Source: Ferrovibrio terrae | GTDB taxonomy: Bacteria; Pseudomonadota; Alphaproteobacteria; Ferrovibrionales; Ferrovibrionaceae | Length of the DNA stretch: 64,000 bases | NCBI RefSeq assembly: GCF_007197755.1 | Contig: NZ_CP041636.1 | Span: forward strand, 3,694,001 to 3,758,000 | Direction of reading: 5' to 3' | Shown here: one piece after another, positions 1 through 64,000 of the stretch | Layout: each line of letters starts with the position of its first letter | Numbering within the stretch: the first letter of the stretch is position 1 | Made by a program: the position numbers and the translations under genes | Notes under the pieces: model-generated | What the model was told of the DNA's origin: nothing | Seen by the model: the letters and a program-made list of their open reading frames with translations, nothing else | The model's database searches: none

Positions 1-1051
1 GGAACAGCGTCGGGCCCGGATTGAGGCCCTTCAGATACAGCACGCCGATGGCGATGGCCGTGATGCTGTCACCGGGAATGCCGAAGACAAGCGCGGGAAT
101 CCAGGCACCGCCCAGCGCGCTGTTGTTGGCCGCGCCGGATTCCACGATGCCCTCCACATGTCCGGTGCCGAATTTCTCAGGTTCTTTTGAGAGTTTCTTG
201 CTGAGCGCATAAGACATCCAGGAGGCCATGTCGGCACCCGCCCCCGGCATAATCCCCACCGCGGTCCCCAGCACACTGCCACGCAGAATCTGGGTTGGAT
301 ATTTTTTGGTCAACGCCCACATGCCGGCAAAGACATTACCCAGACGCTGAACGAGAACGCGCGCCGGCGGATCGGTATTCACGACGAAGCGTAAAATCTC
401 CGAGATGGCGAACATGCCCACCATCATCGGGATCATGCTGATCCCGCCCATCAGTTCGGTATTACCGAAGGTGAAACGCGGATAGCCGCCGGGATTGTCG
501 AGGCCGACACAGCCGACCAGCAGGCCGATCAGCAGTGCTATGATCGCCTTCAGCACGCTGTTGCTGCCAATGAAGACCGCTGCCGAAAGCCCGAGGATGA
601 CGAGCCAGAAATATTCAAAGGACGAGAATTTCAGTGCGATCTCAGCCAGCGCCGGAGCGGCGGCGATCAGTACCGCCGTGCCAAACAGCCCGCCGATCGC
701 TGAGAAAACCAAGCCGGCACCAAGTGCCTGTTCCGACTGCCCCTTCAGGGTCATCTGATAGGCTTCGTCGGTATAGGCGGCCGAGGCCGGTGTGCCGGGG
801 ATACGCAACAGCGCCCCGGGAATGTCGCCGGAGAAGATCGCCATAGCGGTGGCCGTCACGATGGCGGCCACCGCGGGCACCGGCGGCATAAAGAAAGTGA
901 TCGGCACCAGCAGCGCAGTCGCCATCGTTGCAGTCAGCCCCGGTATGGCACCGACGAAAAGCCCGAAGGCGGCCGCGCCGACCATGACCACCAGCACATA
1001 GGGATCGAAAACCAGTTTTGCGGCGGCAGCAGCGAGAGTCAGCAGGTCCAT
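1..1051 (-). CDS. tctA: TctA family large permease of a tripartite tricarboxylate transporter (partial)
   Basis: Large, many-spanning membrane permease of a tripartite tricarboxylate transporter (TTT); it moves a carboxylate handed over by the periplasmic TctC protein. The reading frame starts at the ATG at 1051 and stays open to the left edge, giving 350 visible residues of the roughly 500 usual for TctA. The translation is very hydrophobic and shows family hallmarks: an early GAIPGLT segment, an IPGTPAS segment, a GGYPRFTFG segment and a MPGAGADMASW segment. The start lies 9 bp after the tctB stop, so the two are translationally coupled within tctCBA. The C-terminus is outside the window. 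The substrate cannot be deduced. Confidence 0.93.
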   Translation of the reverse strand, partial: MDLLTLAAAAAKLVFDPYVLVVMVGAAAFGLFVGAIPGLTATMATALLVPITFFMPPVPAVAAIVTATAMAIFSGDIPGALLRIPGTPASAAYTDEAYQMTLKGQSEQALGAGLVFSAIGGLFGTAVLIAAAPALAEIALKFSSFEYFWLVILGLSAAVFIGSNSVLKAIIALLIGLLVGCVGLDNPGGYPRFTFGNTELMGGISMIPMMVGMFAISEILRFVVNTDPPARVLVQRLGNVFAGMWALTKKYPTQILRGSVLGTAVGIMPGAGADMASWMSYALSKKLSKEPEKFGTGHVEGIVESGAANNSALGGAWIPALVFGIPGDSITAIAIGVLYLKGLNPGPTLF

Positions 1052-1060
1052 GACCGTCCC

Positions 1061-1531
1061 CTACCAGTGCAGGCCCTGCAGCAGCCCCCAGGGCAGCGGC
1101 ACGCGCAGAAATTTGTAGAAGACGGTGTGGATCACCAGCGTGGCAATAATCGCGATCGGCAATACCAGGACTTGGCGCACGCCGAGCGCATAGAACAGCA
1201 CAGCCAGGATCAGCACACCGGTGATGATGAAGCCGAGGAAAGTCGAGCAGAAGATATAAAAAAGCAGCGACGCGATCACGAGCAGAAAGTTGATCAGATG
1301 CGGCGTCGACCGTGTCCATGCCCCCATCACGACCAGCGGCATGCGTTCGCCGCGCAAGCCGCGCCAGATCAGCAGCAGCGAACAGCCGAGCAAAAGCATC
1401 GCGACCAGGCCGGGGAAAGCCGAGGGGCCGACATTCTGTCCCGGGATCGGCGGATACTGGCTGACGGTGACAAGGATTGCGACCGCCAGCAGCGCAAGCA
1501 GCAGCCCGCTCAAAGCATCATGAATTCGCAT
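1061..1531 (-). CDS. tctB: TctB family small permease of a tripartite tricarboxylate transporter
   Basis: Small membrane subunit that partners TctA in a TTT importer. At 156 aa it has the usual TctB size and about four hydrophobic segments (near residues 8-25, 38-58, 80-115 and 120-145). It begins with a short cytoplasmic stretch, MRIHDALSG, typical of the family. It sits between tctC and tctA on the same strand, in the usual order. A strong hairpin separates it from tctC, so its expression is probably lower than that of the binding protein. Sequence conservation in TctB is low, so the assignment rests on size, topology and position. Confidence 0.9.
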   Translation of the reverse strand: MRIHDALSGLLLALLAVAILVTVSQYPPIPGQNVGPSAFPGLVAMLLLGCSLLLIWRGLRGERMPLVVMGAWTRSTPHLINFLLVIASLLFYIFCSTFLGFIITGVLILAVLFYALGVRQVLVLPIAIIATLVIHTVFYKFLRVPLPWGLLQGLHW

Positions 1532-1556
1532 GGCACCAACCTGCGGAAAAGAAAGA

Positions 1557-1583
1557 CCGGCGCAGCTTTGAGGGCTGCGCCGG
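1557..1583 (-). terminator. Intercistronic hairpin / partial terminator between tctC and tctB
   Basis: A perfect 10-bp stem (CCGGCGCAGC at 1557-1566, pairing with 1574-1583) with a 7-nt loop. On the minus strand it is followed by a pyrimidine-rich TCTTTCTTTTCC run. It lies between the tctC stop (1603) and the tctB start (1531), so it can act as a leaky terminator or 3' stabiliser that favours tctC mRNA. Confidence 0.75.
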
Positions 1584-1602
1584 CAGCACTGTGGGCGACG
1601 GC

Positions 1603-2571
1603 TTACTTGGCGATGCCGACGGCCTTCATGATGGTGCCCATGTCGGCATCCGACTTGGCCATGAACTTGGCGTAGTCCTCCGGACCGGCCCAGACGATGC
1701 CGAAGCCGCGCTGCGCCATGAAGTCCTGATAGTCCTTGCTGTCATAGACCTTCTTGACGGCGGCGGTCAGCTTGTCGGCGACATCCTTCGGCAGGCCCTT
1801 CGGTGCGGCAATGCCGCGCCAGGCGGCCATGGTCCAGTCGCTGCCGGTTTCCGACTTAAGCGTCGGCACTTTGGGGAACAGCGCCGAGGGCTTGGGGTCC
1901 ATGATGGCAAGGCTCTTCACCTTGCCCGCCTCGATCAGCGCACGTGCTTCCGGCAGCGAGACCGGCGCGATCTGCACGCCCCCGGCAATCATGTCCTGCA
2001 GTCCCGGCGCCGCACCGTTGCTGGGCACCCAGCCCACGCTCGACGGATCAATGCCCTGGTCGCGCAGCAGGCCGGCCAGCGCCAGATGCCAGATGCCGCC
2101 CTGACCGGTGCCCGAGGCCTTGAACTTGCCTGGGCTGGCCTTCACGGCCGCGAGCAATTCCTTCACTGACTTGTAGGGGGCATCGGCCGGCACCTGCACG
2201 CCAGCGGGATCGGCATTCACCAGCGCGATCGGCGTATAGGACGACGGCGTCAGTTCGGTGAGGCCCTGCCAATGCATCATGGCGATCTCGACCGTGATCA
2301 GGCCGATGGTGTAGCCGTCGGCCGGCGCCTGCGCGATGGCGGCATGACCCACCACGCCGCTGCCGCCGGTGCGGTTCACCACATTCACCGGCTGCTTCAG
2401 ATCTTTTTCCAGCAGGCTGGCGATGATGCGCGCAGTGGCATCGGTGCCACCGCCAGCCCCCCACGGCACGATCATGGTGATCGGACGATCCGGATAGGCC
2501 TGCGCACCTGCTGCGGCGAGCAGCGCCGCACCCGCGACCAAGCCCGTGACAAACGCCTTGAACCCACGCAT
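1603..2571 (-). CDS. tctC: Bug/TctC family periplasmic substrate-binding protein
   Basis: Periplasmic high-affinity binding protein of the TTT system, delivering a carboxylated solute to TctAB. I chose the ATG at 2571 (322 aa): it is preceded by GGAGGG at good spacing and opens a clean signal peptide (MRGFKAFV, then a hydrophobic core ending AGAQA). Mature protein begins YPDRPITMIVPW with the following GGGTDATAR loop, the classic Bug-family ligand-binding start. Later segments such as GSGVVGHAAIAQA and GTGQGG also fit. First gene of tctCBA; a promoter should lie in 2572-2746. The ligand (citrate, tricarballylate or another acid) is unknown. Confidence 0.95.
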   Translation of the reverse strand: MRGFKAFVTGLVAGAALLAAAGAQAYPDRPITMIVPWGAGGGTDATARIIASLLEKDLKQPVNVVNRTGGSGVVGHAAIAQAPADGYTIGLITVEIAMMHWQGLTELTPSSYTPIALVNADPAGVQVPADAPYKSVKELLAAVKASPGKFKASGTGQGGIWHLALAGLLRDQGIDPSSVGWVPSNGAAPGLQDMIAGGVQIAPVSLPEARALIEAGKVKSLAIMDPKPSALFPKVPTLKSETGSDWTMAAWRGIAAPKGLPKDVADKLTAAVKKVYDSKDYQDFMAQRGFGIVWAGPEDYAKFMAKSDADMGTIMKAVGIAK

Positions 2572-2746
2572 GAAATCCCTCCTGCTGATTGACGTTTCCT
2601 CGATGCCGGCGCGTCTTCTCAATCGCGCGCCGTTACACCATGGGGAGTACTATCTCCCATCTCATATGTCAGATCAACGTGAAAGGCGCACCCATGCATC
2701 GCACTTTAGTGCGCTGCACACTCGTATCAGGAGGTGACAGGTCTGG

Positions 2747-3481
2747 TCAGGCCAGGCCGTGGCTGCCCTGACGCACATCCAGCCGCACGATGGCCTGTTC
2801 CAGGGCCGCGCGATCGGTCAGGTAGTAGGTCTTGTCCTTGCGCGTCACCTGGCCGCCATGCAGCAGGTTGGCCAGCACGCGCGCGACCGTCTCGCGCGTG
2901 GTGGCGGCGCGGCGGGCGATCTCATGCTGCTTGGGCATGGGATAGATCATCCAGCCGTTGTTGTTCAGCGGATCCTGGCGCGCCAGCTTGAGCAGCTCGC
3001 GATAGACACGCTGGATGGCGCCAAGCGTGGCAAGGTCCATGATGCGCTCGTTGTTGGCGCGGATGATGTTGGTCAGGCGTCGCATCACCTTGATGCCGAC
3101 AGCGGGCTCGCGCGCCACCAGGGCCTCGAAGGCCTTCGGCGGCAAGGCGGCCAGGCGGCAGGAGGTCTGCGCCACGACGCTGGCTGAACGGCGCTCGCCA
3201 TCAATGGCGGCGATCTCGCCGAAATAGCTGCCGGCGGAAACCAGCGCATAGGAAATCTCGCGACCGTTGCCGGAGAAGTTCACGACCTCGACGGTGCCAT
3301 CGACGACGAAATAGACGTCACGGCTGTCGCTGTTGCGATCCAGAATTTGTTCATGCGCGGCGAAGCGGCGCCACTGGCAGGCGCGCTCCACTTCGGCACG
3401 CGCAGCCGGGCTGAGATCGCTCAGCAGATCGATCTTTTCCAGACTGTCAGGCGCGGCGGCGCCAACGGCTGCCTTGGCCAT
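2747..3481 (-). CDS. Crp/Fnr family transcriptional regulator
   Basis: Predicted DNA-binding regulator of 244 aa. Residues about 20-140 form a cyclic-nucleotide-binding type beta-barrel (GTVEVVNFSGNGREISYALVSAG, then YFGEIAAIDGERRSASVVA). A dimerisation helix follows. A winged helix-turn-helix lies near residues 180-225 (QHEIARRAATTRETVARVLANL). There is no N-terminal cysteine cluster, so it is not an FNR-type iron-sulfur oxygen sensor. The barrel has an EIAAIDGERRSASV stretch resembling the phosphate-binding cassette of CRP, so cAMP or another nucleotide is a possible ligand. It has a GGGGG ribosome site and stands alone between tctC and holB; targets are unknown. Confidence 0.9.
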   Translation of the reverse strand: MAKAAVGAAAPDSLEKIDLLSDLSPAARAEVERACQWRRFAAHEQILDRNSDSRDVYFVVDGTVEVVNFSGNGREISYALVSAGSYFGEIAAIDGERRSASVVAQTSCRLAALPPKAFEALVAREPAVGIKVMRRLTNIIRANNERIMDLATLGAIQRVYRELLKLARQDPLNNNGWMIYPMPKQHEIARRAATTRETVARVLANLLHGGQVTRKDKTYYLTDRAALEQAIVRLDVRQGSHGLA

Positions 3482-3519
3482 GAAATCCCCCTACCCGATC
3501 CCGTCTATGCTCGTCGATG

Positions 3520-4656
3520 TCAACGTGCCGCCGCCGACCGCCCGAGAGCGGCAAACAGGTTCAACAGCATCTGCTTGCGGTCAAGATTGACCGATTCCCC
3601 GCGGTCGAGCAAGCGACCGAGCTGCTCCCAGTCCTCGGCCCAGCGAGCCGGTGCCTGCCATTGCGACAGGCGTTGGGCCAGCGCAGTTTCGCCGGGGAAG
3701 ATTTCCGCCCAGCCACTGCCGCCGATCCGGCCCGCCGCCGCGGCCCGCACCATACGGGCGAGCCACCAGCGAAACAGCTCGGCCATCAGCTGGAAGCCGG
3801 CGCCGCTGCGGTCGCGCGCCAGAACATCGCCAAAAGCGTGCAGCTTGGTCATGTCGGATTTCGGCAGCTGGCCCACGATGTCGAGCAGGCCATGCAGCAG
3901 TTTCAGCCCGCCCTGCGATGCCAGCACCACGGCACGGCCCGGCGAACCTTCCGCCAGCACGCCAAGGCCGCGCCGCTCGGCGGCATCCAGATCGGGCAGC
4001 AGGCGATCCAGCGTGGGCTGCATCGCAGCTTCGTCGAGCGGCTTCAGCGCCAGCCGGCGGCAGCGCGATCGGATCGTCGGCAGCAAGCTGCCCGGAGCAT
4101 GGCTGACCAGCAGCAGTACGGCGTTCGCCGGCGGTTCTTCCAGGATCTTCAGCAGCGCGTTGGCGGCATTAATGTTCATGTCGTCGGCGGCATCGACGAT
4201 GCAGACTCGATAACCACCCTCCGCAGCCGTCTTGCCAAAACGGTCGATCACCGCGCGGATATCCTGCACCACGATATCGCCGCGGAAGCGGTCGGCCTTG
4301 TCGTCCCAGCTGCGCTCGACCGCGATCAGGTCGGCATGACCAGCATTGGCAACGCGTGAAAATACCGGGTCTTCCTCGGAAACGGTGAGCGAGGTCGGCA
4401 ACACTGGCGCATCGCCGAACAGGCTGGGGCCTTCATCGGCAGCCGAGGCCGGCCCATGCTTGAGCAGGAAGCGTGCGAAGCGAAACGCCAGCGTCGACTT
4501 GCCGACACCACGCGGGCCGGTGATCATCCACGCATGCGGCAGCCGGCCCGAGGCCCAGGCCTCGAGCAGTGCCTTCTCGGCTACTTCATGCCCGAACAGC
4601 GCAGTATTATGCCGCGGCGCCCAGGTGGCAGCCTCCTGCGGATCGAATTCGCTCAT
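3520..4656 (-). CDS. holB: DNA polymerase III subunit delta'
   Basis: Clamp-loader subunit delta', an AAA+ fold protein that helps load the sliding clamp during replication. At 378 aa it carries a P-loop (GPRGVGKST, residues 47-55), a Walker B-like CIVDAADDMN segment and the sensor region LLLVSHAPGSLLPTIRSRC, which ends in the SRC motif of clamp loaders. The C-terminal collar domain follows. The gene overlaps tmk by 4 bp (ATGA type), an arrangement often seen in alphaproteobacteria. The C-terminal extension is longer than in E. coli HolB. Confidence 0.95.
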   Translation of the reverse strand: MSEFDPQEAATWAPRHNTALFGHEVAEKALLEAWASGRLPHAWMITGPRGVGKSTLAFRFARFLLKHGPASAADEGPSLFGDAPVLPTSLTVSEEDPVFSRVANAGHADLIAVERSWDDKADRFRGDIVVQDIRAVIDRFGKTAAEGGYRVCIVDAADDMNINAANALLKILEEPPANAVLLLVSHAPGSLLPTIRSRCRRLALKPLDEAAMQPTLDRLLPDLDAAERRGLGVLAEGSPGRAVVLASQGGLKLLHGLLDIVGQLPKSDMTKLHAFGDVLARDRSGAGFQLMAELFRWWLARMVRAAAAGRIGGSGWAEIFPGETALAQRLSQWQAPARWAEDWEQLGRLLDRGESVNLDRKQMLLNLFAALGRSAAAR

Positions 4657-5321
4657 GCGGGCAGATTAAAGCGCGCGGCGACGGCCTGCCAGAGTGCTGC
4701 GGCCACCTGATCGGGATTCCCGCCGGCATCGATCAGTCTGCAACGCTCCGGCTCGCGTCTGGCGATCTCGTGAAATGCCGCCCGCAGGCTTTCATGGAAG
4801 GCCAGCCCCATCCGCTCGTAACGGTCTTCAGCCTGAGCCGCGCCGGTCATGCGGGTTTTCGCCCGAGCCAGGCCGGTTTCCACCGGCAGATCGAGCACCA
4901 GAGTCAGGTCGGGGGCAAAATCACCCAGCACGAGCCTATGCAGCGCCGCCACCGTCTCACGACCGACAGAACCGGCATAGCCCTGATACGCCATGGTGGA
5001 ATCTGCAAAGCGGTCCGAGATCACCCAGGCGCCGCGCGCCAGTGCTGGCTTCACGGTTTTCTCGACATGGGCACGGCGAGCCGCGTAATGCAGCAGGGTT
5101 TCGGTCATGGCATCCCAGCGGGCGGGATCGCCGGTGACCAGCAGGCTGCGGATGTCTTCAGCGCCCGGTGTGCCACCCGGCTCGCGGGTCTGCACCACGT
5201 CGATGCCGCGTGCTGACAATGCAGCGGCCAGACGCTTCACCTGGGTCGATTTGCCGGCGCCCTCGCCGCCTTCCAGCGTGATGAAATGGCCGCCCCGAAG
5301 TCGATCGGGTTGGACGGTCAC
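4653..5321 (-). CDS. tmk: Thymidylate kinase
   Basis: Cytosolic dTMP kinase that makes dTDP for DNA synthesis. At 222 aa it has the P-loop GGEGAGKST (residues 18-26), the EPGGTPGAEDIR substrate loop, the SDRF motif and a C-terminal lid (KTRMTGAAQAEDRYE). It overlaps dacC upstream by 4 bp and holB downstream by 4 bp, so all three are translated from one mRNA. Confidence 0.97.
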   Translation of the reverse strand: MTVQPDRLRGGHFITLEGGEGAGKSTQVKRLAAALSARGIDVVQTREPGGTPGAEDIRSLLVTGDPARWDAMTETLLHYAARRAHVEKTVKPALARGAWVISDRFADSTMAYQGYAGSVGRETVAALHRLVLGDFAPDLTLVLDLPVETGLARAKTRMTGAAQAEDRYERMGLAFHESLRAAFHEIARREPERCRLIDAGGNPDQVAAALWQAVAARFNLPA

Positions 5322-6502
5322 TGCTTGTTCGCGCCCCAGAGCAGGTAACTGACCGCCGCGCCGATGCGGCCGGTGAAGCCCAGCTGCTGCACATCGGCAC
5401 CGGCCAGCAACGGCACTTCACTGACAACAGTGTCACGGTTCATCACCGTCAGCTTGGCGACCGGCGTTCCCTTGGCAATCGGTGCCGGGATCGGGTTGTC
5501 GTAGGACACCGTCACCTTGATATTGCCTTTGGTCTGTCGCGGCAGGGTGAGCGCCAGATTGCGATCAATCACCAGCGGGATGCGCCCCGCATTGCCGAGC
5601 CAGACATCAGCCTCGTCCACCACCGCGCCGGCGGTGAACAGCTTGTAGTTATCGAACTGGCTGAAACCAAGTTCGAGCAGCCGTTCGGCCTCGCGCGAGC
5701 GCTCGTTCATGCTCTTCAGGCCGTTGAATACCATGATCAGGCGGCGATCACCGCGCTTGGCCGACGCAGTCAGGCCATAGCCAGCGGCTTCAGTATGGCC
5801 GGTCTTCAGACCGTCGGCGCCGCCATCCTTGTAGAGCAGCGGATTGCGGTTTCCTTGCGTGATCGGCTTCTTGGTCGCGCCATCGATCCCGTAGGTGAAC
5901 TCCTTCTGGGAGTAGAAGTGATAATACTGAGGGTGACGCGCAATGATCTGCTGGGCGAGAATCGCCAGGTCGCGCGCTGTCATCAGATGCTGCGGGTCGG
6001 GCCAGCCCGAAGCATTGCGGAAGGTGCTGCTCTTGAGGCCAAGCTGCTTGCCGCGCTCGGTCATCATTTCTGCAAAACGTTCTTCAGTGCCGGCAATGCC
6101 TTCGGCCAGCACAATGCAGGCGTCGTTGCCTGACTGGACGATCACGCCCTTCAGCAGGTCTTCCACCTTCACGCGCCCGCCGATCGGCACGAACATCTTC
6201 GAGCCTTGGATGCGCCAGGCCTTTTCGCTGACCGGCAGCATGTCGTCCATGCGCAGCTTGCCAGCTTCGAGCTGCTCGAAAACCATGAAGGCGGTCATCA
6301 GCTTCGACATCGACGACGGCGGCATCAGTTCGTCGGCGTTCTTCTCAAAAATGACCGTGCCGGTATCGTAGTCGAGCAGAATCATCTGCTTGGCCAGCGT
6401 CTCCACCTGCCCCAGCTGGGCAAACGACGGACGCGCAACTGCAACGGCGACCACGGCCGCAACAGCGGCGACAGCATACTTACTCCACAACGATACGCGC
6501 AT
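5318..6502 (-). CDS. dacC: D-alanyl-D-alanine carboxypeptidase (PBP5/6 family)
   Basis: Periplasmic serine DD-carboxypeptidase that trims the terminal D-Ala from peptidoglycan stem peptides. At 394 aa it has all three penicillin-binding motifs: SMSK (catalytic S64, K67), SGN (124-126) and KTG (233-235). An N-terminal signal peptide ends near residue 28 (ARPSFA). A PBP5_C beta domain follows the catalytic domain, and an amphipathic C-terminal helix is expected for membrane association. It overlaps rlpA by 23 bp and tmk by 4 bp. The symbol follows common alphaproteobacterial usage; dacA would be equally defensible. Confidence 0.95.
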   Translation of the reverse strand: MRVSLWSKYAVAAVAAVVAVAVARPSFAQLGQVETLAKQMILLDYDTGTVIFEKNADELMPPSSMSKLMTAFMVFEQLEAGKLRMDDMLPVSEKAWRIQGSKMFVPIGGRVKVEDLLKGVIVQSGNDACIVLAEGIAGTEERFAEMMTERGKQLGLKSSTFRNASGWPDPQHLMTARDLAILAQQIIARHPQYYHFYSQKEFTYGIDGATKKPITQGNRNPLLYKDGGADGLKTGHTEAAGYGLTASAKRGDRRLIMVFNGLKSMNERSREAERLLELGFSQFDNYKLFTAGAVVDEADVWLGNAGRIPLVIDRNLALTLPRQTKGNIKVTVSYDNPIPAPIAKGTPVAKLTVMNRDTVVSEVPLLAGADVQQLGFTGRIGAAVSYLLWGANKQ

Positions 6503-7589
6503 TGGTCTGTCCGTTATTGATTGCTTGCTGCAACGCCTGATCCGCCTGCGTCACCTGATTGAAGGGGCCGAGGCGAACGCGGAAAAATTCCTGCCGGTTG
6601 ATGAAGGTCGAGCTGACACTGGATGGGCCGAGCAACGACATCTGCGCCGCCAGCTTATGAGCATTCTCATGCAGGGTGAAGGCTCCAACCTGCACATAGA
6701 TCTGGCCGCCGCGCGCCGGGCCGACCTGCGGCGTCTGACGGTTCAGCTCCGCTTTGGTGATCAGCTCGCCAGGCGCACCGGTCGCCTGCGGATTTTGTGT
6801 ATTCTGCGCCGCGAGCACTTCCATCGCCGAAGGCTGCGACGGCGCCGAGCGCGCCACGTCGCCGCTGCGCCCGCGCATGCCGGGCGGCGGCGGCAGGGCT
6901 TCGGCCTGCACGCCACCGCGGGGCGCAGCCGACGGCGTTTCATCGGTGCCGGAACGCGATGCGATCTGCGCGCCTGGCTCGCCAGCGAGCGGCGCCGGGC
7001 CGATATACTGCACGCGAACCTTCGCCGTCCCCTGGCGCTCGTAACCGATCAGTTGCGCGCTGCGGCGCGACAGATCGATCACGCGGCCGTTGGCATAGGG
7101 GCCGCGATCATTCATGCGCACCACGATGGTGCGGCCATTCTCGAGATTGGTGACACGCACCAGCGACGGCATCGGCAGAGTCGGATGCGCCGCCGTCACC
7201 TCGTTCATGTCGAAGATTTCACCGTTGGCGGTCGCCTTCCCGTGGAACTGCTCGCCATACCACGAACCGATGCCGGTCTCGTCGTAGTTCGGGTCTTCCT
7301 TGGGGTAATACCAGACTCCGTTGATCTGGTACGGATTGCCGACCTTGTAGATGCCGCCCTTGGCAATGGCGGCCTGGCTCGGCGGCTCGCCGCTGCGGAC
7401 AACCGATTTGGCGGAATGGTTCAGCAGGGCGGCTTCAGCACAGGCCGATAGACCGAACAGAGCCGCCAGCAGGGCCAGACTGCGAAGCGCCGGACTGCGT
7501 GAAATCGGGGCGCAGGTCTGCTGCGTGGTTCGGGAGTCCCCCCGACCCCCCCGGTTTAAGCAAGGGATGGCGTGTCGCTGACGATTCAT
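6480..7589 (-). CDS. rlpA: RlpA-like septal ring lipoprotein / lytic transglycosylase with SPOR domain
   Basis: Outer-membrane lipoprotein that binds or cleaves denuded glycan strands at the division site. At 369 aa it has a lipobox near residue 50 (LFGLSAC). The double-psi beta-barrel follows at about 105-200 (IGSWYGEQFHGKATANGE, then VVRMNDRGPYANGRVIDLS, holding the catalytic-type Asp). A low-complexity Pro/Ala/Gly linker leads to a C-terminal SPOR domain at about 290-369 (YVQVGAFTLHENAHKLA). The start is uncertain, since the N-terminus before the hydrophobic core is long. It lies between mltB and dacC, a peptidoglycan-remodelling operon. Confidence 0.94.
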   Translation of the reverse strand: MNRQRHAIPCLNRGGRGDSRTTQQTCAPISRSPALRSLALLAALFGLSACAEAALLNHSAKSVVRSGEPPSQAAIAKGGIYKVGNPYQINGVWYYPKEDPNYDETGIGSWYGEQFHGKATANGEIFDMNEVTAAHPTLPMPSLVRVTNLENGRTIVVRMNDRGPYANGRVIDLSRRSAQLIGYERQGTAKVRVQYIGPAPLAGEPGAQIASRSGTDETPSAAPRGGVQAEALPPPPGMRGRSGDVARSAPSQPSAMEVLAAQNTQNPQATGAPGELITKAELNRQTPQVGPARGGQIYVQVGAFTLHENAHKLAAQMSLLGPSSVSSTFINRQEFFRVRLGPFNQVTQADQALQQAINNGQTNARIVVE

Positions 7590-7608
7590 AGCCTAGATGT
7601 TGGGTATT

Positions 7609-8781
7609 TTACCCGTCACCCAGCCGATCGGCAAGCAGGCTGACCGTCAAAGCATAGTGATGGGCGCAGTTGTAGCGCAGGATCGAGCGGTAATTGCCAT
7701 AGACCAGGAAGGTGGGCCCGCCCGCCCCGTCAGGCTGTACCAGGGCTCCGCTCTGCTGGGCCTTGGGCAATTCGCCGCCATCGGTGCGGCGCACGCCCAG
7801 CCGGGTCCAGTCCTCCAGACTCATGTCACGGGTCATCTGGTCGATGGCGCGGCAGCCCGAACGGCCTTCCCGCGCATAATTGCCCAGTGTTTTCTGCAGT
7901 TCGGCCGAGATCCGCACTTCGCGACCCCAGGTCTGCGAGGTATTCCAGCCATGTTTGGCGAGGTAGTTGGCGATCGAGGCGAAGACGTCGCCGGTGTTAC
8001 CCCAAATGTCGCGTTTGCCGTCGCCGTCGAAATCCTCGGCATAGGCCAGGTAGCTGCTCGGCATGAACTGCGGCTGGCCCATCGCGCCGGCCCAGGAGCC
8101 TTTCATGGTCGGGAAGTCGATATAGCCGCGATCCAGCATGGTGAGCGCCGAGAACAGCTCGTTGCGGAAATAGCTGGAACGGCGCCGATCGAAGGCCAGC
8201 GTGGCCAGCGAATGCATCAGCGGCACATCGGCCTTCACCGCGCCGTAGCGTGTTTCGATGCCCCAGATCGCCAACACGAAGCGCGGTTGCACGCCATAGC
8301 GCTGCGACACCTGGCGCAACAGCGCCTGATGATCATCGCGCAGCTTCTGGCCGCGCTGCACGTTCAGGGGCGTGATGACACGGTCGCGATAGGTGGCGAA
8401 GCTGAGTTTGAATTCTGCCTGGTTGCGGTCGCGCTCGATGATGCGCATGACCGGCTCGACGCCGGTCAGTGCCGTGCGCACGACGTCCTGCTTGATGCCC
8501 TTCTGAAGCGCCTCGTTGCGGACCTCGGCCAGGAAGGCTTCAAATTCTGCGCGATTGAATGGCGCCACCGCCTCGCTAGCCGGAGCCCCGGACGTGGCGG
8601 TCGGTGCGGCAGGTGCTGACGCGGGTGTGGAGGCTGCAGCAGGTGCCACTGCCGGAACAATCGGCGTCGCGGCAGACGCCGAGGGCGTCGCGCCTTCGCG
8701 CGGCTGTCCGGAAGGACGCCAGCCGCATGCCACGACCAGCCCGAAACCAAGCAGGACGACCGCCAGCCGCAAGCTTCGCAT
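7609..8781 (-). CDS. MltB-like lytic murein transglycosylase (SLT_2 family)
   Basis: Membrane-bound lytic transglycosylase that cleaves peptidoglycan between MurNAc and GlcNAc. At 390 aa it is a predicted lipoprotein: signal peptide with lipobox LVVAC near residue 20, followed by an Ala/Pro-rich linker to about residue 70. The catalytic domain contains IWGIETRYG with the expected catalytic Glu, then the MGQPQFMPSSYL motif and a WNTSQTWGREV segment. A strong GGAGGT ribosome site precedes the ATG at 8781. The stop is 19 bp before rlpA, so it probably heads the rlpA-dacC-tmk-holB operon. Confidence 0.94.
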   Translation of the reverse strand: MRSLRLAVVLLGFGLVVACGWRPSGQPREGATPSASAATPIVPAVAPAAASTPASAPAAPTATSGAPASEAVAPFNRAEFEAFLAEVRNEALQKGIKQDVVRTALTGVEPVMRIIERDRNQAEFKLSFATYRDRVITPLNVQRGQKLRDDHQALLRQVSQRYGVQPRFVLAIWGIETRYGAVKADVPLMHSLATLAFDRRRSSYFRNELFSALTMLDRGYIDFPTMKGSWAGAMGQPQFMPSSYLAYAEDFDGDGKRDIWGNTGDVFASIANYLAKHGWNTSQTWGREVRISAELQKTLGNYAREGRSGCRAIDQMTRDMSLEDWTRLGVRRTDGGELPKAQQSGALVQPDGAGGPTFLVYGNYRSILRYNCAHHYALTVSLLADRLGDG

Positions 8782-8855
8782 GCTCTACCTCCGAATCCGC
8801 AATCTCCAAACCGTTCAATGTGTTAACCTAAAGCCGACGGATTCGCCAAGCACCC

Positions 8856-8873
8856 GCCGTGATATCTCACGGC
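8856..8873 (+). terminator. Hairpin overlapping the end of the YdcF-like gene
   Basis: A perfect 7-bp stem (GCCGTGA, 4-nt loop TATC, TCACGGC) followed on the plus strand by TTTGTTT. It overlaps the minus-strand stop codon of the gene at 8867-9667. The U-rich side faces the plus strand, where no gene ends, so a terminator function is doubtful and it may only stabilise the 3' end of the minus-strand message. Confidence 0.3.
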
Positions 8874-9667
8874 TTTGTTTCGGCTGTACCGCGCCCCGGC
8901 AGCAGACCAGACGTCCATCCCTGCAGCCGATACCAGAGCAGTCCCAGCATTTCCCGGGCCACAAAATTGAAGCCGGACAGCCGGCGCAAGGGGGAAAACT
9001 CCAATTCCGGCGGATTACCGGTCAGGAAATCGACCGGATAGGGCAGCACCGGCCATCCCAGTGTCTCGAAGGCATTGACCGCTCGCGGCAGATGCCGGGC
9101 CGAGGAGACCAGTATCCAGACCTGACCCTGTCTGGGCTGGGCCAAAGCATGGGACAACCGGGCATTCTCCGCCGTGTTGCGCGACGTCCGCTCGTAGAGC
9201 ACCCGCTCAGGATCGAGGCCAAGCTTGGCAAAGACGGCGGCGGCAACATCAGCTTCGGTCACCTCGCGATCCAAGTGCGGCACGGCCGCCCCGCCACTGA
9301 AAACCAGCTTTGCGGCTGGATACTGCCGGGCCAACGCAACAAAGCCGATCAGCCGGTCGGCATTGCCGTTAAGTTCCGGCCAGCCGCGTACGGCCATGAT
9401 ATCGGGCCGCTCAGCGCCGCCCAGCACAATGATGCCATCGACCTGCGCCGGCAGTTCGGGAACCGGAAAATACTCCTCCAGCGGCCGCATCATCCAGTCA
9501 TGCAGCGGCAGCAGGCCGATGGCGCCGATAACCAGCAGCATCATCGATCCGAGCACGATTCCGATCCGCCGGGTGAACTGCCACCAGGACAACGGCAGCG
9601 CTAACACCAGCAGGAAGAAAATCCAGCTGCTAAGATCGGTCAAAATGGCGAGAAACGGTCCAAGCAT
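8867..9667 (-). CDS. YdcF/ElyC family (DUF218) membrane protein
   Basis: Inner-membrane protein of the DUF218 family; E. coli ElyC (YcbC), a member, affects cell-envelope and undecaprenyl-carrier metabolism. From the ATG at 9667 it has 266 aa. Two N-terminal hydrophobic segments (about 8-30 and 36-55) are followed by the DUF218 domain: IIVLGG, then KLVFSGG, then ERTSRNTAENA, then ILVSSARHLPRA. These are the conserved family blocks. An upstream TTG at 9745 would extend it but has no better ribosome site. Convergence with peptidoglycan genes suggests an envelope role; the substrate is unknown. Confidence 0.88.
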   Translation of the reverse strand: MLGPFLAILTDLSSWIFFLLVLALPLSWWQFTRRIGIVLGSMMLLVIGAIGLLPLHDWMMRPLEEYFPVPELPAQVDGIIVLGGAERPDIMAVRGWPELNGNADRLIGFVALARQYPAAKLVFSGGAAVPHLDREVTEADVAAAVFAKLGLDPERVLYERTSRNTAENARLSHALAQPRQGQVWILVSSARHLPRAVNAFETLGWPVLPYPVDFLTGNPPELEFSPLRRLSGFNFVAREMLGLLWYRLQGWTSGLLPGRGTAETKP

Positions 9668-9751
9668 GATCAGGGGGGTCTCGGGAGAATCGCGATTCAG
9701 GCGAACCGGCGGTGTCACTTTGCGAGGGCTGGTGGTAAATATCAATCGACC

Positions 9752-11098
9752 ATGGTTCGCCCCCTGCAGACAGAGGCCATGACCGCTCTCGCCCCGCTTT
9801 CGTTACCGGCCGCTTCCCTCACCTCACGCCTTGCCGCATTGATCGCCGCCAGGCCGATTGGCGTTGAGGATTATCGCGCGGCTGCCCTCTTCACGCTGGA
9901 TGCACTGGCCAATGCACTGGCCGGCCGCAGGACGACCGCCGGAGAAATCCTGCTCGACTGGGCCGATGCCGAACCGCTGACCACCGGTCGCGAGGCCATG
10001 CTGCTCGGCGGGCTGACACATATCCTGGAAGTGGACGACCTGCATCGTGCTTCGGTGGTGCATCCAGGCTGCGTGGTGGTGCCGGCCGCCTATACGCTGG
10101 CGCGACGCCGCAACCTGCGCGGCCATGCCTTCCTGGCTGCCGTGCTGCGTGGCTTCGAGGCCTGCTGCCGTGTCGGCATGGCGGTGGGGCCGGCGCATTA
10201 CCGCATCTGGCATAACACCGCGACCTGTGGCCCCTTCGGGTCCGCCTATGCCGCCGGCGACATTCTCGGCCTCGATCATGCCGCCATGACTGATGCACTT
10301 GGGAATGCCGGCACGCAATCTTCAGGTCTGTGGCAGTTCCTTGAGACCGGCGCGATGAGCAAGCATCTGCATGCCGGCCGCGCCGCTGAAGCAGGCTTGC
10401 TCGCAGCCGATCTTGCCGCACGCGGTTTTTCTGGCCCGCCGCAGATTCTTGAAGGCGAGAAAGGCTTCTTCAAGGCGACCTGCGCCGACCCGAAGCCGGA
10501 ACGCCTGCTGGCAGATCCGGATGCACCGTGGCAACTGCGCCTGACCTCGATCAAACCATGGCCGTGCTGCCGTCATACCCATCCGACCATCGATGCCGGC
10601 CTTTCACTTGCTGCGAAAATCGGCAACCGGAACATTGAGCGGATCAAGGTCGCCACCTATCAGGCCGCACTGGATGTCTGCGACCGCGTCGCGCCACGCA
10701 GCGAATACGAAGCGAAGTTCTCACTGCAGCATACCGCCGCCGCGGCCCTCACGGATGGGCATGTCGATTTCGCCAGCTTCGATCCTGCAGCCCGCGATCG
10801 CCTGGCGGCAACGGCGGCGCGCGTCGAGATCATCGCCGCCCCCCCTTATGTGCGGCGCTATCCGGTGGCCTGGGGCGCCGAGGTGACAGTCCAACTGGAT
10901 GATGGATCGGAATTGAGCGCAAGCCGCGAGCATGCCTATGGCGATCCCGAAAATCCGCTGGATCAAAGCGCCATGCGCGCCAAGGCCACCATGCTGCTGG
11001 AATATGCCGGCATTGCAGCGCCGGCCAAATTCATCGATGCCGTGCTGGCGCTGGCCGAGGATGCCGCCCTGCCCGACCTGCCGCCGGTGCAGCCATGA
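9752..11098 (+). CDS. MmgE/PrpD family protein
   Basis: Homologue of 2-methylcitrate dehydratase (PrpD), cis-aconitate decarboxylase and MmgE, which act on small polycarboxylates. At 448 aa it covers the whole family: helical N-terminal half with HILEVDDLHRASVVHPGC, the conserved HxxxVHPG-type block, then a second domain with SIKPWPCCRHTHPTID and LQHTAAAAL. The start could also be the ATG at 9779. It diverges from the YdcF-like gene with 84 bp between the two starts. No prpB/prpC neighbours, so propionate catabolism is not supported; the substrate is unknown. The next gene overlaps its stop by 4 bp. Confidence 0.9.
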   Translation: MVRPLQTEAMTALAPLSLPAASLTSRLAALIAARPIGVEDYRAAALFTLDALANALAGRRTTAGEILLDWADAEPLTTGREAMLLGGLTHILEVDDLHRASVVHPGCVVVPAAYTLARRRNLRGHAFLAAVLRGFEACCRVGMAVGPAHYRIWHNTATCGPFGSAYAAGDILGLDHAAMTDALGNAGTQSSGLWQFLETGAMSKHLHAGRAAEAGLLAADLAARGFSGPPQILEGEKGFFKATCADPKPERLLADPDAPWQLRLTSIKPWPCCRHTHPTIDAGLSLAAKIGNRNIERIKVATYQAALDVCDRVAPRSEYEAKFSLQHTAAAALTDGHVDFASFDPAARDRLAATAARVEIIAAPPYVRRYPVAWGAEVTVQLDDGSELSASREHAYGDPENPLDQSAMRAKATMLLEYAGIAAPAKFIDAVLALAEDAALPDLPPVQP

Positions 11099-11616
11099 TG
11101 CGCATCCTGCTTCGCACACTCCTGCTGTCATGCGCGCTGACCACGCTGATCGGCGCTACTGCCTTGGCACAGGGCCAGGCGCCCGGCCGCGAAGGTGCCG
11201 CGCGCGCCAACAAGGCCTGCTTCAACCAGAAAGAAGCCGAAGCCGAAGCCGAAGTGCGCACCGGCATCCAGCTGCGTGAAATCCTGCGCCGCTGCGTGCA
11301 GATCGACCCCGACGGTCAGGCCTATCTGAATGACTGGTACGCCTTCGACCAGGAAAACGGCGACCGGCTTCGCAATGCCGTTGAGCTGCGCCGCGCCGCG
11401 CTCTCGCGGATATTTACCACTCGCAGCCAGGCCCAGCAGTGGGAAACCGATTCCGCGGTCGCAACCACGAAACCGCTCCAGACCAACGAGGCGGTGTGCA
11501 AAAGCACTTACGACATCGTCGAGCGGATCAAGAAGGATAAATGGAACGGGTTCAAATACTATGCCCGCCTCCAGGAGCAGATTCTGATCTACGATCTTCC
11601 ACTTTGCAAAAAGTGA
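11095..11616 (+). CDS. Secreted protein of unknown function
   Basis: I do not recognise this 173-aa protein. It has a clear signal peptide (positively charged MMRILLR, hydrophobic core, cleavage after ALA near residue 25). The mature part is helical and charged, with four cysteines (residues about 42, 64, 141 and 171) that could form two periplasmic disulfides. It overlaps the MmgE/PrpD stop by 4 bp (ATGA), so it is cotranslated. No enzyme motif is visible. Confidence 0.8.
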   Translation: MMRILLRTLLLSCALTTLIGATALAQGQAPGREGAARANKACFNQKEAEAEAEVRTGIQLREILRRCVQIDPDGQAYLNDWYAFDQENGDRLRNAVELRRAALSRIFTTRSQAQQWETDSAVATTKPLQTNEAVCKSTYDIVERIKKDKWNGFKYYARLQEQILIYDLPLCKK

Positions 11617-11711
11617 ACGGCCAGGGGGCGGCTCGTATCCGATTCCGGCTTTGCCGGGGTGGCGGGTAGCGTCTAGTATCGTCGCGATACTGTGGAGATC
11701 ATCCTTCAGCC

Positions 11712-12248
11712 ATGAACCCCGACCTGCTGCGCGCCCGCCTGTTGCTGATCGAAGATCACGGGCCAACTGCCGAGACCCTGCAGGCAATCCTGCAGGCGAT
11801 CGGCTTCAGTCGGATCAGTCATGCCGGCAATACCGACCTGGCCTTCCAGATGCTGGAGCAACAGCCCTTTGACATCGTACTGTGCGACTTCAATCTCGGC
11901 GCCACGAACGGCATTACCCTGGTGCGCAACATCCGCAAGCCTGGCGGCATCGGCAATCCGAATGTGCCGCTGGTGATGATCACCGCACATGCCGAAACCG
12001 ACCGTGTTGCCGAAGCACAGGCCGCCGGCGTCGACGATTTTCTGGTCAAACCCATCGATCCTGAAACGTTGACGCGTTGCCTGGCCACGCTATTTGACCG
12101 TTCACGCAGCTTCGTCAAGACCAAGACCTATGCCGGCCCTGATCGCCGACGCCGACACGCCGCCGATAATCCCGAGCGTCGCCAGGCAGATCGCCAAACC
12201 GCTTCGTCAGTCCCCCAGAACAAATGGATCGTGCCACCGAAATCCTGA
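11712..12248 (+). CDS. Single-domain response regulator with basic C-terminal tail
   Basis: CheY-like receiver of 178 aa. Conserved residues are present: acidic pair E14/D15, phospho-acceptor D59 (VLCDFNLG), T91 (MITAHA) and K113 (FLVKPID). After about residue 130 there is no output domain, only a basic, probably disordered tail (PDRRRRH and following). It likely acts by protein-protein contact in a phosphorelay. No histidine kinase is adjacent. The MBL-fold gene follows 10 bp after its stop, so the two may be cotranscribed. Confidence 0.93.
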   Translation: MNPDLLRARLLLIEDHGPTAETLQAILQAIGFSRISHAGNTDLAFQMLEQQPFDIVLCDFNLGATNGITLVRNIRKPGGIGNPNVPLVMITAHAETDRVAEAQAAGVDDFLVKPIDPETLTRCLATLFDRSRSFVKTKTYAGPDRRRRHAADNPERRQADRQTASSVPQNKWIVPPKS

Positions 12249-12258
12249 GGTGATCGCC

Positions 12259-13074
12259 ATGTTGCGTCGTTCCGCGTTGCTTGTCGCAATCTTCAGTGTT
12301 GCGATCTCATTGGCCCCGGAACGACTGCTGGCGGCCTGCCTTGGGGCCGTGGCGCAGCGCGAACGCGTGATGCCCTCCAGAGTGATGCCGGCAAATTTCC
12401 AGCCTGCTGCCGTACCAACCAGCAGCGTGCGGGTTACCTTCGTCGGTCACGCCACTTTCCTGCTCGAAACGCCGCAGGGCGTTGCGGCCGCCACCGATTA
12501 CAACGATTACATCCGGCCCAGCGTACGGCCTGACATCGTGACAATGAACTATGCGCATACCACGCATTATACCGACCACCCCGAACCTGGCATCCGTCAC
12601 GTGCTGCGCGGCTGGTCGTACCAGGACAAGCCGGCGCGGCATAACGTGCAGTTCAAGGACATGCGCGTGCGCAATGTGCCGACCAATATCCGCAACTATG
12701 GCAATGGCACCGAATTCGACGGCAATTCGATTTTCATCTTCGAGGTGGGAGATCTCTGCCTCGCCCATCTGGGGCACCTGCATCATAAGCTGACGCCGGG
12801 CCATCTGGCCGATATCGGCCGGATCGACGTGCTGTTCGTGCCCGTCGATGGCGGCTTCACCCTCAACATCTTCGACATGCAGGAAGTGATTACCCAGCTC
12901 GCCGCCCCGCTGGTGGTGCCCATGCATTATTTCAGCGAAAGCACCCTGGAGCGATTCCTCGCCCGGCTGCGGGACAGCCATGAAATCAAGCTGAATGACG
13001 GCCCCTCCACACTGATTTCGCGAAATACAATTCCTAAAAAACCATCCGTAATGGTGCTTCCGGGGCCTCATTAA
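12259..13074 (+). CDS. Exported MBL-fold (UlaG-like) metallohydrolase
   Basis: Predicted periplasmic metallo-beta-lactamase-fold protein. The ATG at 12259 is preceded by GAGGTG and gives 271 aa with a signal peptide ending near residue 25 (ERLLAA). The fold shows the FVGHATFLLETPQG entry strand typical of UlaG-like lactonases, metal-type His clusters (THYTDH, then LGHLHH) and a late VPMHYF segment. The first His motif departs from canonical HxHxDH, so the metal site is variant or degraded. The substrate is unknown. It follows the response regulator by 10 bp. Confidence 0.83.
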   Translation: MLRRSALLVAIFSVAISLAPERLLAACLGAVAQRERVMPSRVMPANFQPAAVPTSSVRVTFVGHATFLLETPQGVAAATDYNDYIRPSVRPDIVTMNYAHTTHYTDHPEPGIRHVLRGWSYQDKPARHNVQFKDMRVRNVPTNIRNYGNGTEFDGNSIFIFEVGDLCLAHLGHLHHKLTPGHLADIGRIDVLFVPVDGGFTLNIFDMQEVITQLAAPLVVPMHYFSESTLERFLARLRDSHEIKLNDGPSTLISRNTIPKKPSVMVLPGPH

Positions 13075-13183
13075 CCCTTTGGCGCATATAACCCCACCAC
13101 TAGTCCTCCAGGACTATGGCGAACCGTGCTTACCTGTCCGACACTACTCTCCATAGGCAGCATCGACCTTCGGATGGATCGCC

Positions 13184-13480
13184 ATGAGTATGTTTCTTCT
13201 GGTTCTTGCTTTCTTGCTGATCGGGGTTCCCGGCACCGCCTTCGTCATTTTGCAGCTGATCTCGGCGCATCGGCGGCAGGCGCTGGCCTATCGCTGGAGC
13301 GCGTCGGAAATCCAGCGCCGCGGGGCGCGGATCACCGAGATGGAACGCGCCACGGCGAATGACCGGAAATCGATCGGTGAACTGATGATGAAGATTTCGA
13401 CCCTGCGGATGACTGTCGACAGACTCGAGAAGCTGATCGAACAGTCCGGCAAGCCTGCCACCGCGGCAGCCAAGAAGTAG
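13184..13480 (+). CDS. Small membrane-anchored coiled-coil protein
   Basis: A 98-aa protein I do not recognise. Residues 1-26 form one transmembrane helix (MSMFLLVLAFLLIGVPG). Residues 35-85 are charged with heptad-like spacing (ITEMERATANDRKSIGELM, then TLRMTVDRLEKLIEQ), suggesting a cytoplasmic coiled coil. An Ala/Lys-rich tail ends it. The size and layout resemble phage-shock PspB-like or other small envelope sensors, but no signature supports a name. A palindrome (TAGTCC-TCCA-GGACTA, 13101-13116) lies in the upstream gap. Confidence 0.65.
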   Translation: MSMFLLVLAFLLIGVPGTAFVILQLISAHRRQALAYRWSASEIQRRGARITEMERATANDRKSIGELMMKISTLRMTVDRLEKLIEQSGKPATAAAKK

Positions 13481-13714
13481 CCTGCAGCGCTTCTAAAGTA
13501 TTCGAAATCAAAATTTGGTGTGCATCTGACGCGATTACTTTCGCGTGAGCCACTGTGTCTGCGTTTTTCTTCAAGGTGAATAGCCGGGTGCAATAATGAT
13601 ATCTGAAATACATGAGAGCCAATGGAATATTGCTGACGTCCGATGGTCTAACGAATTATACAGCCGCCGCTGTTTTCCGGGTGGATGTGGCAGAGCAGCA
13701 GGGGTGACACATAC

Positions 13715-14860
13715 ATGAGTCAGATCACGATCGATCAGCAGTCTCGCCTGCTGGCACATTTGTATTCAGGCACGATCGAATACGGCCGCTGGGCGGATGT
13801 GCTTCGCATCCTGACCACGTCATACGATGCCGTGAATTGCTCGCTCGCCACAGTCGACATGCGCACCGGCAAGCCAATCGTGCAGTATACCAGCCAGGCA
13901 TTCGAGCAAAGCTGGTACGAGGAATATCACAACCACTACGCCAAGGTGAGCCCGCTGCGGCCCGTGCTGCTGAAGCGCGAGAATATCGGCCGCGCGATGA
14001 CCATCGAACAGGTGATGCCGCCGCAGGAATTTGAAAAAACCGAATTCTACTGCGACTTCTTCAAGCGTTACGGCATCCGCTATGTGATGGGATCGGTGTT
14101 CAAACTGGAGCAGGGCCGCGCCGCCTATATCGCGCTGCACCGTTCACCGCGCACTGCGCCATTCGACGACAAGGACATCGATGCGCTGCAATCCTTCCTG
14201 CCGCACCTGAACCTCGCTTTCCGCATCCGCTCGCATTGCATGGGGCTGAGCCGCTACGAGGACGTGAGCCAGCAGTATCTCGACTCCAAGGGCAAGGGCT
14301 TGCTCTGTCTGGACCGCCACGGCCGCGTGGTGTCAATGAACAAGGAAGCCGAGCGCATACTGCGCCTCAACGACGGCCTGACACTGACGCAGGGCCATCT
14401 GCAGGCCGCGGACCTTGGCGACAACCAGCGCCTGCAGCAGTTGCTGTCACGCAGCAGCCAGACCGATATCGTGGCCAATCCCAGCATCGTGGATTCGTCG
14501 GCCGGTGGCGCCATCGTGGTTCGTCGTGCCGATGGCCGTCCGCCTTACTCGCTGTGGATTTTCCCCGTCGTGGGCCGCAGCGTGCATTTCGAGGACAACG
14601 AGATCGCCGCCGCAGTCGAAGTGTCTGATCCGCTGCAGAGCGCGCTGCCGACGCCGGAAGATGTATTGGCCGGTTATCGCCTGACCAAGGCTGAACTCCG
14701 GCTGGCCAGCGCGCTGGTCGAGGGCGGTCAGCTAAAGGACATCGCGCTGCGCTTCTCCGTCAGTGTCAATACCCTGAAAGTCCAACGCCGCTCGCTCTAT
14801 CGCAAGATCGGCGCAGCCCGTCATTTCGATCTGATGCGCCTCGTGCGGCGCGAGGCATAA
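13715..14860 (+). CDS. LuxR family transcriptional regulator
   Basis: Regulator of 381 aa from the ATG at 13715, which has a GGGGTG ribosome site. The C-terminal 60 residues are a LuxR-type HTH (LTKAELRLASALVEGG, then IALRFSVSVNTLKVQRRSLYRKIGA). The N-terminal 190 residues look like a GAF/autoinducer-type sensory fold, with a PAS-like middle section (CLDRHGRVVSMNKEAERIL). It lacks the signature tryptophan/aspartate pattern of acyl-homoserine-lactone receptors, so the signal is unknown. The globin gene starts 5 bp after its stop. The 234-bp AT-rich gap upstream probably holds the promoter. Confidence 0.9.
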   Translation: MSQITIDQQSRLLAHLYSGTIEYGRWADVLRILTTSYDAVNCSLATVDMRTGKPIVQYTSQAFEQSWYEEYHNHYAKVSPLRPVLLKRENIGRAMTIEQVMPPQEFEKTEFYCDFFKRYGIRYVMGSVFKLEQGRAAYIALHRSPRTAPFDDKDIDALQSFLPHLNLAFRIRSHCMGLSRYEDVSQQYLDSKGKGLLCLDRHGRVVSMNKEAERILRLNDGLTLTQGHLQAADLGDNQRLQQLLSRSSQTDIVANPSIVDSSAGGAIVVRRADGRPPYSLWIFPVVGRSVHFEDNEIAAAVEVSDPLQSALPTPEDVLAGYRLTKAELRLASALVEGGQLKDIALRFSVSVNTLKVQRRSLYRKIGAARHFDLMRLVRREA

Positions 14861-14865
14861 ACATC

Positions 14866-15345
14866 ATGCGTCCTGCTCTTGCCACCAAACTCGCCGAACC
14901 GGCTCTGCCGCAAACCTATGTCACACCGCTCAGCCCGGCCCATCTCGGCCTGGTGCGTGCGACCTTCCAGATCCTGACCGTCGACCGCGACCGGCTGACC
15001 GAGATGTTCTACGCCCGCGCCGTGGCGCTGGACCCACATATTCAGCGGCCGCAGCTGATTTCCAACATGGTGACCCAGCGGTTGCAGTTCATGCTGGTGC
15101 TCACCGATCTGGTGCAGCAGCTCGATGACCTGCCCCGCCTGGCACAGACCGCCGCCGGCTTTGCGCGCCGACACGGCATCTACGGCGCCAGCGACCCGCG
15201 GTTCCGCACCGCCCGCGCCGCCCTGGCCTGGACGGTGGACCGGATCCTGGAGACCGAGCGGAACAGTGCGATCCAGATGGCCTGGAATGCCGCCTTCGAC
15301 CTGGTGGAGGCGCTGGTGAGCGGAGGCATACCGGCCGAGCGGTAA
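14866..15345 (+). CDS. Single-domain globin
   Basis: A 159-aa haem protein candidate of the flavohaemoglobin/Vitreoscilla-type globin family but without reductase domain. The visible signs are the FYARAVALDP helix B-C/CD region (about 48-57), and a FARRHGIYG motif whose H103 sits where the proximal F8 His of bacterial globins lies. The G-H helices follow (AALAWTVDRIL, then AWNAAFDLVEALV). Likely role is binding O2 or NO, or oxygen sensing. It is translationally linked to the LuxR regulator (5-bp gap). The sequence is divergent, so I am confident of the fold but not of the ligand. Confidence 0.78.
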   Translation: MRPALATKLAEPALPQTYVTPLSPAHLGLVRATFQILTVDRDRLTEMFYARAVALDPHIQRPQLISNMVTQRLQFMLVLTDLVQQLDDLPRLAQTAAGFARRHGIYGASDPRFRTARAALAWTVDRILETERNSAIQMAWNAAFDLVEALVSGGIPAER

Positions 15346-15400
15346 CCTCTCCGCCCCGACCCTCGACGGTGTGCGGCTGGTGCGCTAAAACCCGCCCGCT

Positions 15401-15490
15401 GGACAGGTGGCCGAGTGGTTTAAGGCAGCGGTCTTGAAAACCGCCGTACCTTTACGGGTACCGTGAGTTCGAATCTCACCCTGTCCGCCA
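15401..15490 (+). tRNA. tRNA-Ser (anticodon UGA)
   Basis: Full class II tRNA. The acceptor stem GGACAGG (15401-15407) pairs with CCTGTCC (15480-15486), followed by discriminator G and encoded CCA. The anticodon arm GCGGT/ACCGC holds loop CTTGAAA with anticodon TGA. A long variable arm (GTACC-TTTAC-GGTAC) and a GTTCGAATC T-loop are present. The 3' end is used as the integration site of the element at 15476-26144, which restores the sequence exactly. Confidence 0.97.
15476..15490 (+). other. attL core of the integrated element
   Basis: The 15-bp sequence TCACCCTGTCCGCCA, the 3' end of tRNA-Ser, is repeated exactly at 26130-26144. The sequences beyond the repeats differ (AGGGTG here, TTCTGG at the other end), as expected for tyrosine-recombinase integration in a tRNA gene. 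Confidence 0.9.
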
Positions 15491-15899
15491 GGGTGTAAAT
15501 AAAATCAAATACTTAATCATATTTACGACAGAAAACCATCTTTCAGGCCACTTATTGACTGAGGCTCACTGCGAGCGGTGCTCGCACGGCGAAGAACATG
15601 CGATCTCATCGATCCACACTGCTCGGGCGGCACAGACGGCTCAAGCTGCACCGGGCGTCCCCGCTCCACCCTAATATCCGGCTTATTCAGTTGGTTTAGC
15701 GCGTTCGCCTCCCAGTTTCGGTCAGATCCGTCTTCTCATCCGAAGAGGAAGAAATGTTTCGCGGCGCAGCGCTTTTCTTTGCCTGGTATCACGTGGCATC
15801 GGCAGTGATAAATGCCTGAAAGCCCGAAACGATATCAGGCGTCCATTTAGGTCAGTTTGGTGGCGGGCCCCCGGCTGGGGCCCGCCGGTCGGGGGCCGC
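15491..15899. other. Left flank of the element, no supported gene
   Basis: About 410 bp between attL and the end of the spike gene. It starts AT-rich (TGTAAATAAAATCAAATAC) just after the tRNA and becomes GC-rich near 15860. Short frames of 76-80 codons exist on both strands, but none has a ribosome site or protein-like composition. It may hold integration host factor or arm-type sites. Confidence 0.5.
15862..15886 (-). terminator. Strong hairpin after the spike gene
   Basis: Perfect 10-bp GC stem (GGCGGGCCCC, 5-nt loop, GGGGCCCGCC), 14 bp downstream of the minus-strand stop at 15900. There is no U-run after it on the minus strand, so it is a probable 3' end stabiliser or factor-assisted terminator for the element's late transcript. 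Confidence 0.5.
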
Positions 15900-17672
15900 T
15901 CAGTCCAACATAACAAAGCTTGCACTGGTGAATTGACCAACGCCGCCAGCCCCGGCGATAACATCGCCGCCGCTGTCCTGACGCACCCAAATCTCGAAAT
16001 AGTCAGTTGTCGCAGTCACGGGCACTACCTCTGTGATTGATGCACCCTGTTCTGTTGCCGTGCCCCGCGCAGCTTCGCGCTCGCTTCGATAGATAGAGCC
16101 GTTTCTGTAAATCGCGATCCACAGCGGAGTTGCATCGACAATAGTGTCGTAACCGACCTTTGCAGTGATCATCGCCTCGCCGGTCCGGCCAGGCGTCCAG
16201 CGATAGTTTGTCGCCGCGTCGAATTTCCCGCCTTTGTCGAAAATCTCGGTGGCCAGCGCGAGCTTGGTCCAGGTGTTGTGCGCGATGGTCTGGTTGGAAG
16301 CTAACTCGACGTTTGCACGCGGCACAGGACCCGCATACATGCCGTAATTGTCTTTCGTCGTGCTGTCGTCAGTGACAGGCGTGGTGCAGGCGTTCTTCAG
16401 CATCTCGAAGCGGTTGTTTTCCGCTGATGCCCGAAGATGCACGCCGACCGTCGTCCCGCTCTGGGCCTCGATGAAGGCGCGAATCTTGTTGTCCTTGCCG
16501 TGGACCTCGATGGCCGTGTTGTCGGTCGCGTTCACGCCTGCGTCGATGAAGTTGGCATTCACGCGCCCGCCCGACGCTGTGCCGACCCGAAGGGAGACGC
16601 CGCCAGGCTGCTGATCGTGGATGCCGACAAGCTGCATGATGTTCTGCGTGATGTCGTGGCTGCCGTTTTCCAGCACCACGCCGTCGTCGCCATCGATGAC
16701 CTCAACCAACTTCCAGAAGCATCTACCAATGCCGCCATTGGTCGGTTTGAAGCGGACGCAGTCTGTCCCTTGAGAGCCGACCGTATGCAGATAGAAGGTA
16801 CTGTCGACAATAACCGTATTCACATCCAGCGGGACGTCATTGCGCGGCTCGAACAGAACCGCCGACCCGCTTCCGCCATACTGGATCTCGCCAGCAAAGT
16901 GGAAGTTGACCCCCATGCAGCTGTCGAAATGGAAGCCCGGATCAGACCCGACGCCAGGCGCGAAATAAACATCGACTCCGCCGAACCAGATGGTCTGGCC
17001 CTGCATCGGGGGCCAGTTGATGCCGGTCGTGCAACTGATCGTCGCCGGCATTGAGCCATCGCTGGTGCGGTGGCCGCCGCCGAAAACGAGAAGGTCGTAG
17101 CCGTATTCACAGGCGTAATCGATCGCCTCTTGCAGGCCGGCAGTCGTGCTGGCTGAAATGTCGATCTCGGCGCCGGTTTGATCGAAGACCGACCACACGC
17201 CGCTATTCGGGCCCCAGCGCATCGTCACGCAGGCTTGCTTGGCGGCCCCAAGATATGCAAGAGCGTCGTTTTCGGCGCCGGCTTGAGACAGCTTTGCAAT
17301 GATGCGGTTCTTCGCCGGCTTGACGAGTCTGATGGTCCACGCAGTTAAAGTGCCTGACCCATAAAAGATGTCCGATTGAATCACCAGGGCGCCAGTGCTG
17401 GCGCTGTAACTCGTAACTACGCCAGTCATGAACTTGCCGGATGGGTCGGCAGTTGCCTCAATCGTCACGGGCTGGCCGGCTGCCCAGTTTAAATCTACCT
17501 GGGTGGTCAGGCTCTTTGAGCCGGCACCGATGGCCAGACTAGTCGTGGAAGTGCTGGTGTATTCGGAAGCGCTTGCGTCAGTGGTCAGTGCTTCCAAATC
17601 AGTCAGATACGCACGGAAGGCGGCTTTATTGATCGGCATCCCAGTGGGAATGACCTCGGCGACAGTTGCCAT
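15900..17672 (-). CDS. Phage tail-spike/fibre-like protein with right-handed beta-helix
   Basis: A 590-aa phage-type protein. The N-terminus (about 1-110) is a Ser/Thr-rich particle-binding or adapter region, including SLAIGAGSKSLTTQ and repeated short beta segments seen in tail-fibre N-termini. Residues about 170-430 have a pectate-lyase-like parallel beta-helix pattern (AIDYACEYGYDLLVFGGG, then INWPPMQGQTIWFGG, repeated ENGSHDITQN and VEVHGKDNKIRAF-type rungs). The last 150 residues resemble a C-terminal beta-sandwich cap (NTWTKLALATEIFDKGG, GEAMITAKVGYD). Likely role is host-surface glycan binding or cleavage. It is the last gene of the element's leftward operon. Confidence 0.75.
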   Translation of the reverse strand: MATVAEVIPTGMPINKAAFRAYLTDLEALTTDASASEYTSTSTTSLAIGAGSKSLTTQVDLNWAAGQPVTIEATADPSGKFMTGVVTSYSASTGALVIQSDIFYGSGTLTAWTIRLVKPAKNRIIAKLSQAGAENDALAYLGAAKQACVTMRWGPNSGVWSVFDQTGAEIDISASTTAGLQEAIDYACEYGYDLLVFGGGHRTSDGSMPATISCTTGINWPPMQGQTIWFGGVDVYFAPGVGSDPGFHFDSCMGVNFHFAGEIQYGGSGSAVLFEPRNDVPLDVNTVIVDSTFYLHTVGSQGTDCVRFKPTNGGIGRCFWKLVEVIDGDDGVVLENGSHDITQNIMQLVGIHDQQPGGVSLRVGTASGGRVNANFIDAGVNATDNTAIEVHGKDNKIRAFIEAQSGTTVGVHLRASAENNRFEMLKNACTTPVTDDSTTKDNYGMYAGPVPRANVELASNQTIAHNTWTKLALATEIFDKGGKFDAATNYRWTPGRTGEAMITAKVGYDTIVDATPLWIAIYRNGSIYRSEREAARGTATEQGASITEVVPVTATTDYFEIWVRQDSGGDVIAGAGGVGQFTSASFVMLD

Positions 17673-17752
17673 TATTTCGGTCTCCTAGAGCGCAGTTGCG
17701 CTATCGCCAGTGCTGAAAGCGCTGGAGTTGTTTGAGGGATCAGTTAATTGAA

Positions 17753-17995
17753 TCAGTGAATTTGATTCGTTGCCGGCGGATGGCGGCGCGTAGCTAGGCG
17801 GCTTACGTGGGCTTCAAGCCGCCGTCGTGCTGCCTCGTCAACGTCGATGCGCCAGCGTTCACACGCCGCCTGAAATTCCGGCATGTCGAAAAATGAATCC
17901 CCAGCCCGTAGTTGCGACACGCATCGCTCAAGTGCTTCAAAGAAGGCAGCGCGGGATTTCTTAAGATCTTCTGTAATGGCATCGCCGGTGGTCAT
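17753..17995 (-). CDS. Small phage-type protein of unknown function
   Basis: An 80-aa charged helical protein, unrecognised. Its start overlaps the stop of the upstream gene by 1 nt (TAATG), which argues for real translation. It lies between the carbohydrate-binding-like protein and the spike gene and could be a chaperone or connector for the spike; nothing in the sequence shows this. Confidence 0.55.
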   Translation of the reverse strand: MTTGDAITEDLKKSRAAFFEALERCVSQLRAGDSFFDMPEFQAACERWRIDVDEAARRRLEAHVSRLATRRHPPATNQIH

Positions 17996-18387
17996 TAAGC
18001 GCCCGGCCTCCCATAGTCGCGGCCATCCTTGCCCTTCTTCACTGCGAGCCTAAAATCGGGCCCGGTGCCGGGCTGCTGCGAACTGCTATCGACCTGACAA
18101 ATCCATAGCGATCCACCGAGCGAAACCGTGTCGCCACGCTCGTAGCGCTCGCCTGGACGATAGAGTCCCTTATCGATGGGGATTGGTAGTTTCAGGTAAA
18201 CAACTTTGACGTTTGGGCCGCGTGTAAAGCGCAGCGTTAGCCTTCGCTCGCCGTCATAGTCGGCCTGAAGTTCTTCTTCCTCGATGGCTGCAATGCGCTT
18301 GTAAAGGGGCGCGATGGAATCAGCAATCAGGTCGACAATGCTCGGCATGATGCCCTTTATAAATGTGCCAATATCGGAGCGTTTCAT
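17995..18387 (-). CDS. Phage-type protein with carbohydrate-binding-like C-terminal module
   Basis: A 130-aa protein. Residues 1-40 are helical with a coiled-coil-like IAAIEEEELQADYDGERRL. From about residue 70 it shows a GLYRPGERYERGDTVSLGGSLW pattern like the short chitin-binding type 3 / carbohydrate-binding modules found in phage tail proteins, in which W and Y contact glycans. A GKDGRDYGRPGA tail ends it, resembling collagen-like phage linker ends. Overlaps neighbours on both sides (4 bp upstream, 1 nt downstream). Confidence 0.6.
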   Translation of the reverse strand: MKRSDIGTFIKGIMPSIVDLIADSIAPLYKRIAAIEEEELQADYDGERRLTLRFTRGPNVKVVYLKLPIPIDKGLYRPGERYERGDTVSLGGSLWICQVDSSSQQPGTGPDFRLAVKKGKDGRDYGRPGA

Positions 18388-18602
18388 GGCCGGCCCCCGC
18401 CTTTTTCCAGCGCCGCGCGTGTCTCGGACTCAATCCAATCAGCGGTGATGCCTTCATTGATGCCGGCACCTTCCAGCGCGGTGATGCGTGCCTCTAGCTC
18501 GTCAGCGCGAACGCGATGGGATTTCAGAGCTTCAAGTGTTTTATCCATGAGTGCGCGGAGCATGCGATCGACTTGGTCGGCGGTAAGATATTTTTCCGGC
18601 AT
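18384..18602 (-). CDS. Small phage-type protein of unknown function
   Basis: A 72-aa protein following the capsid gene by 4 bp and overlapping the next gene by 4 bp. It is helical with a heptad-like middle (LEALKSHRVRADELEARITALE), so a short coiled-coil oligomer is likely. No family recognised. Confidence 0.55.
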   Translation of the reverse strand: MPEKYLTADQVDRMLRALMDKTLEALKSHRVRADELEARITALEGAGINEGITADWIESETRAALEKGGGRP

Positions 18603-18606
18603 GTGC

Positions 18607-19722
18607 TTAGGCCGTGACCGACGTATAGGCAGCGCCGGTGATGTACTGGACGGCAGCGCTGCGGCGCTTCTTCCAGTTGATCACGCGCTCGGCTTTCAGG
18701 CCGATCAGGCCGCGCTGCCACAGGGACACCAGCACGGTCGAGTTGGTCGTCGGCTCGTCCGGCTCGCTGTCCATCTGCAGAGCCGCGACCCCGCTGCTGT
18801 CGAGGAACACCTGGCCGTCGTCGGCGATCATGATCTCGCTCGCTTTCGCGAGGATGATCAGGCCGCCGGCCTCGTAGGACTGCGGCGAGGCCGGGTCTTC
18901 CGTGGCAACCGCGCTTTCCGAGGTGATGACCGGCAGGCCGAACATGACACCGCCGGCAGCGGAGATACCGGGGAAGTCGTAACTCCCCCCGGTTCGCATC
19001 ATTGAAAACCGGATCGCTTGTTCCTCGGTCATGATCAGCACAGCGCCAGCCAGTGTCAGATTGGCGGCCAGGAACTGGGCGAAGAGAAATTCCAGATCGG
19101 CGCGAGCGTGATTAGCGGTGGTGCCGCTGGCTCGTCGCGGCGTGACGCCGTGGGTGATCGAGGCCGGGGAAACGTTCGACACTTCGGCAACCACCGGATC
19201 GACAAACTGCCGATCGACAAACTGCGCCATTGCCGCCAGCAAGTCCGACCGTACGAGAGCTTCCGCCGCCGGGCTGGAGAACAGCGCGAGTTCCTTAGTC
19301 AGGGCCACGATTCCGGCAGCTTTGGCCCAACGCAGCGCCACGGTATCGAGATCCATGGCACCGAACGGCGCCGCCCTGCCCTCTCCGACCCAGGCCATCG
19401 ATACCCCAGCCGACTGCCGCGGCACCGAAATATTGAACGGCACCGTTCGCAGGCCGGGAATGCGGCCAATGATTGTCATCGGCCGCAGTAGCTCGATGAA
19501 CTCGCCGGACATGGTGTTGTATTCGACCAGGGGCGCAGCCCAGGTCGCATCCGTCGTGGTGCCGGCGGAAATGGCGGACTTGAGCACGTTCCCCACTTCC
19601 GGGGTGCTGGCATCCCAGCGCTTGGCGAGAGCGGCGGCTTGCATTAGATCGCCCTTGGCAGCAGCAAGCGCCATGGCGTAGCGGGTGAAGGCCGTACCCT
19701 TCGGCAGATAGCTGTAGGTCAT
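18607..19722 (-). CDS. HK97-fold phage major capsid protein
   Basis: Major capsid protein of 371 aa. I chose the ATG at 19722 because AAAGGAAAATC precedes it. Family signs: SMAWVGEGRAAPFGAMDLDTV (E-loop/N-arm boundary block), PAAEALVRSDLLAAMAQFVDRQFVDP, MTEEQAIRFSMMRTG, GLPVITSE and the closing GLIGLKAERVINWKKRR block. The N-terminal 75 residues are helical and may act as a scaffolding delta-domain; no separate protease is present in the element. The gene heads a set of small genes and is preceded by a 7-bp hairpin at 19755-19771 without U-run. Confidence 0.9.
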   Translation of the reverse strand: MTYSYLPKGTAFTRYAMALAAAKGDLMQAAALAKRWDASTPEVGNVLKSAISAGTTTDATWAAPLVEYNTMSGEFIELLRPMTIIGRIPGLRTVPFNISVPRQSAGVSMAWVGEGRAAPFGAMDLDTVALRWAKAAGIVALTKELALFSSPAAEALVRSDLLAAMAQFVDRQFVDPVVAEVSNVSPASITHGVTPRRASGTTANHARADLEFLFAQFLAANLTLAGAVLIMTEEQAIRFSMMRTGGSYDFPGISAAGGVMFGLPVITSESAVATEDPASPQSYEAGGLIILAKASEIMIADDGQVFLDSSGVAALQMDSEPDEPTTNSTVLVSLWQRGLIGLKAERVINWKKRRSAAVQYITGAAYTSVTA

Positions 19723-19808
19723 GATTTTCCTTTCGGGCGCGCTGAGGCGCCGCCGATGGCCTGCGGCCATCACGGTTGTATGATTTCGAGTTTCTGGGGG
19801 TTTGGGGC

Positions 19809-20438
19809 TTAGGCTTCCGTCGTGGCGCGCATTGCCGCGCCTGCCTGAAGTTGAGCGGTAAGCTCCCCGACAAAGTCAGCCGCGAACTCATCGACCGAGT
19901 CATCGGTCAGGCGCGCAATCTTCAGCGCCTCATCGGCCCGCGCGAACGCGGCCTCTAAAACGGCAGCCACGTCGATTTGCACGAAAACCGACGCCGGCTC
20001 GATCTCTCGCCTTACCTGTTCGTAGAATTCAGGTGCCGACAAGTTCCGCCACTCTGAATAACTGCGTCGCAGCTCGACCCGCCGCAAACTGGGGGCACCC
20101 TCGATTTCGTGACTTACCTGCAGGCGATGATGGCGCCAGGCGGCAACGAGCTGGCCGCCGCGAGCATCTGCCTCACTCGGTGCCGGCCGTGTCGCGCGCA
20201 TGATGCCGGCAAGCGCCAGGCGGTTTGCATCTGAAACCGACGGGCCGGCTCCGGCAATTGCGGCGGTCAACGCGATGACGGCAACGTTGCGATAGCTGTG
20301 GCGCCAGTGTCCGCTATCAGGCGGACCATCCGGTAATTCCAGGCCGGCATCGATCCAATGCCGCAAGCTCTTGGCGGTTACGCCAGCCGCATAGGCAGCC
20401 ACCGCAAACCGCAGATTGGTGTCTGCCGGTTCGGTCAT
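19809..20438 (-). CDS. MerR-like HTH protein of the element
   Basis: A 209-aa protein. Residues 8-60 look like a MerR-type winged HTH (AAYAAGVTAKSLRHWIDAGLEL, then GHWRHSYRNVAVIALTAAI). The remaining 150 residues are helical and unrecognised. An AGGA ribosome site precedes the ATG at 20438. It sits between a terminator (after the small terminase) and the capsid gene, where phages normally carry large terminase, portal and protease genes. It could be a transcription regulator of the capsid module or a packaging/redirecting factor. Confidence 0.65.
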   Translation of the reverse strand: MTEPADTNLRFAVAAYAAGVTAKSLRHWIDAGLELPDGPPDSGHWRHSYRNVAVIALTAAIAGAGPSVSDANRLALAGIMRATRPAPSEADARGGQLVAAWRHHRLQVSHEIEGAPSLRRVELRRSYSEWRNLSAPEFYEQVRREIEPASVFVQIDVAAVLEAAFARADEALKIARLTDDSVDEFAADFVGELTAQLQAGAAMRATTEA

Positions 20439-20465
20439 TTCAGTTCCTGTTGAGGGAGGGTGCTA

Positions 20466-20496
20466 GAACGCAAAACGCCCGGCACGGGGCCGGGCG
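20466..20496 (-). terminator. Rho-independent terminator after the small terminase gene
   Basis: An 8-bp GC stem (CGCCCGGC at 20476-20483, loop ACGGG, GCCGGGCG at 20489-20496) is followed on the minus strand by TTTTGCGTTC. It separates the terminase/HNH transcript from the MerR-like and capsid genes. Confidence 0.75.
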
Positions 20497-20571
20497 CAAA
20501 AGCGGTATTATTACGATTTATAGCGCGCCTTGATTTCAGCGTCAAGCCGGAAAATTCCGGCGCTGGAATTT

Positions 20572-20997
20572 TTACTCTGCAGTGCGCTCCGCTGGCCGCT
20601 GTCGATACGCGAGGAATGGATTTTCCTCCTTCGGTGCGGCCGGCAGATTCTGGCGTGACCGGGCACCGAACAGGCCGAACTGTTCCGCCATGCGCCGCGC
20701 CTCGGCCAAATGGGCGGCCGGCGGCACTTCGCCTGACTGCCAGCACAAATTGATGCAGCCCTGCAGATTGCAGAAGTTGCCGAAACTTGTGGTGTCGCGC
20801 CGGTCGGCAAGCCGGTTGAGGGACACCCTGCCGACTTCATCGATCCAGACGTCTTCGCCGGCAGCGGTCAACCATGCGGGCTTCGCCGGCAGGCCCTGTT
20901 GATCGATGAATCCTACCGGCGCAGGCTCGCGGCATGGCCGCAGCGTACCGCGAGCTTTTTTCTCTGCCGAATGCAGTGGTTTACGTCCACCCTTCAT
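20572..20997 (-). CDS. P27 family phage terminase small subunit
   Basis: A 141-aa DNA-packaging recognition subunit candidate. The pattern matches P27 terminases: basic MKGGRKP start, then a P-x-P linker and helix-turn-helix-like LTAAGEDVWIDEVGRVSLNRLADRRDTTSFGNFCNLQGCINLCW, and a Pro-rich C-terminus with FGLFGARSRQNLP. I took the ATG at 20997 rather than an upstream TTG. It follows an HNH gene, a typical HK97-like packaging pair, but the large terminase that should come next is missing. Confidence 0.78.
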   Translation of the reverse strand: MKGGRKPLHSAEKKARGTLRPCREPAPVGFIDQQGLPAKPAWLTAAGEDVWIDEVGRVSLNRLADRRDTTSFGNFCNLQGCINLCWQSGEVPPAAHLAEARRMAEQFGLFGARSRQNLPAAPKEENPFLAYRQRPAERTAE

Positions 20998-21110
20998 GGT
21001 CTGCAAATCTCATCTGGTCTGGAAGTTTGAAGTGGATAAGCAACAATTTGACCGACCACACGGCAATTGGGGCATGCGACTCAGACATAATCGCTCCCCC
21101 CCCCGGTGGT

Positions 21111-21494
21111 CTATCGGGATCGATCTCTGTCTGGGGTGATGCGGTTCCCAAAGCCGCCATCGTGCCGAGCTGTCCATGCATCGTGGTGCGGCTTCGACAT
21201 TGCCTGCCAGTTCTCTGGGTCCCAGAACAATTCTAGGTCGCCCTTGTGTGCCTTCTTGTGGTTCACGACCGTTGCCGCTGTCACCTGCAGCTTTCCGCCT
21301 TGGCAGGCGTCGCACTCGCACAGCGGATGATCCGCAAGGAAATGCATGCGGGCAATGCGCCAGCGGCTCGAACTGTACAGCGCTCGGATAGGGTCGCTGG
21401 CCCGTTGCTGATCGTGGCGGCGCTTCCGTTCGCGCTCGGCCTCAGCTCGCGGCTTTTGCCAGGGTTGCCGCAGTGTGGGGGGTTTGCTCGGCAT
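21111..21494 (-). CDS. HNH endonuclease (phage packaging type)
   Basis: A 127-aa protein; the ATG at 21494 has GGAG 5 nt upstream. HNH features: RALYSSSRWRIARMHFLADHP, a C-x-C pair (CECDAC) for zinc, then ATVVNHKKAHKGD with the first His, and NWQAMSKPHHDAWTARHDG with the last His. Such nucleases lie beside terminases in cos-type phages and are needed for genome cutting. Here it is followed directly by the P27 small terminase. Confidence 0.88.
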   Translation of the reverse strand: MPSKPPTLRQPWQKPRAEAERERKRRHDQQRASDPIRALYSSSRWRIARMHFLADHPLCECDACQGGKLQVTAATVVNHKKAHKGDLELFWDPENWQAMSKPHHDAWTARHDGGFGNRITPDRDRSR

Positions 21495-21507
21495 GGTGTC
21501 TCCAGCG

Positions 21508-22032
21508 CTAATCGGAGGGAGCCAGCACATTCAGCGCTGCCACAGCAAGCCCAGCCGCATATGGTGCGGTTGCCCAAGGTGCAATGCGGCGGGCAGTCTC
21601 GCGCTGGCTGTGTCCGGCGCCTACTAGATACCAGAGGGCAATGCCGGGCTGGCTACTGGCACCGCCGACCGTCTGTAAACATTCCCATACGAAATCCTTG
21701 GCGCGCTGGATACGTTCGCTTGTGTTACTGGCCTTGCCGCCAGGCAGCCGGCCTAGATCGGCAGCGCGTAGCGGGTCGAGGTGCGCGAGGTCAAATTCAT
21801 TGCGAAAACGCTTGGCAATGGCGAGTTGTGCCGCCGTAATCTGGCCTTTGTTAAACATGATATCCAGGTCGCCGATGACAACCTCAGCAGTTCGCGCCTC
21901 GTTGCGCGTAGTGCCAGGCACCAGCTCGTAGATGACCGCAGTCGTCGTCGCATGCTTCGCGCGATGCTCCGGCGTCCGCTGCTCTGGCGCGCAGTAAACC
22001 GCTGGTTTCGAGCGGCGGCGATGGCTGGGCAT
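21508..22032 (-). CDS. Element protein of unknown function
   Basis: A 174-aa protein from the ATG at 22032, which follows a GGTGGAGA site. The N-terminus is basic (MPSHRRRSKP). The C-terminal half contains an HTH-like segment (ALWYLVGAGHSQRETARRI), so DNA binding is possible. No family is recognised. Its stop is 13 bp before the HNH start, in one operon. Confidence 0.65.
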   Translation of the reverse strand: MPSHRRRSKPAVYCAPEQRTPEHRAKHATTTAVIYELVPGTTRNEARTAEVVIGDLDIMFNKGQITAAQLAIAKRFRNEFDLAHLDPLRAADLGRLPGGKASNTSERIQRAKDFVWECLQTVGGASSQPGIALWYLVGAGHSQRETARRIAPWATAPYAAGLAVAALNVLAPSD

Positions 22033-22122
22033 GGGGGGATCTCCACCATTTTTAGAGGCAACTTCCACGGACCGGGGGTTGGGTTGCGCGCGTGTGGCGT
22101 CAGTTAAAAATCCCAGGATTTT

Positions 22123-22371
22123 CTATTTCAGCCGTCGCGCTTGCCGTGCGACGTCAATCGAGGCATCGGCATCGCCTGTTGCCGGCGGTTCGGGGTTGCC
22201 GATCAAGGCCTCGACTCGCGCTACCTCGACTGCAGCGATGCGCCAGATTTTCGCCCCCAGTTTGAAGGCCTTCAGCTCGCCGCGTGCGATCATGCCGCGC
22301 ACGTGGCGCGGTGACACACCCCAGCGCTTTGCGAGCTGTTCCGGGCTTAGTGGGGCATCTGTCGAAGTCAT
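22123..22371 (-). CDS. Excisionase/MerR-type small HTH protein
   Basis: An 82-aa protein from the ATG at 22371, which overlaps the upstream stop by 4 bp. Residues 8-55 show a single-domain winged HTH of the excisionase type (LSPEQLAKRWGVSPRHVRGMIARG, then FKLGAKIWRI). A role in excision, or regulating the element, is likely. The longer reading frame reaching 22554 is rejected because of the overlap-coupled start. Confidence 0.8.
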   Translation of the reverse strand: MTSTDAPLSPEQLAKRWGVSPRHVRGMIARGELKAFKLGAKIWRIAAVEVARVEALIGNPEPPATGDADASIDVARQARRLK

Positions 22372-22880
22372 GCGAGTCCGGCCTCCTGCATTGCCCGTGC
22401 GCGAGCTGCGATGCTTTCGGCGCTGGGGGGCAGCCGTGGGCCTGCTGTGATCGCCGGCGGCTGCAGCAGCCGCTGCAGGCGCTGATATTCTTTGCGTAGC
22501 CGCAGCGCTTCCGCGTCGAGCGCGGGCTTCAGCTCGGCGAAAGCCGGGAACCACTGAAACGCACCGGCGACGCGCGCCAAACTGTTTTTCGTGAAAACGC
22601 CGGCTGGCTGCTCGATCAGCGCGACATAGGCCGCGACGCGGCGCTCAGCCTCATCTAGCGGCATGCGGCCGGCACACAGCGCCCCGAGTGAGATTAGCCA
22701 TTTGCGGACGGCTGCCGGCTCCGCTGGTGCCAGGCGTGCAGGGAAGTCAGCCAGGATCGCCCGCGCCTGTGCAAGCATTGCCGGCGATGGCGCGGTGGGT
22801 TGCAACCAATTCCCGGCGGTGTCCTCCATGTGCAGAGCCTGGAAGAGTGCCTGCGAACCTTGGATAGCGACCTGATTCAT
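22368..22880 (-). CDS. Element protein of unknown function
   Basis: A 170-aa helical protein, coupled to both neighbours by 4-bp overlaps. The C-terminal region has a coiled-coil-like ALRLRKEYQRLQRLLQPP segment. It follows the replication-like protein, so a replication accessory role is possible, but no family signature is visible. Confidence 0.6.
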   Translation of the reverse strand: MNQVAIQGSQALFQALHMEDTAGNWLQPTAPSPAMLAQARAILADFPARLAPAEPAAVRKWLISLGALCAGRMPLDEAERRVAAYVALIEQPAGVFTKNSLARVAGAFQWFPAFAELKPALDAEALRLRKEYQRLQRLLQPPAITAGPRLPPSAESIAARARAMQEAGLA

Positions 22881-23644
22881 TGGAATTCGCGCTCCATCAT
22901 TTGGTGGAAGCCACTGCCGCCGCGCTGCCCTGCGGCGCGGTCGTAGCCGCCTTCCATCAGCTTTGTGAAGGACTCCGGCTGCAATAGAAAATCGAAGCTC
23001 GCTCGCCAGCCATCCTTGTTGCTGCCCAGCATCCAGCGGTTAGCCCTGACTTTGCCGAGGGCGATCCGCCAACCCTCCAACCCGCCGGCTTCCGCTATTC
23101 GCTTCCGCAACTTTGCGCGGCGGCTGTCCGTCAGTTTCTGAACTCGCGCTAAGGACTGTTCATCTGCGAGCTGATTCCATGCGGCAACGGCAGCATCTAA
23201 ATCTGCGTTACCTTCATTTCCTGTATTTCCTTCTTTCTTCTTTGTCCCGGTGCTGTCCCGGTGCTGTCCCGCTGGCGTCTCGGGTGCTGTCTCGGGTGCT
23301 GTCTCGCCTTCCGAACGCGCAGTCTGCATTTCATCGTAATTGCATATGGTTATGATGAGTTGCCCTGTCTCGGTTCGTGTCCTGATAAGTGTCTCGGTTT
23401 TTAATCGGCCGATGAATCGCTCAACAACACCCTTTCCCCAGCCGAACCGCTCCGCCATGAACCTTATCGAATGCGAAAGCTCGCCGCGCTGCAGCTCGAC
23501 AGTCTTGCCAGCAATGCTGATCCGCGTCGGCCTCCAGCGAGCCTCTTCGATCAGCCAAGCCCATGCCTGGGCGCGGCTAAAAGCCTCGCCGCGCCATGCT
23601 GGGTGGTCTTGCCAGCCGCGCTGCATCAGGAAGTAGCCCGCCAC
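22877..23644 (-). CDS. Phage replication-like DNA-binding protein
   Basis: A 255-aa protein whose first 110 residues resemble the winged-helix N-terminal domain of phage replication proteins (FSRAQAWAWLIEEARWRP, then LQRGELSHSIRFMAERFGWGKGVVERFIGRL, then TICNYDEMQ). A Glu/Thr-rich linker near 115-145 leads to a helical C-terminal domain. It starts with GTG at 23644; an ATG at 23626 is a credible alternative. No primase or helicase motifs are visible, so it probably recruits host or helper replication factors. Confidence 0.7.
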   Translation of the reverse strand: MAGYFLMQRGWQDHPAWRGEAFSRAQAWAWLIEEARWRPTRISIAGKTVELQRGELSHSIRFMAERFGWGKGVVERFIGRLKTETLIRTRTETGQLIITICNYDEMQTARSEGETAPETAPETPAGQHRDSTGTKKKEGNTGNEGNADLDAAVAAWNQLADEQSLARVQKLTDSRRAKLRKRIAEAGGLEGWRIALGKVRANRWMLGSNKDGWRASFDFLLQPESFTKLMEGGYDRAAGQRGGSGFHQMMEREFQ

Positions 23645-23652
23645 TGTGGCGC

Positions 23653-23856
23653 TTACTGCTGACCGCCTGCGCTGGGCTTCAATCGCGGCAGCGCATCCAG
23701 CCAGGCGCGCAAATCGTCCGCGAGAACGATGGTGCGGAAGCCGTCTTTGCGGGCGATCAGCGCGCCGCTTTCGATGTGGCGATAGAGTTGACGCCGGCTG
23801 CGGCCGGAAAGCTGGGCTGCTTTGTCGAGACTGTACGCGAGTGGCTGATCTAACAT
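23653..23856 (-). CDS. AlpA-like HTH regulator
   Basis: A 67-aa protein from the ATG at 23856, which has GGAG upstream. It is a single MerR/AlpA-type HTH: YSLDKAAQLSGRSRRQLYRHIESG, then DGFRTIVLADDLRAWL. Such proteins control excision and early transcription in P4-like satellites. The 250-bp gap upstream (23857-24119) likely holds its promoter and operators. Confidence 0.8.
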   Translation of the reverse strand: MLDQPLAYSLDKAAQLSGRSRRQLYRHIESGALIARKDGFRTIVLADDLRAWLDALPRLKPSAGGQQ

Positions 23857-24081
23857 TGCGTGTCGCTCCATATTATGTCGCGCCGTGACGCGCTTGATTC
23901 ATCCATAGACCAAATTCCACAACTAACCACTATCGGCCCCCTAGAATGCAGCCGATCTGTTTCTAGGAATTGATCAAGCGGGGTATGAACAACAATATAT
24001 TGTAAGGCTTGGGAAATCGGAGTTGTCCGCGTCGTCCAAAAAGCGCAGCAGCAGAGTTATCCCTGGTTATGCAACGAGAAA

Positions 24082-24103
24082 CGCGGCCAGTCTCCCGGCC
24101 GCG
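24082..24103 (-). terminator. Hairpin after the unknown gene at 24120
   Basis: A 7-bp GC stem (CGCGGCC, 8-nt loop, GGCCGCG) lies 17 bp after the minus-strand stop at 24120 and is followed by TTTCTCGTT. It is a plausible weak terminator. Confidence 0.45.
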
Positions 24104-24119
24104 CTGCTCTCCGCATGGA

Positions 24120-24644
24120 TCAGGCTGCCTCGTCAGACGCGCTCATGCGTGTGACGTTGTCGTGCCAGCTGGCGAACGTGTCGCCGCGGCTGCGGCTGCT
24201 TCCGTAAACGAGCTGCGCGATCTCAAGGGCATGGTAGGTCATGCCCTTGCATTCTTCGGGCGAGGGTTCGACTTCTTCGGTGCCGAACAGCGCGCCATAG
24301 GCATGGGCGCGCGCCACAACGTCTCGCGGACAGGTGGCCGAGGCATCGACCACGAATTGCTCTAGTCCCAGTTTCACCCGATTAATCGGAGGGTCTTCCT
24401 CGCCCTGAAATATCGCCATCCACTCCACGATGGCCGCGCGAAGCATCCAGGCCTCGGTAATGGTCATGTCGGACCAAGATTCGGCAATCATGGCGCGGAT
24501 TGGCGCCTCAGTTTCCTGATAGGACGCCTTCGTTCCGCAGGCCTTTACGATCTCGCCTGCAGATGCATTCAGGGCGCGAATAGCCCCTAAAAAATGCCGG
24601 ATTGTCTGTAAGCCGGTCGTCGGCTTATGTTCCTGCTCAGCCAT
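24120..24644 (-). CDS. Element protein of unknown function
   Basis: A 174-aa acidic helical protein with a strong GGAGG ribosome site. Unrecognised. It lies next to the integrase, apart from the other element genes, flanked by a weak terminator. Such positions in satellites often hold host-benefit or interference genes, but nothing in the sequence shows such a role. Confidence 0.6.
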   Translation of the reverse strand: MAEQEHKPTTGLQTIRHFLGAIRALNASAGEIVKACGTKASYQETEAPIRAMIAESWSDMTITEAWMLRAAIVEWMAIFQGEEDPPINRVKLGLEQFVVDASATCPRDVVARAHAYGALFGTEEVEPSPEECKGMTYHALEIAQLVYGSSRSRGDTFASWHDNVTRMSASDEAA

Positions 24645-24738
24645 CGTCTTGCGCCTCCAGCGCTTCGGTGGTCAGGCCCTGGTGTGGTGCTCGTAACACC
24701 CGCCGGGGCCGTCTTTGCCCGGTGCCGCCGGGCGCGGT

Positions 24739-25986
24739 CTATCTGCGCTGTCTCGCGCCGATCTGAATAACCTTCCCGCCCTTCGCCTTCGAGGCATCGA
24801 TGAATTTCGCCCAGGCATCCATCAGCTGCCGCCGGCGGTCAAACAAGTCGGTGCGGCGGTATGCGGCCTCAACCTTGTCGGGGATAGCGTGCGCGAGGGC
24901 TTGTTCTGCCACTTCGCGCGCAAAATTCGTCTGCTCGGCTGCCCAGATTCGGAAGCAAGACCGGAAGCCGTGAACCGTCAAATCATCGCGGCCCATTCGC
25001 TTCAGCAGCATCAGCATGCTCATATTGGAAAGCGGCGCCTTGGCCGCCCGGCCGCGGAACAGATAGCCCTTGCGATCCGCTTCCGGCGTTTGCCGCAGGA
25101 TCTCGACCGCGCGGGCGCACAGAGGGACGCGGTGCTCCTTTCCGGCCTTGATCTTTTCGGGCGGTACGATCCAGACGGCGGCCTTAAGGTCGATCTCAGC
25201 CCAGACCGCGCCGAGTGCCTCCCCGGTGCGAGCTGCCGTCATAATGGTGAATTCCAGCGCGCGGGCGGCCTCCCCATCCTGTGCCCGCAGCTTCGCCACG
25301 AAAGCGCCGATATCAGCATAGGGCAATGCGGCGTGGTGCTGAGTGCGCTTTACGCGGCCTCGGGCGGGCAGCAAGTTCTGCAAGTGGCCTTGCCACCGGG
25401 CGGGGTTTTCTCCGCTTCGCAAGCCGCGAGCTGTGGCCCAGTCCAGCACCGCCGCAATGCGGCCACGCAGGCGACTGGCTGTCACGGTCTTTTTGGCCCA
25501 TAGGGGCTCAAGCGCGTTGATAACCATAGCCGTGTCGATCGACGCGACTTGGACCTTGCCGAACCGGGGATAGGCATACAGCCGCAGGGTCGCATCCCAT
25601 TGCTTGGCGTGTTTGGCTGACCGCCAGCCGGCGGCATGGGCCGCGACGTACCGGCTGGCCGCCTCTTCAAACGTCATCGCCTTGGCGTTCTGCGCTGCAT
25701 TGGCGGCCCTCTCAGCGCGGGCGGCGCCGATGGGGTCAATCCCCTGCCGCTTCAGCCGCTGCAGCCGCAGCGCCTCCGCTCGGGCCTCTGCCAGCGAAAC
25801 CACCGGCCAGGGCCCTAGTCCCATATCGCGGGGCGTGGTGCGGCCTGCCATTCGATATCGGAAGATCCAGGAGCGTGTTTCGGCGTCGGTGACGCGCAAG
25901 TAAAGCCCCCAGCCATCGGCATGGAAGCCGGGCGGCTTCTTGCCGATCCCTACTGCGCTCAACCGCTCTTTCTTCCGGGTGCCCAT
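24739..25986 (-). CDS. int: P4-type tyrosine recombinase (integrase)
   Basis: Site-specific recombinase of 415 aa that integrates and excises the element at tRNA-Ser. Residues 1-95 are the arm-binding domain of the P4 group (DUF4102: KKPPGFHADGWGLYLRV, WIFRYRMAGR, MGLGPWPVVSLAEAR). A core-binding domain lies at about 100-205. The catalytic set is complete: R253, K283, H339 with R342 (HGFR), H366 and Y376. It lies beside attR, which is usual. Confidence 0.95.
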   Translation of the reverse strand: MGTRKKERLSAVGIGKKPPGFHADGWGLYLRVTDAETRSWIFRYRMAGRTTPRDMGLGPWPVVSLAEARAEALRLQRLKRQGIDPIGAARAERAANAAQNAKAMTFEEAASRYVAAHAAGWRSAKHAKQWDATLRLYAYPRFGKVQVASIDTAMVINALEPLWAKKTVTASRLRGRIAAVLDWATARGLRSGENPARWQGHLQNLLPARGRVKRTQHHAALPYADIGAFVAKLRAQDGEAARALEFTIMTAARTGEALGAVWAEIDLKAAVWIVPPEKIKAGKEHRVPLCARAVEILRQTPEADRKGYLFRGRAAKAPLSNMSMLMLLKRMGRDDLTVHGFRSCFRIWAAEQTNFAREVAEQALAHAIPDKVEAAYRRTDLFDRRRQLMDAWAKFIDASKAKGGKVIQIGARQRR

Positions 25987-26129
25987 AATTCAGCCCATCT
26001 TTTTAATGTGACATACTGTGGCACGGCACGCCGGGAAGTCAACGGAGATTGAGCTAGACCCTCTCCAATTGCGGCGATTCTAGCGGTGTTGCGTCACGGG
26101 CTGGCACGTCTAGGCACAGAGTTAGATTG

Positions 26130-26144
26130 TCACCCTGTCCGCCA
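26130..26144 (+). other. attR core of the integrated element
   Basis: Exact second copy of the 15-bp tRNA-Ser 3' end (TCACCCTGTCCGCCA). The rest of the tRNA is absent here, showing that this is the displaced chromosomal junction. The host flank resumes with TTCTGGCAATTGC. Confidence 0.9.
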
Positions 26145-26160
26145 TTCTGGCAATTGCAAA

Positions 26161-26185
26161 AAAGCCGCAGAGACTGCGGCCTTTT
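26161..26185. terminator. Bidirectional intrinsic terminator
   Basis: A 7-bp stem GCCGCAG-AGA-CTGCGGC (26164-26180) has CTTTTT on the plus-strand side and TTTTTTT on the minus-strand side. It ends the leftward giant-protein operon after the FkbM gene. It lies 17 bp beyond attR, so it was probably also the native terminator of tRNA-Ser before the element inserted. Confidence 0.9.
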
Positions 26186-26215
26186 TCCGTGCAGAGTTCC
26201 GAAGCTGTAAACGGG

Positions 26216-27082
26216 TCAGCCGGCCGCCGGCGCGGCGGCCTGCCCGGTCAGACCGGTCATGTAGGTCGGCGCCATCTTCTCACCGGTACGGCGATCGTGT
26301 TCCAGCAGGATATGCAGAACCAGATCGTAGGACTGGTAGCAGTCGTGCAGAATCGCGGCCATTGCCAGCAGCTGGCGCGGGCTGAGGCGCGACAGCCTGG
26401 TGAAGTTGCGCACATAGACCGCATCGGCCCAGACCGTCTGGCTGAGACCGGCGTAAATGTCCTGCTGCACCAGCATCGGCACGATGGTGCGGCTGACGGT
26501 CGGGAAGAAGCGATGGAAGGCGTAGCCCTGGCTGCGCAGGAACACATCGACGTCGCCGAACAGCGGCTGGTCGACATAGAGCGGCAGGAACTCCACCTCG
26601 GTCTGGATCACCAGCGCATCCGCAAGCCGCTTGGTGGCGTTCTGGAACACCATCAGTTCGGCGCCCTGAATGTCGATTTTAACGAAGTCGATGCCTTCGG
26701 TTTCCGGAATATCGTCCAGACGCGTGGTCTCGACCTCTATTTTCGACACCACCTGGCCCCAGTTCGGGAAGCCATGAAACAGATTGAGCACTTCGGTATT
26801 CGGCGTCAGCAGCGACGTCATGCCGGACGAGGCGCACAAATTCAGGGTATGCCGTTTGCCATCGCCGATCGCGTTCGGCAGATAGGTCTCGTTCGGACCC
26901 TTCATTCCGTTCAGCTTGGCCAACGCATCGGTATTCGGCTCGAAGCCGATGATGTCGGCGTGACCGCCACGCAGCAGAGTGTTGTATTGCGGGACGGCGT
27001 CGAGCGGGTTCGCCCCGATATCGACGATCTTCACCCTTACCGACGAGCTTGTAAGCGCGTGAAATGAACCGGGAATGGCCAT
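26216..27082 (-). CDS. FkbM family SAM-dependent methyltransferase
   Basis: A 288-aa methyltransferase of the FkbM family, which often O-methylates sugars on glycoproteins, O-antigen or capsule. SAM motif I is VDIGANP (20-26), followed by GFEPN and the family block KIDIQGAELMVFQNA. The C-terminal 90 residues are an unusual helical extension. AGGA precedes the ATG. It is the last gene before the terminator, downstream of the giant proteins and the GT41 enzyme, consistent with methylation of the sugar that the transferase attaches. Confidence 0.9.
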   Translation of the reverse strand: MAIPGSFHALTSSSVRVKIVDIGANPLDAVPQYNTLLRGGHADIIGFEPNTDALAKLNGMKGPNETYLPNAIGDGKRHTLNLCASSGMTSLLTPNTEVLNLFHGFPNWGQVVSKIEVETTRLDDIPETEGIDFVKIDIQGAELMVFQNATKRLADALVIQTEVEFLPLYVDQPLFGDVDVFLRSQGYAFHRFFPTVSRTIVPMLVQQDIYAGLSQTVWADAVYVRNFTRLSRLSPRQLLAMAAILHDCYQSYDLVLHILLEHDRRTGEKMAPTYMTGLTGQAAAPAAG

Positions 27083-27141
27083 GAGATCCTGCCTTGTCTG
27101 ACGAACTCGTTGTGCTCAGGCTCGGTTCTAGCGGGCAATGC

Positions 27142-27348
27142 TTACTGTTTGGTTTCCCGCTGCAGGATATCGCGCACGGCCTCCGAGATGCGCAGCCATT
27201 CCAGGGCACCATCGCGGTCGCCACCCTCCGCCAGCATGCTGGCGCGATGCGCGGCAATCCGCAGTGCCCGGCGGCCATGGAAGCGGAACAGCAGCCCCGC
27301 CGTCTTGTCGGGCGCCAGTCCTTGGTCGCTGCGGAAGTCTTCGCTCAT
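27142..27348 (-). CDS. Small conserved-looking protein of the giant-protein operon
   Basis: A 68-aa soluble protein with a very strong GGAGGT ribosome site (5-nt spacing). Residues 20-60 form two predicted helices with a TPR-like pattern (GRRALRIAAHRASMLAEGGDRDGALEWLRISEAVRDIL). It has no signal peptide or membrane segment. Its position between the second giant protein and the methyltransferase suggests an adaptor or chaperone, but this is inference. I know no family for it. Confidence 0.7.
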   Translation of the reverse strand: MSEDFRSDQGLAPDKTAGLLFRFHGRRALRIAAHRASMLAEGGDRDGALEWLRISEAVRDILQRETKQ

Positions 27349-27427
27349 CGGCGACCTCCAGGGGGCAGGCCTAGGTCTGCCGACACCGCATCAGGAGCGC
27401 GCTGCAACAAGATATTCCTCATCCCGC

Positions 27428-30400
27428 TCAGCCAATCGCCAGAAGCCAGGCTTCGATCTGTTCATCGCCGAACAACTCGACCTGGGCCTGCGTCAGTGCA
27501 TTGGCTTGGGTCGTGGTCATCGAGGAAATCGACGTCGTGGTCAGGCCAACAATGGCGGTCAACGAAATGGCCGCCAGCTGGGTGGTCGACAACTCGTCGA
27601 TATCGATTTCCTCGAGGGCGCCAACCTGGGTCAAGGTCAGACCGGTCATCTGCGCCGCGGTCAGAACGCCAACCTGGGCCGCGTCCAATCCGTTGAAGGC
27701 GGTTTCCGTCAACGCGCCAATCTGGGACGCTGAGAGGCCGGCCAGCGCCGTGGTGCTGAGCGCCACCGTCTGCGTGCTGTCGAGGGCGCCAAGCTGCGTC
27801 GTGGTCAGCGCTTTGACCTGCGCCGAGGTCAGTACGCCCAGCCGATCCGTATCGAGTGCGTTCAGGCTGGTGGTGGTGAGCGCCGCAATCTGCGTGGCCA
27901 GCAGGCCGCCCACCGCAGTACTGGTCAGCGCCTCGACCTGGGTGCTTTCCAGGGTGCCGATCTGCGTGGCGGTCAGGCCCCTCGCCTGCGTCAGGCTCAG
28001 AACACCGAACTGATCCGCTGTCAGCGCGTCAAGCTGCGTCGTGGTCAGCGCACCGATTTGCTGCGACGTCAGGCCGGCCACGCGCGTGGTGTCCAGCTGA
28101 GCCAGATTGGTGGTGCTCAGGGCCGCCGCCTGTGTCGTGCTCAGCGAACCAAGCTGGGTCGAGCTCAGTTCGTTGAAATCCTCCGGATCAAGCTGGTTGA
28201 TCTGCGTCGTGGTCAGACCGCGCAATTGGATAGCGGTCAAGGCCTGCGCCTGAGTGGTATCGAGGTGCTTGAGGTTGGTACTGCTCAGGGTCTGCAGTTG
28301 CGTCGCCGTCAGCGATTTGATCTGTGTCGAGCTCAGCTCCGCAATGTCAGTCTCTTCCAGCCCCTCGATCTGTGTCGTGGTCAGGGCCGCGATCTGACTC
28401 CCCAGCAATGCCTGGGTCTGCGTCTCGTCCAGGGCGTTGAAGGCCGTGGTCGTCAACGAGCCGATCTGCGCAGCGGTCAGGCCAGCCAGCGCCGAAGTGC
28501 TGAGCGCGGTGATCTGCGTGGACAAGGCACCGAGCTGCGTTGTAGTCAGCCCCTTCACCTGCGTCGCAGTCAGGGCGCCAAATACAGCCGTATCAAGATT
28601 TTCAATCTGCGTGGTGGTCAGGCCGCTGAGCTGGGTGGCTGCCAGATTGGCGATCGTCGTGGTGCTGAGTTCCGAGAACTGCTCGGTAGACAGCGAACCG
28701 ATCTGCGTCGAGGTCAGGCCCTTGATCTGGGTCGAAGTCAGCGCCGCAAAGACCGTCGTATTCAGTTCATCGATTTGGGTCGTCGTTAGCGCGCCGATCT
28801 GCGTCGAAACGAGGGCCGCAATGCGGGTTTCATCAAGGTCTGGCAGGAGGGTGGTGCTCAGGCCCTTGATCTGGGTGGTGGTCAGGGTGCCGAACTGCGT
28901 CGCTGTCAGTTCATTCAGATCGGCCGCCAACAAGCCGTTCAGCTGCGTGGTGGTCAACGCCCTGAGCTGGGCGCTGCTGAGCGCCTGGAACTGGGTTTCG
29001 TCGAGTTGCGACAGGTTTTCGGTCGACAGAGACTTGATCTGCGTCACCGTCACCGCCTTGAGCTGGGTTACGGTCAGATCGGCGACATCTTCGGAACGCA
29101 AGCCAGCGATCTGCGTCGTGGTCAGGCCGGCAATCTGAACTGTGGTCAGCGCGCGGGTCTGGGCGGTATCAAGCTCGTTAAGCGCTTCCGTGCTCAACGC
29201 CGCGATCTGGGTCGCAGCCAGGCCGGACAGGGTCGTGGTGCTCAGCGCCGTGATCTGCGTGCTGTCGAGCGACCCGAATTGCGTGGTGGTCAGCCCCTTG
29301 ATCTGTGTGGCCGTCAGCGCGGTGAATGCCGTGGTGCTGAGGGCGCCCAGCTGTGTCGTGGTGAGAGCGCCAAGCTGCAGCGCCGTCAAACCGCCGACCT
29401 GTGTGGTGGTCAGTTCGGCAATGGCGGTCTCGTTGATGGCCTTGACCTGCAGGGTGGTCAGACCTGCAAGCTGGGTCGAGGTCAGATCCAGCAGATCGGT
29501 GCTTTCAAGTCCGGCAATCTGCGTGGTGGTCAACGCCTTGAGCTGCAATGCACTCAGAGCCTGGAACTGGGTGGTGTCGAGCGCTTCCAGATCTTCCTGC
29601 TCCAGCGCCGCAACCTGCGATGCCGTCAAAGCCTTGATCTGCGTCAGGCTCAGTTCACCGATATCGGTGGTGGTCAGTTCCGCAACCTGCGTGGTCGCCA
29701 GACCGGCAATCTGTGCGGCGCTCAGCGCCGACGTTTGTGTGGTGTTGAGTTCAGACAGATTGGTCGACGTCAATGCGCGCAACTGCAACGTGGTCAGCGA
29801 CTTGATCTGCGTTGTCGTGAGATCGGCAACATCGAGTGAATCAAGCGACGCGATCTGCGTCGTGGTCAGGGCTGCAATCTGCGTCCCCGCCAGGGACTTT
29901 GCCTGGGTCGAACTCAGTGCGTTCAGCGTCGATGTTGCCAGGGCTTTGATCTGCGCCGCCGTCAGGCCGGCCAGAGCAGCGGTGCTCAGCCCCTCAACCT
30001 GCGTATCCTTCAACGCGGCCACTTGCGTGGTCGTCAGCCCCTTGATCTGCGTCGATGTGAATGCGGCAAAAACAGTCGAATCGAGAGTGTCGAGCTGTGT
30101 CGAGGTCAGGCCGCCGATCTGCAGAGCGGTCAGGTTGGCAATAGCGGTCGAACTCAGAGCGCTGAACTGGTCATTGTCCAACGAACCGATCTGCGTCGAC
30201 GTCAAGCCCTTGGTCTGCGTCGACGTCAGGGCCGCGAAGACCTCGCTGGTAATCGCGTCAAGCTGCCCGGTGGTGAGCGCGCCGATCTGGGTCGCGGCCA
30301 GGGCCCCAACCTGGGTTTCGGTCAGGTTTTCTATGGCACCATCGGTAAAGGCGCGAATCTGCGTCGTGTTCAGGCTGCCGAACTGCGTGGACGTCAGTTC

Positions 30401-33400
30401 ACCAAGGTCTTCGCTGCTGAGCCCGCTGATCTGCGTCGTCGTCAGGGCCTGCACCTGCGCCGTGGTCAGCGCCTGCGCCTGGGTCTCGGTCAGAGCCGCG
30501 AGATTTTCGCTGGTTAGCGACTTGAGCTGCGTCGCGGTCAGCGCCTTGATCTGGGTCGTGCTCAGCTCGGCGATATCTTCCTCAGCCAGAGCATTGATCT
30601 GCGTCGTGGTCAGGCCGGCGATCTGCGATGCCGTCAGGGACTGCATCCGCGTGGTGTCGAGACTGTTCAGCGCAGTCGAGGTCAACGCACCGAGCTGAGA
30701 ACCGGTCAGGCCGGAAATCGCTGTGCCGCTCAGCAGTGCAATCTGGGTATCTTCCAGCGATGCGATCTGGGTGGTGGTCAGCCCCTTCACCTGCGTGACG
30801 TTCAACGCACCGAGCAGGGTTTCGTTCGCGCTATCAAGCTGCGTAGTGGTCAGCGCTGCGATTTGAAGTGCCGTAAGACCACCAACCTGTGCTGACGTCA
30901 GAGTCTCAAGGACCGCTGCATCAATGCTGCTGATCTGCGCTGTTGACAGGGCGCCGATCTGCGTCGACGTCAGTTCCTCCAGATCGGAGGCCGCGAAATT
31001 CGCTATCTGCGTCGTGGTCAACGCCTTGAGCTGTGCCGCCGTGAGCGCCTGAGCCTGCGTCTCGCTCAGCGCGGAGATGCTCTCGCTGGTGAGGCCTTTA
31101 AGCTGCGTCGCCGTCAGCGACTTGATCTGCGTCACCGTCAGATCGGCAATTGAATCCACGTCGAGCGCATTGATCTGCGTCGTGGTCAAGGCGGCGATCT
31201 GGGTGGCGAGCAATGCTTTGCTCTGCGTCGTATCCAGAGCGATCAGCGCCTCTGTGCTGAGGGCCGCAATCTGCGACGAAACCAGGCCCGTGAGTGCGGT
31301 CCCTGTCAGGGCCTTGACCTGGTCTTCCAGCAAGGCGCCGACCTGGGTGGTCGTCAGTCCCCTGATCTGGGTCGAGGTCAGGACGCCCAGCGCTTCCGTG
31401 CTGAGTGCGCCAATCAGCGTGCTGCTCAGGCTGCCGATCTGGGCAGACGTCAGACCGCCGATCGCAGTCGTGGTCAGTCCGCTGAACTGGGTTTCATCCA
31501 GCGACGCAATCTGCGTCGTGGTCAGGGCCTTCACCTGCGTCGTGCTCAACTCGGCAATGACCGTCGATGTCAGAGCGTCAAGTTGGGTGGTGCCAAGAGC
31601 GCTGATCTGGCTGGCAGCCAGCGCTTTTACCTGGGATGTGGTAAGGAAGCCGATAACAGTGTCGCTGAGACCCTTGATCTGCGTGACCGACAGGGCCGCG
31701 ACCTGACTGGTGCTGAGTTCCGCAACGTCCGCATCAATCAGATCGTTCAGCTGCGTCGTGGTCAGCGCCTGAATCTGCTGATTGCTCAACGCCTGGACCT
31801 GCGTGGTTTCGAGAGCCGCCAGGCCATCACTATTCAGCGATTTGATCTGCGTGGCTGTCAGCGCCTTGAGCTGCGTCGTCGTCAGATCGGCAACATCCGT
31901 CGTTTCCAGCGACGAAATCTGGGTCGTGGTCAGGGCTGCGATCTGCGTGGCAGCCAGCGCTTTGCTCTGCGTCGTATCCAGAGCAATCAGCGCCGTGGTG
32001 CTCAGGGCGGCAATCTGTGTGCCCGCAAGGCCGGTGAGCGCGGAGCTGCTGAACGCGGAAACCTGGGTCGATTCGAGCGCCTTGATCTGCGTCGTGGTAA
32101 GCCCCTTGATCTGCGTCGAGGTCAGAGCGCTCACGGTGGCGGTATCAAGAGAATTGAGCTGTGTCGAGGTCAGACCACCGATCTGCGAAGCGGTCAGGCC
32201 GCCAATCGTGGTTGTGGTCAGCAGGGCAAACTGTTCGTCGCTAAGCGCACCAAGCTGAGCCGCCGTCAGCCCCTTGATCTGGGTGGCCGTCAGCGCCGAG
32301 AAGGCGTCGTCATCCAGTGATGCGATCTGCGTCGTTGTCAGCGCGCCGATCTGCGCGACCGCCAGAGCCTGAACCTGCGTCGTCTCGAGTTCATTCAGAG
32401 TCGTGGTGGTCAGGCCCTTGATCTGGGTGGTCGACAGGCCCTTGATCTGCGTCTCACTCAGCTCGCGCAGGTCGTCTGATGTCAGGGTGTTCAATTGCGT
32501 CGTGGTCAGAGCCTGCAACTGCAGCGTGGTAAGTGCCTGGGCCTGGGTGGTATCCAGCGCCGACAGATTCGTATCCGTCAGCGCCTTGATCTGCGTAACA
32601 GACAGGGCCTTGATCTGTGTCGTGGTCAGATCCGCTACATCCGCAGTATCCAGCGCTGCGATCTGCGTGGTCGTCAGCGCCGCGATCTGCGTGGCGCCAA
32701 GCGCCTTGCTTTGTGTCGTATCCAGCGCATTCAGTGCCTCTGTGCTCAGAGCTTTGATCTGGGCAACAGTGAAGCCCGCAAGCGCCGCGGTGCTCAGAAC
32801 CCCCACCTGGCTGCTGGTCAACGCACCGACCTGCGTGGTCGTGAATCCCCTGATCTGCGTCGCGGAGAGCGCGCCCAGAGCATCGGTGCTCAGGGCATCA
32901 ATCAACGTTGCGGTCAGGCCGGAAATCTGGGCGGACGTGAGGCCGGAAATGGCCGCAGTGCTGATCGCACCAAACTGCGTGGTCTCCAGAGAACCGATCT
33001 GCGTTGAGGTCAGCCCCTTCACCTGGGTGGAGGTCAGTTCAGCGAAAACAGCGTCGCTCAGCCCATCAATCTGGGTCGTGGTGAGGCTGGCGATCTGCGT
33101 GGCGGTCAACGCCTGCCGCTGAGCGCTGCTCAGGCCATCAATATTGGTATTGCTGAGGTTCGCAATCTGCGTAGTACTGAGGCCGGCTATCTGCGTCGTA
33201 TTGAAGTCGGCAAATTCGACGGCAGCAAGATCATTCAGCTGGGTTGTGGTCAGCCCCTGGAGCTGCGCCGTCGACAGCACCTGAATCTGCGTCGAGGTCA
33301 ACGTCGCCAGATTATCGCTGCTCAGAGCCCGCAACTGCGTGGTGGTGAAGCTCTTCAGCTGTGTGACGGTCAGTTCTGCCACATCCGCGGAGTCCAGCGC

Positions 33401-35998
33401 CGCCACCTGCGTCGTGGTCAACCCCTTGAGTTGGGTTGCCGTCAGCGCAGCGCTCTGCGTCTCGCTCAGGGCATTCAGCGCTGTCGTGATCAAAGCGCCG
33501 ATCTGCGAAGAACTCAGCGCCGCAAGCACTGTGCTGCTCAGAGCAGTAATCTGGGTTTCATCAAGCGAGGCGATCTGCGTTGTCGTCAGGCCCTTGGCCT
33601 GTGTCGAGGTCAGCAATGCGATCTCGTCGGCATCCAGACTGTCGAGCAACGTAGTGCTCAACGTACTGATCTGCGATGCAGTCAGGCTCTGCAGCCGCGT
33701 TGACGTCAGATCAGACAGCGCGGTCGAATTCATTGCCGCTATCTGGGTGGTCGAAAGTGCGGCAAACTGCGTCGAACTCAACTCATCGACATCGGTTTCA
33801 CTGAGGCCCGCGATCTGCGTCGTGGTCAGCGCCTTGATTTGCGCCGTGCTCAGCGCCTGGAACTGGGTCGTGTCGAGTTGCGAGAGATTTGTGCTGGTCA
33901 GCGCCTTGAGCTGCGTGACGCTCAATGCCTTGAGCTGCGTTGTGGTCAGATCCGCTACATCCGCAGTATCCAGCGCCGCAATCTGTGTCGTGGTCAGGGC
34001 CGCAATCTGGGTGGCCGTCAACGCCCGGGTCTGCGTGGTGTCCAGTTCATTGATGGCCGAGGTGGTCAGCGCGGCGATCTGGGTGCTAGCGAGTGCTGAA
34101 ATGGCCGCGGTAGTCAGGGCTGCAACCTGGCTCCCCTCCAGCGACGCGATCTGCGTCGTGGTCATGGCCTTGACCTGAGTGGAACTCAGTCCGGCAAATA
34201 CATCCTGATCCAGCGCATCGATCTGCGTGGTGGTCAGAACGCCGATCTGCGCAGCCGTCAGGTTGAGAACCTGGGTATTTGTGAGCCCGTCGATCGCCTT
34301 GATCTGAGTCGTCGATAAGCCGGCAAACTGGGTGGCGGTCAGCAACCCGATCTGCTCAGAGACCCATCCAGAAATCTGCGTCGTGGTGAGTCCGCCGATC
34401 TGGCCAGACGACAAGGCACCGATCTGCGCCGACGACAAATTGTTCAAATCGTCCGTTGCCAGCGACCGCAGCTGGGTTGTCGACAGAGCCGAAAGCTGCG
34501 CTACCGTCAGGTCGCCGACGTCAGCACTGTCGAATGCATCGATCTGCGTTGTGGTAAAGCCTTTGACCTGCGTCGTGGTCAGCGCCTGTACCTGCGTGGC
34601 GTCCAGGAAATTGAGCGCAGTAGTGCTTACCGCTCCGATCTGAGCCGCTGTCAGTCCCGACAGTGCGACATTCGTCAGAGCGGCAACCTGGGTATCTTCC
34701 AGTGATGCGACCTGGGTCGTCGTCAGCCCCTTGACCTGCGTCGAGGTCAGCGTGCCAAACGCCTCCCCTACCAGCACATCCAGCTGCGCCGTCGTCAGCG
34801 CGCCGAGCTGTGTCGATGTCATATTGGAAACCTGTGTCGTGGACAGGCTTTCGATCGTCTCTGTGCTCAGCACTTTAATCTGGGAGGACGTCAGCGCCTT
34901 GAATTGCGTCGCTGTCAGCGCCGCGCTGTCCAGCGCGGCAATCTGCGTCGTAGTCAGATTGGCAACCTGTGTCGTAGTCAGCGCCGCTGTCTGCGTGGCA
35001 GTCAGGACCTTGAGACCATCCGTGCTCAATGCGCGCAGCTGCGTGGTGCTCAGCGCGGCGAGCGCCGATGTGGCCAGCGCTTCGACATTCGTCTCGCTCA
35101 ACGCACCGATCTGGGTCGTCGTCAGGCCCTTGGCCTGCGTCGCATTCAGGGCCCCAATAGTCTCAACGCTGATCCCGTCGAGCTGTGTCGTGGTCAGGGC
35201 GCCGATCTGGGTCGCCGTCAGCTGTCCGAATTGCGTGGTGGTGAACTCATCGAGATCCGCCGCCAGGAGCCCCCTGATCTGGGTCGTCGACAGGGCGCGA
35301 AGCTGCGTCGACGTCAGCGCCTGCGCCTGCGTTTCCTCCAGCGCGCTCAGATTGGTGGTGCTGATTCCCGTGAGCTGTGTTGATGCCAGCGCCCCCAGCA
35401 CCGAGTTGCTGAAAGCCTGGAACTGAGCCTGATCGAGCGCGCCCATCTGGGTCGCCGACATGCCCTTGACCTGAGACGAGCTCAGCACGCTCAGAATATC
35501 AGGGACAAGCAGCTTGAACTGCGTCGTGGTGAGCGCGCCGATCTGCGTCGACGCGAAATTCTTGAAATGGCTTGTCGTCAGGTCATTCAACGTGGTCGTG
35601 CTGAGCAGACGCAGCTGACCCGTGCCGACCTGGGCCAGCTGGGCTGCGGTGAGTTCGTCAAACTCCTCGACGCGTAACGCGCCAACCTGGGTGGTATTCA
35701 GGCTGCGGATCTGCGTACCGCTGAGCGCCTGCATCTGGGTGCTGTCGAATTCCAGGATCTTGGTCGACAGCGCTTGAATCTGGGCCGAACTGAAGACGGC
35801 GATCTGAGCGGCATTGAAGACCATCTGGTCTTCATTGAAGTAACCAATCTGCGTCGACAGGAGCTGCGCAACCTGTCCCGTGTTGAGCGCGACGATCTGG
35901 GTGGAGTCAAGCGACTGAATATCAGTCGACGTCAGCGCCCTGAGCTGTGCAAGTGTCAGCGCCTTAATGCCGGAGGATGTCAGTTCTGATACACTCAT
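27428..35998 (-). CDS. Giant octapeptide-repeat protein (2856 aa)
   Basis: Unrecognised giant protein. After a GGAGAG ribosome site it reads without interruption in 8-residue units with the consensus xxL(S/T)(S/T)TQ(I/V/L), about 350 units. Leu at unit position 3 and Ile/Val at position 8 are near invariant. Units group as 7- or 10-unit cassettes, each closing with an LTTTQ unit, in super-repeats of 24 or 31 units. A non-canonical cap at residues 50-70 (GYFNEDQMVF) and a C-terminus ending QIEAWLLAIG break the pattern; both recur in the other giant protein. Ser/Thr dominate and there are few charges, no Cys to speak of, no N-terminal signal peptide and no membrane helix. Possible roles are a secreted surface fibre or S-layer-like protein. 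The downstream GT41 neighbour suggests glycosylation. Confidence 0.9.
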   Translation of the reverse strand: MSVSELTSSGIKALTLAQLRALTSTDIQSLDSTQIVALNTGQVAQLLSTQIGYFNEDQMVFNAAQIAVFSSAQIQALSTKILEFDSTQMQALSGTQIRSLNTTQVGALRVEEFDELTAAQLAQVGTGQLRLLSTTTLNDLTTSHFKNFASTQIGALTTTQFKLLVPDILSVLSSSQVKGMSATQMGALDQAQFQAFSNSVLGALASTQLTGISTTNLSALEETQAQALTSTQLRALSTTQIRGLLAADLDEFTTTQFGQLTATQIGALTTTQLDGISVETIGALNATQAKGLTTTQIGALSETNVEALATSALAALSTTQLRALSTDGLKVLTATQTAALTTTQVANLTTTQIAALDSAALTATQFKALTSSQIKVLSTETIESLSTTQVSNMTSTQLGALTTAQLDVLVGEAFGTLTSTQVKGLTTTQVASLEDTQVAALTNVALSGLTAAQIGAVSTTALNFLDATQVQALTTTQVKGFTTTQIDAFDSADVGDLTVAQLSALSTTQLRSLATDDLNNLSSAQIGALSSGQIGGLTTTQISGWVSEQIGLLTATQFAGLSTTQIKAIDGLTNTQVLNLTAAQIGVLTTTQIDALDQDVFAGLSSTQVKAMTTTQIASLEGSQVAALTTAAISALASTQIAALTTSAINELDTTQTRALTATQIAALTTTQIAALDTADVADLTTTQLKALSVTQLKALTSTNLSQLDTTQFQALSTAQIKALTTTQIAGLSETDVDELSSTQFAALSTTQIAAMNSTALSDLTSTRLQSLTASQISTLSTTLLDSLDADEIALLTSTQAKGLTTTQIASLDETQITALSSTVLAALSSSQIGALITTALNALSETQSAALTATQLKGLTTTQVAALDSADVAELTVTQLKSFTTTQLRALSSDNLATLTSTQIQVLSTAQLQGLTTTQLNDLAAVEFADFNTTQIAGLSTTQIANLSNTNIDGLSSAQRQALTATQIASLTTTQIDGLSDAVFAELTSTQVKGLTSTQIGSLETTQFGAISTAAISGLTSAQISGLTATLIDALSTDALGALSATQIRGFTTTQVGALTSSQVGVLSTAALAGFTVAQIKALSTEALNALDTTQSKALGATQIAALTTTQIAALDTADVADLTTTQIKALSVTQIKALTDTNLSALDTTQAQALTTLQLQALTTTQLNTLTSDDLRELSETQIKGLSTTQIKGLTTTTLNELETTQVQALAVAQIGALTTTQIASLDDDAFSALTATQIKGLTAAQLGALSDEQFALLTTTTIGGLTASQIGGLTSTQLNSLDTATVSALTSTQIKGLTTTQIKALESTQVSAFSSSALTGLAGTQIAALSTTALIALDTTQSKALAATQIAALTTTQISSLETTDVADLTTTQLKALTATQIKSLNSDGLAALETTQVQALSNQQIQALTTTQLNDLIDADVAELSTSQVAALSVTQIKGLSDTVIGFLTTSQVKALAASQISALGTTQLDALTSTVIAELSTTQVKALTTTQIASLDETQFSGLTTTAIGGLTSAQIGSLSSTLIGALSTEALGVLTSTQIRGLTTTQVGALLEDQVKALTGTALTGLVSSQIAALSTEALIALDTTQSKALLATQIAALTTTQINALDVDSIADLTVTQIKSLTATQLKGLTSESISALSETQAQALTAAQLKALTTTQIANFAASDLEELTSTQIGALSTAQISSIDAAVLETLTSAQVGGLTALQIAALTTTQLDSANETLLGALNVTQVKGLTTTQIASLEDTQIALLSGTAISGLTGSQLGALTSTALNSLDTTRMQSLTASQIAGLTTTQINALAEEDIAELSTTQIKALTATQLKSLTSENLAALTETQAQALTTAQVQALTTTQISGLSSEDLGELTSTQFGSLNTTQIRAFTDGAIENLTETQVGALAATQIGALTTGQLDAITSEVFAALTSTQTKGLTSTQIGSLDNDQFSALSSTAIANLTALQIGGLTSTQLDTLDSTVFAAFTSTQIKGLTTTQVAALKDTQVEGLSTAALAGLTAAQIKALATSTLNALSSTQAKSLAGTQIAALTTTQIASLDSLDVADLTTTQIKSLTTLQLRALTSTNLSELNTTQTSALSAAQIAGLATTQVAELTTTDIGELSLTQIKALTASQVAALEQEDLEALDTTQFQALSALQLKALTTTQIAGLESTDLLDLTSTQLAGLTTLQVKAINETAIAELTTTQVGGLTALQLGALTTTQLGALSTTAFTALTATQIKGLTTTQFGSLDSTQITALSTTTLSGLAATQIAALSTEALNELDTAQTRALTTVQIAGLTTTQIAGLRSEDVADLTVTQLKAVTVTQIKSLSTENLSQLDETQFQALSSAQLRALTTTQLNGLLAADLNELTATQFGTLTTTQIKGLSTTLLPDLDETRIAALVSTQIGALTTTQIDELNTTVFAALTSTQIKGLTSTQIGSLSTEQFSELSTTTIANLAATQLSGLTTTQIENLDTAVFGALTATQVKGLTTTQLGALSTQITALSTSALAGLTAAQIGSLTTTAFNALDETQTQALLGSQIAALTTTQIEGLEETDIAELSSTQIKSLTATQLQTLSSTNLKHLDTTQAQALTAIQLRGLTTTQINQLDPEDFNELSSTQLGSLSTTQAAALSTTNLAQLDTTRVAGLTSQQIGALTTTQLDALTADQFGVLSLTQARGLTATQIGTLESTQVEALTSTAVGGLLATQIAALTTTSLNALDTDRLGVLTSAQVKALTTTQLGALDSTQTVALSTTALAGLSASQIGALTETAFNGLDAAQVGVLTAAQMTGLTLTQVGALEEIDIDELSTTQLAAISLTAIVGLTTTSISSMTTTQANALTQAQVELFGDEQIEAWLLAIG
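27428..35998 (-). repeat. 24-bp (octad) coding repeats, diverged copies
   Basis: Continuous 24-bp periodicity across the gene. Examples of the higher-order pattern: a 24-unit period (576 bp) made of 7+10+7 cassettes, and a 31-unit period (744 bp) made of 7+10+7+7. DNA copies are clearly diverged from each other, unlike those of the other giant gene. Confidence 0.85.
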
Positions 35999-36014
35999 CT
36001 CGACTCTCCACGCC

Positions 36015-36033
36015 CGGACCGCTTCTCGGTCCG
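36015..36033 (-). promoter_or_regulatory. Intercistronic hairpin before the second giant gene
   Basis: Perfect 7-bp stem CGGACCG with 5-nt loop CTTCT and CGGTCCG, in the 43-bp gap between the GT41 stop and the second giant gene's ribosome site. There is no U-run, so it is more likely an mRNA stability or processing element than a terminator. Confidence 0.6.
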
Positions 36034-36041
36034 CGACCTGT

Positions 36042-38096
36042 TCAACTCGCGCGCTTTTTTCCCATATAGGCCTGCTCGGTGGCCTTGATCACCTTGGCTG
36101 TCCACAAACGCCGATCCTCGGGAACTGGGCGGAATTTGTGACGGGCAGCGATCTTGGCCTGGTAGAAACCGTTGAAATTGTCTTTCGCCAGCATTTCCTG
36201 CGCTTCGTGATCTTCTTCGCAGGACAGTTCGTGATAGAGGTCCAGATTAGCAAGATCGGGTACGGGAATTGCCCCCTTCTCGAAGTCCTGCCACATCTGC
36301 TGATACAGGCCCTCGAGCGATCGGGCCAGACCGTTCATATCGAACAGCACGCTGGTGTCGCGCACCTTGGCCAGCTTGTCGCGGCACTTTTTCAGTGCGG
36401 CGCGATCGTTGCCGAGCGCAATCGCTTTCTTGACATAATCCTCTGGCGACTCACAGATCATTTCCGGCATACCCACGGCCTGCACCAGGCTGCCGCAGAC
36501 GCGCGACGCGAAACCACGGCCGGAGAATGTCAGTACGGGAACACCCATCCACAGTGCATCGGACGCCGTGGTATGGGCACCATAAGGGAAGGTGTCGAGG
36601 AACAGATCGGCCAGCGGATAGCGCGCCAGGTGTCTCGGATTTGGCTGCTTAGCGGCGAAAATGATGCGGTCCGGCGAGATACCCCGCGCCTTCGCGCCTT
36701 CACGCAGTGTTTCATGCGTGACGTCGGACGACCCGAGCAGCCACAGAACGCTGTTCGGAACATTGGCGAGAATCTGCATCCAGCGGTCGAAGGTGAGCTT
36801 GCGCAGTTTATGCGCGCCGTTGAAGCAGCAGAACACCACGGCATCTTCAGGCAGGCCGGCATCCGCGCGGGTCGGCTGTTCGGTGGCGATCACGCGCTTA
36901 CGGTCGGTCGGCTGGTAGCACGGCAGGCGCGCCACCTTCTCCGTGTAATACACCTCGAAATCCTTCGGAATCAGCCACTCATCCGCAATGATATACTGAT
37001 GGTATGGACTCGCCATGCTGCCCGGATAGCCAAGCCAGTTCACGATTACCGGTGCCGGACGATACGACAGCGCCTTGGTACGCGCGTCGCGCGTATAACC
37101 GTTCACATCGACCAGGATGTCGATGTTGTCGGCGGCAATGCGCTCTGCCGCTGCACGGTCATCCATGTCGCTGACATCGATCCAGTGCTCAACGGCTGCG
37201 TTGATGCGTCGCTTGGTCGGATCGTCAGTCTTGATGCCGCAATAGTATGCGAAGACCTCGACCTTCTCGCGATCATGCAATTCGAACAGCTCTGACATCA
37301 GGAAGCCGATCGCATGCTCGCGCAGATCCGAGGAGAGATAACCGATGCGCAGCCGTTTCGACGGCTTGCGCGCCGTCGTCTGCCAAAGATATTCGCCATT
37401 AAGGGAAGGATCACCGATACCGCGGTTATACGCCCAGGCACCGCCCAGCTGGAACAGCGGATCATCCGAATAGGCACCCGATGATAACGGGCTGAAGCCC
37501 TTCATCAGGTCCATGCGGGTGACGCCCTCCCATGGCTCGACCACCGGCCACTTGTTCAGGATCATGCGCTGCGACAGGAAATGCTGCGCGACATCGTTCT
37601 GCTTCGGATCGAGCGTCAGACCCTGCCGCAACACGGCCTCGCATGAGGCGTGCTGCAGATTGCTTTCCAGCACACGGCCGATCTGCTTGTAGGCGGTCTT
37701 CTTATGCTCGATCGCCGGCGCGGTCAGTGTGGCCAGTCGCTGAACAATCAGATTCCACTGATTGACGGCCGCATTAGCGTTGCCCATGCGCTCCAGCACA
37801 TTGCCGAGATTGATATAGGCCGGATAGAAATCTGGATTGGCGGTGACGGTCTCTTCGTAGACCGCCTTCGCAGCGGGAAGATCGCCGCGTGCGCTTAGCA
37901 AAGTGCCAAGATTGAAACCTGCCACATACCGGAATGGGTCGGTGGGATTACACTTATCCCACAGCCTGTATAGCAGGATCGCCTTGTCAGCCTCACCACT
38001 GGTCTGCAGGCGCGCGGCCTGATCAATCAACTCCGTGATGGGCATCGGACGTTCGGCCAGTGTTGCGACCAAACTTTCGAAATGCGAACTACTCAT
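36042..38096 (-). CDS. TPR-GT41 (OGT/HMW1C-like) protein glycosyltransferase
   Basis: Soluble 684-aa glycosyltransferase of family GT41, which transfers UDP-activated sugar to proteins (O-GlcNAc transferase on Ser/Thr; HMW1C-type enzymes on Asn). TPR-like helices occupy about 55-165. The catalytic region (about 245-610) shows the GT41 hallmarks: RIGYLSSDLREHAIGFL with H261, DVNGYTRDAR, WLGYPGS, CCFNGAHKL with K430 and the C-terminal FPYGAHTTASDALWMGVP block (503-520). The last 80 residues are an unusual extension. It lies between the two giant Ser/Thr-rich genes, which are its most obvious substrates. Whether it uses GlcNAc, glucose or xylose cannot be read from the sequence. Confidence 0.93.
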   Translation of the reverse strand: MSSSHFESLVATLAERPMPITELIDQAARLQTSGEADKAILLYRLWDKCNPTDPFRYVAGFNLGTLLSARGDLPAAKAVYEETVTANPDFYPAYINLGNVLERMGNANAAVNQWNLIVQRLATLTAPAIEHKKTAYKQIGRVLESNLQHASCEAVLRQGLTLDPKQNDVAQHFLSQRMILNKWPVVEPWEGVTRMDLMKGFSPLSSGAYSDDPLFQLGGAWAYNRGIGDPSLNGEYLWQTTARKPSKRLRIGYLSSDLREHAIGFLMSELFELHDREKVEVFAYYCGIKTDDPTKRRINAAVEHWIDVSDMDDRAAAERIAADNIDILVDVNGYTRDARTKALSYRPAPVIVNWLGYPGSMASPYHQYIIADEWLIPKDFEVYYTEKVARLPCYQPTDRKRVIATEQPTRADAGLPEDAVVFCCFNGAHKLRKLTFDRWMQILANVPNSVLWLLGSSDVTHETLREGAKARGISPDRIIFAAKQPNPRHLARYPLADLFLDTFPYGAHTTASDALWMGVPVLTFSGRGFASRVCGSLVQAVGMPEMICESPEDYVKKAIALGNDRAALKKCRDKLAKVRDTSVLFDMNGLARSLEGLYQQMWQDFEKGAIPVPDLANLDLYHELSCEEDHEAQEMLAKDNFNGFYQAKIAARHKFRPVPEDRRLWTAKVIKATEQAYMGKKRAS

Positions 38097-38144
38097 CTTT
38101 ACCCCATGCAGCTGCCGCTGACGCCAACGGCTTCCCTTACTAGA

Positions 38145-38161
38145 GGAGTAAAGGTTACTCC
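38145..38161. promoter_or_regulatory. Short palindrome upstream of the GT41 gene
   Basis: GGAGTAA-AGG-TTACTCC, a perfect 7-bp inverted repeat about 50 bp before the GT41 start. It could be an operator or a small RNA stem; its role is unknown. Confidence 0.4.
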
Positions 38162-38188
38162 CTTAATAAATCACTACGGGAAGCTGCT

Positions 38189-38227
38189 CGGGAGGCAGGA
38201 GCGACAAAGTCGTATTCCCGCCTCCCG
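38189..38227 (-). terminator. Strong hairpin directly after the first giant gene
   Basis: An 8-bp stem (CGGGAGGC at 38189-38196, GCCTCCCG at 38220-38227) encloses a smaller CGAC-AAA-GTCG stem. It begins 8 bp after the stop at 38236 and has no clear U-run. It may be a partial terminator that keeps the downstream GT41 level below that of the giant protein, or a 3' stabiliser. Confidence 0.55.
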
Positions 38228-38235
38228 GAGGAGCC

Positions 38236-41200
38236 TTAGCCAAGGGCCTCGAGCCAGGCCTCGATCTGCTCGTTGCTCAGCACGCCGACCTGGGCCTGCG
38301 TGAAGGCATTCGCCTGGGTCGAGGTCAGCTCAGCGATGTTGGTGGTGCTGAGCAACTGGATCGCCGTGGTGTTGATCGCGGCAATCTGCGTCGCATGGAA
38401 CTCCGCGATATCGGAGGTATCCAGCGCGCCGATCTGCGTCGAGCTCAGACCAGCCACCTGTGCCGTCGACAGCGCCTGAACCTGGGCAGTGCTCAGGACG
38501 TTGAAGTTGGTCGTTCCCAGACCAGCAAGCTGCGTCGCAAGCAACTGGCCAACCTGAGTGGTGGTCAGGCCAGAGATGAAGGTCGTGTCGACGTCGCCCA
38601 ACTGCGTCGTCGTCAGAGCCTTCACCTGCAGGACGGTCAGAGCCGCAGACTGCGTGGTGTCCAGAGCGGCCAGCTGCTCGGTGCCCAGAGCTCGGACCTG
38701 AAGCGCGGACAAACCGCTGACCTGGGTCGTGCTCAGTTCACCGATATCCGTCGTCTCCAGGTTGCTGACCTGCGTGGTGGTCAGGCCGCCCAGCTGGGCG
38801 TTGGTCAGCGCCTGGGTCTGTGCGGTAGTCAGAGCCGACAGATTGGTGCTGTTCAACTGCTGCAGCTGGGTGGTGGTCAGACCCTTGATCTGCGTGGTGG
38901 TCAGATCCCCGATCTCGGTCGTGTCGAACGAGGCGATCTGCGTCGTGGACAGACCCGCGATCTGCGTCGCAGTCAGCGCCTGCTGCTGGGTGGTATCCAG
39001 AGCATTCAGGGCGGTGGTGCTCAGAGCCTGCAGCTGCGTCGCCACCAGACCGGTGAGCGCCGTGCTGCCCAGTGCGGCAGCCTGGGTCTCATCCAGCGAC
39101 TGGATCTGGGTCGTGGTCAGACCCTTCGCCTGCGTACTGGTGAGTGCGCCCAGCGCCGTGGTGCTGAGAGCGTCCAGCTGCTCGGTGCTCAGCGCCCCGA
39201 CCTGAGCCGAAGTCAGACCGCCGGCGAGTGTGGTGGTGAGTTCGCCCAGCGCCGTGGTGCTGATCGACTTCACCTGGTCCGTGGTCAGCGAGCCGAGCTG
39301 CGTCGAGGTCAGCTCAGTCAGATCGGTGGTCTCCAGAGCGCCGATCTGCGTCGTGGTCAGCGCCTTGAGCTGCACCGCCGACAGCGACTGAGCCTGCGCG
39401 GTGGTCAGCGCATTCAGGTCGGTGGTCTCAAGCGCACTCACCTGCGTCGTGGTCAGCGCCTTGATCTGCGTCGTCGACAGATCCGCGATGTCAGTCGTCT
39501 CAAGCGAGGCGATCTGCGTCGTGGTCAGAGCCGCGATCTGCGTGGCGGCCAGAGCCTGCTGCTGCGCGGTGCTCAGCGCATTCAGGTTCGTGGTCGTCAG
39601 CGACTTGATCTGCGTTGCCGTCAGCGCCTTGACCTGAGTGTCCGTCAGATCCCCGATCTCGGTCGTGTCGAGCGAGGCGATCTGCGTCGTGGTCAGGGCT
39701 GCGATCTGCGTCGCCGCCAGAGCCTGCTGCTGGGTGGTATCCAGAGCATTCAGGGCGGTGGTGCTCAGAGCCTGCAGCTGCGTCGCCGCCAGACCCTTGA
39801 TCGCCGTGCTGCTCAGCGCAGCGGCCTGCGTCTCATCCAGCGAGTCGACCTGGGTCGTCGTCAGACCCTTGATCTGCGTGCTGCTGATCGCGCCGATCGC
39901 CGTGGTGCTCAGCGCATCCAGCTGCTCGGTGCTCAGCGCACCCAGCTGTGCGGCCGTCAGACCACCAACCGAGGTCGTGGTCAGGTCGGCCAGCGCCGTG
40001 GTGCTGATCGACTTCACCTGGTCCGTGGTCAGCGAGCCGAGCTGCGTCGGGGTCAGATCAGCCAGGTCGGTGCTTTCCAGCGCGCCGATCTGCGTCGTGG
40101 TCAGCGCCTTGAGCTGCACCGCCGACAAGTTCTGAGCCTGCGTCGAGGTCAGCGCATTCAGGTCGGTGGTCTCAAGCGCACCGACCTGCGTCGTGGTCAG
40201 CGCCTTGAGCTGCGTCGCCGACAGATCCGCGATGTCAGTCGTCTCAAGCGAGGCGATCTGCGTCGTGGTCAGAGCCGCGATCTGCGTGGCGGCCAGAGCC
40301 TGCTGCTGCGCGGTGCTCAGCGCATTCAGGTTCGTGGTCGTCAGCGACTTGATCTGCGTCGCCGTCAGCGCCTTGAGCTGGGTCTCCGTCAGATCCGCGA
40401 TGTCAGTCGTCTCAAGCGAGGCGATCTGCGTCGTGGTCAGGGCTGCGATCTGCGTCGCCGCCAGGGCCGTGGACTGAGTGGTGTCCAGAGCATTCAGGGC
40501 GGTGGTACTCAGAGCCTGCAGCTGCGTCGCCACCAGACCCTTGATCGCCGTGCTGCTCAGCGCAGCGGCCTGCGTCTCATCCAGCGAGTCGACCTGGGTC
40601 GTGGTCAGACCCTTGATCTGTGCACTGCTGAGAGCGCCGATCGCCGTGGTGCTCAGCGCATCCAGCTGCTCGGTGCTCAGCGCACCCAGCACGCTCGCCG
40701 TCAGCGCACCGATCTGGCCGGCGCCGAGTTCAGCGATCGCCGTGGTGCTGATCGCCTTCACCTGGTCCGTGGTCAGCGAGCCGAGCTGCGTCGAGGTCAG
40801 CTCCGCGATGTCGGTGCTTTCCAGCGCGCCCACCTGCGTCGTGGTCAGACCCTTGAGCTGAGCCGCCGACAGCGACTGAACCTGTGTGGTGACCAGCGCA
40901 TTCAGGTCGGTGGTCTCAAGCGCACCGACCTGCGTCGAGGTCAGCGCCTTGATCTGCGTCTCCGTCAGGTCCGCGATGTCAGTCGTCTCAAGCGAGGCGA
41001 TCTGCGTCGTGGTCAGAGCCGCGATCTGCGTGGCGGCCAGAGCCTGCTGCTGCGTATCAGCAAGTGCATTCAGGTTCGTGGTCGACAGGGCCTGGATCTG
41101 CGCCGCACTCAGCGCCTTCACCTGGGCCACGGCGAGCTCTTCGATATCAGTGGTTTCCAGCGCACCGATCTGCGTCGTGGTCAGACCAGCAATCTGGGTT

Positions 41201-44200
41201 GCCGCCAGAGACTGCGTCTGCGTGGTGTCCAGAGCATTCAGGGCGGTGGTGGTGATCGCACCAACCTGCGCCGCAGACAGACCCTTGATCGCGGTGCTGC
41301 TCAGCGCAGCAACCTGGGTCTCATCCAGCGAGCCGACCTGGGTCGTCGTCAGACCCTTGATCTGCGTGCTGGTGAGCGCGCCAACGGCCGTGGTGCTCAG
41401 CACATCCAGCTGCTCGGTGCTCAGCGCACCCAGCTGCGAGGCCGTCAGGCCGCCCGCCGCGGTGGTGGTCAGGTCGGCCAGCGCCGTGGTGCTGATCGAC
41501 TTCACCTGGTCCGTGGTCAGCGAGCCGATCTGCGATGCAGTGAGCTCAGCCAGGTCGGTGCTTTCCAGCGCGCCGATCTGCGTCGTGGTCAGCGCCTTGA
41601 GCTGCACCGCCGACAGCGACTGAGCCTGCGCGGTGGTCAGCGCATTCAGGTCGGTGGTCTCAAGCGCACTCACCTGCGTCGTGGTCAGCGCCTTGATCTG
41701 CGTCGTCGACAGATCCGCGATGTCAGTCGTCTCAAGCGAGGCGATCTGCGTCGTGGTCAGAGCCGCGATCTGTGTGGCAAGCAGAGCCTGCTGCTGCGCG
41801 GTGCTCAGCGCATTCAGGTTCGTGGTCGTCAGCGACTTGATCTGCGTTGCCGTCAGCGCCTTGACCTGGGTCTCCGTCAGATCCCCGATCTCGGTCGTGT
41901 CGAGCGAGGCGATCTGCGTCGTGGTCAGGGCTGCGATCTGCGTCGCCGCCAGAGCCTGCTGCTGGGTGGTATCCAGAGCATTCAGGGCGGTGGTGCTCAG
42001 AGCCTGCAGCTGCGTCGCCACCAGACCCTTGATCGCCGTGCTGCTCAGCGCGGCGGCCTGCGTCTCATCCAGCGAGTCGACCTGGGTCGTCGTCAGACCC
42101 TTGATCTGCGTGCTGCTGATCGCGCCGATCGCCGTGGTGCTCAGCGCATCCAGCTGCTCGGTGCTCAGCGCACCCAGCACGCTCGCCGTCAGCGCACCGA
42201 TCTGGCCGGCGCCGAGTTCAGCGATCGCCGTGGTGCTGATCGACTTGACCTGCGTCGAGGTCAGCGAGCCGAGCTGCGTCGAGCTCAGTTCACTGACATC
42301 GGTGCTTTCCAGCGCGCCGATCTGCGTCGTGGTCAGCGCCTTGAGCTGAGCCGCCGACAGCGACTGAACCTGTGTGGTGACCAGCGCATTCAGGTCGGTG
42401 GTCTCAAGCGCACCGACCTGCGTCGTGGTCAGCGCCTTGACCTGCGTCTCCGTCAGGTCCGCGATGTCAGTCGTCTCAAGCGAGGCGATCTGCGTCGTGG
42501 TCAGAGCCGCGATCTGCGTGGCGGCCAGAGCCTGCTGCTGCGTATCAGCAAGTGCATTCAGGTTCGTGGTCGACAGGGCCTGGATCTGCGCCGCACTCAG
42601 CGCCTTCACCTGGGCCACGGCGAGCTCTTCGATATCAGTGGTTTCCAGCGCACCGATCTGCGTCGTGGTCAGACCAGCAATCTGGGTTGCCGCCAGAGAC
42701 TGCGTCTGCGTGGTGTCCAGAGCATTCAGGGCGGTGGTGGTGATCGCACCAACCTGCGCCGCAGACAGACCCTTGATCGCGGTGCTGCTCAGCGCAGCAA
42801 CCTGGGTCTCATCCAGCGAGCCGACCTGGGTCGTCGTCAGACCCTTGATCTGCGTGCTGGTGAGCGCGCCAACGGCCGTGGTGCTCAGCACATCCAGCTG
42901 CTCGGTGCTCAGCGCACCCAGCTGCGAGGCCGTCAGGCCGCCCGCCGCGGTGGTGGTCAGGTCGGCCAGCGCCGTGGTGCTGATCGACTTCACCTGGTCC
43001 GTGGTCAGCGAGCCGATCTGCGATGCAGTGAGCTCAGCCAGGTCGGTGCTTTCCAGCGCGCCGATCTGCGTCGTGGTCAGCGCCTTGAGCTGCACCGCCG
43101 ACAGCGACTGAGCCTGCGCGGTGGTCAGCGCATTCAGGTCGGTGGTCTCAAGCGCACTCACCTGCGTCGTGGTCAGAGCCTTGATCTGCGTCGTCGACAG
43201 ATCCGCGATGTCAGTCGTCTCAAGCGAGGCGATCTGCGTCGTGGTCAGAGCCGCGATCTGCGTGGCAAGCAGAGCCTGCTGCTGCGCGGTGCTCAGCGCA
43301 TTCAGGTTCGTGGTCGTCAGCGACTTGATCTGCGTCGCCGTCAGCGCCTTGACCTGGGTCTCCGTCAGATCCCCGATCTCGGTCGTGTCGAGCGAGGCGA
43401 TCTGCGTCGTGGTCAGGGCTGCGATCTGCGTCGCCGCCAGGGCCTGCTGCTGGGTGGTGTCCAGAGCATTCAGGGCGGTGGTGCTCAGAGCCTGCAGCTG
43501 CGTCGCCACCAGACCCTTGATCGCCGTGCTGCTCAGCGCGGCGGCCTGCGTCTCATCCAGCGAGTCGACCTGGGTCGTCGTCAGACCCTTGATCTGCGTG
43601 CTGCTGATCGCGCCGATCGCCGTGGTGCTCAGCGCATCCAGCTGCTCGGTGCTCAGCGCACCCAGCACGCTCGCCGTCAGCGCACCGATCTGGCCGGCGC
43701 CGAGTTCAGCGATCGCCGTGGTGCTGATCGACTTGACCTGCGTCGAGGTCAGCGAGCCGAGCTGCGTCGAGCTCAGTTCACTGACATCGGTGCTTTCCAG
43801 CGCACCGATCTGCGTCGTGGTCAGCGCCTTGAGCTGAGCCGCCGACAGCGACTGAACCTGTGTGGTGACCAGCGCATTCAGGTCGGTGGTCTCAAGCGCA
43901 CCAATCTGCGTCGTGGTCAGCGCCTTGACCTGCGTCTCCGTCAGGTCCGCGATGTCAGTCGTGTCCAGGGCCTGGATCTGCTCGGTGGTCAGAGCCGCGA
44001 TCTGCGTGGCGGCCAGAGCCTGCTGCTGCGCGGTGCTCAGCGCAACCAGGTTTGTGGTCGTCAGCGACTTGATCTGGGTTGTGGTCAGCGCCTTGACCTG
44101 GGTCTCCGTCAGATCTCCGATCTCGGTCGTGTCGAGCGAGGCGATCTGCGTCGTGGTCAGGGCTGCGATCTGCGTCGCCGCCAGGGCCTGCTGCTGCGTG

Positions 44201-46407
44201 GTATCCAGAGCATTCAGGGCGGTGGTGCTCAGAGCCTGCAGCTGCGTCGCCGCCAGACCCTTGATCGCCGTGCTGCTCAGCGCAGCGGCCTGCGTCTCAT
44301 CCAGCGAGTCGACCTGGGTCGTCGTCAGCCCCTTGATCTGCGTGCTGCTGATCGCGCCGATCGCCGTGGTGCTCAGCGCATCCAGCTGCTCGGTGCTCAG
44401 CGCACCCAGCACGCTCGCCGTCAGCGCACCGATCTGGCCGGCGCCGAGTTCAGCGATCGCCGTGGTGCTGATCGACTTGACCTGTGTCGAGGTCAGCGAG
44501 CCGAGCTGCGTCGAACTCAGTTCACTGACATCGGTGCTTTCCAGCGCGCCGATCTGCGTCGTGGTCAGTGCCTTGAGCTGAGCCGCCGACAGGGCCTGGG
44601 TCTGCGCGGTGGTCAGCGCATTCAGGTCGGTGGTCTCAAGCGCACCAATCTGCGTCGTGGTCAGCGCCTTGATCTGCGTCGTCGACAGGTCAGCGATGTC
44701 AGTCGTTTCAAGCGAGGCGATCTGCGTCGTGGTCAGAGCCGCGATCTGTGTGGCAAGCAGAGCCTGCTGCTGCGTGGTATCCAGCGCATTCAGGTTCGTG
44801 GTCGTCAGCGACTTGATCTGCGTCGCCGTCAGCGCCTTGATCTGCGTCTCCGTCAGATCCGCGATGTCAGTCGTCTCAAGCGAGGCAATCTGCGTCGTGG
44901 TCAGACCGGCGATCTGCGTCGCCGCCAGAGCCTTCGACTGGGTGGTGTCCAGAGCATTCAGCGCCGTGGTGGTGAGCGCGCCAATCTGCGTCGCCGCCAG
45001 GCCCTTGATCGCCGTGGTGCTCAGCGCAGCAACCTGCGTCTCGTCCAGCGAGCCGACCTGGGTCGTGGTCAGATTCTTGATCTGCGCGCTATTGAGCGCA
45101 CCAATCGCCGTGGAGCTCAGCACATCCAGCTGCTCGGTGCTCAGCGCACCCAGCTGCGAGGCCGTCAGGCCAGAGGCCTGCGTCGATGTCAGTTCGACCA
45201 GCGCCGTGGTGCTGAGCGACTTGAACTGCGTCGAGCTCAGCGAGCCGAGCTGCGTCGAGCTCAGTTCGAGCAGGTCGGTGGTTTCCAGAGCGCCGATCTG
45301 CGTCGTGGTCAGCGCCTTGAGCTGCACCGCCGACAGAACTTCGATCTGCGTCTGGACGAGCGCATTCAGGTCTTCCGTGTCAAGCACGCCGATCTGCGTC
45401 GCGGTCAGCGCCTTGATCTGAGTCGTGGTGAAATCAGCGATGTCCGAGCTGTCCAGCGACTTGATCTGCGTCGTGGTCAGGGCCGAAACCTGAGTCGCCG
45501 TCAGCGCCTTCTGCTGCGTGGTGTCCAGCGCAACCAGGTTCGTGGTCGACAGCGACTTGATCTGGGTTCCCGTCAGGGCCGAAATCTGAGTCGTGGTGAA
45601 GTCGGCAACATCGAGGCTGTCCAGCGCACCGATCTGCGTCGTGGTCAGAGCGGCAACCTGCGTGGCAACCAGAGCCCGGGTCTGATCAGTGTCGAGGGCG
45701 TTCAGCGCCGTGGTGCTCAGCGCCGCAACCTGCGACGTGAACAGCGCGCCGATGGCGGTGGTGGTCAGCGCAGTGGCCTGGGTTTCGTCAAGCTGGCCGA
45801 CCTGGGTGGACGTGAAGCCCTTCGCCTGGGTCGCGCTCAGAGAATTGATGAAGGTCGTGGACAGCGCCTGGGTCTGCGTCGTGCTCAGGCTCTGGACCGA
45901 GGTCGAGCTCAGACCGCCGATCTGCGCGGTGGTCAGCTGCTCGAGGTTCGAAGTGCTGATGGCCCGGATCTGGGTGGCGTTCAGCGCACCGAGCTGGGTC
46001 GAGGTGAACTCGCCAATGTCGGCATTCTCCAGCGCGCCGATCTGCGTCGTGGTCAGCGCGCGAATCTGCGTGGTGTTCAGCGCGACAATCTGCGTGGTGT
46101 CGAGCGCCGAAACATTGGTTGTGCTCAAAGCACCCAACTGGGCGGCGGAGAGCACCGCGATCTGGGCTGCATCGAAGACCAGCTGCTCGGAAGTGAAGTA
46201 GCCGAACTGGGTGGCGGTGAGCGCTTTGACCTGCGAGGTGAGCAGCGCATCGACCTGCGTCGTGCTGAGCGATTCGATGCCAGTCTGCGAGAGCGCCGCG
46301 ACCTGGGTCGACTTGAGCGACTGGATGTCTGTCGTGCTCAGGGCCTGAATGGCCGTCGAAGACAGGTTGGCAATCTGAGCAGTCGAAAGGAAGCTAATAC
46401 CGGACAT
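38236..46407 (-). CDS. Giant octapeptide-repeat protein (2723 aa)
   Basis: Paralogue of the giant protein at 27428-35998, sharing the octad consensus, the N-terminal cap (here GYFTSEQLVF at about 69-78) and the C-terminal QIEAWLEALG end. A GGGGGAGA site precedes the ATG. About 340 octads form regular 31-unit (248-aa) super-repeats of 7+7+10+7 cassettes. Middle super-repeats are almost identical to one another. The S/T-T-T-Q pattern places potential O-glycosylation sites at nearly every turn. No signal peptide, membrane helix or known domain. As first gene of the operon it has a 654-bp upstream region. Function is unknown; a surface or extracellular fibrous role is the best guess. Confidence 0.9.
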   Translation of the reverse strand: MSGISFLSTAQIANLSSTAIQALSTTDIQSLKSTQVAALSQTGIESLSTTQVDALLTSQVKALTATQFGYFTSEQLVFDAAQIAVLSAAQLGALSTTNVSALDTTQIVALNTTQIRALTTTQIGALENADIGEFTSTQLGALNATQIRAISTSNLEQLTTAQIGGLSSTSVQSLSTTQTQALSTTFINSLSATQAKGFTSTQVGQLDETQATALTTTAIGALFTSQVAALSTTALNALDTDQTRALVATQVAALTTTQIGALDSLDVADFTTTQISALTGTQIKSLSTTNLVALDTTQQKALTATQVSALTTTQIKSLDSSDIADFTTTQIKALTATQIGVLDTEDLNALVQTQIEVLSAVQLKALTTTQIGALETTDLLELSSTQLGSLSSTQFKSLSTTALVELTSTQASGLTASQLGALSTEQLDVLSSTAIGALNSAQIKNLTTTQVGSLDETQVAALSTTAIKGLAATQIGALTTTALNALDTTQSKALAATQIAGLTTTQIASLETTDIADLTETQIKALTATQIKSLTTTNLNALDTTQQQALLATQIAALTTTQIASLETTDIADLSTTQIKALTTTQIGALETTDLNALTTAQTQALSAAQLKALTTTQIGALESTDVSELSSTQLGSLTSTQVKSISTTAIAELGAGQIGALTASVLGALSTEQLDALSTTAIGAISSTQIKGLTTTQVDSLDETQAAALSSTAIKGLAATQLQALSTTALNALDTTQQQALAATQIAALTTTQIASLDTTEIGDLTETQVKALTTTQIKSLTTTNLVALSTAQQQALAATQIAALTTEQIQALDTTDIADLTETQVKALTTTQIGALETTDLNALVTTQVQSLSAAQLKALTTTQIGALESTDVSELSSTQLGSLTSTQVKSISTTAIAELGAGQIGALTASVLGALSTEQLDALSTTAIGAISSTQIKGLTTTQVDSLDETQAAALSSTAIKGLVATQLQALSTTALNALDTTQQQALAATQIAALTTTQIASLDTTEIGDLTETQVKALTATQIKSLTTTNLNALSTAQQQALLATQIAALTTTQIASLETTDIADLSTTQIKALTTTQVSALETTDLNALTTAQAQSLSAVQLKALTTTQIGALESTDLAELTASQIGSLTTDQVKSISTTALADLTTTAAGGLTASQLGALSTEQLDVLSTTAVGALTSTQIKGLTTTQVGSLDETQVAALSSTAIKGLSAAQVGAITTTALNALDTTQTQSLAATQIAGLTTTQIGALETTDIEELAVAQVKALSAAQIQALSTTNLNALADTQQQALAATQIAALTTTQIASLETTDIADLTETQVKALTTTQVGALETTDLNALVTTQVQSLSAAQLKALTTTQIGALESTDVSELSSTQLGSLTSTQVKSISTTAIAELGAGQIGALTASVLGALSTEQLDALSTTAIGAISSTQIKGLTTTQVDSLDETQAAALSSTAIKGLVATQLQALSTTALNALDTTQQQALAATQIAALTTTQIASLDTTEIGDLTETQVKALTATQIKSLTTTNLNALSTAQQQALLATQIAALTTTQIASLETTDIADLSTTQIKALTTTQVSALETTDLNALTTAQAQSLSAVQLKALTTTQIGALESTDLAELTASQIGSLTTDQVKSISTTALADLTTTAAGGLTASQLGALSTEQLDVLSTTAVGALTSTQIKGLTTTQVGSLDETQVAALSSTAIKGLSAAQVGAITTTALNALDTTQTQSLAATQIAGLTTTQIGALETTDIEELAVAQVKALSAAQIQALSTTNLNALADTQQQALAATQIAALTTTQIASLETTDIADLTETQIKALTSTQVGALETTDLNALVTTQVQSLSAAQLKGLTTTQVGALESTDIAELTSTQLGSLTTDQVKAISTTAIAELGAGQIGALTASVLGALSTEQLDALSTTAIGALSSAQIKGLTTTQVDSLDETQAAALSSTAIKGLVATQLQALSTTALNALDTTQSTALAATQIAALTTTQIASLETTDIADLTETQLKALTATQIKSLTTTNLNALSTAQQQALAATQIAALTTTQIASLETTDIADLSATQLKALTTTQVGALETTDLNALTSTQAQNLSAVQLKALTTTQIGALESTDLADLTPTQLGSLTTDQVKSISTTALADLTTTSVGGLTAAQLGALSTEQLDALSTTAIGAISSTQIKGLTTTQVDSLDETQAAALSSTAIKGLAATQLQALSTTALNALDTTQQQALAATQIAALTTTQIASLDTTEIGDLTDTQVKALTATQIKSLTTTNLNALSTAQQQALAATQIAALTTTQIASLETTDIADLSTTQIKALTTTQVSALETTDLNALTTAQAQSLSAVQLKALTTTQIGALETTDLTELTSTQLGSLTTDQVKSISTTALGELTTTLAGGLTSAQVGALSTEQLDALSTTALGALTSTQAKGLTTTQIQSLDETQAAALGSTALTGLVATQLQALSTTALNALDTTQQQALTATQIAGLSTTQIASFDTTEIGDLTTTQIKGLTTTQLQQLNSTNLSALTTAQTQALTNAQLGGLTTTQVSNLETTDIGELSTTQVSGLSALQVRALGTEQLAALDTTQSAALTVLQVKALTTTQLGDVDTTFISGLTTTQVGQLLATQLAGLGTTNFNVLSTAQVQALSTAQVAGLSSTQIGALDTSDIAEFHATQIAAINTTAIQLLSTTNIAELTSTQANAFTQAQVGVLSNEQIEAWLEALG
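38900..45400 (-). repeat. 744-bp (31-octad) tandem super-repeats
   Basis: Equivalent positions recur every 744 bp, for example at 39401, 41633, 43121 and 44609 (multiples of 744 apart) and at 40886, 42374 and 43862. About eight copies are visible; the outer limits given are approximate. Cassette order within a copy is 7+7+10+7 octads (168+168+240+168 bp). Confidence 0.85.
40886..43861 (-). repeat. Two near-identical 1488-bp tandem copies
   Basis: Positions 40886-42373 and 42374-43861 match almost base for base over 1488 bp (two 744-bp units). For instance, 41064-41255 and 42552-42743 have identical translations in the shadow frame. This shows recent duplication or gene-conversion homogenisation. 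Confidence 0.88.
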
Positions 46408-47061
46408 GAGAAATCTCCCCCAAAAAGCGCCTTGCGCTAGCCGTTAGTCGTGTATGCGATGCGACGGGTCAGGCGTGCCTCACGCCCCACTCGCCAGTGG
46501 AATAGGCTTGCGTACACGACATCGCCATTCCGGTGAGCCTGACACCAGAAGAGCGCAAAAATGCTGGAAACAGCGGAAATGCTAGAGAAACGAGCGACTA
46601 CAGCCCGGATAAAATCCGGTCCAATTAGCTCGTTCAGCAGGACGATTTGCCATCTAGGGGCGAATCTACGGCCTGGGGCCGCTTCGCGGTAGGTACCCAT
46701 GGCTAGCGCTCACTTTCTGTAGCGTTTCGCAATAACTTTCTGTACGCGTGGCCTAGGGGTAATTCAAATGCGTGGTTAACGCAAGAGGATTCTTGCACGC
46801 GATAGTTTCATAGAGCTGTAATACGAGCCTCAGCAGCGGAATTCCGAAAAGACCCGTTTTTTCAACAGACCTGCGGGGCGAGACGAATCGGCCGCCGGGC
46901 CTGAAATGAAATTTACATTTAAAATCAATTACTTAAATATAGTCCAAAGAGGCGAATCCGGTCACAGATTTGTCTCGCGGCGAGACACAGGCACAACCAA
47001 CGCGCGACCCTCCCGGTCTCGACGATAGGAATATTAACCTGCAATTATTTGTGAGAATTCG
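46408..47061. promoter_or_regulatory. Upstream region of the giant-protein operon
   Basis: 654 bp without a supported gene; an 87-codon minus-strand frame at 46437-46700 lacks a ribosome site. It holds a direct repeat ACTTTCTGTA at 46712-46721 and 46735-46744 (23-bp spacing), an inverted repeat GCAAGA-GGAT-TCTTGC (46781-46796), an AT-rich tract (46905-46945) and a 17-bp palindrome TGTCTCG-CGG-CGAGACA (46971-46987). The operon promoter very likely lies here, but no -35/-10 pair is clear enough to name. Confidence 0.55.
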
Positions 47062-48003
47062 TCAGACGATCGAGCGGAAATAGGCGATCGTTTCCTTCAA
47101 ACCGTCTTCCAGCTTCACTTTTGGCTCCCATCCGAGGGCCTGCTTGGCCTTCGTGATGTCCGGCTGGCGCTGTTTCGGATCATCCGACGGCAGCGGTTCA
47201 AAGATCAGCTTCGATGAAGAGCCCGTCAGCTTCAGCACCAGTTCCGCCAGCTCGAGCATCGTGAACTCGACCGGATTGCCGAGATTGATCGGGCCGGTCA
47301 CTTCCGGGCCAGTGGCCATCAGGCGCACGAACCCGTCAATCAGATCGCTGACGTAGCAGAACGAGCGCGTCTGCGTGCCTTTCCCGTAAATGGTGATGTC
47401 CCTGCCCTTCAGCGCCTGCACGATGAAGTTCGACACCACGCGGCCATCGTTGGGATGCATGCGCGGGCCGTAAGTGTTGAAGATACGGCCAACCTTGATC
47501 TTCAGCTTATGCTGGCGATGGTAATCGAAGAACAGCGTTTCGGCGCAGCGCTTGCCTTCGTCGTAGCACGAGCGCAGGCCAATCGGGTTCACATGGCCCC
47601 AGTACTCTTCGGTCTGCGGGTGAATCTGCGGGTCGCCATACACTTCCGAGGTCGACGCTTGGAAAATCGTGGCGCGCACGCGTTTGGCAAGACCAAGCAT
47701 GTTGATCGCACCATGCACACTTGTCTTGGTGGTCTGCACCGGGTCGTGCTGATAGTGGACCGGCGATGCGGGGCAAGCCAGGTTGTAGATCTGGTCGACT
47801 TCCACATAGAGCGGGAAGGTCACGTCATGCCGCATGATCTCGAAACGCGGATGCTCCAGGAGCGCCTCGACGTTGGCGCGGCGCCCCGTGAAGTAGTTAT
47901 CGACGCAGAGGACATCCATCCCCTCGCCGATCAGCCGCTCGCACAGATGTGAGCCAAGAAAGCCCGCACCGCCCGTGATGAGCACCCGTCCTGAATCACG
48001 CAT
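47062..48003 (-). CDS. uxs: UDP-glucuronate decarboxylase (UDP-xylose synthase)
   Basis: Cytosolic short-chain dehydrogenase/reductase family enzyme of 313 aa that oxidises and decarboxylates UDP-glucuronate to UDP-xylose. It has the NAD motif GGAGFLG (11-17), the STSEVYGD block (T118), and YDEGK (Y147, K151). The [19 protein letters not shown] stretch is characteristic of UXS rather than of dTDP-glucose dehydratases. The AGGGGG ribosome site is good. It is read in the same direction as the giant operon 650 bp downstream and could supply its sugar donor or one for polysaccharide. Confidence 0.92.
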
Positions 48004-48124
48004 CCCGTCCCCCTGGAATCACACCGCCGCAGCGCCGATTCGCAAAGTTACCGGCGCCCTTAACTCTGCACAAGCGCTGAATGATTTTTGACGGCGGCAG
48101 GCCGAACCGAATCGCACACCCGGC

Positions 48125-49594
48125 TTAGTCGGCGGCCTGCATCCGCGTGTCGGACCGCATGAGGTTGCGGCCATCCTGCTTGGCGCGATAAAGCGCGACA
48201 TCGGCGCGCCCGATGAAGGTCTCGGCATCGTCGTCGCTGCGCAGAACGGCAATGCCCACGCTGACGGTGACGGGGATGGCACTGCCGTTGAAAGTAAATG
48301 CGGCATTCTCGACGGTCTGGCGGATCGTCTCGCCCAGCCTTTCGGCATTGAACAGGTCACAGTTGCGCAACACGACGAGGAATTCATCTCCGCCCCAGCG
48401 GCAGATCAGATCCGACGAGCGCAGGCTTGCGCGGATGGCATTGGCGATGCCGATCAGCACGCGATCGCCTGCGAGATGCCCCGCCTGATCGTTGATCGGC
48501 TTGAAGTGGTCGGCATCCACCATCACCACCGACAGCGGCTGGTTCAGCCGGCGCGCATCACGTAACGCCTGATCGATCAGGATGTCGTAGGCGTGACGGC
48601 TCGCCAGGCCGGTCAGTTTGTCGGTCGTCGCCATCGCCTCCAGCCTGCGCTGGAAACGGCTGATAGTAAGCCACGTCGCCAGCAGAACAAGCGCAGTGAT
48701 GACGATACAGATCAGCAGGTTGATGTAGAGCGCACGCCTGATCTGCGCGACATCGCTATCGGCTTCCTTCTCGACCAGTAGATACCAGCCAAGTTCAGGA
48801 ATAAAACGCACGTTGAGGAAACGTGTGCTGCCACGATAATCGTACTCGAAAGTACGCGTCTGCCGTGGCGACCATTGCGGATACATTTCACCCAGATTGC
48901 CGCGCTGCATGACTTCGCTCTCGGGCACCGAATTGTCGGCACCAACGAGAACAATGCGCCCTTGGCCGTCGGCAAAATAAACCGTGCGACCGAAACGGCT
49001 TTGATAATCGTCGATCAGGGTGCGCACGGCATTCACCGTCAGGCCGATACCGGATGCGCCGAGGAAGTTGCCGGAATAATCCATGACGCGGTAGTTGATA
49101 AAGATCGTCATCGTATCCTGATTGGCAAGATCAGGATCGACATTGATCTCGTATGGCAGGATCATGTCGCGTACGCGGTAATACCACTCATCGCGAGGTT
49201 CGTTTTGATCGACGCGTTTGAGAATGCCATCGGCATGATAGTAAACGCGCGTGCGATCCGAGACGAAGAAGCTGGTGATCGCGCTGTAGCGTTCCTTGAT
49301 CGCATGCAGGTACTGCGTGATGCGCTCGGGATCTTCCTCACCGTCAAGAACCCAGTCGCGCAAAAACGTATCCGTCGCCATCACCGACGAAATGACGATC
49401 GGCTGGATCAGGTCTTTCTGGATTTCGGAATAGATGTTGTCAGAGGTGAGCGGCAGTTCGGTTTCGATCACCGCGTCGCGCAGCGACTGCCGTGACACGA
49501 AGTAGCTCGCCAGCGATGTCGCCAGAAAGCCTACCAGCAGCAGCAACGTCACCGTTGCCACCAGCACCCGCTTGCCACCCAGGACGAGCCTCAT
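48125..49594 (-). CDS. Membrane diguanylate cyclase with periplasmic dCache sensor
   Basis: Predicted to make c-di-GMP in response to an external signal. From the ATG at 49594 it has 489 aa. A transmembrane helix (about 8-30) leads to a dCache-like periplasmic domain (about 40-290), a second helix (about 290-312), and a GGDEF domain with intact signature (RWGGDEFLVV) and SVGIAVL block. No EAL domain. An RxxD inhibitory site is not clearly placed. It may feed c-di-GMP to the PilZ-bearing synthase at 55749. Confidence 0.93.
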   Translation of the reverse strand: MRLVLGGKRVLVATVTLLLLVGFLATSLASYFVSRQSLRDAVIETELPLTSDNIYSEIQKDLIQPIVISSVMATDTFLRDWVLDGEEDPERITQYLHAIKERYSAITSFFVSDRTRVYYHADGILKRVDQNEPRDEWYYRVRDMILPYEINVDPDLANQDTMTIFINYRVMDYSGNFLGASGIGLTVNAVRTLIDDYQSRFGRTVYFADGQGRIVLVGADNSVPESEVMQRGNLGEMYPQWSPRQTRTFEYDYRGSTRFLNVRFIPELGWYLLVEKEADSDVAQIRRALYINLLICIVITALVLLATWLTISRFQRRLEAMATTDKLTGLASRHAYDILIDQALRDARRLNQPLSVVMVDADHFKPINDQAGHLAGDRVLIGIANAIRASLRSSDLICRWGGDEFLVVLRNCDLFNAERLGETIRQTVENAAFTFNGSAIPVTVSVGIAVLRSDDDAETFIGRADVALYRAKQDGRNLMRSDTRMQAAD

Positions 49595-49721
49595 CAAAAC
49601 ACCAGCTTCAGACTGAACCCCGGCGACAGGCATACCCGTCGCGCGGGTGCCCCGTACAGAGGCCGGGCCGGGAAAATTTGACGCCTATAACAGCGCCTGG
49701 ATTGACTCCGGGATCGATGCT

Positions 49722-50573
49722 TTAGAAGAAGCTTAGTACGAACCGCAAACAGACGGTCGCAAGGAACAACCCAAAGAGGATCTCGAGCTTCCGCTTGGGC
49801 AGGGAATGCGCCAGCCGCGCCCCAACTGGGGCAGTCCAGATGCTGGTCGGCACGAAGAGCAGGAAACCGATCAGTGACACGTAGCCCAGCGCAAGTGGCG
49901 GTTGAAGAGCGGCAACGTCAGGGAATTCCGCGGCTTTCGGCCATCCGGCGTAGATATAGCCGATTGCGCCAGGGATCGAGATCAGCACGCCCAGCCCCGA
50001 CGAGGTCGCCACTGCCTGATGGATCGGCCGGCCGTAGAAGGTCATGAACAGGCTGGAAAGCTGGCCTCCGCCGATGCCCATCAGCGCCGAGAGCACGCCA
50101 ATCACGAGGCCATACAGCCGCATGATCAGGTTGCCTGGCATGTCATCGGCCAGTTTCCAGCTGTCCTTGCCCAGCAGCAAGCGGAAGGCCGACAGGCCGG
50201 CAACGATGACGAACACGGCCTTGAACACGTCGGCCGGCGCGTAACGCGCGATCACACCGCCGGCGAGGACACCGATCACCACCGGAACCGCCCAGATTTT
50301 CACGATCGACATATCGACCATGCCCTTGGCGCGGTGCGCATTGAAGGATCGGATCGAGGTGGGAATGATCACGGCCAGCGACGTGCCGACGCAGAACGGC
50401 ATCCGCGCCTCTTCCGGCACACCAAGCAGCGTGAACAGCTCGTATAGCACCGGCACGATAACAGCGCCGCCACCAACGCCAAAAACACCGGCCAGGATGC
50501 CGGTCACAGCGCCGGCTGCGAGCAGCGCGACGGCCAGCATGGCCAACTCGGGATAGGGAATGCCCAGGATCAT
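49722..50573 (-). CDS. TauE/SafE family permease
   Basis: Integral membrane permease of 283 aa with about eight hydrophobic segments; family members export sulfite, sulfoacetate or related anions. Two repeated halves each carry a Gly-rich entry (GVFGVGGGAVIVPVL near residue 30 and GIGGGQLSSLFM near 165), a family trait. No sulfur-metabolism neighbours are present, so the substrate is open. Confidence 0.9.
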   Translation of the reverse strand: MILGIPYPELAMLAVALLAAGAVTGILAGVFGVGGGAVIVPVLYELFTLLGVPEEARMPFCVGTSLAVIIPTSIRSFNAHRAKGMVDMSIVKIWAVPVVIGVLAGGVIARYAPADVFKAVFVIVAGLSAFRLLLGKDSWKLADDMPGNLIMRLYGLVIGVLSALMGIGGGQLSSLFMTFYGRPIHQAVATSSGLGVLISIPGAIGYIYAGWPKAAEFPDVAALQPPLALGYVSLIGFLLFVPTSIWTAPVGARLAHSLPKRKLEILFGLFLATVCLRFVLSFF

Positions 50574-50711
50574 GAGAAAACTCGACTACGAAAAACGGAG
50601 CCGGATTGTCTGCCCAAGCAAGTGGATGAGCAACAGCGGATCACCAGAAAATCCGCACGAAATATACGATTTGCCGGTCCGATTGGTCACATTGGTTCGG
50701 CGTTTGCCGGA

Positions 50712-51230
50712 TCAGGGCGCTTCCTTCTGCAGATCGCCATAGGCGACGCAGATCATAAACTGCTCAATCTCATCTGGCCGATTTACCGAGACCGGCACCA
50801 CTATCGACTCCACCGCCAGATAGCCGCGGTCGACATAGGCCATCGTGCCATGCACGCGCAAAGGCCGGCGATGCTGTAGCACCCACTGATGCGCCAGGTG
50901 ATGACCGTATTGCGTGGCCTCGGAATAAATCTCGTCAAACCACTTGCCGGTCGTATCGCGACCGGCATGAGCGACAACCTCGGTTCCGATCAGGCGATTG
51001 CGATAGCGCTGGCGTGACTCGTCCATCTCGATGATCAACATATATGGCAGAAATTCGACTAGGGTCTCCGGCGCGAAGGCCTGGCGCGACGGAATGGTCA
51101 GGCCCGGCGGTATGCGGGCCCGCCAGGTTTCAGCGAAAGCACGCGGCCGCGCCGACCAGAATTTCAGTTCGGGATCGCTGGCGAAAGGCTTGTCGCTATT
51201 TCGCCGACGCGAATCCTGTGCCGGTGCCAT
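50712..51230 (-). CDS. PAS_5 family sensor-like protein
   Basis: A 172-aa stand-alone PAS-type protein common in alphaproteobacteria. From the ATG at 51230 it reads FWSARPRAFAETWRARIPPG, then FLPYMLIIEMDESRQRYRNRLIGTEV and the IVVPVSVNRPDEIEQFM strand. It lacks an output domain. A longer frame to 51389 is unlikely, since its extra residues are low-quality. The ligand is unknown. Confidence 0.82.
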   Translation of the reverse strand: MAPAQDSRRRNSDKPFASDPELKFWSARPRAFAETWRARIPPGLTIPSRQAFAPETLVEFLPYMLIIEMDESRQRYRNRLIGTEVVAHAGRDTTGKWFDEIYSEATQYGHHLAHQWVLQHRRPLRVHGTMAYVDRGYLAVESIVVPVSVNRPDEIEQFMICVAYGDLQKEAP

Positions 51231-51565
51231 TGAAGGCCGATCCCATCGTCTGTTTGCGGTTTCAGCATGGCACAGCGCCAGACGGCGAAAAGCATTAAAA
51301 TTCAGCCATGCGTTGCCGCAGGCTGCTGAAATGATCGGATTGTGCTTGAGGGGAGGAAAAGGTGATGATGCGCCGGCGGGCCACTGCATCCCGCTTTACG
51401 GACGGCGATCATCGTTGGTCTCAACGACCAGAACTGAAGATAATCATGAATTCCCTTAATTCAAGGTTACCAAGCGAATAGCAGAAAGATTTCACAATAT
51501 TGCCGCATTCGGGCATCGCTGACGCTACAGGTGGTATGCAGCTGTCTGTTTGTCCACAGACAGTC
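51231..51565. other. Intergenic region, no supported gene
   Basis: About 335 bp upstream of the PAS gene and downstream of the cyclase gene. A TGAATT-CCCTT-AATTCA inverted repeat lies at 51447-51463 in an AT-rich stretch, possibly part of a promoter or operator for the PAS gene. No coding frame is convincing. Confidence 0.4.
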
Positions 51566-52816
51566 TCACTTCGGCAGCCCGAAGACCTCGCGCATTTCAG
51601 CCACGCCGCGCAACGTATGCCGGCCGAGTGAGACCAGTCCGGTGTCGCTGCCGGCAAGGCGGGCGAAGCTTTCCGACACCACCAGATTGCAGTCGAGTGC
51701 CCCGCACAGGTTCTCCAGCCGCGCAGCTTCATTCACCGTCGGGCCGATCAGGGTGAAATCGAGGCGCGCACCGGTGCCGACATTGCCATACATCACCAGA
51801 CCTTCATGCAGCGCTATATCAAGCGCGAGGACTGGCAAACTGGCCGCTGCGCGCTCGGCATTCAGCGCAGCCACCGCATCGAGTGCGGCCTTCGCAGCCT
51901 TCAGCGCCGCCCTGCCGACCTCCCTGCCCGCCCGCCGACCATCGAGTTGGAAACTCGCCAGCAGGCCGTCACCGAGGAATTTCAGCACCTGCCCGCCGCC
52001 GTCCTCGATGGCGGGACCGAGACAGTCGAAATAGGCGTTCAGCGTTTCAACCAGAGGCTCGATGGCCAGCCGATCGGCCAGCGCCGTGAAACCGCGCAGG
52101 TCAGCATAAAGGATCACGGCTTCGATGCGCTCGGCCTGGCCGCGGCGGATCACACCGTTCAGCACCCGATGCGCTGCATCGCCGCCGATATAAGCAGCTG
52201 TCAGGTCGCGGCTCATCTGCGTCAGCATCGCGGCCTTCACCGCCAGCGCCAGCAGCCGCACCAACCGGCGCAGGCGCATCAGCTGATCATCGGTGAAACC
52301 GCCGGCCTGCGCGGTGGTGAAGGAACTGATCATGCCAATGCCGGCATAGCGGTCAGTGATATGGCGGCTGTCTTCGAAGGTCCAGCCGAAGCTGTGCGCC
52401 ATGGCAAACCAGTCGCTCAGGCCCTGTTCGGTGAATTCGCGCAATACCTGAAAATCATGCACCGCCTTGTCGCCGACCAGCAGGCGGCGCATCTCGGGCA
52501 CGTTGTTGCTCAGCATATGCCGCAGCGGGCTGGCAACCCAGGCTTCCGGCTCGTCGTTGGGATCGCGATGCGGCATGGCATCGTTACCGACCAGCCCACC
52601 ATCGCGCGTCCAGGTATAGCCGCGCGCGCGCAGCAGCGGATGCAGGGTAGCCATACCGACAAAAACCCGCTGCAGCGGAATCCCCGCTTCAACTGACCTG
52701 GCGCAGAAGTCGGTGATCAGGGCTTCGGGTGAGGCATCATCCAGCCCGGCGTTGATCAGCCACATGGCAACCGGCACATCGCTGGCCGGCATGGTATCGG
52801 TATTGGGAATCATCAT
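51566..52816 (-). CDS. Class III adenylate/guanylate cyclase
   Basis: Soluble 416-aa nucleotide cyclase. The N-terminal half is a sensory region of unknown fold. The catalytic domain (about 230-410) has ILYADLRGFTALAD and LGDGLLASF, holding the two metal-binding aspartates, and IGPTVNEAARLENL with the transition-state Asn and Arg. Class III cyclases of this form make cAMP, and a Crp-family protein is encoded at 2747. The second ATG (52813) may be the true start. Confidence 0.92.
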   Translation of the reverse strand: MMIPNTDTMPASDVPVAMWLINAGLDDASPEALITDFCARSVEAGIPLQRVFVGMATLHPLLRARGYTWTRDGGLVGNDAMPHRDPNDEPEAWVASPLRHMLSNNVPEMRRLLVGDKAVHDFQVLREFTEQGLSDWFAMAHSFGWTFEDSRHITDRYAGIGMISSFTTAQAGGFTDDQLMRLRRLVRLLALAVKAAMLTQMSRDLTAAYIGGDAAHRVLNGVIRRGQAERIEAVILYADLRGFTALADRLAIEPLVETLNAYFDCLGPAIEDGGGQVLKFLGDGLLASFQLDGRRAGREVGRAALKAAKAALDAVAALNAERAAASLPVLALDIALHEGLVMYGNVGTGARLDFTLIGPTVNEAARLENLCGALDCNLVVSESFARLAGSDTGLVSLGRHTLRGVAEMREVFGLPK

Positions 52817-52870
52817 GTCCCCAGCCTATACGACTGCGCCGCCGATTTCCTGTGACAGCAACTGGTTTTT

Positions 52871-54130
52871 TTACGCGGCAGCGGATCGCTCCGGTGGGCT
52901 GGCAGTCTCGTCGGAGCGCGGATCGAGGTCGGCCCGCACCGGTGCCGTGCTCGGCATTGGCACGAAATCGGTTTTCTGCTCCTGGGGTGGTGCCGCGCGC
53001 TGGCGCATGCGATGCAGGGTAAAGACCGTCATCGCGGCATGCACGAATGCGGTGAAACCGAACAGGCCGAGCGGTCCAAACCGGTCCATGGCAATGCCGC
53101 CGATCATCGGGCCGACCACCGATCCGGCACCATTGATCAGCAGCAGGCCGCCGGCGATGGCGACGAAGTCGACATCCTTCGCCATGTCATTGGCATGGGC
53201 GGCACTGAGCGCGTAGAGCGGAAACGAGAAAACGCCGAACAGGAAAGCTGCGCCAATCATCAGCGGCGGCATCGCGAAGCCGGTGAAGATCAGCAGCAGA
53301 GCCGCACTGCAGGCCAACCCGCAGGCGATCAGGATGGTCTTGCGGCGATCCATCCGGTCCGACAGGCGGCCGAAAGGCCATTGCGACAGCGCGCCGCCGA
53401 TCACAGTGGCGCTCATGAACCAGGCGATCTGCGGCACTGTCAGCCCCATCTGCGAGGCGAAAGCCGGCGCCATGCCCCAGAAGGCCCCGTTGGCCAGCCC
53501 CACCGTGAGCACACCGGCCACACCGACCGGCGACACGCGGTACAGGCTCCGCAAAGAAAGCCGCGCCGAAGAGATCGGCGCCGGCTGCGGCGAGCGGGTC
53601 AGCGCAACCGGCACGGCCGCGAGCGACACGAGGATGGAAGCCAGGCTGAAGAGATGAAAGCGCAGCGGATCGTCGGCCAGCATCAGCATCTGGCCGAGCG
53701 TGATGACGGAGAAGTTCACCGTCGTGTAGGTGGTGAAGATCATGCCGCGATTTTCCGGCGAGGCGCGTTCGTTCAGCCAGCTTTCAATAATCAGGTACAG
53801 GCCGGCCATACACAGGCCTGTCATGCCACGCAGCAGCCACCAGCCTGGCGCACCGACGAGGATGGCGTGCAGCAGCGGCACGACCGATGCCACCGCCACC
53901 ATCGCAGTGAACAGGCGGATGTGACCGACGCGGCGGATCAGTTTCGGCGTCAGCACGCAACCGGCAACGAAGCCGACGTAATAGGCCGACCCCATCACGC
54001 CAATCGACAGAGCGCCGAAATTTTCCAGGTTGGCGCGCACCGGCAGCAGGGTGCCCTGCAGCCCGTTGCCGGTCAGCAGCAGCGCAACACTCAACAGGAG
54101 CGCGCCGACCGGCGCGAGCGTGGCGACCAT
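52871..54130 (-). CDS. MFS transporter (YcaD-like)
   Basis: Predicted drug or metabolite efflux protein of 419 aa with 12 hydrophobic segments. Family signs: YYVGFVAGCVLTPKLIRRVGHIR (motif A-like) and GGALSQWPFGRLSDRMDRRKTIL for the second half. It ends in a Pro/Glu-rich cytoplasmic tail. The ATG at 54130 is preferred to a TTG at 54145. The substrate is unknown. Confidence 0.9.
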   Translation of the reverse strand: MVATLAPVGALLLSVALLLTGNGLQGTLLPVRANLENFGALSIGVMGSAYYVGFVAGCVLTPKLIRRVGHIRLFTAMVAVASVVPLLHAILVGAPGWWLLRGMTGLCMAGLYLIIESWLNERASPENRGMIFTTYTTVNFSVITLGQMLMLADDPLRFHLFSLASILVSLAAVPVALTRSPQPAPISSARLSLRSLYRVSPVGVAGVLTVGLANGAFWGMAPAFASQMGLTVPQIAWFMSATVIGGALSQWPFGRLSDRMDRRKTILIACGLACSAALLLIFTGFAMPPLMIGAAFLFGVFSFPLYALSAAHANDMAKDVDFVAIAGGLLLINGAGSVVGPMIGGIAMDRFGPLGLFGFTAFVHAAMTVFTLHRMRQRAAPPQEQKTDFVPMPSTAPVRADLDPRSDETASPPERSAAA

Positions 54131-54399
54131 CAGACCTAATCCCAAAATCCGGCCCAGCCGGCAGGATCAGACCGCCGCAGAGCACCAAGACAGAATTTTC
54201 AACCTCATACAGATCGTTGCCCAGGAATGCGGCAAGGCGATGGCGAGGCCTGACGCAACACCCGTGAGAGTGGATATACCGCATTTCCGTAACGGCAGCA
54301 CCGCCTTGCGATTGCAAAGCTTAAATCCCCGTAATCAGTGCAGAAACCAATCGCTAACCATAACTCCTCCGAAGCCGAGCATCTACTTACGGTATTTTA

Positions 54400-55746
54400 A
54401 TGACGGGCCTGACGAAACCACGCGGTATGACTCCCCGCGTTACCCACCAAAGGTCCGCTCCCCTCATGTACATGTCGAAAATCAAAGCCAAATCGCCCAC
54501 CACCGGTCGCCTGCTGCGGATCGGACTGGGGGTCTTTCTGCTGGCTCTGTTCGGCTATGCCATGATTCCTGGCGTCTTCTTCTCGCAGGCCTCGGTCGGC
54601 CGCGTGAATGCCGACCTGGTGACACTGCGCGCACCCATCGACGGCCAGATCAGTTTCGGTGAAGCCAAGATCGGCGCCCGCGTGACGCGTGGCCAGACTC
54701 TGGCCGTGCTGCGCGATCCGCCCGAGCGTGACGTGCGTCTTGCCAATCTGCAAGCACAGGGCGCCGCGCTGACCGAACGTATCGGTGGGCTTGAGCAGCA
54801 GATCGCCGCGCTCGAACCTATCCTGCAGCGCCTGGGTGGCGACAGCCGTAATTTCCGCACTGCTGTGATCAACAGCCTGATCGCGCAGGTCGCCGAAGCC
54901 GAGGCGCGCGTACGCCAGGCCGAAGCCAACGCGCGCCTGCTCGATGTACAATTCAAACGGATCGAACCCCTGGCCGAAAAAGGCTACGCCAGTCGCGCCG
55001 ATTTCGACCGCCGCCGTGCTGAAGCCGATGTCGCACAGGCCGACCTTGCGGCGCAGCGCAAAACGCTCGATCGCCTGCGCCAGGAGCGCGAGGCCGCCGA
55101 CCGTGGCATTTACCTGACCGACTCATACAACAACGCGCCTTACTCGCAGCAGCGCCGCGACGAAGTCGAGTTGCAGCGCCTGGGCCTCGCCAACCGCAAA
55201 ACCGAGCTGGACGCAGAACGCGCCCAGGTCGAACGCCAGATCGAAGCGGAGCAGCGCCGTCGCCAGCAGGCAGGTGAAGCCTCGATTACCGCGCCGGTCG
55301 ATGGAGTACTGTGGCGCCAGCTGGAAAGCGAAGGCGCGACCATCAATAGCAGCGCGCCGCTGCTGCAGATCGCCGATTGCTCGCGCATCTTCTTCGAAGT
55401 GCTGCGCGACCGCCGCACCGATGAGACGCTGTCAATCGGCGACAGCGCCAATGTGGAATTCGAACGCAACGGCCAGATGGTCAGCCACAAGGCGCGTCTC
55501 GTCGGCATGCGCGGCGATCAGGATGGCGACCGCCGTGAATTCGCCATCAGCAGCACTGGCACCGCCGATCAGTTGCGCTGGATCTTCGCCGTTGATTTCG
55601 CCTCCGGCGCGCGCGCCGGCAATCCGCAGACCGTGGTGATGCAGCCCGAAGCCTGCCCGATCGGTCGGGTCGGCCGACTGCATCTTTCCGATGGCTTCAC
55701 AGACCGCATGATCCGCAAGGCCGGCAGCCTGCTCGGCAGCCTCTGA
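54400..55746 (+). CDS. HlyD-like membrane-fusion protein of a glycan synthase pair (BgsB-like)
   Basis: A 448-aa bitopic protein. One transmembrane helix lies near residues 40-58, followed by a periplasmic lipoyl/barrel domain (LRAPIDGQISFGEAKIGARV) split by a long coiled coil (about 100-270) and its return half (ASITAPVDGVLWRQL). It closely follows the membrane-fusion layout. It ends 2 bp before the glycan synthase gene, so it probably carries the polymer across the periplasm. In Sinorhizobium meliloti a comparable protein, BgsB, partners a GT2 synthase. The start is uncertain: ATGs at 54427 and 54466 are alternatives. Confidence 0.85.
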   Translation: MTGLTKPRGMTPRVTHQRSAPLMYMSKIKAKSPTTGRLLRIGLGVFLLALFGYAMIPGVFFSQASVGRVNADLVTLRAPIDGQISFGEAKIGARVTRGQTLAVLRDPPERDVRLANLQAQGAALTERIGGLEQQIAALEPILQRLGGDSRNFRTAVINSLIAQVAEAEARVRQAEANARLLDVQFKRIEPLAEKGYASRADFDRRRAEADVAQADLAAQRKTLDRLRQEREAADRGIYLTDSYNNAPYSQQRRDEVELQRLGLANRKTELDAERAQVERQIEAEQRRRQQAGEASITAPVDGVLWRQLESEGATINSSAPLLQIADCSRIFFEVLRDRRTDETLSIGDSANVEFERNGQMVSHKARLVGMRGDQDGDRREFAISSTGTADQLRWIFAVDFASGARAGNPQTVVMQPEACPIGRVGRLHLSDGFTDRMIRKAGSLLGSL

Positions 55747-55748
55747 AC

Positions 55749-57716
55749 ATGAACAATCTGCTCGCCGCCGTTCCAGGCATCGCACTCCTGACCGGCGCAA
55801 TCCTGCTGCTGCCGTTGTTCAAGCCGCATAACCTGCTGGTCCGCCGCGGCCTGATCCTGGTCGTGCTGGTGCTGAGTGTGCGGTATCTGTGGTGGCGCAT
55901 CAGCGAAACACTGCCACCGCTGGCACAGCCGGCCGACTTCGTGTTCGGCCTGCTGTTCCTGCTGCTCGAACTGATGCTGGCCTTCAGCACCTGTATCTGC
56001 CTGATCACCTTCTGGCGGCATCGCGACAATACGGCGATGGCCGAGCAGAATGAGCGCAAGAGCCATCACAGCGTCGATATGCCCGCCGTCGATGTCTTCA
56101 TCCCCACCTACAATGAATCCTGGGAGGTGCTGGAGCGCAGCATCCTGGGTGCCAGGGCGCTGGATTACCCAAATTTCAAGGTCTGGGTACTGGACGATAC
56201 GCGCCGGGACTGGTTGCGGGATAAATGCGCCGCCATGGATGTGCGCTACCTGCGCCGCGACGATAACAAGGGCGCCAAGGCCGGCAACCTGAACAACGCG
56301 CTGGCGGTTTCAAAAATCGAAACCAACGCACCCTATATCATGGTGCTGGACGCCGATTTCGTGCCCAAGCGTAAATTCTTGCGCCGCGTCGTTGGATTCT
56401 TCGACGATGCACAGGTGGCGCTGGTACAGACGCCGCAGTTCTTCTTCAATCCAAACATGCTGCAGCATAATTTCATGCTGTCGGAATCCTGGGTCGATGA
56501 ACAGCGCTTCTTCTTCGATACGCTGCAGCCCGCGAAAGACGCGTGGGACGTGTCGTATTGCTGCGGTACATCTTTCGTCGCCCGCCGCGCCGCCATCGAG
56601 GATATCGGCGGCTACCCGACTGAAACCATCACCGAAGACATCCTGCTCAGCTTCAAGCTGATCGATGCCGGCTATGTCACGCGGTATCTCAACGAGAAGC
56701 TGTCCAACGGTCTCGCACCGGAAACCATTGCCGAATACATCAAGCAGCGCAGCCGCTGGGGCATCGGCGCCATCCAGTCGCTGTTCGTCAAGGTCGGGCC
56801 TTTCGGGCGCAACAACCTCAGCCTGATGCACCGCTTTCTGTTCCTCGAGACCGCCAACTACTGGCTCAGCCTGCCGACCTTCTGCCTGTTTGGCCTGATC
56901 GCGCCACTGCTCTACTGGTATGCCGGCATCTCGATCCTGCATGCCGACGCGGCCGACTACGCCTTCCACTTCATGCCGGCCTTCTTCTCATCCACGGCGC
57001 TGTTCGTCTGGGTTTCCAGCGGCCGCATCGTGCCGATCCTGACCGATCTGACGGAATTCGTCTGCGCGTCGCGCGTCGCGCCATCGGTATGGTCGGCGCT
57101 GCTGTTCCGCAAGGTGCAGACCTTCCGCGTCACCAATAAAGGCCTGCAGACCGATCGCGTTCAGATCAACTGGACCGTGATGCTGGAAGCCGGTGCGCTG
57201 TTCGCCCTCACCGCCTTTGCCGTGTTTGCCTTCCGCACCAGCCTGGTCGAAGGCCGCTTGCCCGATGGCGGCGACCCAACTCTCTATACTTTCTGGAGCT
57301 GCTGGAACCTGCTGATCCTGTCGCTGGTGATGCTGCTGGCTGTCGAACGCCCGCGCCAGCGCCGCGAGGAACGCTTCGACCTCAACGAGCCGGCCAACAT
57401 GTACTGGAAGGGGCAGCGCTACTCGACCTGGCTGCTCGACATGTCGGTGTCGGGCGCCCGCATCGATCTGCCGCCGGCCCTGGCGGTCCAGCTGCGCGAT
57501 GCGGAAGTCATGATCGACATTAACGAGGTCGGCCCGGTCAAGGCGCATGTCACCTCGGCCGGTGGCGGCCTGCTGCATCTGCGTTTCGATGCCGCTGGTG
57601 CGCGTGACGCCATCATCACCAAACTCTATACCGGCAGCTACGACAGCGTCGCGCAGCAGGCCAGTATTGGCACGGCGCTCGGCGGCATGTTCAAGCGCGC
57701 CTTCGGCTGGCAATGA
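55749..57716 (+). CDS. Family 2 processive glycan synthase with C-terminal PilZ domain (BcsA/BgsA-like)
   Basis: Inner-membrane polysaccharide synthase of 655 aa. The GT2 active site is complete: VLDD (D149/D150), DAD (201-203), TED (295-297) and QRSRW (333-337). Hydrophobic segments flank it (two before, several at about 365-530). The C-terminus carries a PilZ c-di-GMP-binding motif: RREER (538-542) and DMSVSG (564-569). The pattern resembles BcsA and BgsA (mixed-linkage beta-glucan synthase). Neither bcsB nor bcsC is nearby, so cellulose is unlikely. The sugar is unknown; activation by c-di-GMP is likely. Confidence 0.93.
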   Translation: MNNLLAAVPGIALLTGAILLLPLFKPHNLLVRRGLILVVLVLSVRYLWWRISETLPPLAQPADFVFGLLFLLLELMLAFSTCICLITFWRHRDNTAMAEQNERKSHHSVDMPAVDVFIPTYNESWEVLERSILGARALDYPNFKVWVLDDTRRDWLRDKCAAMDVRYLRRDDNKGAKAGNLNNALAVSKIETNAPYIMVLDADFVPKRKFLRRVVGFFDDAQVALVQTPQFFFNPNMLQHNFMLSESWVDEQRFFFDTLQPAKDAWDVSYCCGTSFVARRAAIEDIGGYPTETITEDILLSFKLIDAGYVTRYLNEKLSNGLAPETIAEYIKQRSRWGIGAIQSLFVKVGPFGRNNLSLMHRFLFLETANYWLSLPTFCLFGLIAPLLYWYAGISILHADAADYAFHFMPAFFSSTALFVWVSSGRIVPILTDLTEFVCASRVAPSVWSALLFRKVQTFRVTNKGLQTDRVQINWTVMLEAGALFALTAFAVFAFRTSLVEGRLPDGGDPTLYTFWSCWNLLILSLVMLLAVERPRQRREERFDLNEPANMYWKGQRYSTWLLDMSVSGARIDLPPALAVQLRDAEVMIDINEVGPVKAHVTSAGGGLLHLRFDAAGARDAIITKLYTGSYDSVAQQASIGTALGGMFKRAFGWQ

Positions 57717-57766
57717 GTTGCGATCCTGCCCCTGGCACCCTATATGCCGGAAGCAGGGAGGCCGCT

Positions 57767-58378
57767 ATGGATCGCAAGCAGCACTGGGACACCGTCTACA
57801 CGACCAAGGCAGCCACCGAAGTCAGTTGGTTTCAGGACAATCCTGCTTTGTCCCTCGACCTGATCGACCAGAGCGGCATGCCAAAGACAGCGGCGCTTGT
57901 CGATATCGGCGGCGGAGCATCCCGGCTCGTGGATACCCTACTGGCGCAGAATTATAGCGATGTGACGGTACTGGATATTGCGGAGCCGGCATTGGCCGCC
58001 AGCAAAGCGCGCCTCGGCGACCAAGCGCAGCGCGTGCACTGGATCGCAGCCGATATCACTCACTGGCAACCTGCCCGCCACTACGCCATGTGGCACGACC
58101 GCGCCGTTTTTCATTTCCTGACCGATGCTGCCGATCGCGACGCTTACAGGCGCGCATTGCTGGCCGGCACCGCAAGCGGCAGCCAGATCGTTATCGCCAG
58201 CTTTGCGCCAGATGGTCCGGAACGCTGCAGCGGCCTGCCGGTCATGCGCTATGCGCCCGAGAGCCTGCTAACAGAACTTGGTGCGGAATTCGCCCTGCGG
58301 GATGCACGCCGCGAAGAGCACCACACGCCCGGCGGCAGCATCCAGCGCTTCCAGTACAGCTGTCTGTTGCGCCGCTGA
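57767..58378 (+). CDS. Class I SAM-dependent methyltransferase
   Basis: A 203-aa enzyme; the ATG at 57767 is preceded by GGGAGG. Features: HWDTVYTTKAATEVSWFQDNP, motif I LVDIGGGASRL, then VLDIAEPAL and WHDRAVFHFL, typical of the small tellurite-resistance/TehB-like and thiol methyltransferases. The substrate is unknown. It lies just after the glycan synthase operon but has its own ribosome site; a functional link is not supported. Confidence 0.88.
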   Translation: MDRKQHWDTVYTTKAATEVSWFQDNPALSLDLIDQSGMPKTAALVDIGGGASRLVDTLLAQNYSDVTVLDIAEPALAASKARLGDQAQRVHWIAADITHWQPARHYAMWHDRAVFHFLTDAADRDAYRRALLAGTASGSQIVIASFAPDGPERCSGLPVMRYAPESLLTELGAEFALRDARREEHHTPGGSIQRFQYSCLLRR

Positions 58379-58385
58379 GTGACCC

Positions 58386-59315
58386 TCAGTCGGCCTCAAG
58401 GAAGGCCGCCAGCGCCTCCGGCGTCACGTCAGCTTCGGCAGCCAGCCGTCGCGCAAGCTCGGCCGCGGCGCCGCGTAGTTTGCCGGGCGGCCGGTCGAGC
58501 CAGTAGGACACCGAGTTGCGCGCGATACGTGGATCGACCTGCACGACGCGGCCGGCATCGAGATCGCGCTGCGCCAGCGGCGGCCGCGCCAGCGCGATAC
58601 CCAGCCCGCAGGCCGCCGCATCCAGCACCAGGCTGTAATCCTCGAAGCGGCGATCATGTGCCGCCGGGCGATAATCCAGTCCCTGCTCGGCGAACCAGGC
58701 CCGCCAGCCGGTGGCGCTGGAATCATGGATCAGCGGATAGTTCAGCAGGCGCTTGGGGTCGCCGCTGCCGATCTCCTTGGCCAGTTCGGGCGAGGCGACC
58801 GGAAAACACCATTCCTCGAACAACTGCAGCGACACCCGCCCCGGCACCTCGCCACGCCCGCAGCGCAGGGCAAGGTCGATGCCTTCTTCCTCCAGATCGA
58901 TCTGGCGGTGATCGACGCTGAACAGGATGCGCAGCGCGGCATCGCCACCGCTTTCCAGTTTCGCCAGCCGCGGCATCAGCCACCGGCTGCTGACCGAGGG
59001 CAGCGCGCTCAGGCGCACCACCGAAGTGCCGCGCGGCTCGGTCCAGCGATCCGAATAAGCGCCGATCAGCGCAAAGGCCTCACGCGTGGAGACATAGAGC
59101 CGGTCGCCGTCGGGGGTCAGCTTTACACCGCGCGCCGCGCGCAGGAACAGTTTCAGACCAAGCCAGCGCTCCAGCTTGGCGACCTGCCGGCTGATCGCAC
59201 CATGGGTCAGGTTCAGTACCTCGGCGGCGGCGGAAAAACTGCCCAGCCGGGCGGCGGCCTCGAAGGCGCGCAGTGTGTCGAGGGGCGGAAGCTGGCTGGG
59301 CAAGCTGTGATCCAT
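58386..59315 (-). CDS. LysR family (GcvA-type) transcriptional regulator
   Basis: A 309-aa regulator from the ATG at 59315. The N-terminal winged HTH (LDTLRAFEAAARLGSFSAAAEVLNLTHGAISRQVAKLE) is followed by a periplasmic-binding-like effector domain. The HGAISRQV recognition helix is of the GcvA subgroup. It diverges from the EamA transporter with 88 bp between the starts, so it probably controls that gene. Confidence 0.93.
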   Translation of the reverse strand: MDHSLPSQLPPLDTLRAFEAAARLGSFSAAAEVLNLTHGAISRQVAKLERWLGLKLFLRAARGVKLTPDGDRLYVSTREAFALIGAYSDRWTEPRGTSVVRLSALPSVSSRWLMPRLAKLESGGDAALRILFSVDHRQIDLEEEGIDLALRCGRGEVPGRVSLQLFEEWCFPVASPELAKEIGSGDPKRLLNYPLIHDSSATGWRAWFAEQGLDYRPAAHDRRFEDYSLVLDAAACGLGIALARPPLAQRDLDAGRVVQVDPRIARNSVSYWLDRPPGKLRGAAAELARRLAAEADVTPEALAAFLEAD

Positions 59316-59403
59316 ACGCACAGCTGACCCATTATCTGTTCGATTGTCAATCAGCTTATCCCGCTCCATCCTCCAGCTCATTGATATTCAAGGAGCTTTC
59401 GCC

Positions 59404-60312
59404 ATGACCACCGCTTGCCCAGCCCTGCCGGCCCCATCCGGTACGACCCCATCCCGGCTCGACGTCACCACCCTGACCCTGGTGGCGATCACCGTGCTGG
59501 GCTGGGCATCCGCCTTCCCGGCCATTCGCCTCGGCCTCACCGGCTTTGGCGCGCTGGAGCTGGGCGCGTTGCGCTTCGGCATCGCCGCCGTGCCGGCCGC
59601 GATCTTCCTCGCCGTCACCCGGCCCGCCTTGCCGGGCTGGCGCGATGCCTGGCGTTTTGCCTTCGGTGGCGTAGTCTTCGTCGCGCTCTATACGGCGCTG
59701 CTCAACCTGGGCCAGCGCACGGTGCCCGCGGCGGCTGCCAGCTTCATCATCAACGTCAATCCGATCCTGACCGCGCTGCTGGCCATGGCCTTCCTGAATG
59801 AACGGTTTGGTCTTTACGCCTGGCTCGGCACCGCGCTGTCTTTCCTCGGTGTCGGATTCATCGCTGTTGGCAAGCTCACCGGCTTCGACTTCGACAGCGG
59901 GATTCTTCTGGTGCTGGGCGCCACTTTCTGCACCGCGATCAACAGCATCGTGCAGAAGCCGCTGTTTGCCCGCCACAAGCCGCTGACGGTGGCCGCCTGG
60001 AATATCGTGATCGGTGCGCTGATGCTGTCGCCCATGCTGTATGACGGCGTGGTTCAGATGCAGGTGGCATCGCCTGATGCGATCTTCGCCGCCATCTATC
60101 TCGCCGCCATCCCCAGCTTCGTGGTCTACGGCACCTGGGCGATGGTGCTGGCCCGTATGCCAGCCTCGCGCGCCACCAACATGCTTTACGCCGTGCCGCC
60201 GGTGGCGACGCTGATCGGCTGGCTCTGGCTCAACGAGGTGCCGACGACGCTCGGCCTGATCGGCGGCGCGCTCGCGCTTGGCGGCGTGGTGCTGGTGAAT
60301 GTGAAGAAGTGA
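59404..60312 (+). CDS. DMT superfamily transporter (EamA)
   Basis: Ten-helix drug/metabolite exporter of 302 aa. GGAG precedes the ATG at 59404. The two EamA halves are clear (VAITVLGWASAFPAIRLG start, then LVLGATFCTAINSIVQKPL). Likely role is export of amino acids or related metabolites. Probably regulated by the divergent LysR protein. Confidence 0.92.
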   Translation: MTTACPALPAPSGTTPSRLDVTTLTLVAITVLGWASAFPAIRLGLTGFGALELGALRFGIAAVPAAIFLAVTRPALPGWRDAWRFAFGGVVFVALYTALLNLGQRTVPAAAASFIINVNPILTALLAMAFLNERFGLYAWLGTALSFLGVGFIAVGKLTGFDFDSGILLVLGATFCTAINSIVQKPLFARHKPLTVAAWNIVIGALMLSPMLYDGVVQMQVASPDAIFAAIYLAAIPSFVVYGTWAMVLARMPASRATNMLYAVPPVATLIGWLWLNEVPTTLGLIGGALALGGVVLVNVKK

Positions 60313-60333
60313 CGGCCGGCAGGCCGTCACCAC

Positions 60334-62019
60334 TCACCGGTCGCTATGATGCGTCTTGGCCTGGATGCCGGCATCGCGGATCTGGCTCAAAGTCTGGCGC
60401 GGCGTCAGTGCTTCGGGATCGAGCTTGATCTCGATGATCGCCGGCTTGCCGCTTTTCTGCGCACGTTCGAAAGCTGCCGCAAAGTCTTCCGTGCGCTCCA
60501 CCGTCTCGCCATGGCCGCCGAAGGCACGCGCATAAGCCGCGAAATCGGGATTACGCAATTCCGTGCCACTGATCCGCGCCGGATACTCGCGCTCCTGATG
60601 CATGCGGATGGTGCCATACATGCCATTGTTCACGACGATGGCAATGATGTTGGCGCCATATTGCAAGGCTGTTGCGAATTCCTGGCCGGTCATCAGGAAG
60701 CAGCCATCGCCAGCAAATGCGACGACCGTGCGCTGCGGATTGACCAGCTTGGCCGCGACTGCCGCCGGCAGACCGTAGCCCATCGAGCCCGAGGTCGGCG
60801 CGAGCTGGTCGCTGTGGCGACGATAGCGATGAAAGCGGTGGATCCAGGTGGCGTAGTTGCCGGCGCCATTGCAGAAGACCGCATCGGCAGGCAGCGTTTC
60901 GTCAAGCCACTTCATGATCTGCGACATCTGCACGTCGCCCGGCGAGGTCACCGGTGCCTGCCAGGCTTCATAGTCGACGCGCGACTGTTTCGTGGCTGCC
61001 GCCCAGGCCTTGCCGTCCAGCGGCCCCATCTTGGTCAGCGCTGCGGCGAAGGCGGCGTTGCTGGCATGGATCGGCAGATCGGCGGAATAGACGCGGTTGA
61101 GTTCTTCGGCGCCGGCATGCACATGCACGATCTTCTGGCTCGGCACCGGAATGCCCAGCATGGTGTAGCCGCCGGTCGTCATCTCGCCGAGCTTGGAACC
61201 CATCACCAGCAGCAGGTCTGCCTCTTTCACGCGTGCCTGCAGCTTGGGATTGATGCCGATGCCGACATCGCCGACATAGTTCGGCCAGTCGTTGTCGATA
61301 TAATCCTGGCGGCGGAACACCGCGCCGACGGAAATGTCCGACGCGCCGGCCCATTCCTGCACCTGCTCGCGCACGCGTTCGCTCCAGCCACTGCCGCCCA
61401 CGACCATGAAAGGCTTCTTCGCATCCTGCAGCATGGCCTTGAGCTGCGCCATCTGCTCCATCGAGGGATGCGCCTCGGCCGGAATGATCGCGCGACCATC
61501 GGCACACTCGACCACATCAGTCAGCATGTCTTCCGGCAGCGCCAGCACCACAGGCCCGCGCCGGCCCGACATCGCCACCGAAAACGCCCGGCTGATGAAT
61601 TCAGGGATGCGCGCGGCGTCGTCGATCTGCGCCACCCACTTGGCCATCTGGCCGAACATGCGGCGGTAGTCGACTTCCTGGAAGGCCTCGCGCTCGATCA
61701 TGTCACGACCGACCTGGCCGATGAACAGGATCATCGGCGTGGAATCCTGGTACGCGACATGCACACCAGCCGAAGCATTGGTCGCGCCCGGACCGCGCGT
61801 CACCATGCAGATGCCCGGCTTGCCGGTGGTCTTGCCATAGGCATCCGCCATCATGGCGGCGCCGCCTTCCTGTCGGCAGATCACGAACTTCATGTGGTTG
61901 GTGTGATCGTGCATCGCATCCAGCACGGCGAGGAAACTCTCGCCCGGCACGCCGAAGGCCATGTCAACGCCATGCAGGCGCAACTGCTCGACCAGGATCT
62001 GACCACCACTGCGTTTCAT
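60334..62019 (-). CDS. ThDP-dependent enzyme (acetolactate synthase-like)
   Basis: A 561-aa thiamine-diphosphate enzyme of the POX/AHAS type. Catalytic E51 lies in CRQEGGAAMMADAYG. The ThDP motif GDGCFLMTGQEFATALQYGANIIAIVVNN is near residue 440. The middle domain is complete. There is no FAD signature or small regulatory subunit next to it, so the reaction could be a decarboxylation or carboligation other than branched-chain synthesis. It follows the NIPSNAP gene by 23 bp on the same strand. Confidence 0.9.
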   Translation of the reverse strand: MKRSGGQILVEQLRLHGVDMAFGVPGESFLAVLDAMHDHTNHMKFVICRQEGGAAMMADAYGKTTGKPGICMVTRGPGATNASAGVHVAYQDSTPMILFIGQVGRDMIEREAFQEVDYRRMFGQMAKWVAQIDDAARIPEFISRAFSVAMSGRRGPVVLALPEDMLTDVVECADGRAIIPAEAHPSMEQMAQLKAMLQDAKKPFMVVGGSGWSERVREQVQEWAGASDISVGAVFRRQDYIDNDWPNYVGDVGIGINPKLQARVKEADLLLVMGSKLGEMTTGGYTMLGIPVPSQKIVHVHAGAEELNRVYSADLPIHASNAAFAAALTKMGPLDGKAWAAATKQSRVDYEAWQAPVTSPGDVQMSQIMKWLDETLPADAVFCNGAGNYATWIHRFHRYRRHSDQLAPTSGSMGYGLPAAVAAKLVNPQRTVVAFAGDGCFLMTGQEFATALQYGANIIAIVVNNGMYGTIRMHQEREYPARISGTELRNPDFAAYARAFGGHGETVERTEDFAAAFERAQKSGKPAIIEIKLDPEALTPRQTLSQIRDAGIQAKTHHSDR

Positions 62020-62042
62020 AACCGGAACTCTCTGCTGGATGA

Positions 62043-62366
62043 TTAGCGCTTGAACTTGAAGAAGCTCGCCGGGGTCATCAGCTGGGTCTGCTGGCCGGTC
62101 AGATACCCGGCTTCGGCACTGGCCTTCAGGAAGGCCTGCCAGTCCGGGTCGGCCTGCATCCCGGCGCGCTTGGTCTCGCGATCGGCGGCGCTCTCATAGG
62201 CCCAGATATGGATATAGGTGTTGATCGGTCCGGTCTCGGTGACCAGGAAGGCAACGGGCTGGCCGAGATGGCGGGTCTGCGGCGTGAAACCCAGCTTCTC
62301 GTAGAGTTCAAGCTGCAGCTTGATGGTGCCGGGGCGGCAGGAATAGGTGCGGACGTCGAACAGCAT
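62043..62366 (-). CDS. NIPSNAP family protein
   Basis: A 107-aa dimeric ferredoxin-like fold protein, recognised by LFDVRTYSCRPGT, then GQPVAFLVTETGP and YIHIWAYESAADRETKRAGM. GAGGAA precedes the ATG at 62366. The biochemical role of the family is not settled. Here it is in an operon with a ThDP enzyme. Confidence 0.9.
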   Translation of the reverse strand: MLFDVRTYSCRPGTIKLQLELYEKLGFTPQTRHLGQPVAFLVTETGPINTYIHIWAYESAADRETKRAGMQADPDWQAFLKASAEAGYLTGQQTQLMTPASFFKFKR

Positions 62367-62551
62367 TTCCGAGGTTCCTCTGTATGAGGCAAAGGACACT
62401 AGGCAAGCCGGCGCGGCCTCGCAAGCCTGCCGCCCGGCTTGTCCTGCCGAATGACGAGCCCCAGCACCAGGCGCGGCGTTTTGCACTGCACCGCCTTGTT
62501 TGGCCGACGGAATCCCGTCATAAGCAGGGAAAGCCTGAACGGGAGGAAAGC

Positions 62552-63745
62552 ATGCAGATTGCCGCGCGGATGTCGCGTCTGGGTTCGGAAAGCGCGTTCG
62601 AGGTTCTGGCGCGCGCCAAGGCGCTGGAGGCCCAGGGCAAGAGCATCATCAACCTTGGCATTGGCCAGCCCGATTTCCCCACACCGCCGCATGTGGTCGA
62701 AGCCGCGATCAAGGCACTGCGCGACGGCCATCACGGCTATACGCCGGCCAACGGCATTCTCCCGTTGCGCGAAGCTGTCTGCGCCGAGATCGCTGGCCGC
62801 TACAAGGTGAATGTCTCACCCGATCGCATCGTGATTGTGCCGGGCGGCAAGGTGACGATGGCTACCGCCATCGAAATGTTCGGCGAGCCCGGCGCCGAGA
62901 TCATGTATCCCGATCCCGGTTTCCCGATTTACGAATCTCTCGTCAATTACACTGGCGCGAAACTCGCCGGCTATCCGCTGCTGGAAAAAAACGGCTTCGC
63001 CTTCCGCGCGGAGGACCTGCTGGCGCGCATCACGCCACAGACGCGGTTGCTGATCGTCAACTCGCCGGCCAACCCGACCGGCGGCGTCGCGCCGGCCTCT
63101 GAAGTGAAGAAACTGGTCGAAGGGCTGCAGCGCTTCCCGCATGTCACCATCATGGCCGACGAGATCTATTCGCGGCTGGTGCTGGATGGCGACGGCACGT
63201 ATGCAAGCTTCATCCCCTATCTCGACCAGTTGGCCGACCGGCTGATCATCCTGGAGGGCTGGTCGAAGACCTATGCCATGACCGGCTGGCGTCTGGGCTG
63301 GGGCCTGTGGCCGTCGCGGCTGGCCGAGCTGGCCACCAAGCTGGCGATCAACACCCATTCCTGCGTCAACGCCCCGACGCAGTTCGCCGGCATCGCGGCG
63401 CTGACCGGTCCGCAGGACGCCGTCGAGGAAATGCGCCTGGCCTTCCGCCGACGCCGCGACCTCTGCGTCGCCGGGCTGAACAAGATTCCGGGCATGTCCT
63501 GCATCAAACCCGAGGGCGCCTTCTATGCCTTCCCCAACATCACCGGGACCGGACTGAATGCCCGGCAGATGCAGGACGGCCTGCTGGAGCAGGCCGGCGT
63601 CGCCACCATCGCCGGCACCAGCTTTGGCAGCCATGGCGAGGGGTATATCCGGCTGTCTTTCGCTGCCTCGGATCAGGCCATCTCCGAAGCCCTGGAGCGC
63701 ATCGCGACGTTTCTCAGTCAGGTCAAGCCGAAACAATGGGCATAA
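62552..63745 (+). CDS. Class I/II PLP-dependent aminotransferase
   Basis: A 397-aa fold-type I aminotransferase. GGGAGG precedes the ATG at 62552. PLP lysine is K239 (GWSKTYAMTGWRLGW). Other family residues: NLGIGQPDF near 34-42, NSPANPTG (170-177) with N174, ADEIY (D203, Y206) and a late RLSFAAS Arg. Its substrate could be aspartate, alanine or an aromatic amino acid; the sequence does not decide. It diverges from the NIPSNAP gene and lies upstream of glnB. Confidence 0.94.
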   Translation: MQIAARMSRLGSESAFEVLARAKALEAQGKSIINLGIGQPDFPTPPHVVEAAIKALRDGHHGYTPANGILPLREAVCAEIAGRYKVNVSPDRIVIVPGGKVTMATAIEMFGEPGAEIMYPDPGFPIYESLVNYTGAKLAGYPLLEKNGFAFRAEDLLARITPQTRLLIVNSPANPTGGVAPASEVKKLVEGLQRFPHVTIMADEIYSRLVLDGDGTYASFIPYLDQLADRLIILEGWSKTYAMTGWRLGWGLWPSRLAELATKLAINTHSCVNAPTQFAGIAALTGPQDAVEEMRLAFRRRRDLCVAGLNKIPGMSCIKPEGAFYAFPNITGTGLNARQMQDGLLEQAGVATIAGTSFGSHGEGYIRLSFAASDQAISEALERIATFLSQVKPKQWA

Positions 63746-63853
63746 AATTGCCTGCTTTTTGTCCAAAGAGTATAAAAAATGATCAAACAGCCCCTGCACA
63801 CTTATCCACACCCCCGTCTGTAGCGGGAATCCTGCACGTTAAGGCCGGGTTAA

Positions 63854-64000
<147 letters not shown>

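Follow-up and report, generated by a model that had tools for sequence, protein, structure and literature searches.

A capsid-encoding, tail-less island of Ferrovibrio terrae and the possible role of its spike protein

What would an integrated element with a capsid gene and no tail genes do with a spike built like a tail fibre? The question is raised by a locus of Ferrovibrio terrae, in a 64,000-nucleotide stretch of contig NZ_CP041636.1 (the whole stretch of DNA analysed, referred to here as the window). The initial annotation described a beta-helix spike of 590 residues and a small protein with a chitin-binding-like module behind the capsid gene of an element lacking tail genes, and proposed that a satellite could in this way place its own receptor-binding protein on the tail of a helper phage. 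The gene order was as described, with four minus-strand open reading frames following the capsid gene in 15900-18602.

Boundaries and gene content of the island

The integration target is a tRNA-Ser gene, the 3' end of which forms one of two att copies. Matches of at least 23/26 positions were found in none of 20 shuffled windows, and there was no third copy with at least 20 identities on either strand of the window. The genes between the copies all lie on the minus strand with the tyrosine integrase first, and the att pair together with this integrase-led run of genes defines an element of ∼10.65 kb, with the following features:

15401..15490, plus strand: tRNA-Ser (TGA), integration target, found by ARAGORN; one att copy at its 3' end (15465-15490)
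15900..17672, minus strand: 590-aa spike, from open reading frame calls and domain matches, with an RBS-like AGGAG upstream
17753..17995, minus strand: 80-aa protein, an open reading frame call without a convincing match
17995..18387, minus strand: 130-aa protein, coiled coil plus CBM5/12-like module; C-terminus matches phrog_1289 (E 9.6e-18)
18384..18602, minus strand: 72-aa probable coiled coil, judged from sequence
18607..19722, minus strand: HK97-fold major capsid protein (phrog_617, E 1.1e-77)
19809..20438, minus strand: 209-aa MerR-like HTH protein (weak profile matches)
20572..21006, minus strand: TerS-like protein (phrog_83, E 0.0076; 32% match in phage contig L118)
21111..21530, minus strand: HNH endonuclease (phrog_2323, E 4.7e-22)
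21508..22068, minus strand: 186-aa DUF6456-like protein (weak match)
22123..22554, minus strand: HTH_17 protein; start unsure, frame overlaps the next gene
22368..22880, minus strand: 170-aa protein (open reading frame)
22877..23644, minus strand: replication protein, O-like/DnaD-like (phrog_345, E 1.7e-25)
23653..23871, minus strand: AlpA/excisionase-like HTH_17 protein (profile match)
24120..24644, minus strand: 174-aa protein (open reading frame)
24739..25986, minus strand: tyrosine integrase (family match over nearly the whole length)
26119..26144, plus strand: second att copy, 23/26 identical to 15465-15490 with a 15-bp exact core

We joined the tRNA gene to the right flank to give an empty-site query of 142 positions. 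In a sister genome (G001) positions 1-133 of the 142 were matched unbroken at 94%, which shows the site without an insert; some match was present in 17 of 19 genomes, consisting, apart from the sister genome, essentially of the tRNA part alone.

Pfam, PHROGs and tblastn, the last run with sequences of D3-like phages and of other HK97-like ones, revealed no gene for TerL, portal, protease, connector or tail in the island and no match there to a tape-measure protein (TMP), which bears out the earlier description of the element as tail-less. Beyond the integrase, capsid, replication gene and spike, the longest minus-strand frame is 209 aa, leaving no room for a hidden TerL, portal or tail gene. 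The TerS-like protein has its counterpart in the phage contig directly upstream of TerL. Searches of plasmids with the island returned nothing. A small integrated island that carries an integrase, a regulator and a replication gene without a full virion set is what is generally called a phage satellite, and PICIs carry an integrase and an AlpA-type regulator, both of which the island has. The element is very probably a satellite-type island.

The capsid and its relatives in other islands

The capsid start at 19722, with an RBS-like AAAGGA, is better than that at 19773, and the protein matches its family over nearly its full length. It is 44% identical to the capsids of the D3-like siphophages X2_26, PAJU2 and JLK-2012 and up to 61% identical, among the matches listed, to D3-like capsids of viral contigs. 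Each of the three phages has a fusion in which protease and delta-type region precede the capsid; the alignment shows neither of them in the window capsid, i.e. it has no cleavable N-terminal delta domain. Loci lacking TerL, portal and protease were, from the capsid alignment, two of 54 genome loci, in Rhizobacter sp. Root404 (L069) and Pseudomonas entomophila WZ006 (L075), and among 80 viral loci from the matches listed the sole case was the island's own contig (L078), while none of 32 further viral loci among the matches listed lacked all three.

Altogether 13 further islands with a capsid and without a detected TerL or portal were found (L023, L069, L075, L201, L202, L203, L205, L206, L262, L263, L264, L265 and L293), giving at least 14 including that of the window. 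The same screen detects TerL and portal in the phage loci L294-L296, which served as a control, and the protease in L294 and L296, despite their distant capsids. Ten longer unassigned proteins of the islands (from L023, L201-L203, L205, L206, L263, L264 and L293) gave matches to helicases, primases, regulators or families of unknown function, with no TerL or portal family among them. A further locus, L207, in which capsid and protease but neither TerL nor portal were found using D3-like queries alone, indicated that the first screen can miss or meet partial phages; a wider query set was therefore used afterwards, and L207 was not counted. Nor were L266 and L267 (partial capsid match, TerL and portal not found), and L007 and L297 were rejected as capsid-only islands as their portal adjoins the capsid. 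The weakest of the counted islands are L201, which has a delta-like region and another gene order, and L265, which has a very divergent capsid and transposase-like genes nearby.

An integrase is present in 13 of the 14 islands, the exception (L202) being a 9.9-kb contig. Homologues of the 130-aa protein occur in six (the window island, L069, L201, L202, L203 and L264), and a tape-measure protein follows the capsid in three (L075, where it is split over two frames, L202 and L205). The tape-measure gene of L205 gave 58 records in E. coli, the two of which that were opened are ordinary siphoprophages. A TerS-like gene is clear in L264 and weak in L262; L265 has an HNH gene and L069 shows a 29% match to one. 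Two islands carry defence genes downstream of the capsid (ShosA in L262 and PDC-S47 in L069, from a scan of four sister-island proteins). The spike had no match in the other 13 islands.

We built a tree from 13 island capsids (L293, found later, was left out) and 65 phage capsids. The island label needs five changes on this tree, at least four of them by starred branches, three changes when the weakest islands L201 and L265 are removed and two when L205 is removed too, counts which do not separate gain from loss. The simplest reading is that the island capsids represent separate captures from phages. The window capsid groups with six viral-contig phage capsids (99/94, starred), suggesting that its entry was recent, and the clustering of nine island capsids on long branches (83/97, not starred) suggests that such islands last; the tree program warns of long branches for L205, L206, L265 and others.

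These results bear on a different explanation, i.e. that the element is a decayed D3-like prophage that has lost TerL, portal, protease and tail and in which the spike is a leftover. The recent entry of the window capsid would fit such decay, as would the absence of a PF04860 portal from the genome and the delta-like region kept by L201, which may itself be a remnant. However, the family matches of capsid and integrase span almost the full proteins, and the att pair is accompanied by an empty site. The spike gene, for which the initial annotation had considered a nonfunctional remnant as a counter-case, is a full-length open frame. The loss of protease and delta region is a clean cut, the capsid frame being likewise only 314-380 aa in 12 of the 13 other islands, and the long-branched group of nine again speaks for persistence. 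We consider decay distinctly improbable.

A resident helper with a PF04860 portal was looked for and rejected: this portal family had no match in the island's own genome (four of 14 control genomes matched). The X2_26 TerL likewise had no match there, and four of 31 genomes had one. Nor did 143 relatives yield a likely helper by capsid or 130-aa protein: a related capsid was found, besides G000, only in G005 (28%), and the 130-aa protein only in G000.

The spike and the small protein beside the capsid

The spike consists of a helix followed by a tail-fibre-like domain (residues ∼38-120), a middle part and a C1q/TNF-like C-terminus (∼445-590). A search of 143 related genomes with residues 1-158 gave 17 matches with E <= 0.1, the best other than the spike itself having E 2.2e-6; same-genus matches were weak (E 0.008 or worse) and two of the three contained stops. 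Fibre-like proteins of L228, L229, L230, L231, L232 and L233 carry the domain (∼38-120) close to their N-terminus, and two of the matching tail fibres are in one genome of the same bacterial family. In five of the seven stretches opened (L228, L229, L231, L232 and L233) the matching protein is a fibre preceded by one or two genes that are similar by eye, and four of these five have, further upstream, a gene of 875-1965 aa that resembles a tape-measure gene in size and position alone; the two fibre-like proteins of L230 are not part of an evident tail module. The two scanned, L228 and L229, match PHROG tail fibre families, and L228 lies ∼18 kb from a TerL on the same contig that is 55% identical to the X2_26 TerL. 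A match in L234 was FliD-like and was set aside as chance. An iterated search over the fetched open reading frames returned the same set for the N-terminus, L234 included, and a scan of IMG/VR, reaching close relatives only, returned the island's own contig alone. The ∼80-aa domain thus occurs in proteins placed as tail fibres and not in head proteins alone, which leans towards the original proposal.

The helper with a matching adapter that this proposal had called for was not found among these matches, the closest being the prophage fibre of a genome of the same bacterial family, 38% identical over residues 38-120. In the alignment the common part is limited to ∼38-120, and the fibres have no counterpart of spike residues 1-∼35. 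These residues would be the most likely anchor, and the shared domain could instead be a mobile module of fibres.

For the C-terminus, similar stretches were found in the proteins of 16 phage records, each below 60% identity; seven of these records are annotated as tail or tail fibre, one as C1q-like and eight as hypothetical. Foldseek, for which the spike model was usable at the C-terminus only, also placed the last ∼130 aa as C1q/TNF-like, the iterated search matched this part to L003, L004 and, doubtfully, L081, and a plasmid search with the spike hit the C-terminal domain only. Sequence and model both predict that this is a domain of the receptor-binding type. As for the middle, the spike model has a mean pLDDT of 44 with block values of 27-55 over ∼120-440, and this region had no family, sequence relative (the iterated search included) or usable model. 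The spike claim held, then, as regards the 590-aa open reading frame, and the beta-helix found no such support; a central beta-helix is plausible from the sequence. Matches of the spike to FAD_binding_4, and to PARP and antibodies in a search of PDB sequences, were set aside as chance.

The chitin-binding-like module of the small protein fared better. Pfam CBM_5_12 scored below its cut-off (16 vs 26.2 bits), and an AlphaFold model from 44 sequences had a pLDDT of 83 overall and above 90 in most of the module. With this model Foldseek returned chitin-binding domains of chitinases, a base plate protein of a contractile injection system and a cyanophage tail fibre, with probability 1.00, yet with a best E of 0.011 and none reaching E 0.001; the module is CBM5/12-like by its predicted structure. 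The last ∼90 residues match phrog_1289, of which 'portal protein' is the family name, and also match proteins whose genes immediately follow the portal gene in PAJU2, X2_26, SOVA965 and JLK-2012. Across 91 D3-like loci the homologue has an open frame of 167-739 aa (median 329), against which the 130 aa of the island protein are short. Judged by these comparisons, the protein is not part of the spike and is a shorter version of one whose gene adjoins the portal in D3-like phages; we infer that it may be a head or neck fibre.

The spike might, correspondingly, sit as a decoration on the capsid or neck of the satellite itself, possibly together with the CBM-like protein, and aid adhesion to the host or the helper. 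Its gene lies just after the capsid gene and close to that of a protein which phages encode beside the portal, fibres of MiniFlayer bind the neck of its helper (described for this satellite in PMC10690885), and the capsid and portal genes of X2_26, SOVA965 and L041 are separated by hydrolase-, fibre- or lectin-like genes. Fibre-like genes in some D3-like head modules therefore lend a capsid spike some probability. However, in 124 loci with capsid and portal the gap between the two exceeds 900 bp in 19, mostly with transferase-like genes by eye, and none of the head-slot genes inspected in this way resembled the spike; descent of the spike from a D3-like head-slot gene was rejected on this ground. 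The N-terminal domain, moreover, is found in proteins placed as tail fibres. A capsid decoration is unlikely on balance.

The spike could also be unrelated cargo, or could interfere with other phages by competing for receptors or poisoning tail assembly. It is the last gene before the att site, and the two sister islands with defence genes have these downstream of the capsid. In three sister islands, however, what follows the capsid is a tape-measure protein, i.e. a tail part, and the spike has the domain make-up of a fibre, leaving cargo or interference an improbable explanation.

A satellite that may customise a borrowed tail

The best single account, to which we give a probability of about 45%, is that the element is a satellite of a D3-like phage with the spike as receptor-binding protein on the helper's tail. 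It is preferred because of the N-terminal domain, which is typical of tail fibres, and the tape-measure proteins after the capsid in sister islands; an own capsid and an own spike without a tail likewise suggest a spike fitted to a borrowed tail. The tail-less, satellite-like island with a spike that the initial annotation had supposed is there; the matching helper is the part that did not emerge.

On this account the element, a satellite of a D3-like tailed phage integrating at tRNA-Ser, would replicate by its own initiator, and its HNH and TerS-type genes could steer helper packaging. The satellite capsid would build or remodel a head with portal, protease and terminase from the helper, by analogy with Ccm of SaPIbov5, and the helper would supply the tail. 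The spike would take the fibre position on this tail via its tail-fibre-like N-terminal region, and the particle would then bind a receptor of the satellite's choosing. Mobilisation, chimeric particles, tail attachment and the change of host range are steps that we infer.

Each part of this scheme has a partial parallel. The capsid homologue Ccm of SaPIbov5 takes pentamer positions and converts the prolate helper capsid to a small isometric one, and a SaPIbov5 procapsid preparation contained helper portal and tail proteins (both from the account of Ccm in PMC8569155). As with the window island, the satellite encodes a homologue of a helper HK97-like capsid protein, but Ccm undergoes cleavage as the helper protein does, from 40.4 to 30.4 kDa (PMC8569155, same account), whereas the window capsid has no delta domain. 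In contrast to SaPIbov5, a cos-type SaPI, the window island has a D3-like proteobacterial capsid and an encoded spike. With the cf-PICIs, as defined in a passage of PMC10690885, the island shares an HNH gene, an own major capsid protein (one of their criteria) and a presumed helper tail, but differs in lacking TerL, portal, protease and connector and in its weak TerS match (E 0.0076). The 16.5-kb vB_KppS-Ant (LR881103, source 'induced prophage'), the TMP of which is 94% identical to that of L205, has an integrase, primase, capsid and TMP with little further tail annotation; it looks like a cf-PICI, and it differs in having TerS, TerL, portal and connector. MiniFlayer, a Streptomyces satellite, combines capsid genes with an own tail fibre, but has a full packaging set, short fibres on the helper neck and no lysogeny module (as outlined in PMC10690885).

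The nearest parallel for the tail is the PLE of V. cholerae (TMP/TAC/BhuB). PLEs put their own TMP into chimeric tails and are presented as the first family of satellites found to modify tail assembly, which they do with their tape-measure set, and tmp genes occur in unrelated satellites (as set out in sections of PMC12987554). Like the island, PLE encodes tail parts, and chimeric tails have been shown for PLE (PMC12987554, same sections); the window island differs in having a spike instead of a TMP, plus an own capsid homologue. The available text of a review of satellite families (PMC11389934) contains none of the terms tail fib-, receptor-binding or tape measure. In the literature searched, with most subscription papers outside it, no satellite was described as encoding a receptor-binding spike that goes onto a helper's tail.

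A satellite is usually assumed to take over the tail of its helper, and with it the helper's host range. With a receptor-binding spike of its own, a satellite would have a host range uncoupled from that of the helper, and gene transfer would reach further. The 14 islands also suggest that D3-like capsid genes have been captured repeatedly, unaccompanied by portal or TerL, and redirection of capsids by a capsid homologue becomes testable outside Staphylococcus. More tentatively, the element may be a satellite that combines a head of captured capsid with an own spike on a helper tail, and so has an own host range; if this is true, the tape-measure islands would join it, and capsid-only islands would form a class of elements that customise borrowed tails.

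Island borders and flanking genes

The 32.1-kb IMG/VR entry IMGVR_UViG_2910031632_000002 begins, at its contig start, with the stop codon of the spike gene, and its provirus borders therefore disagree with the att sites of the island. The genes outside the island include an FkbM-type methyltransferase adjoining the right att site and two giant ORFs, that of 2856 aa being made up of LTTTQ-type repeats.

Window 26216-27082, FkbM-type methyltransferase
Window 27428-35998, minus strand, ORF of 2856 aa
Window 38236-46407, minus strand, ORF of 2723 aa

Genes of related loci

Some of the sister, capsid-only islands carry defence-gene matches (a 217-aa gene adjoins the ShosA homologue) or tape-measure proteins. 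In the D3-like phage loci L149 and L073 the capsid-portal interval is filled by extended series of genes that, judged by eye, resemble sugar- or methyl-transferases.

L262:6609-7367, ShosA defence homologue (E 9.5e-67)
L069:13095-13769, PDC-S47 match
L075:11435-14562, tape measure
L202:5811-8300, tape measure
L205:10585-12882, tape measure
L149:4713-9512, transferase-like run
L073:11203-17182, transferase-like run

A relative of the L205 tape measure

The L205 tape measure shares 94% identity with its counterpart in vB_KppS-Ant (LR881103). This 16.5-kb record, labelled 'induced prophage', looks like a cf-PICI bearing its own tape measure.

Follow-up and report, generated by a model that had tools for sequence, protein, structure and literature searches.

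Giant octad-repeat proteins of Ferrovibrio terrae with block lengths that fit a helical solenoid of about 3.44 octads per turn, encoded beside a putative O-GlcNAc-transferase-like enzyme

The stretch of Ferrovibrio terrae DNA analysed here (hereafter the window; 64,000 nucleotides of contig NZ_CP041636.1) comes from a complete 4.26 Mb genome and contains two genes for giant repeat proteins with a third gene between them, all three on the minus strand. Giant A (27428..35998) encodes 2856 aa, gene C (36042..38096) 684 aa, and giant B (38236..46407) 2723 aa. The relatives of gene C point to an origin in or near the genus Ferrovibrio. Downstream of A lies an FkbM-family methyltransferase gene (26216..27082, minus strand), identified by Pfam/NCBIfam, and upstream of B a gene whose PDB matches point to a UDP-glucuronate decarboxylase (UDP-xylose synthase; 47062..48003, minus strand). 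The composition of the two giants is alike, with a pI of 4.05 each, 30% Ser/Thr, no Cys and few Asn sequons. Both are members of the ALTTAQ repeat family PF20080, which in the Pfam scan matched more than 100 stretches in each, with scores (1104 bits for A, 1182 bits for B) exceeding the curated cut-off of 26.4 bits. The same scan gave no match in A or B to the calcium-binding nonapeptide repeat PF00353, which sets them apart from RTX proteins, and the phage records searched yielded no match. A 2681-aa open frame (38395-46440, plus strand) runs antisense through nearly all of B; it stays open because B lacks TTA, CTA and TCA codons and is probably a by-product of codon choice. Near giant A, a phage capsid-family gene and a tyrosine integrase (18607-25986, minus strand) look like a prophage or its remnant.

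Dynamic-programming segmentation tiled A with 352 octads, with a few short breaks, and B with 338 and almost none, under the consensus L-[T/S]-T-T-Q-[I/L/V]-x-A. This bears out the octad pattern noticed in a preliminary description of the locus, which had also held that the blocks between canonical LTTTQ octads measure only 7 or 10 octads. Intervals of 7 or 10 were indeed far more frequent than expected: B has 29 such intervals among 48 and A has 22 among 48, whereas 10,000 shuffles gave 4.5 on average and never more than 13-14. The word "only" did not survive, however: B also has spacings of 3 and 4, with 3+4 splitting a 7, and more than half of the raw LTTTQ spacings in A are neither 7 nor 10. 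The register of A became visible only when all octad positions were used.

These blocks are assembled into longer super-repeats. In B the super-repeat is strict, measuring 31 octads (744 bp) throughout the array, with a lag-31 identity of 0.74 compared with a mean of 0.43. Eight consecutive 744-bp units (39361..45312, minus strand) have pairwise DNA identities of 0.82-0.995, and gaps of 10 octads start at octads 44, 75, 106 and so on to 292. Lag identities in A were nearly equal at 24 (0.437) and 31 (0.448) octads, relative to a mean of 0.37, and its acidic marker octads are spaced 7+17 (24) and 7+24 (31). The super-repeat counts made earlier, 31 octads in a "first giant" that corresponds to B and both 24 and 31 in a "second" that corresponds to A, both hold. 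The proposal that one 10-octad cassette is fixed per super-repeat describes the window proteins but not the wider family, in which the super-repeat lengths imply one (24, 31, 38 and 45 octads), two (27 and 34) or three (44).

At the DNA level, two adjacent 31-octad units of B were duplicated recently as a 62-octad block of 1488 bp, the units of 40849..42336 being 99.2 and 99.5% identical to those of 42337..43824 (both minus strand). The genome encodes a third giant of ~3226 aa at about 4.045-4.055 Mb (L027:6990-16670, minus strand). Between it and its orthologue in another Ferrovibrio genome, internal indels measure exactly 168 bp, or 7 octads, and 408 bp (360+48 bp), or 17 octads. The 168-bp indel agrees with the earlier suggestion that a 7-octad cassette is the unit of gain and loss; that unit is not exclusive, however, since 408-bp indels and the 1488-bp duplication also occur. 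In Ferrovibrio EaCA-1 the counterpart of giant A is broken into two open frames (L024:4325-13199, plus strand); the junction contains unresolved bases, so the break may be an assembly gap.

The highest summed peak of a Fourier analysis over the octad index fell at 0.2905 per octad (= 9/31) for B and at 0.2915 for A, so that residue identities have a dominant period of 3.44 octads (27.5 aa) in B and 3.43 in A. The block lengths give closely similar numbers of octads per turn (7/2 = 3.5, 10/3 = 3.33, 17/5 = 3.40, 24/7 = 3.43 and 31/9 = 3.44), and with a turn of ~3.44 octads, 7 octads amount to ~2 turns, 10 to ~3, 24 to ~7 and 31 to ~9. Across 20 octad proteins, which are not 20 independent cases because several are orthologous or contig-truncated, the band centroid averaged 3.441 octads (sd of frequency 0.0012); in the spectral band each protein stood above all 60 of its shuffles, and the band peak was the global maximum in 18. 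Ten of 11 lineages had periods of 3.39-3.45, while in the Pseudomonas giant a period of 2.45 fits slightly better than 3.38. The farther a lag lay from a whole turn, the lower its identity was (rho between -0.53 and -0.92 in the different groups). The preliminary description had anticipated a structural period, for example one superhelical turn, and the recurrence of a 3.44-octad period across lineages supports it, although neither 7 nor 31 octads makes a single turn. The repeat sequences support a reading in which the odd block lengths 7, 10, 24 and 31 would be whole turns on a screw of ~3.44 octads per turn. As a separate feature, some lineages (L055, L057, L025, L085, L089-L093) have a strict two-octad (16-residue) alternation superposed on the 3.44 period or dominating it, the latter in some proteins of f181, a proteobacterial family of another class.

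Could the 7/10/31 register be a mere relic of past unequal crossing-over within this lineage, with no structural meaning? Copying alone can yield strict 31-unit arrays, and units of B are 99% identical in DNA. Yet the same period (3.38-3.45 octads) is found in lineages whose super-repeats measure 17, 24, 27, 34 or 44 octads: 24 in Niveispirillum, Verrucomicrobiales and f181, 34 and 24 in Cereibacter, 17 and 61 in Rhodovastum, and 27, 44 and 17 in Pseudomonas and Rhizobium. It is also present in UR115 and in the second giant of Niveispirillum, two proteins that are only weakly repetitive (their best lags reach identities of 0.34-0.35, where the mean is 0.30-0.32), and the indels between orthologues lie near whole turns. 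We therefore consider a mere crossing-over trace improbable and favor a register set by the geometry of the fold.

Structure prediction on 45 octads returned one short predicted helix per octad in a solenoid. AlphaFold2 models, built from alignments of internal repeats, were obtained for residues 862-1221 of B (pLDDT 95.1, pTM 0.84) and for a Verrucomicrobiales relative (pLDDT 94.1, pTM 0.81). Each has 45 helices in 45 octads and no strands, and the helices, mostly of 5-6 residues, begin at octad position 3. When the B model was aligned to ARM proteins, the turn came to ~28.6 residues with beta-catenin and 29.3 with importin-alpha (rmsd 7-12 A), an indirect estimate that takes 42.3 residues per ARM turn and is near but above 27.5. 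A scan of backbone geometries with one fixed filter set, which speaks to feasibility only, found compact solutions of both hands: right-handed ones, for which the median was 3.47 octads per turn, and more numerous left-handed ones, mostly with fewer.

Among solved structures, the closest sequence was HeliScrew4 (PDB 9zem, 120 aa; E 1.4e-12 and 3e-22), the best PDB sequence match, which shares the octad pattern (LTPEQIAAL...) with the giants but is 15 octads long and frequently carries Pro-Glu at positions 3-4. Since 9zem was absent among the fold-library matches of the B model, this likeness is one of sequence only. A search of one literature collection found no paper on HeliScrew4 or on ALTTAQ repeats, and PF20080 itself is a 38-residue model that names the sequence only; the Pfam output is silent on the 3.44-octad turn, the super-repeats and the gene neighborhood. 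The closest fold according to Foldseek was mesothelin (prob 0.91-1.00, E 1e-4 to 6e-4), whose 24 short helices are described as forming a right-handed solenoid (PMC10035497) and which differs from the giants in having 2-3 helices per 27-37-residue repeat and no regular octads. ARM proteins ranked top in VIA-align, but with Z of 5 to 9 (at most 8.9) and rmsd near 8 A these matches to solenoids of the ARM/HEAT/mesothelin kind, which have 2-3 helices per repeat of about 30-42 residues, are near the repeat-protein background, the level expected for unrelated repeat proteins.

A different fold, a beta-solenoid or a horseshoe like that of leucine-rich repeats (LRRs), is what annotations such as "ice nucleation" and "heme utilization or adhesion" would imply; plasmid records carry those names, and many LRR chains were among the phmmer matches. 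The LRR chains scored far below HeliScrew4 and look compositional, and LRR proteins have a beta strand in every 20-30-residue repeat, whereas the models from two distant lineages are all-helical with pLDDT of 94-95. For A and B, the Pfam scan reported no ice-nucleation or haemagglutinin domain, and the ice-nucleation reading was rejected on the strength of the AlphaFold2 models. A beta-solenoid or LRR fold thus appears very improbable, and a helical solenoid remains the fold that we adopt. In Cereibacter, the records of octad giants (L107:11095-15780 and others) call them "heme utilization protein" or "ICE nucleation protein", names that the helical models do not support.

Plotting B on a wheel of 3.441 octads gathered the acidic residues of octad positions 2, 5 and 8 on one side (R 0.84-0.93), with the K/R of position 7 ~147 degrees from them. 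The angle between acidic and basic stripes averaged 149 degrees in the 19 proteins that have both. In A the phase of the acidic stripe was constant, at about 180-196 degrees, over ~240 octads, and in the third Ferrovibrio giant the stripe is rotated by ~140 degrees between the two halves of the protein. Opposed acidic and basic faces were rejected as a universal feature, since the faces do not lie opposite each other in the Verrucomicrobiales protein and are almost lacking in one of the f181 types.

Turning to the neighboring genes, the product of gene C matched Pfam Glyco_transf_41 (E 9e-88) as well as TPRs, and its alignment with the PDB matches human OGT and XcOGT brought the active-site H, K and HTTxxD motifs into register. 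By these TPRs and OGT motifs, gene C is a predicted GT41 O-GlcNAc-transferase-like enzyme. The product of 47062-48003 matches human UXS1 over its full length (E 6e-127) and is 72% identical to its counterpart in a Pseudoroseomonas giant locus; this UDP-xylose synthase is probably a sugar-donor gene. The FkbM methyltransferase downstream of A likewise has a 62% homologue, located by tblastn, next to the Pseudoroseomonas giant. TPR-GT41 genes adjoin octad giants in Ferrovibrio and at least nine other lineages, namely Caulobacter segnis, Verrucomicrobiales, f181, Niveispirillum (and a relative), Cereibacter, Pseudoroseomonas, Pseudomonas, Rhodovastum and Rhizobium. In C. segnis and a Verrucomicrobiales metagenome-assembled genome (MAG), this adjacency emerged from gene C homologues that were fetched independently of the octads. 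The first plasmid loci had suggested a GT41 gene beside every octad giant, but wider sampling gave 10 of 15 distinct plasmid loci; none was present near the giants of the Shinella, Thioclava, Roseateles and Polaromonas plasmids or near the third Ferrovibrio giant. In one genome (G393), a gene divergent from that of an octad giant of >4000 aa codes for a protein of 3767 aa (L087:250-11553, minus strand) that combines eight Glyco_transf_41 stretches with numerous TPRs and is apparently a multi-OGT fusion.

A GT41 gene beside a very large, apparently secreted protein recalls the GT41 enzyme HMW1C, which glycosylates the large adhesin HMW1 in the cytoplasm before export (PMC3983070). The two systems differ in that HMW1C is without TPRs and modifies Asn sequons on a substrate that uses two-partner secretion, whereas gene C has TPRs and resembles O-GlcNAc transferases, and the giants are rich in Ser/Thr with few sequons.

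Rather than leaving the cell, the giants might be unsecreted cytoplasmic scaffolds or rulers, with the neighboring GT41 regulating them or unrelated to them. Such a role would suit the giants in that no N-terminal signal peptide is evident in them and that no type I secretion genes were found among the Pfam-scanned neighbors of A and B; the one type I locus of the host genome is away from A and B, beside an RTX gene. The position of the third giant, with recA on one side and a PAS hybrid histidine kinase next to flhB on the other, would suit it as well. Against this, relatives in at least five lineages, Niveispirillum (and a relative), f181, Cereibacter, Pseudoroseomonas and Pseudomonas, lie directly beside ABC and HlyD (and TolC) genes, and the size, acidity and lack of Cys of the giants suit type I substrates. 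One relative, from a small-genome alphaproteobacterium, joins ALTTAQ repeats to bacterial cadherin domains (L058:5567-8989, plus strand), which also argues against a cytoplasmic role. A cytoplasmic scaffold is in our judgement unlikely; the frequent company of a glycosyltransferase and an exporter in relatives suggests glycosylated surface rods.

The explanation that best accommodates these observations overall, and that we hold to be likely, is that the giants are register-locked helical-screw solenoids, secreted as glycosylated rods of ~100 turns with fixed faces. The octad, L1-[T/S]2-x3-x4-Q5-[I/L/V]6-x7-x8, would form a single short helix spanning residue 3 to residue 7 or 8; [T/S]2 and Q5 fit an N-terminal capping box, while the side chains of L1 and I/V6 would point into the core. 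Successive octads would wind into a continuous solenoid, the "helical screw", with ~3.44 octads or 27.5 residues per turn. Because the turn number is not whole, surface positions would regain the same side only after near-whole turns (7, 10, 17, 24 or 31 octads, 17 octads being ~5 turns). A stripe of residues would drift to one side if all blocks had 7 octads and to the opposite side if all had 10, and a mixture of the two would hold it straight, comparable to the effect of stutters in coiled coils. For the same reason, register-preserving duplications and deletions (168, 408, 744 and 1488 bp) would be the ones to persist.

On this register, A and B would each be a rod of ~100 turns and roughly 90-100 nm, a length that assumes 9-10 A per turn from helix packing, with an acidic stripe of D/E (positions 2, 5 and 8) and, ~140 degrees away, the K/R of position 7. 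The giants would be made in the cytoplasm, where gene C, judging by its adjacency and conserved active-site motifs, may glycosylate their Ser/Thr residues, perhaps with xylose from the adjacent UDP-xylose synthase, and would then be exported by a type I system to serve as surface or matrix fibers; the rods could perhaps pack sideways through their charged faces. Pitch, handedness, glycosylation, export, rod assembly and function are thus properties of the giants that we infer. More tentatively, and with more doubt than confidence, the family as a whole may represent a widespread and undescribed class of bacterial surface fibers, type I-secreted and GT41-glycosylated rods of ~100 nm made of one-helix octads. 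Their sequence would be register-locked by "7s and 10s", which would preserve distinct charged or glycosylated faces over 100 turns and let the rods pack sideways.

If the helical-screw reading holds, the rule of 7- and 10-octad blocks reveals how many repeat units make up one turn of the solenoid in proteins of up to thousands of residues, and the lengths of duplications in DNA would be linked directly, and testably, to the geometry of a fold. The recurrence of GT41 enzymes and type I secretion genes, sometimes with a UDP-xylose synthase, would likewise give a functional hypothesis for proteins now annotated as "hypothetical", "heme utilization" or "ice nucleation".
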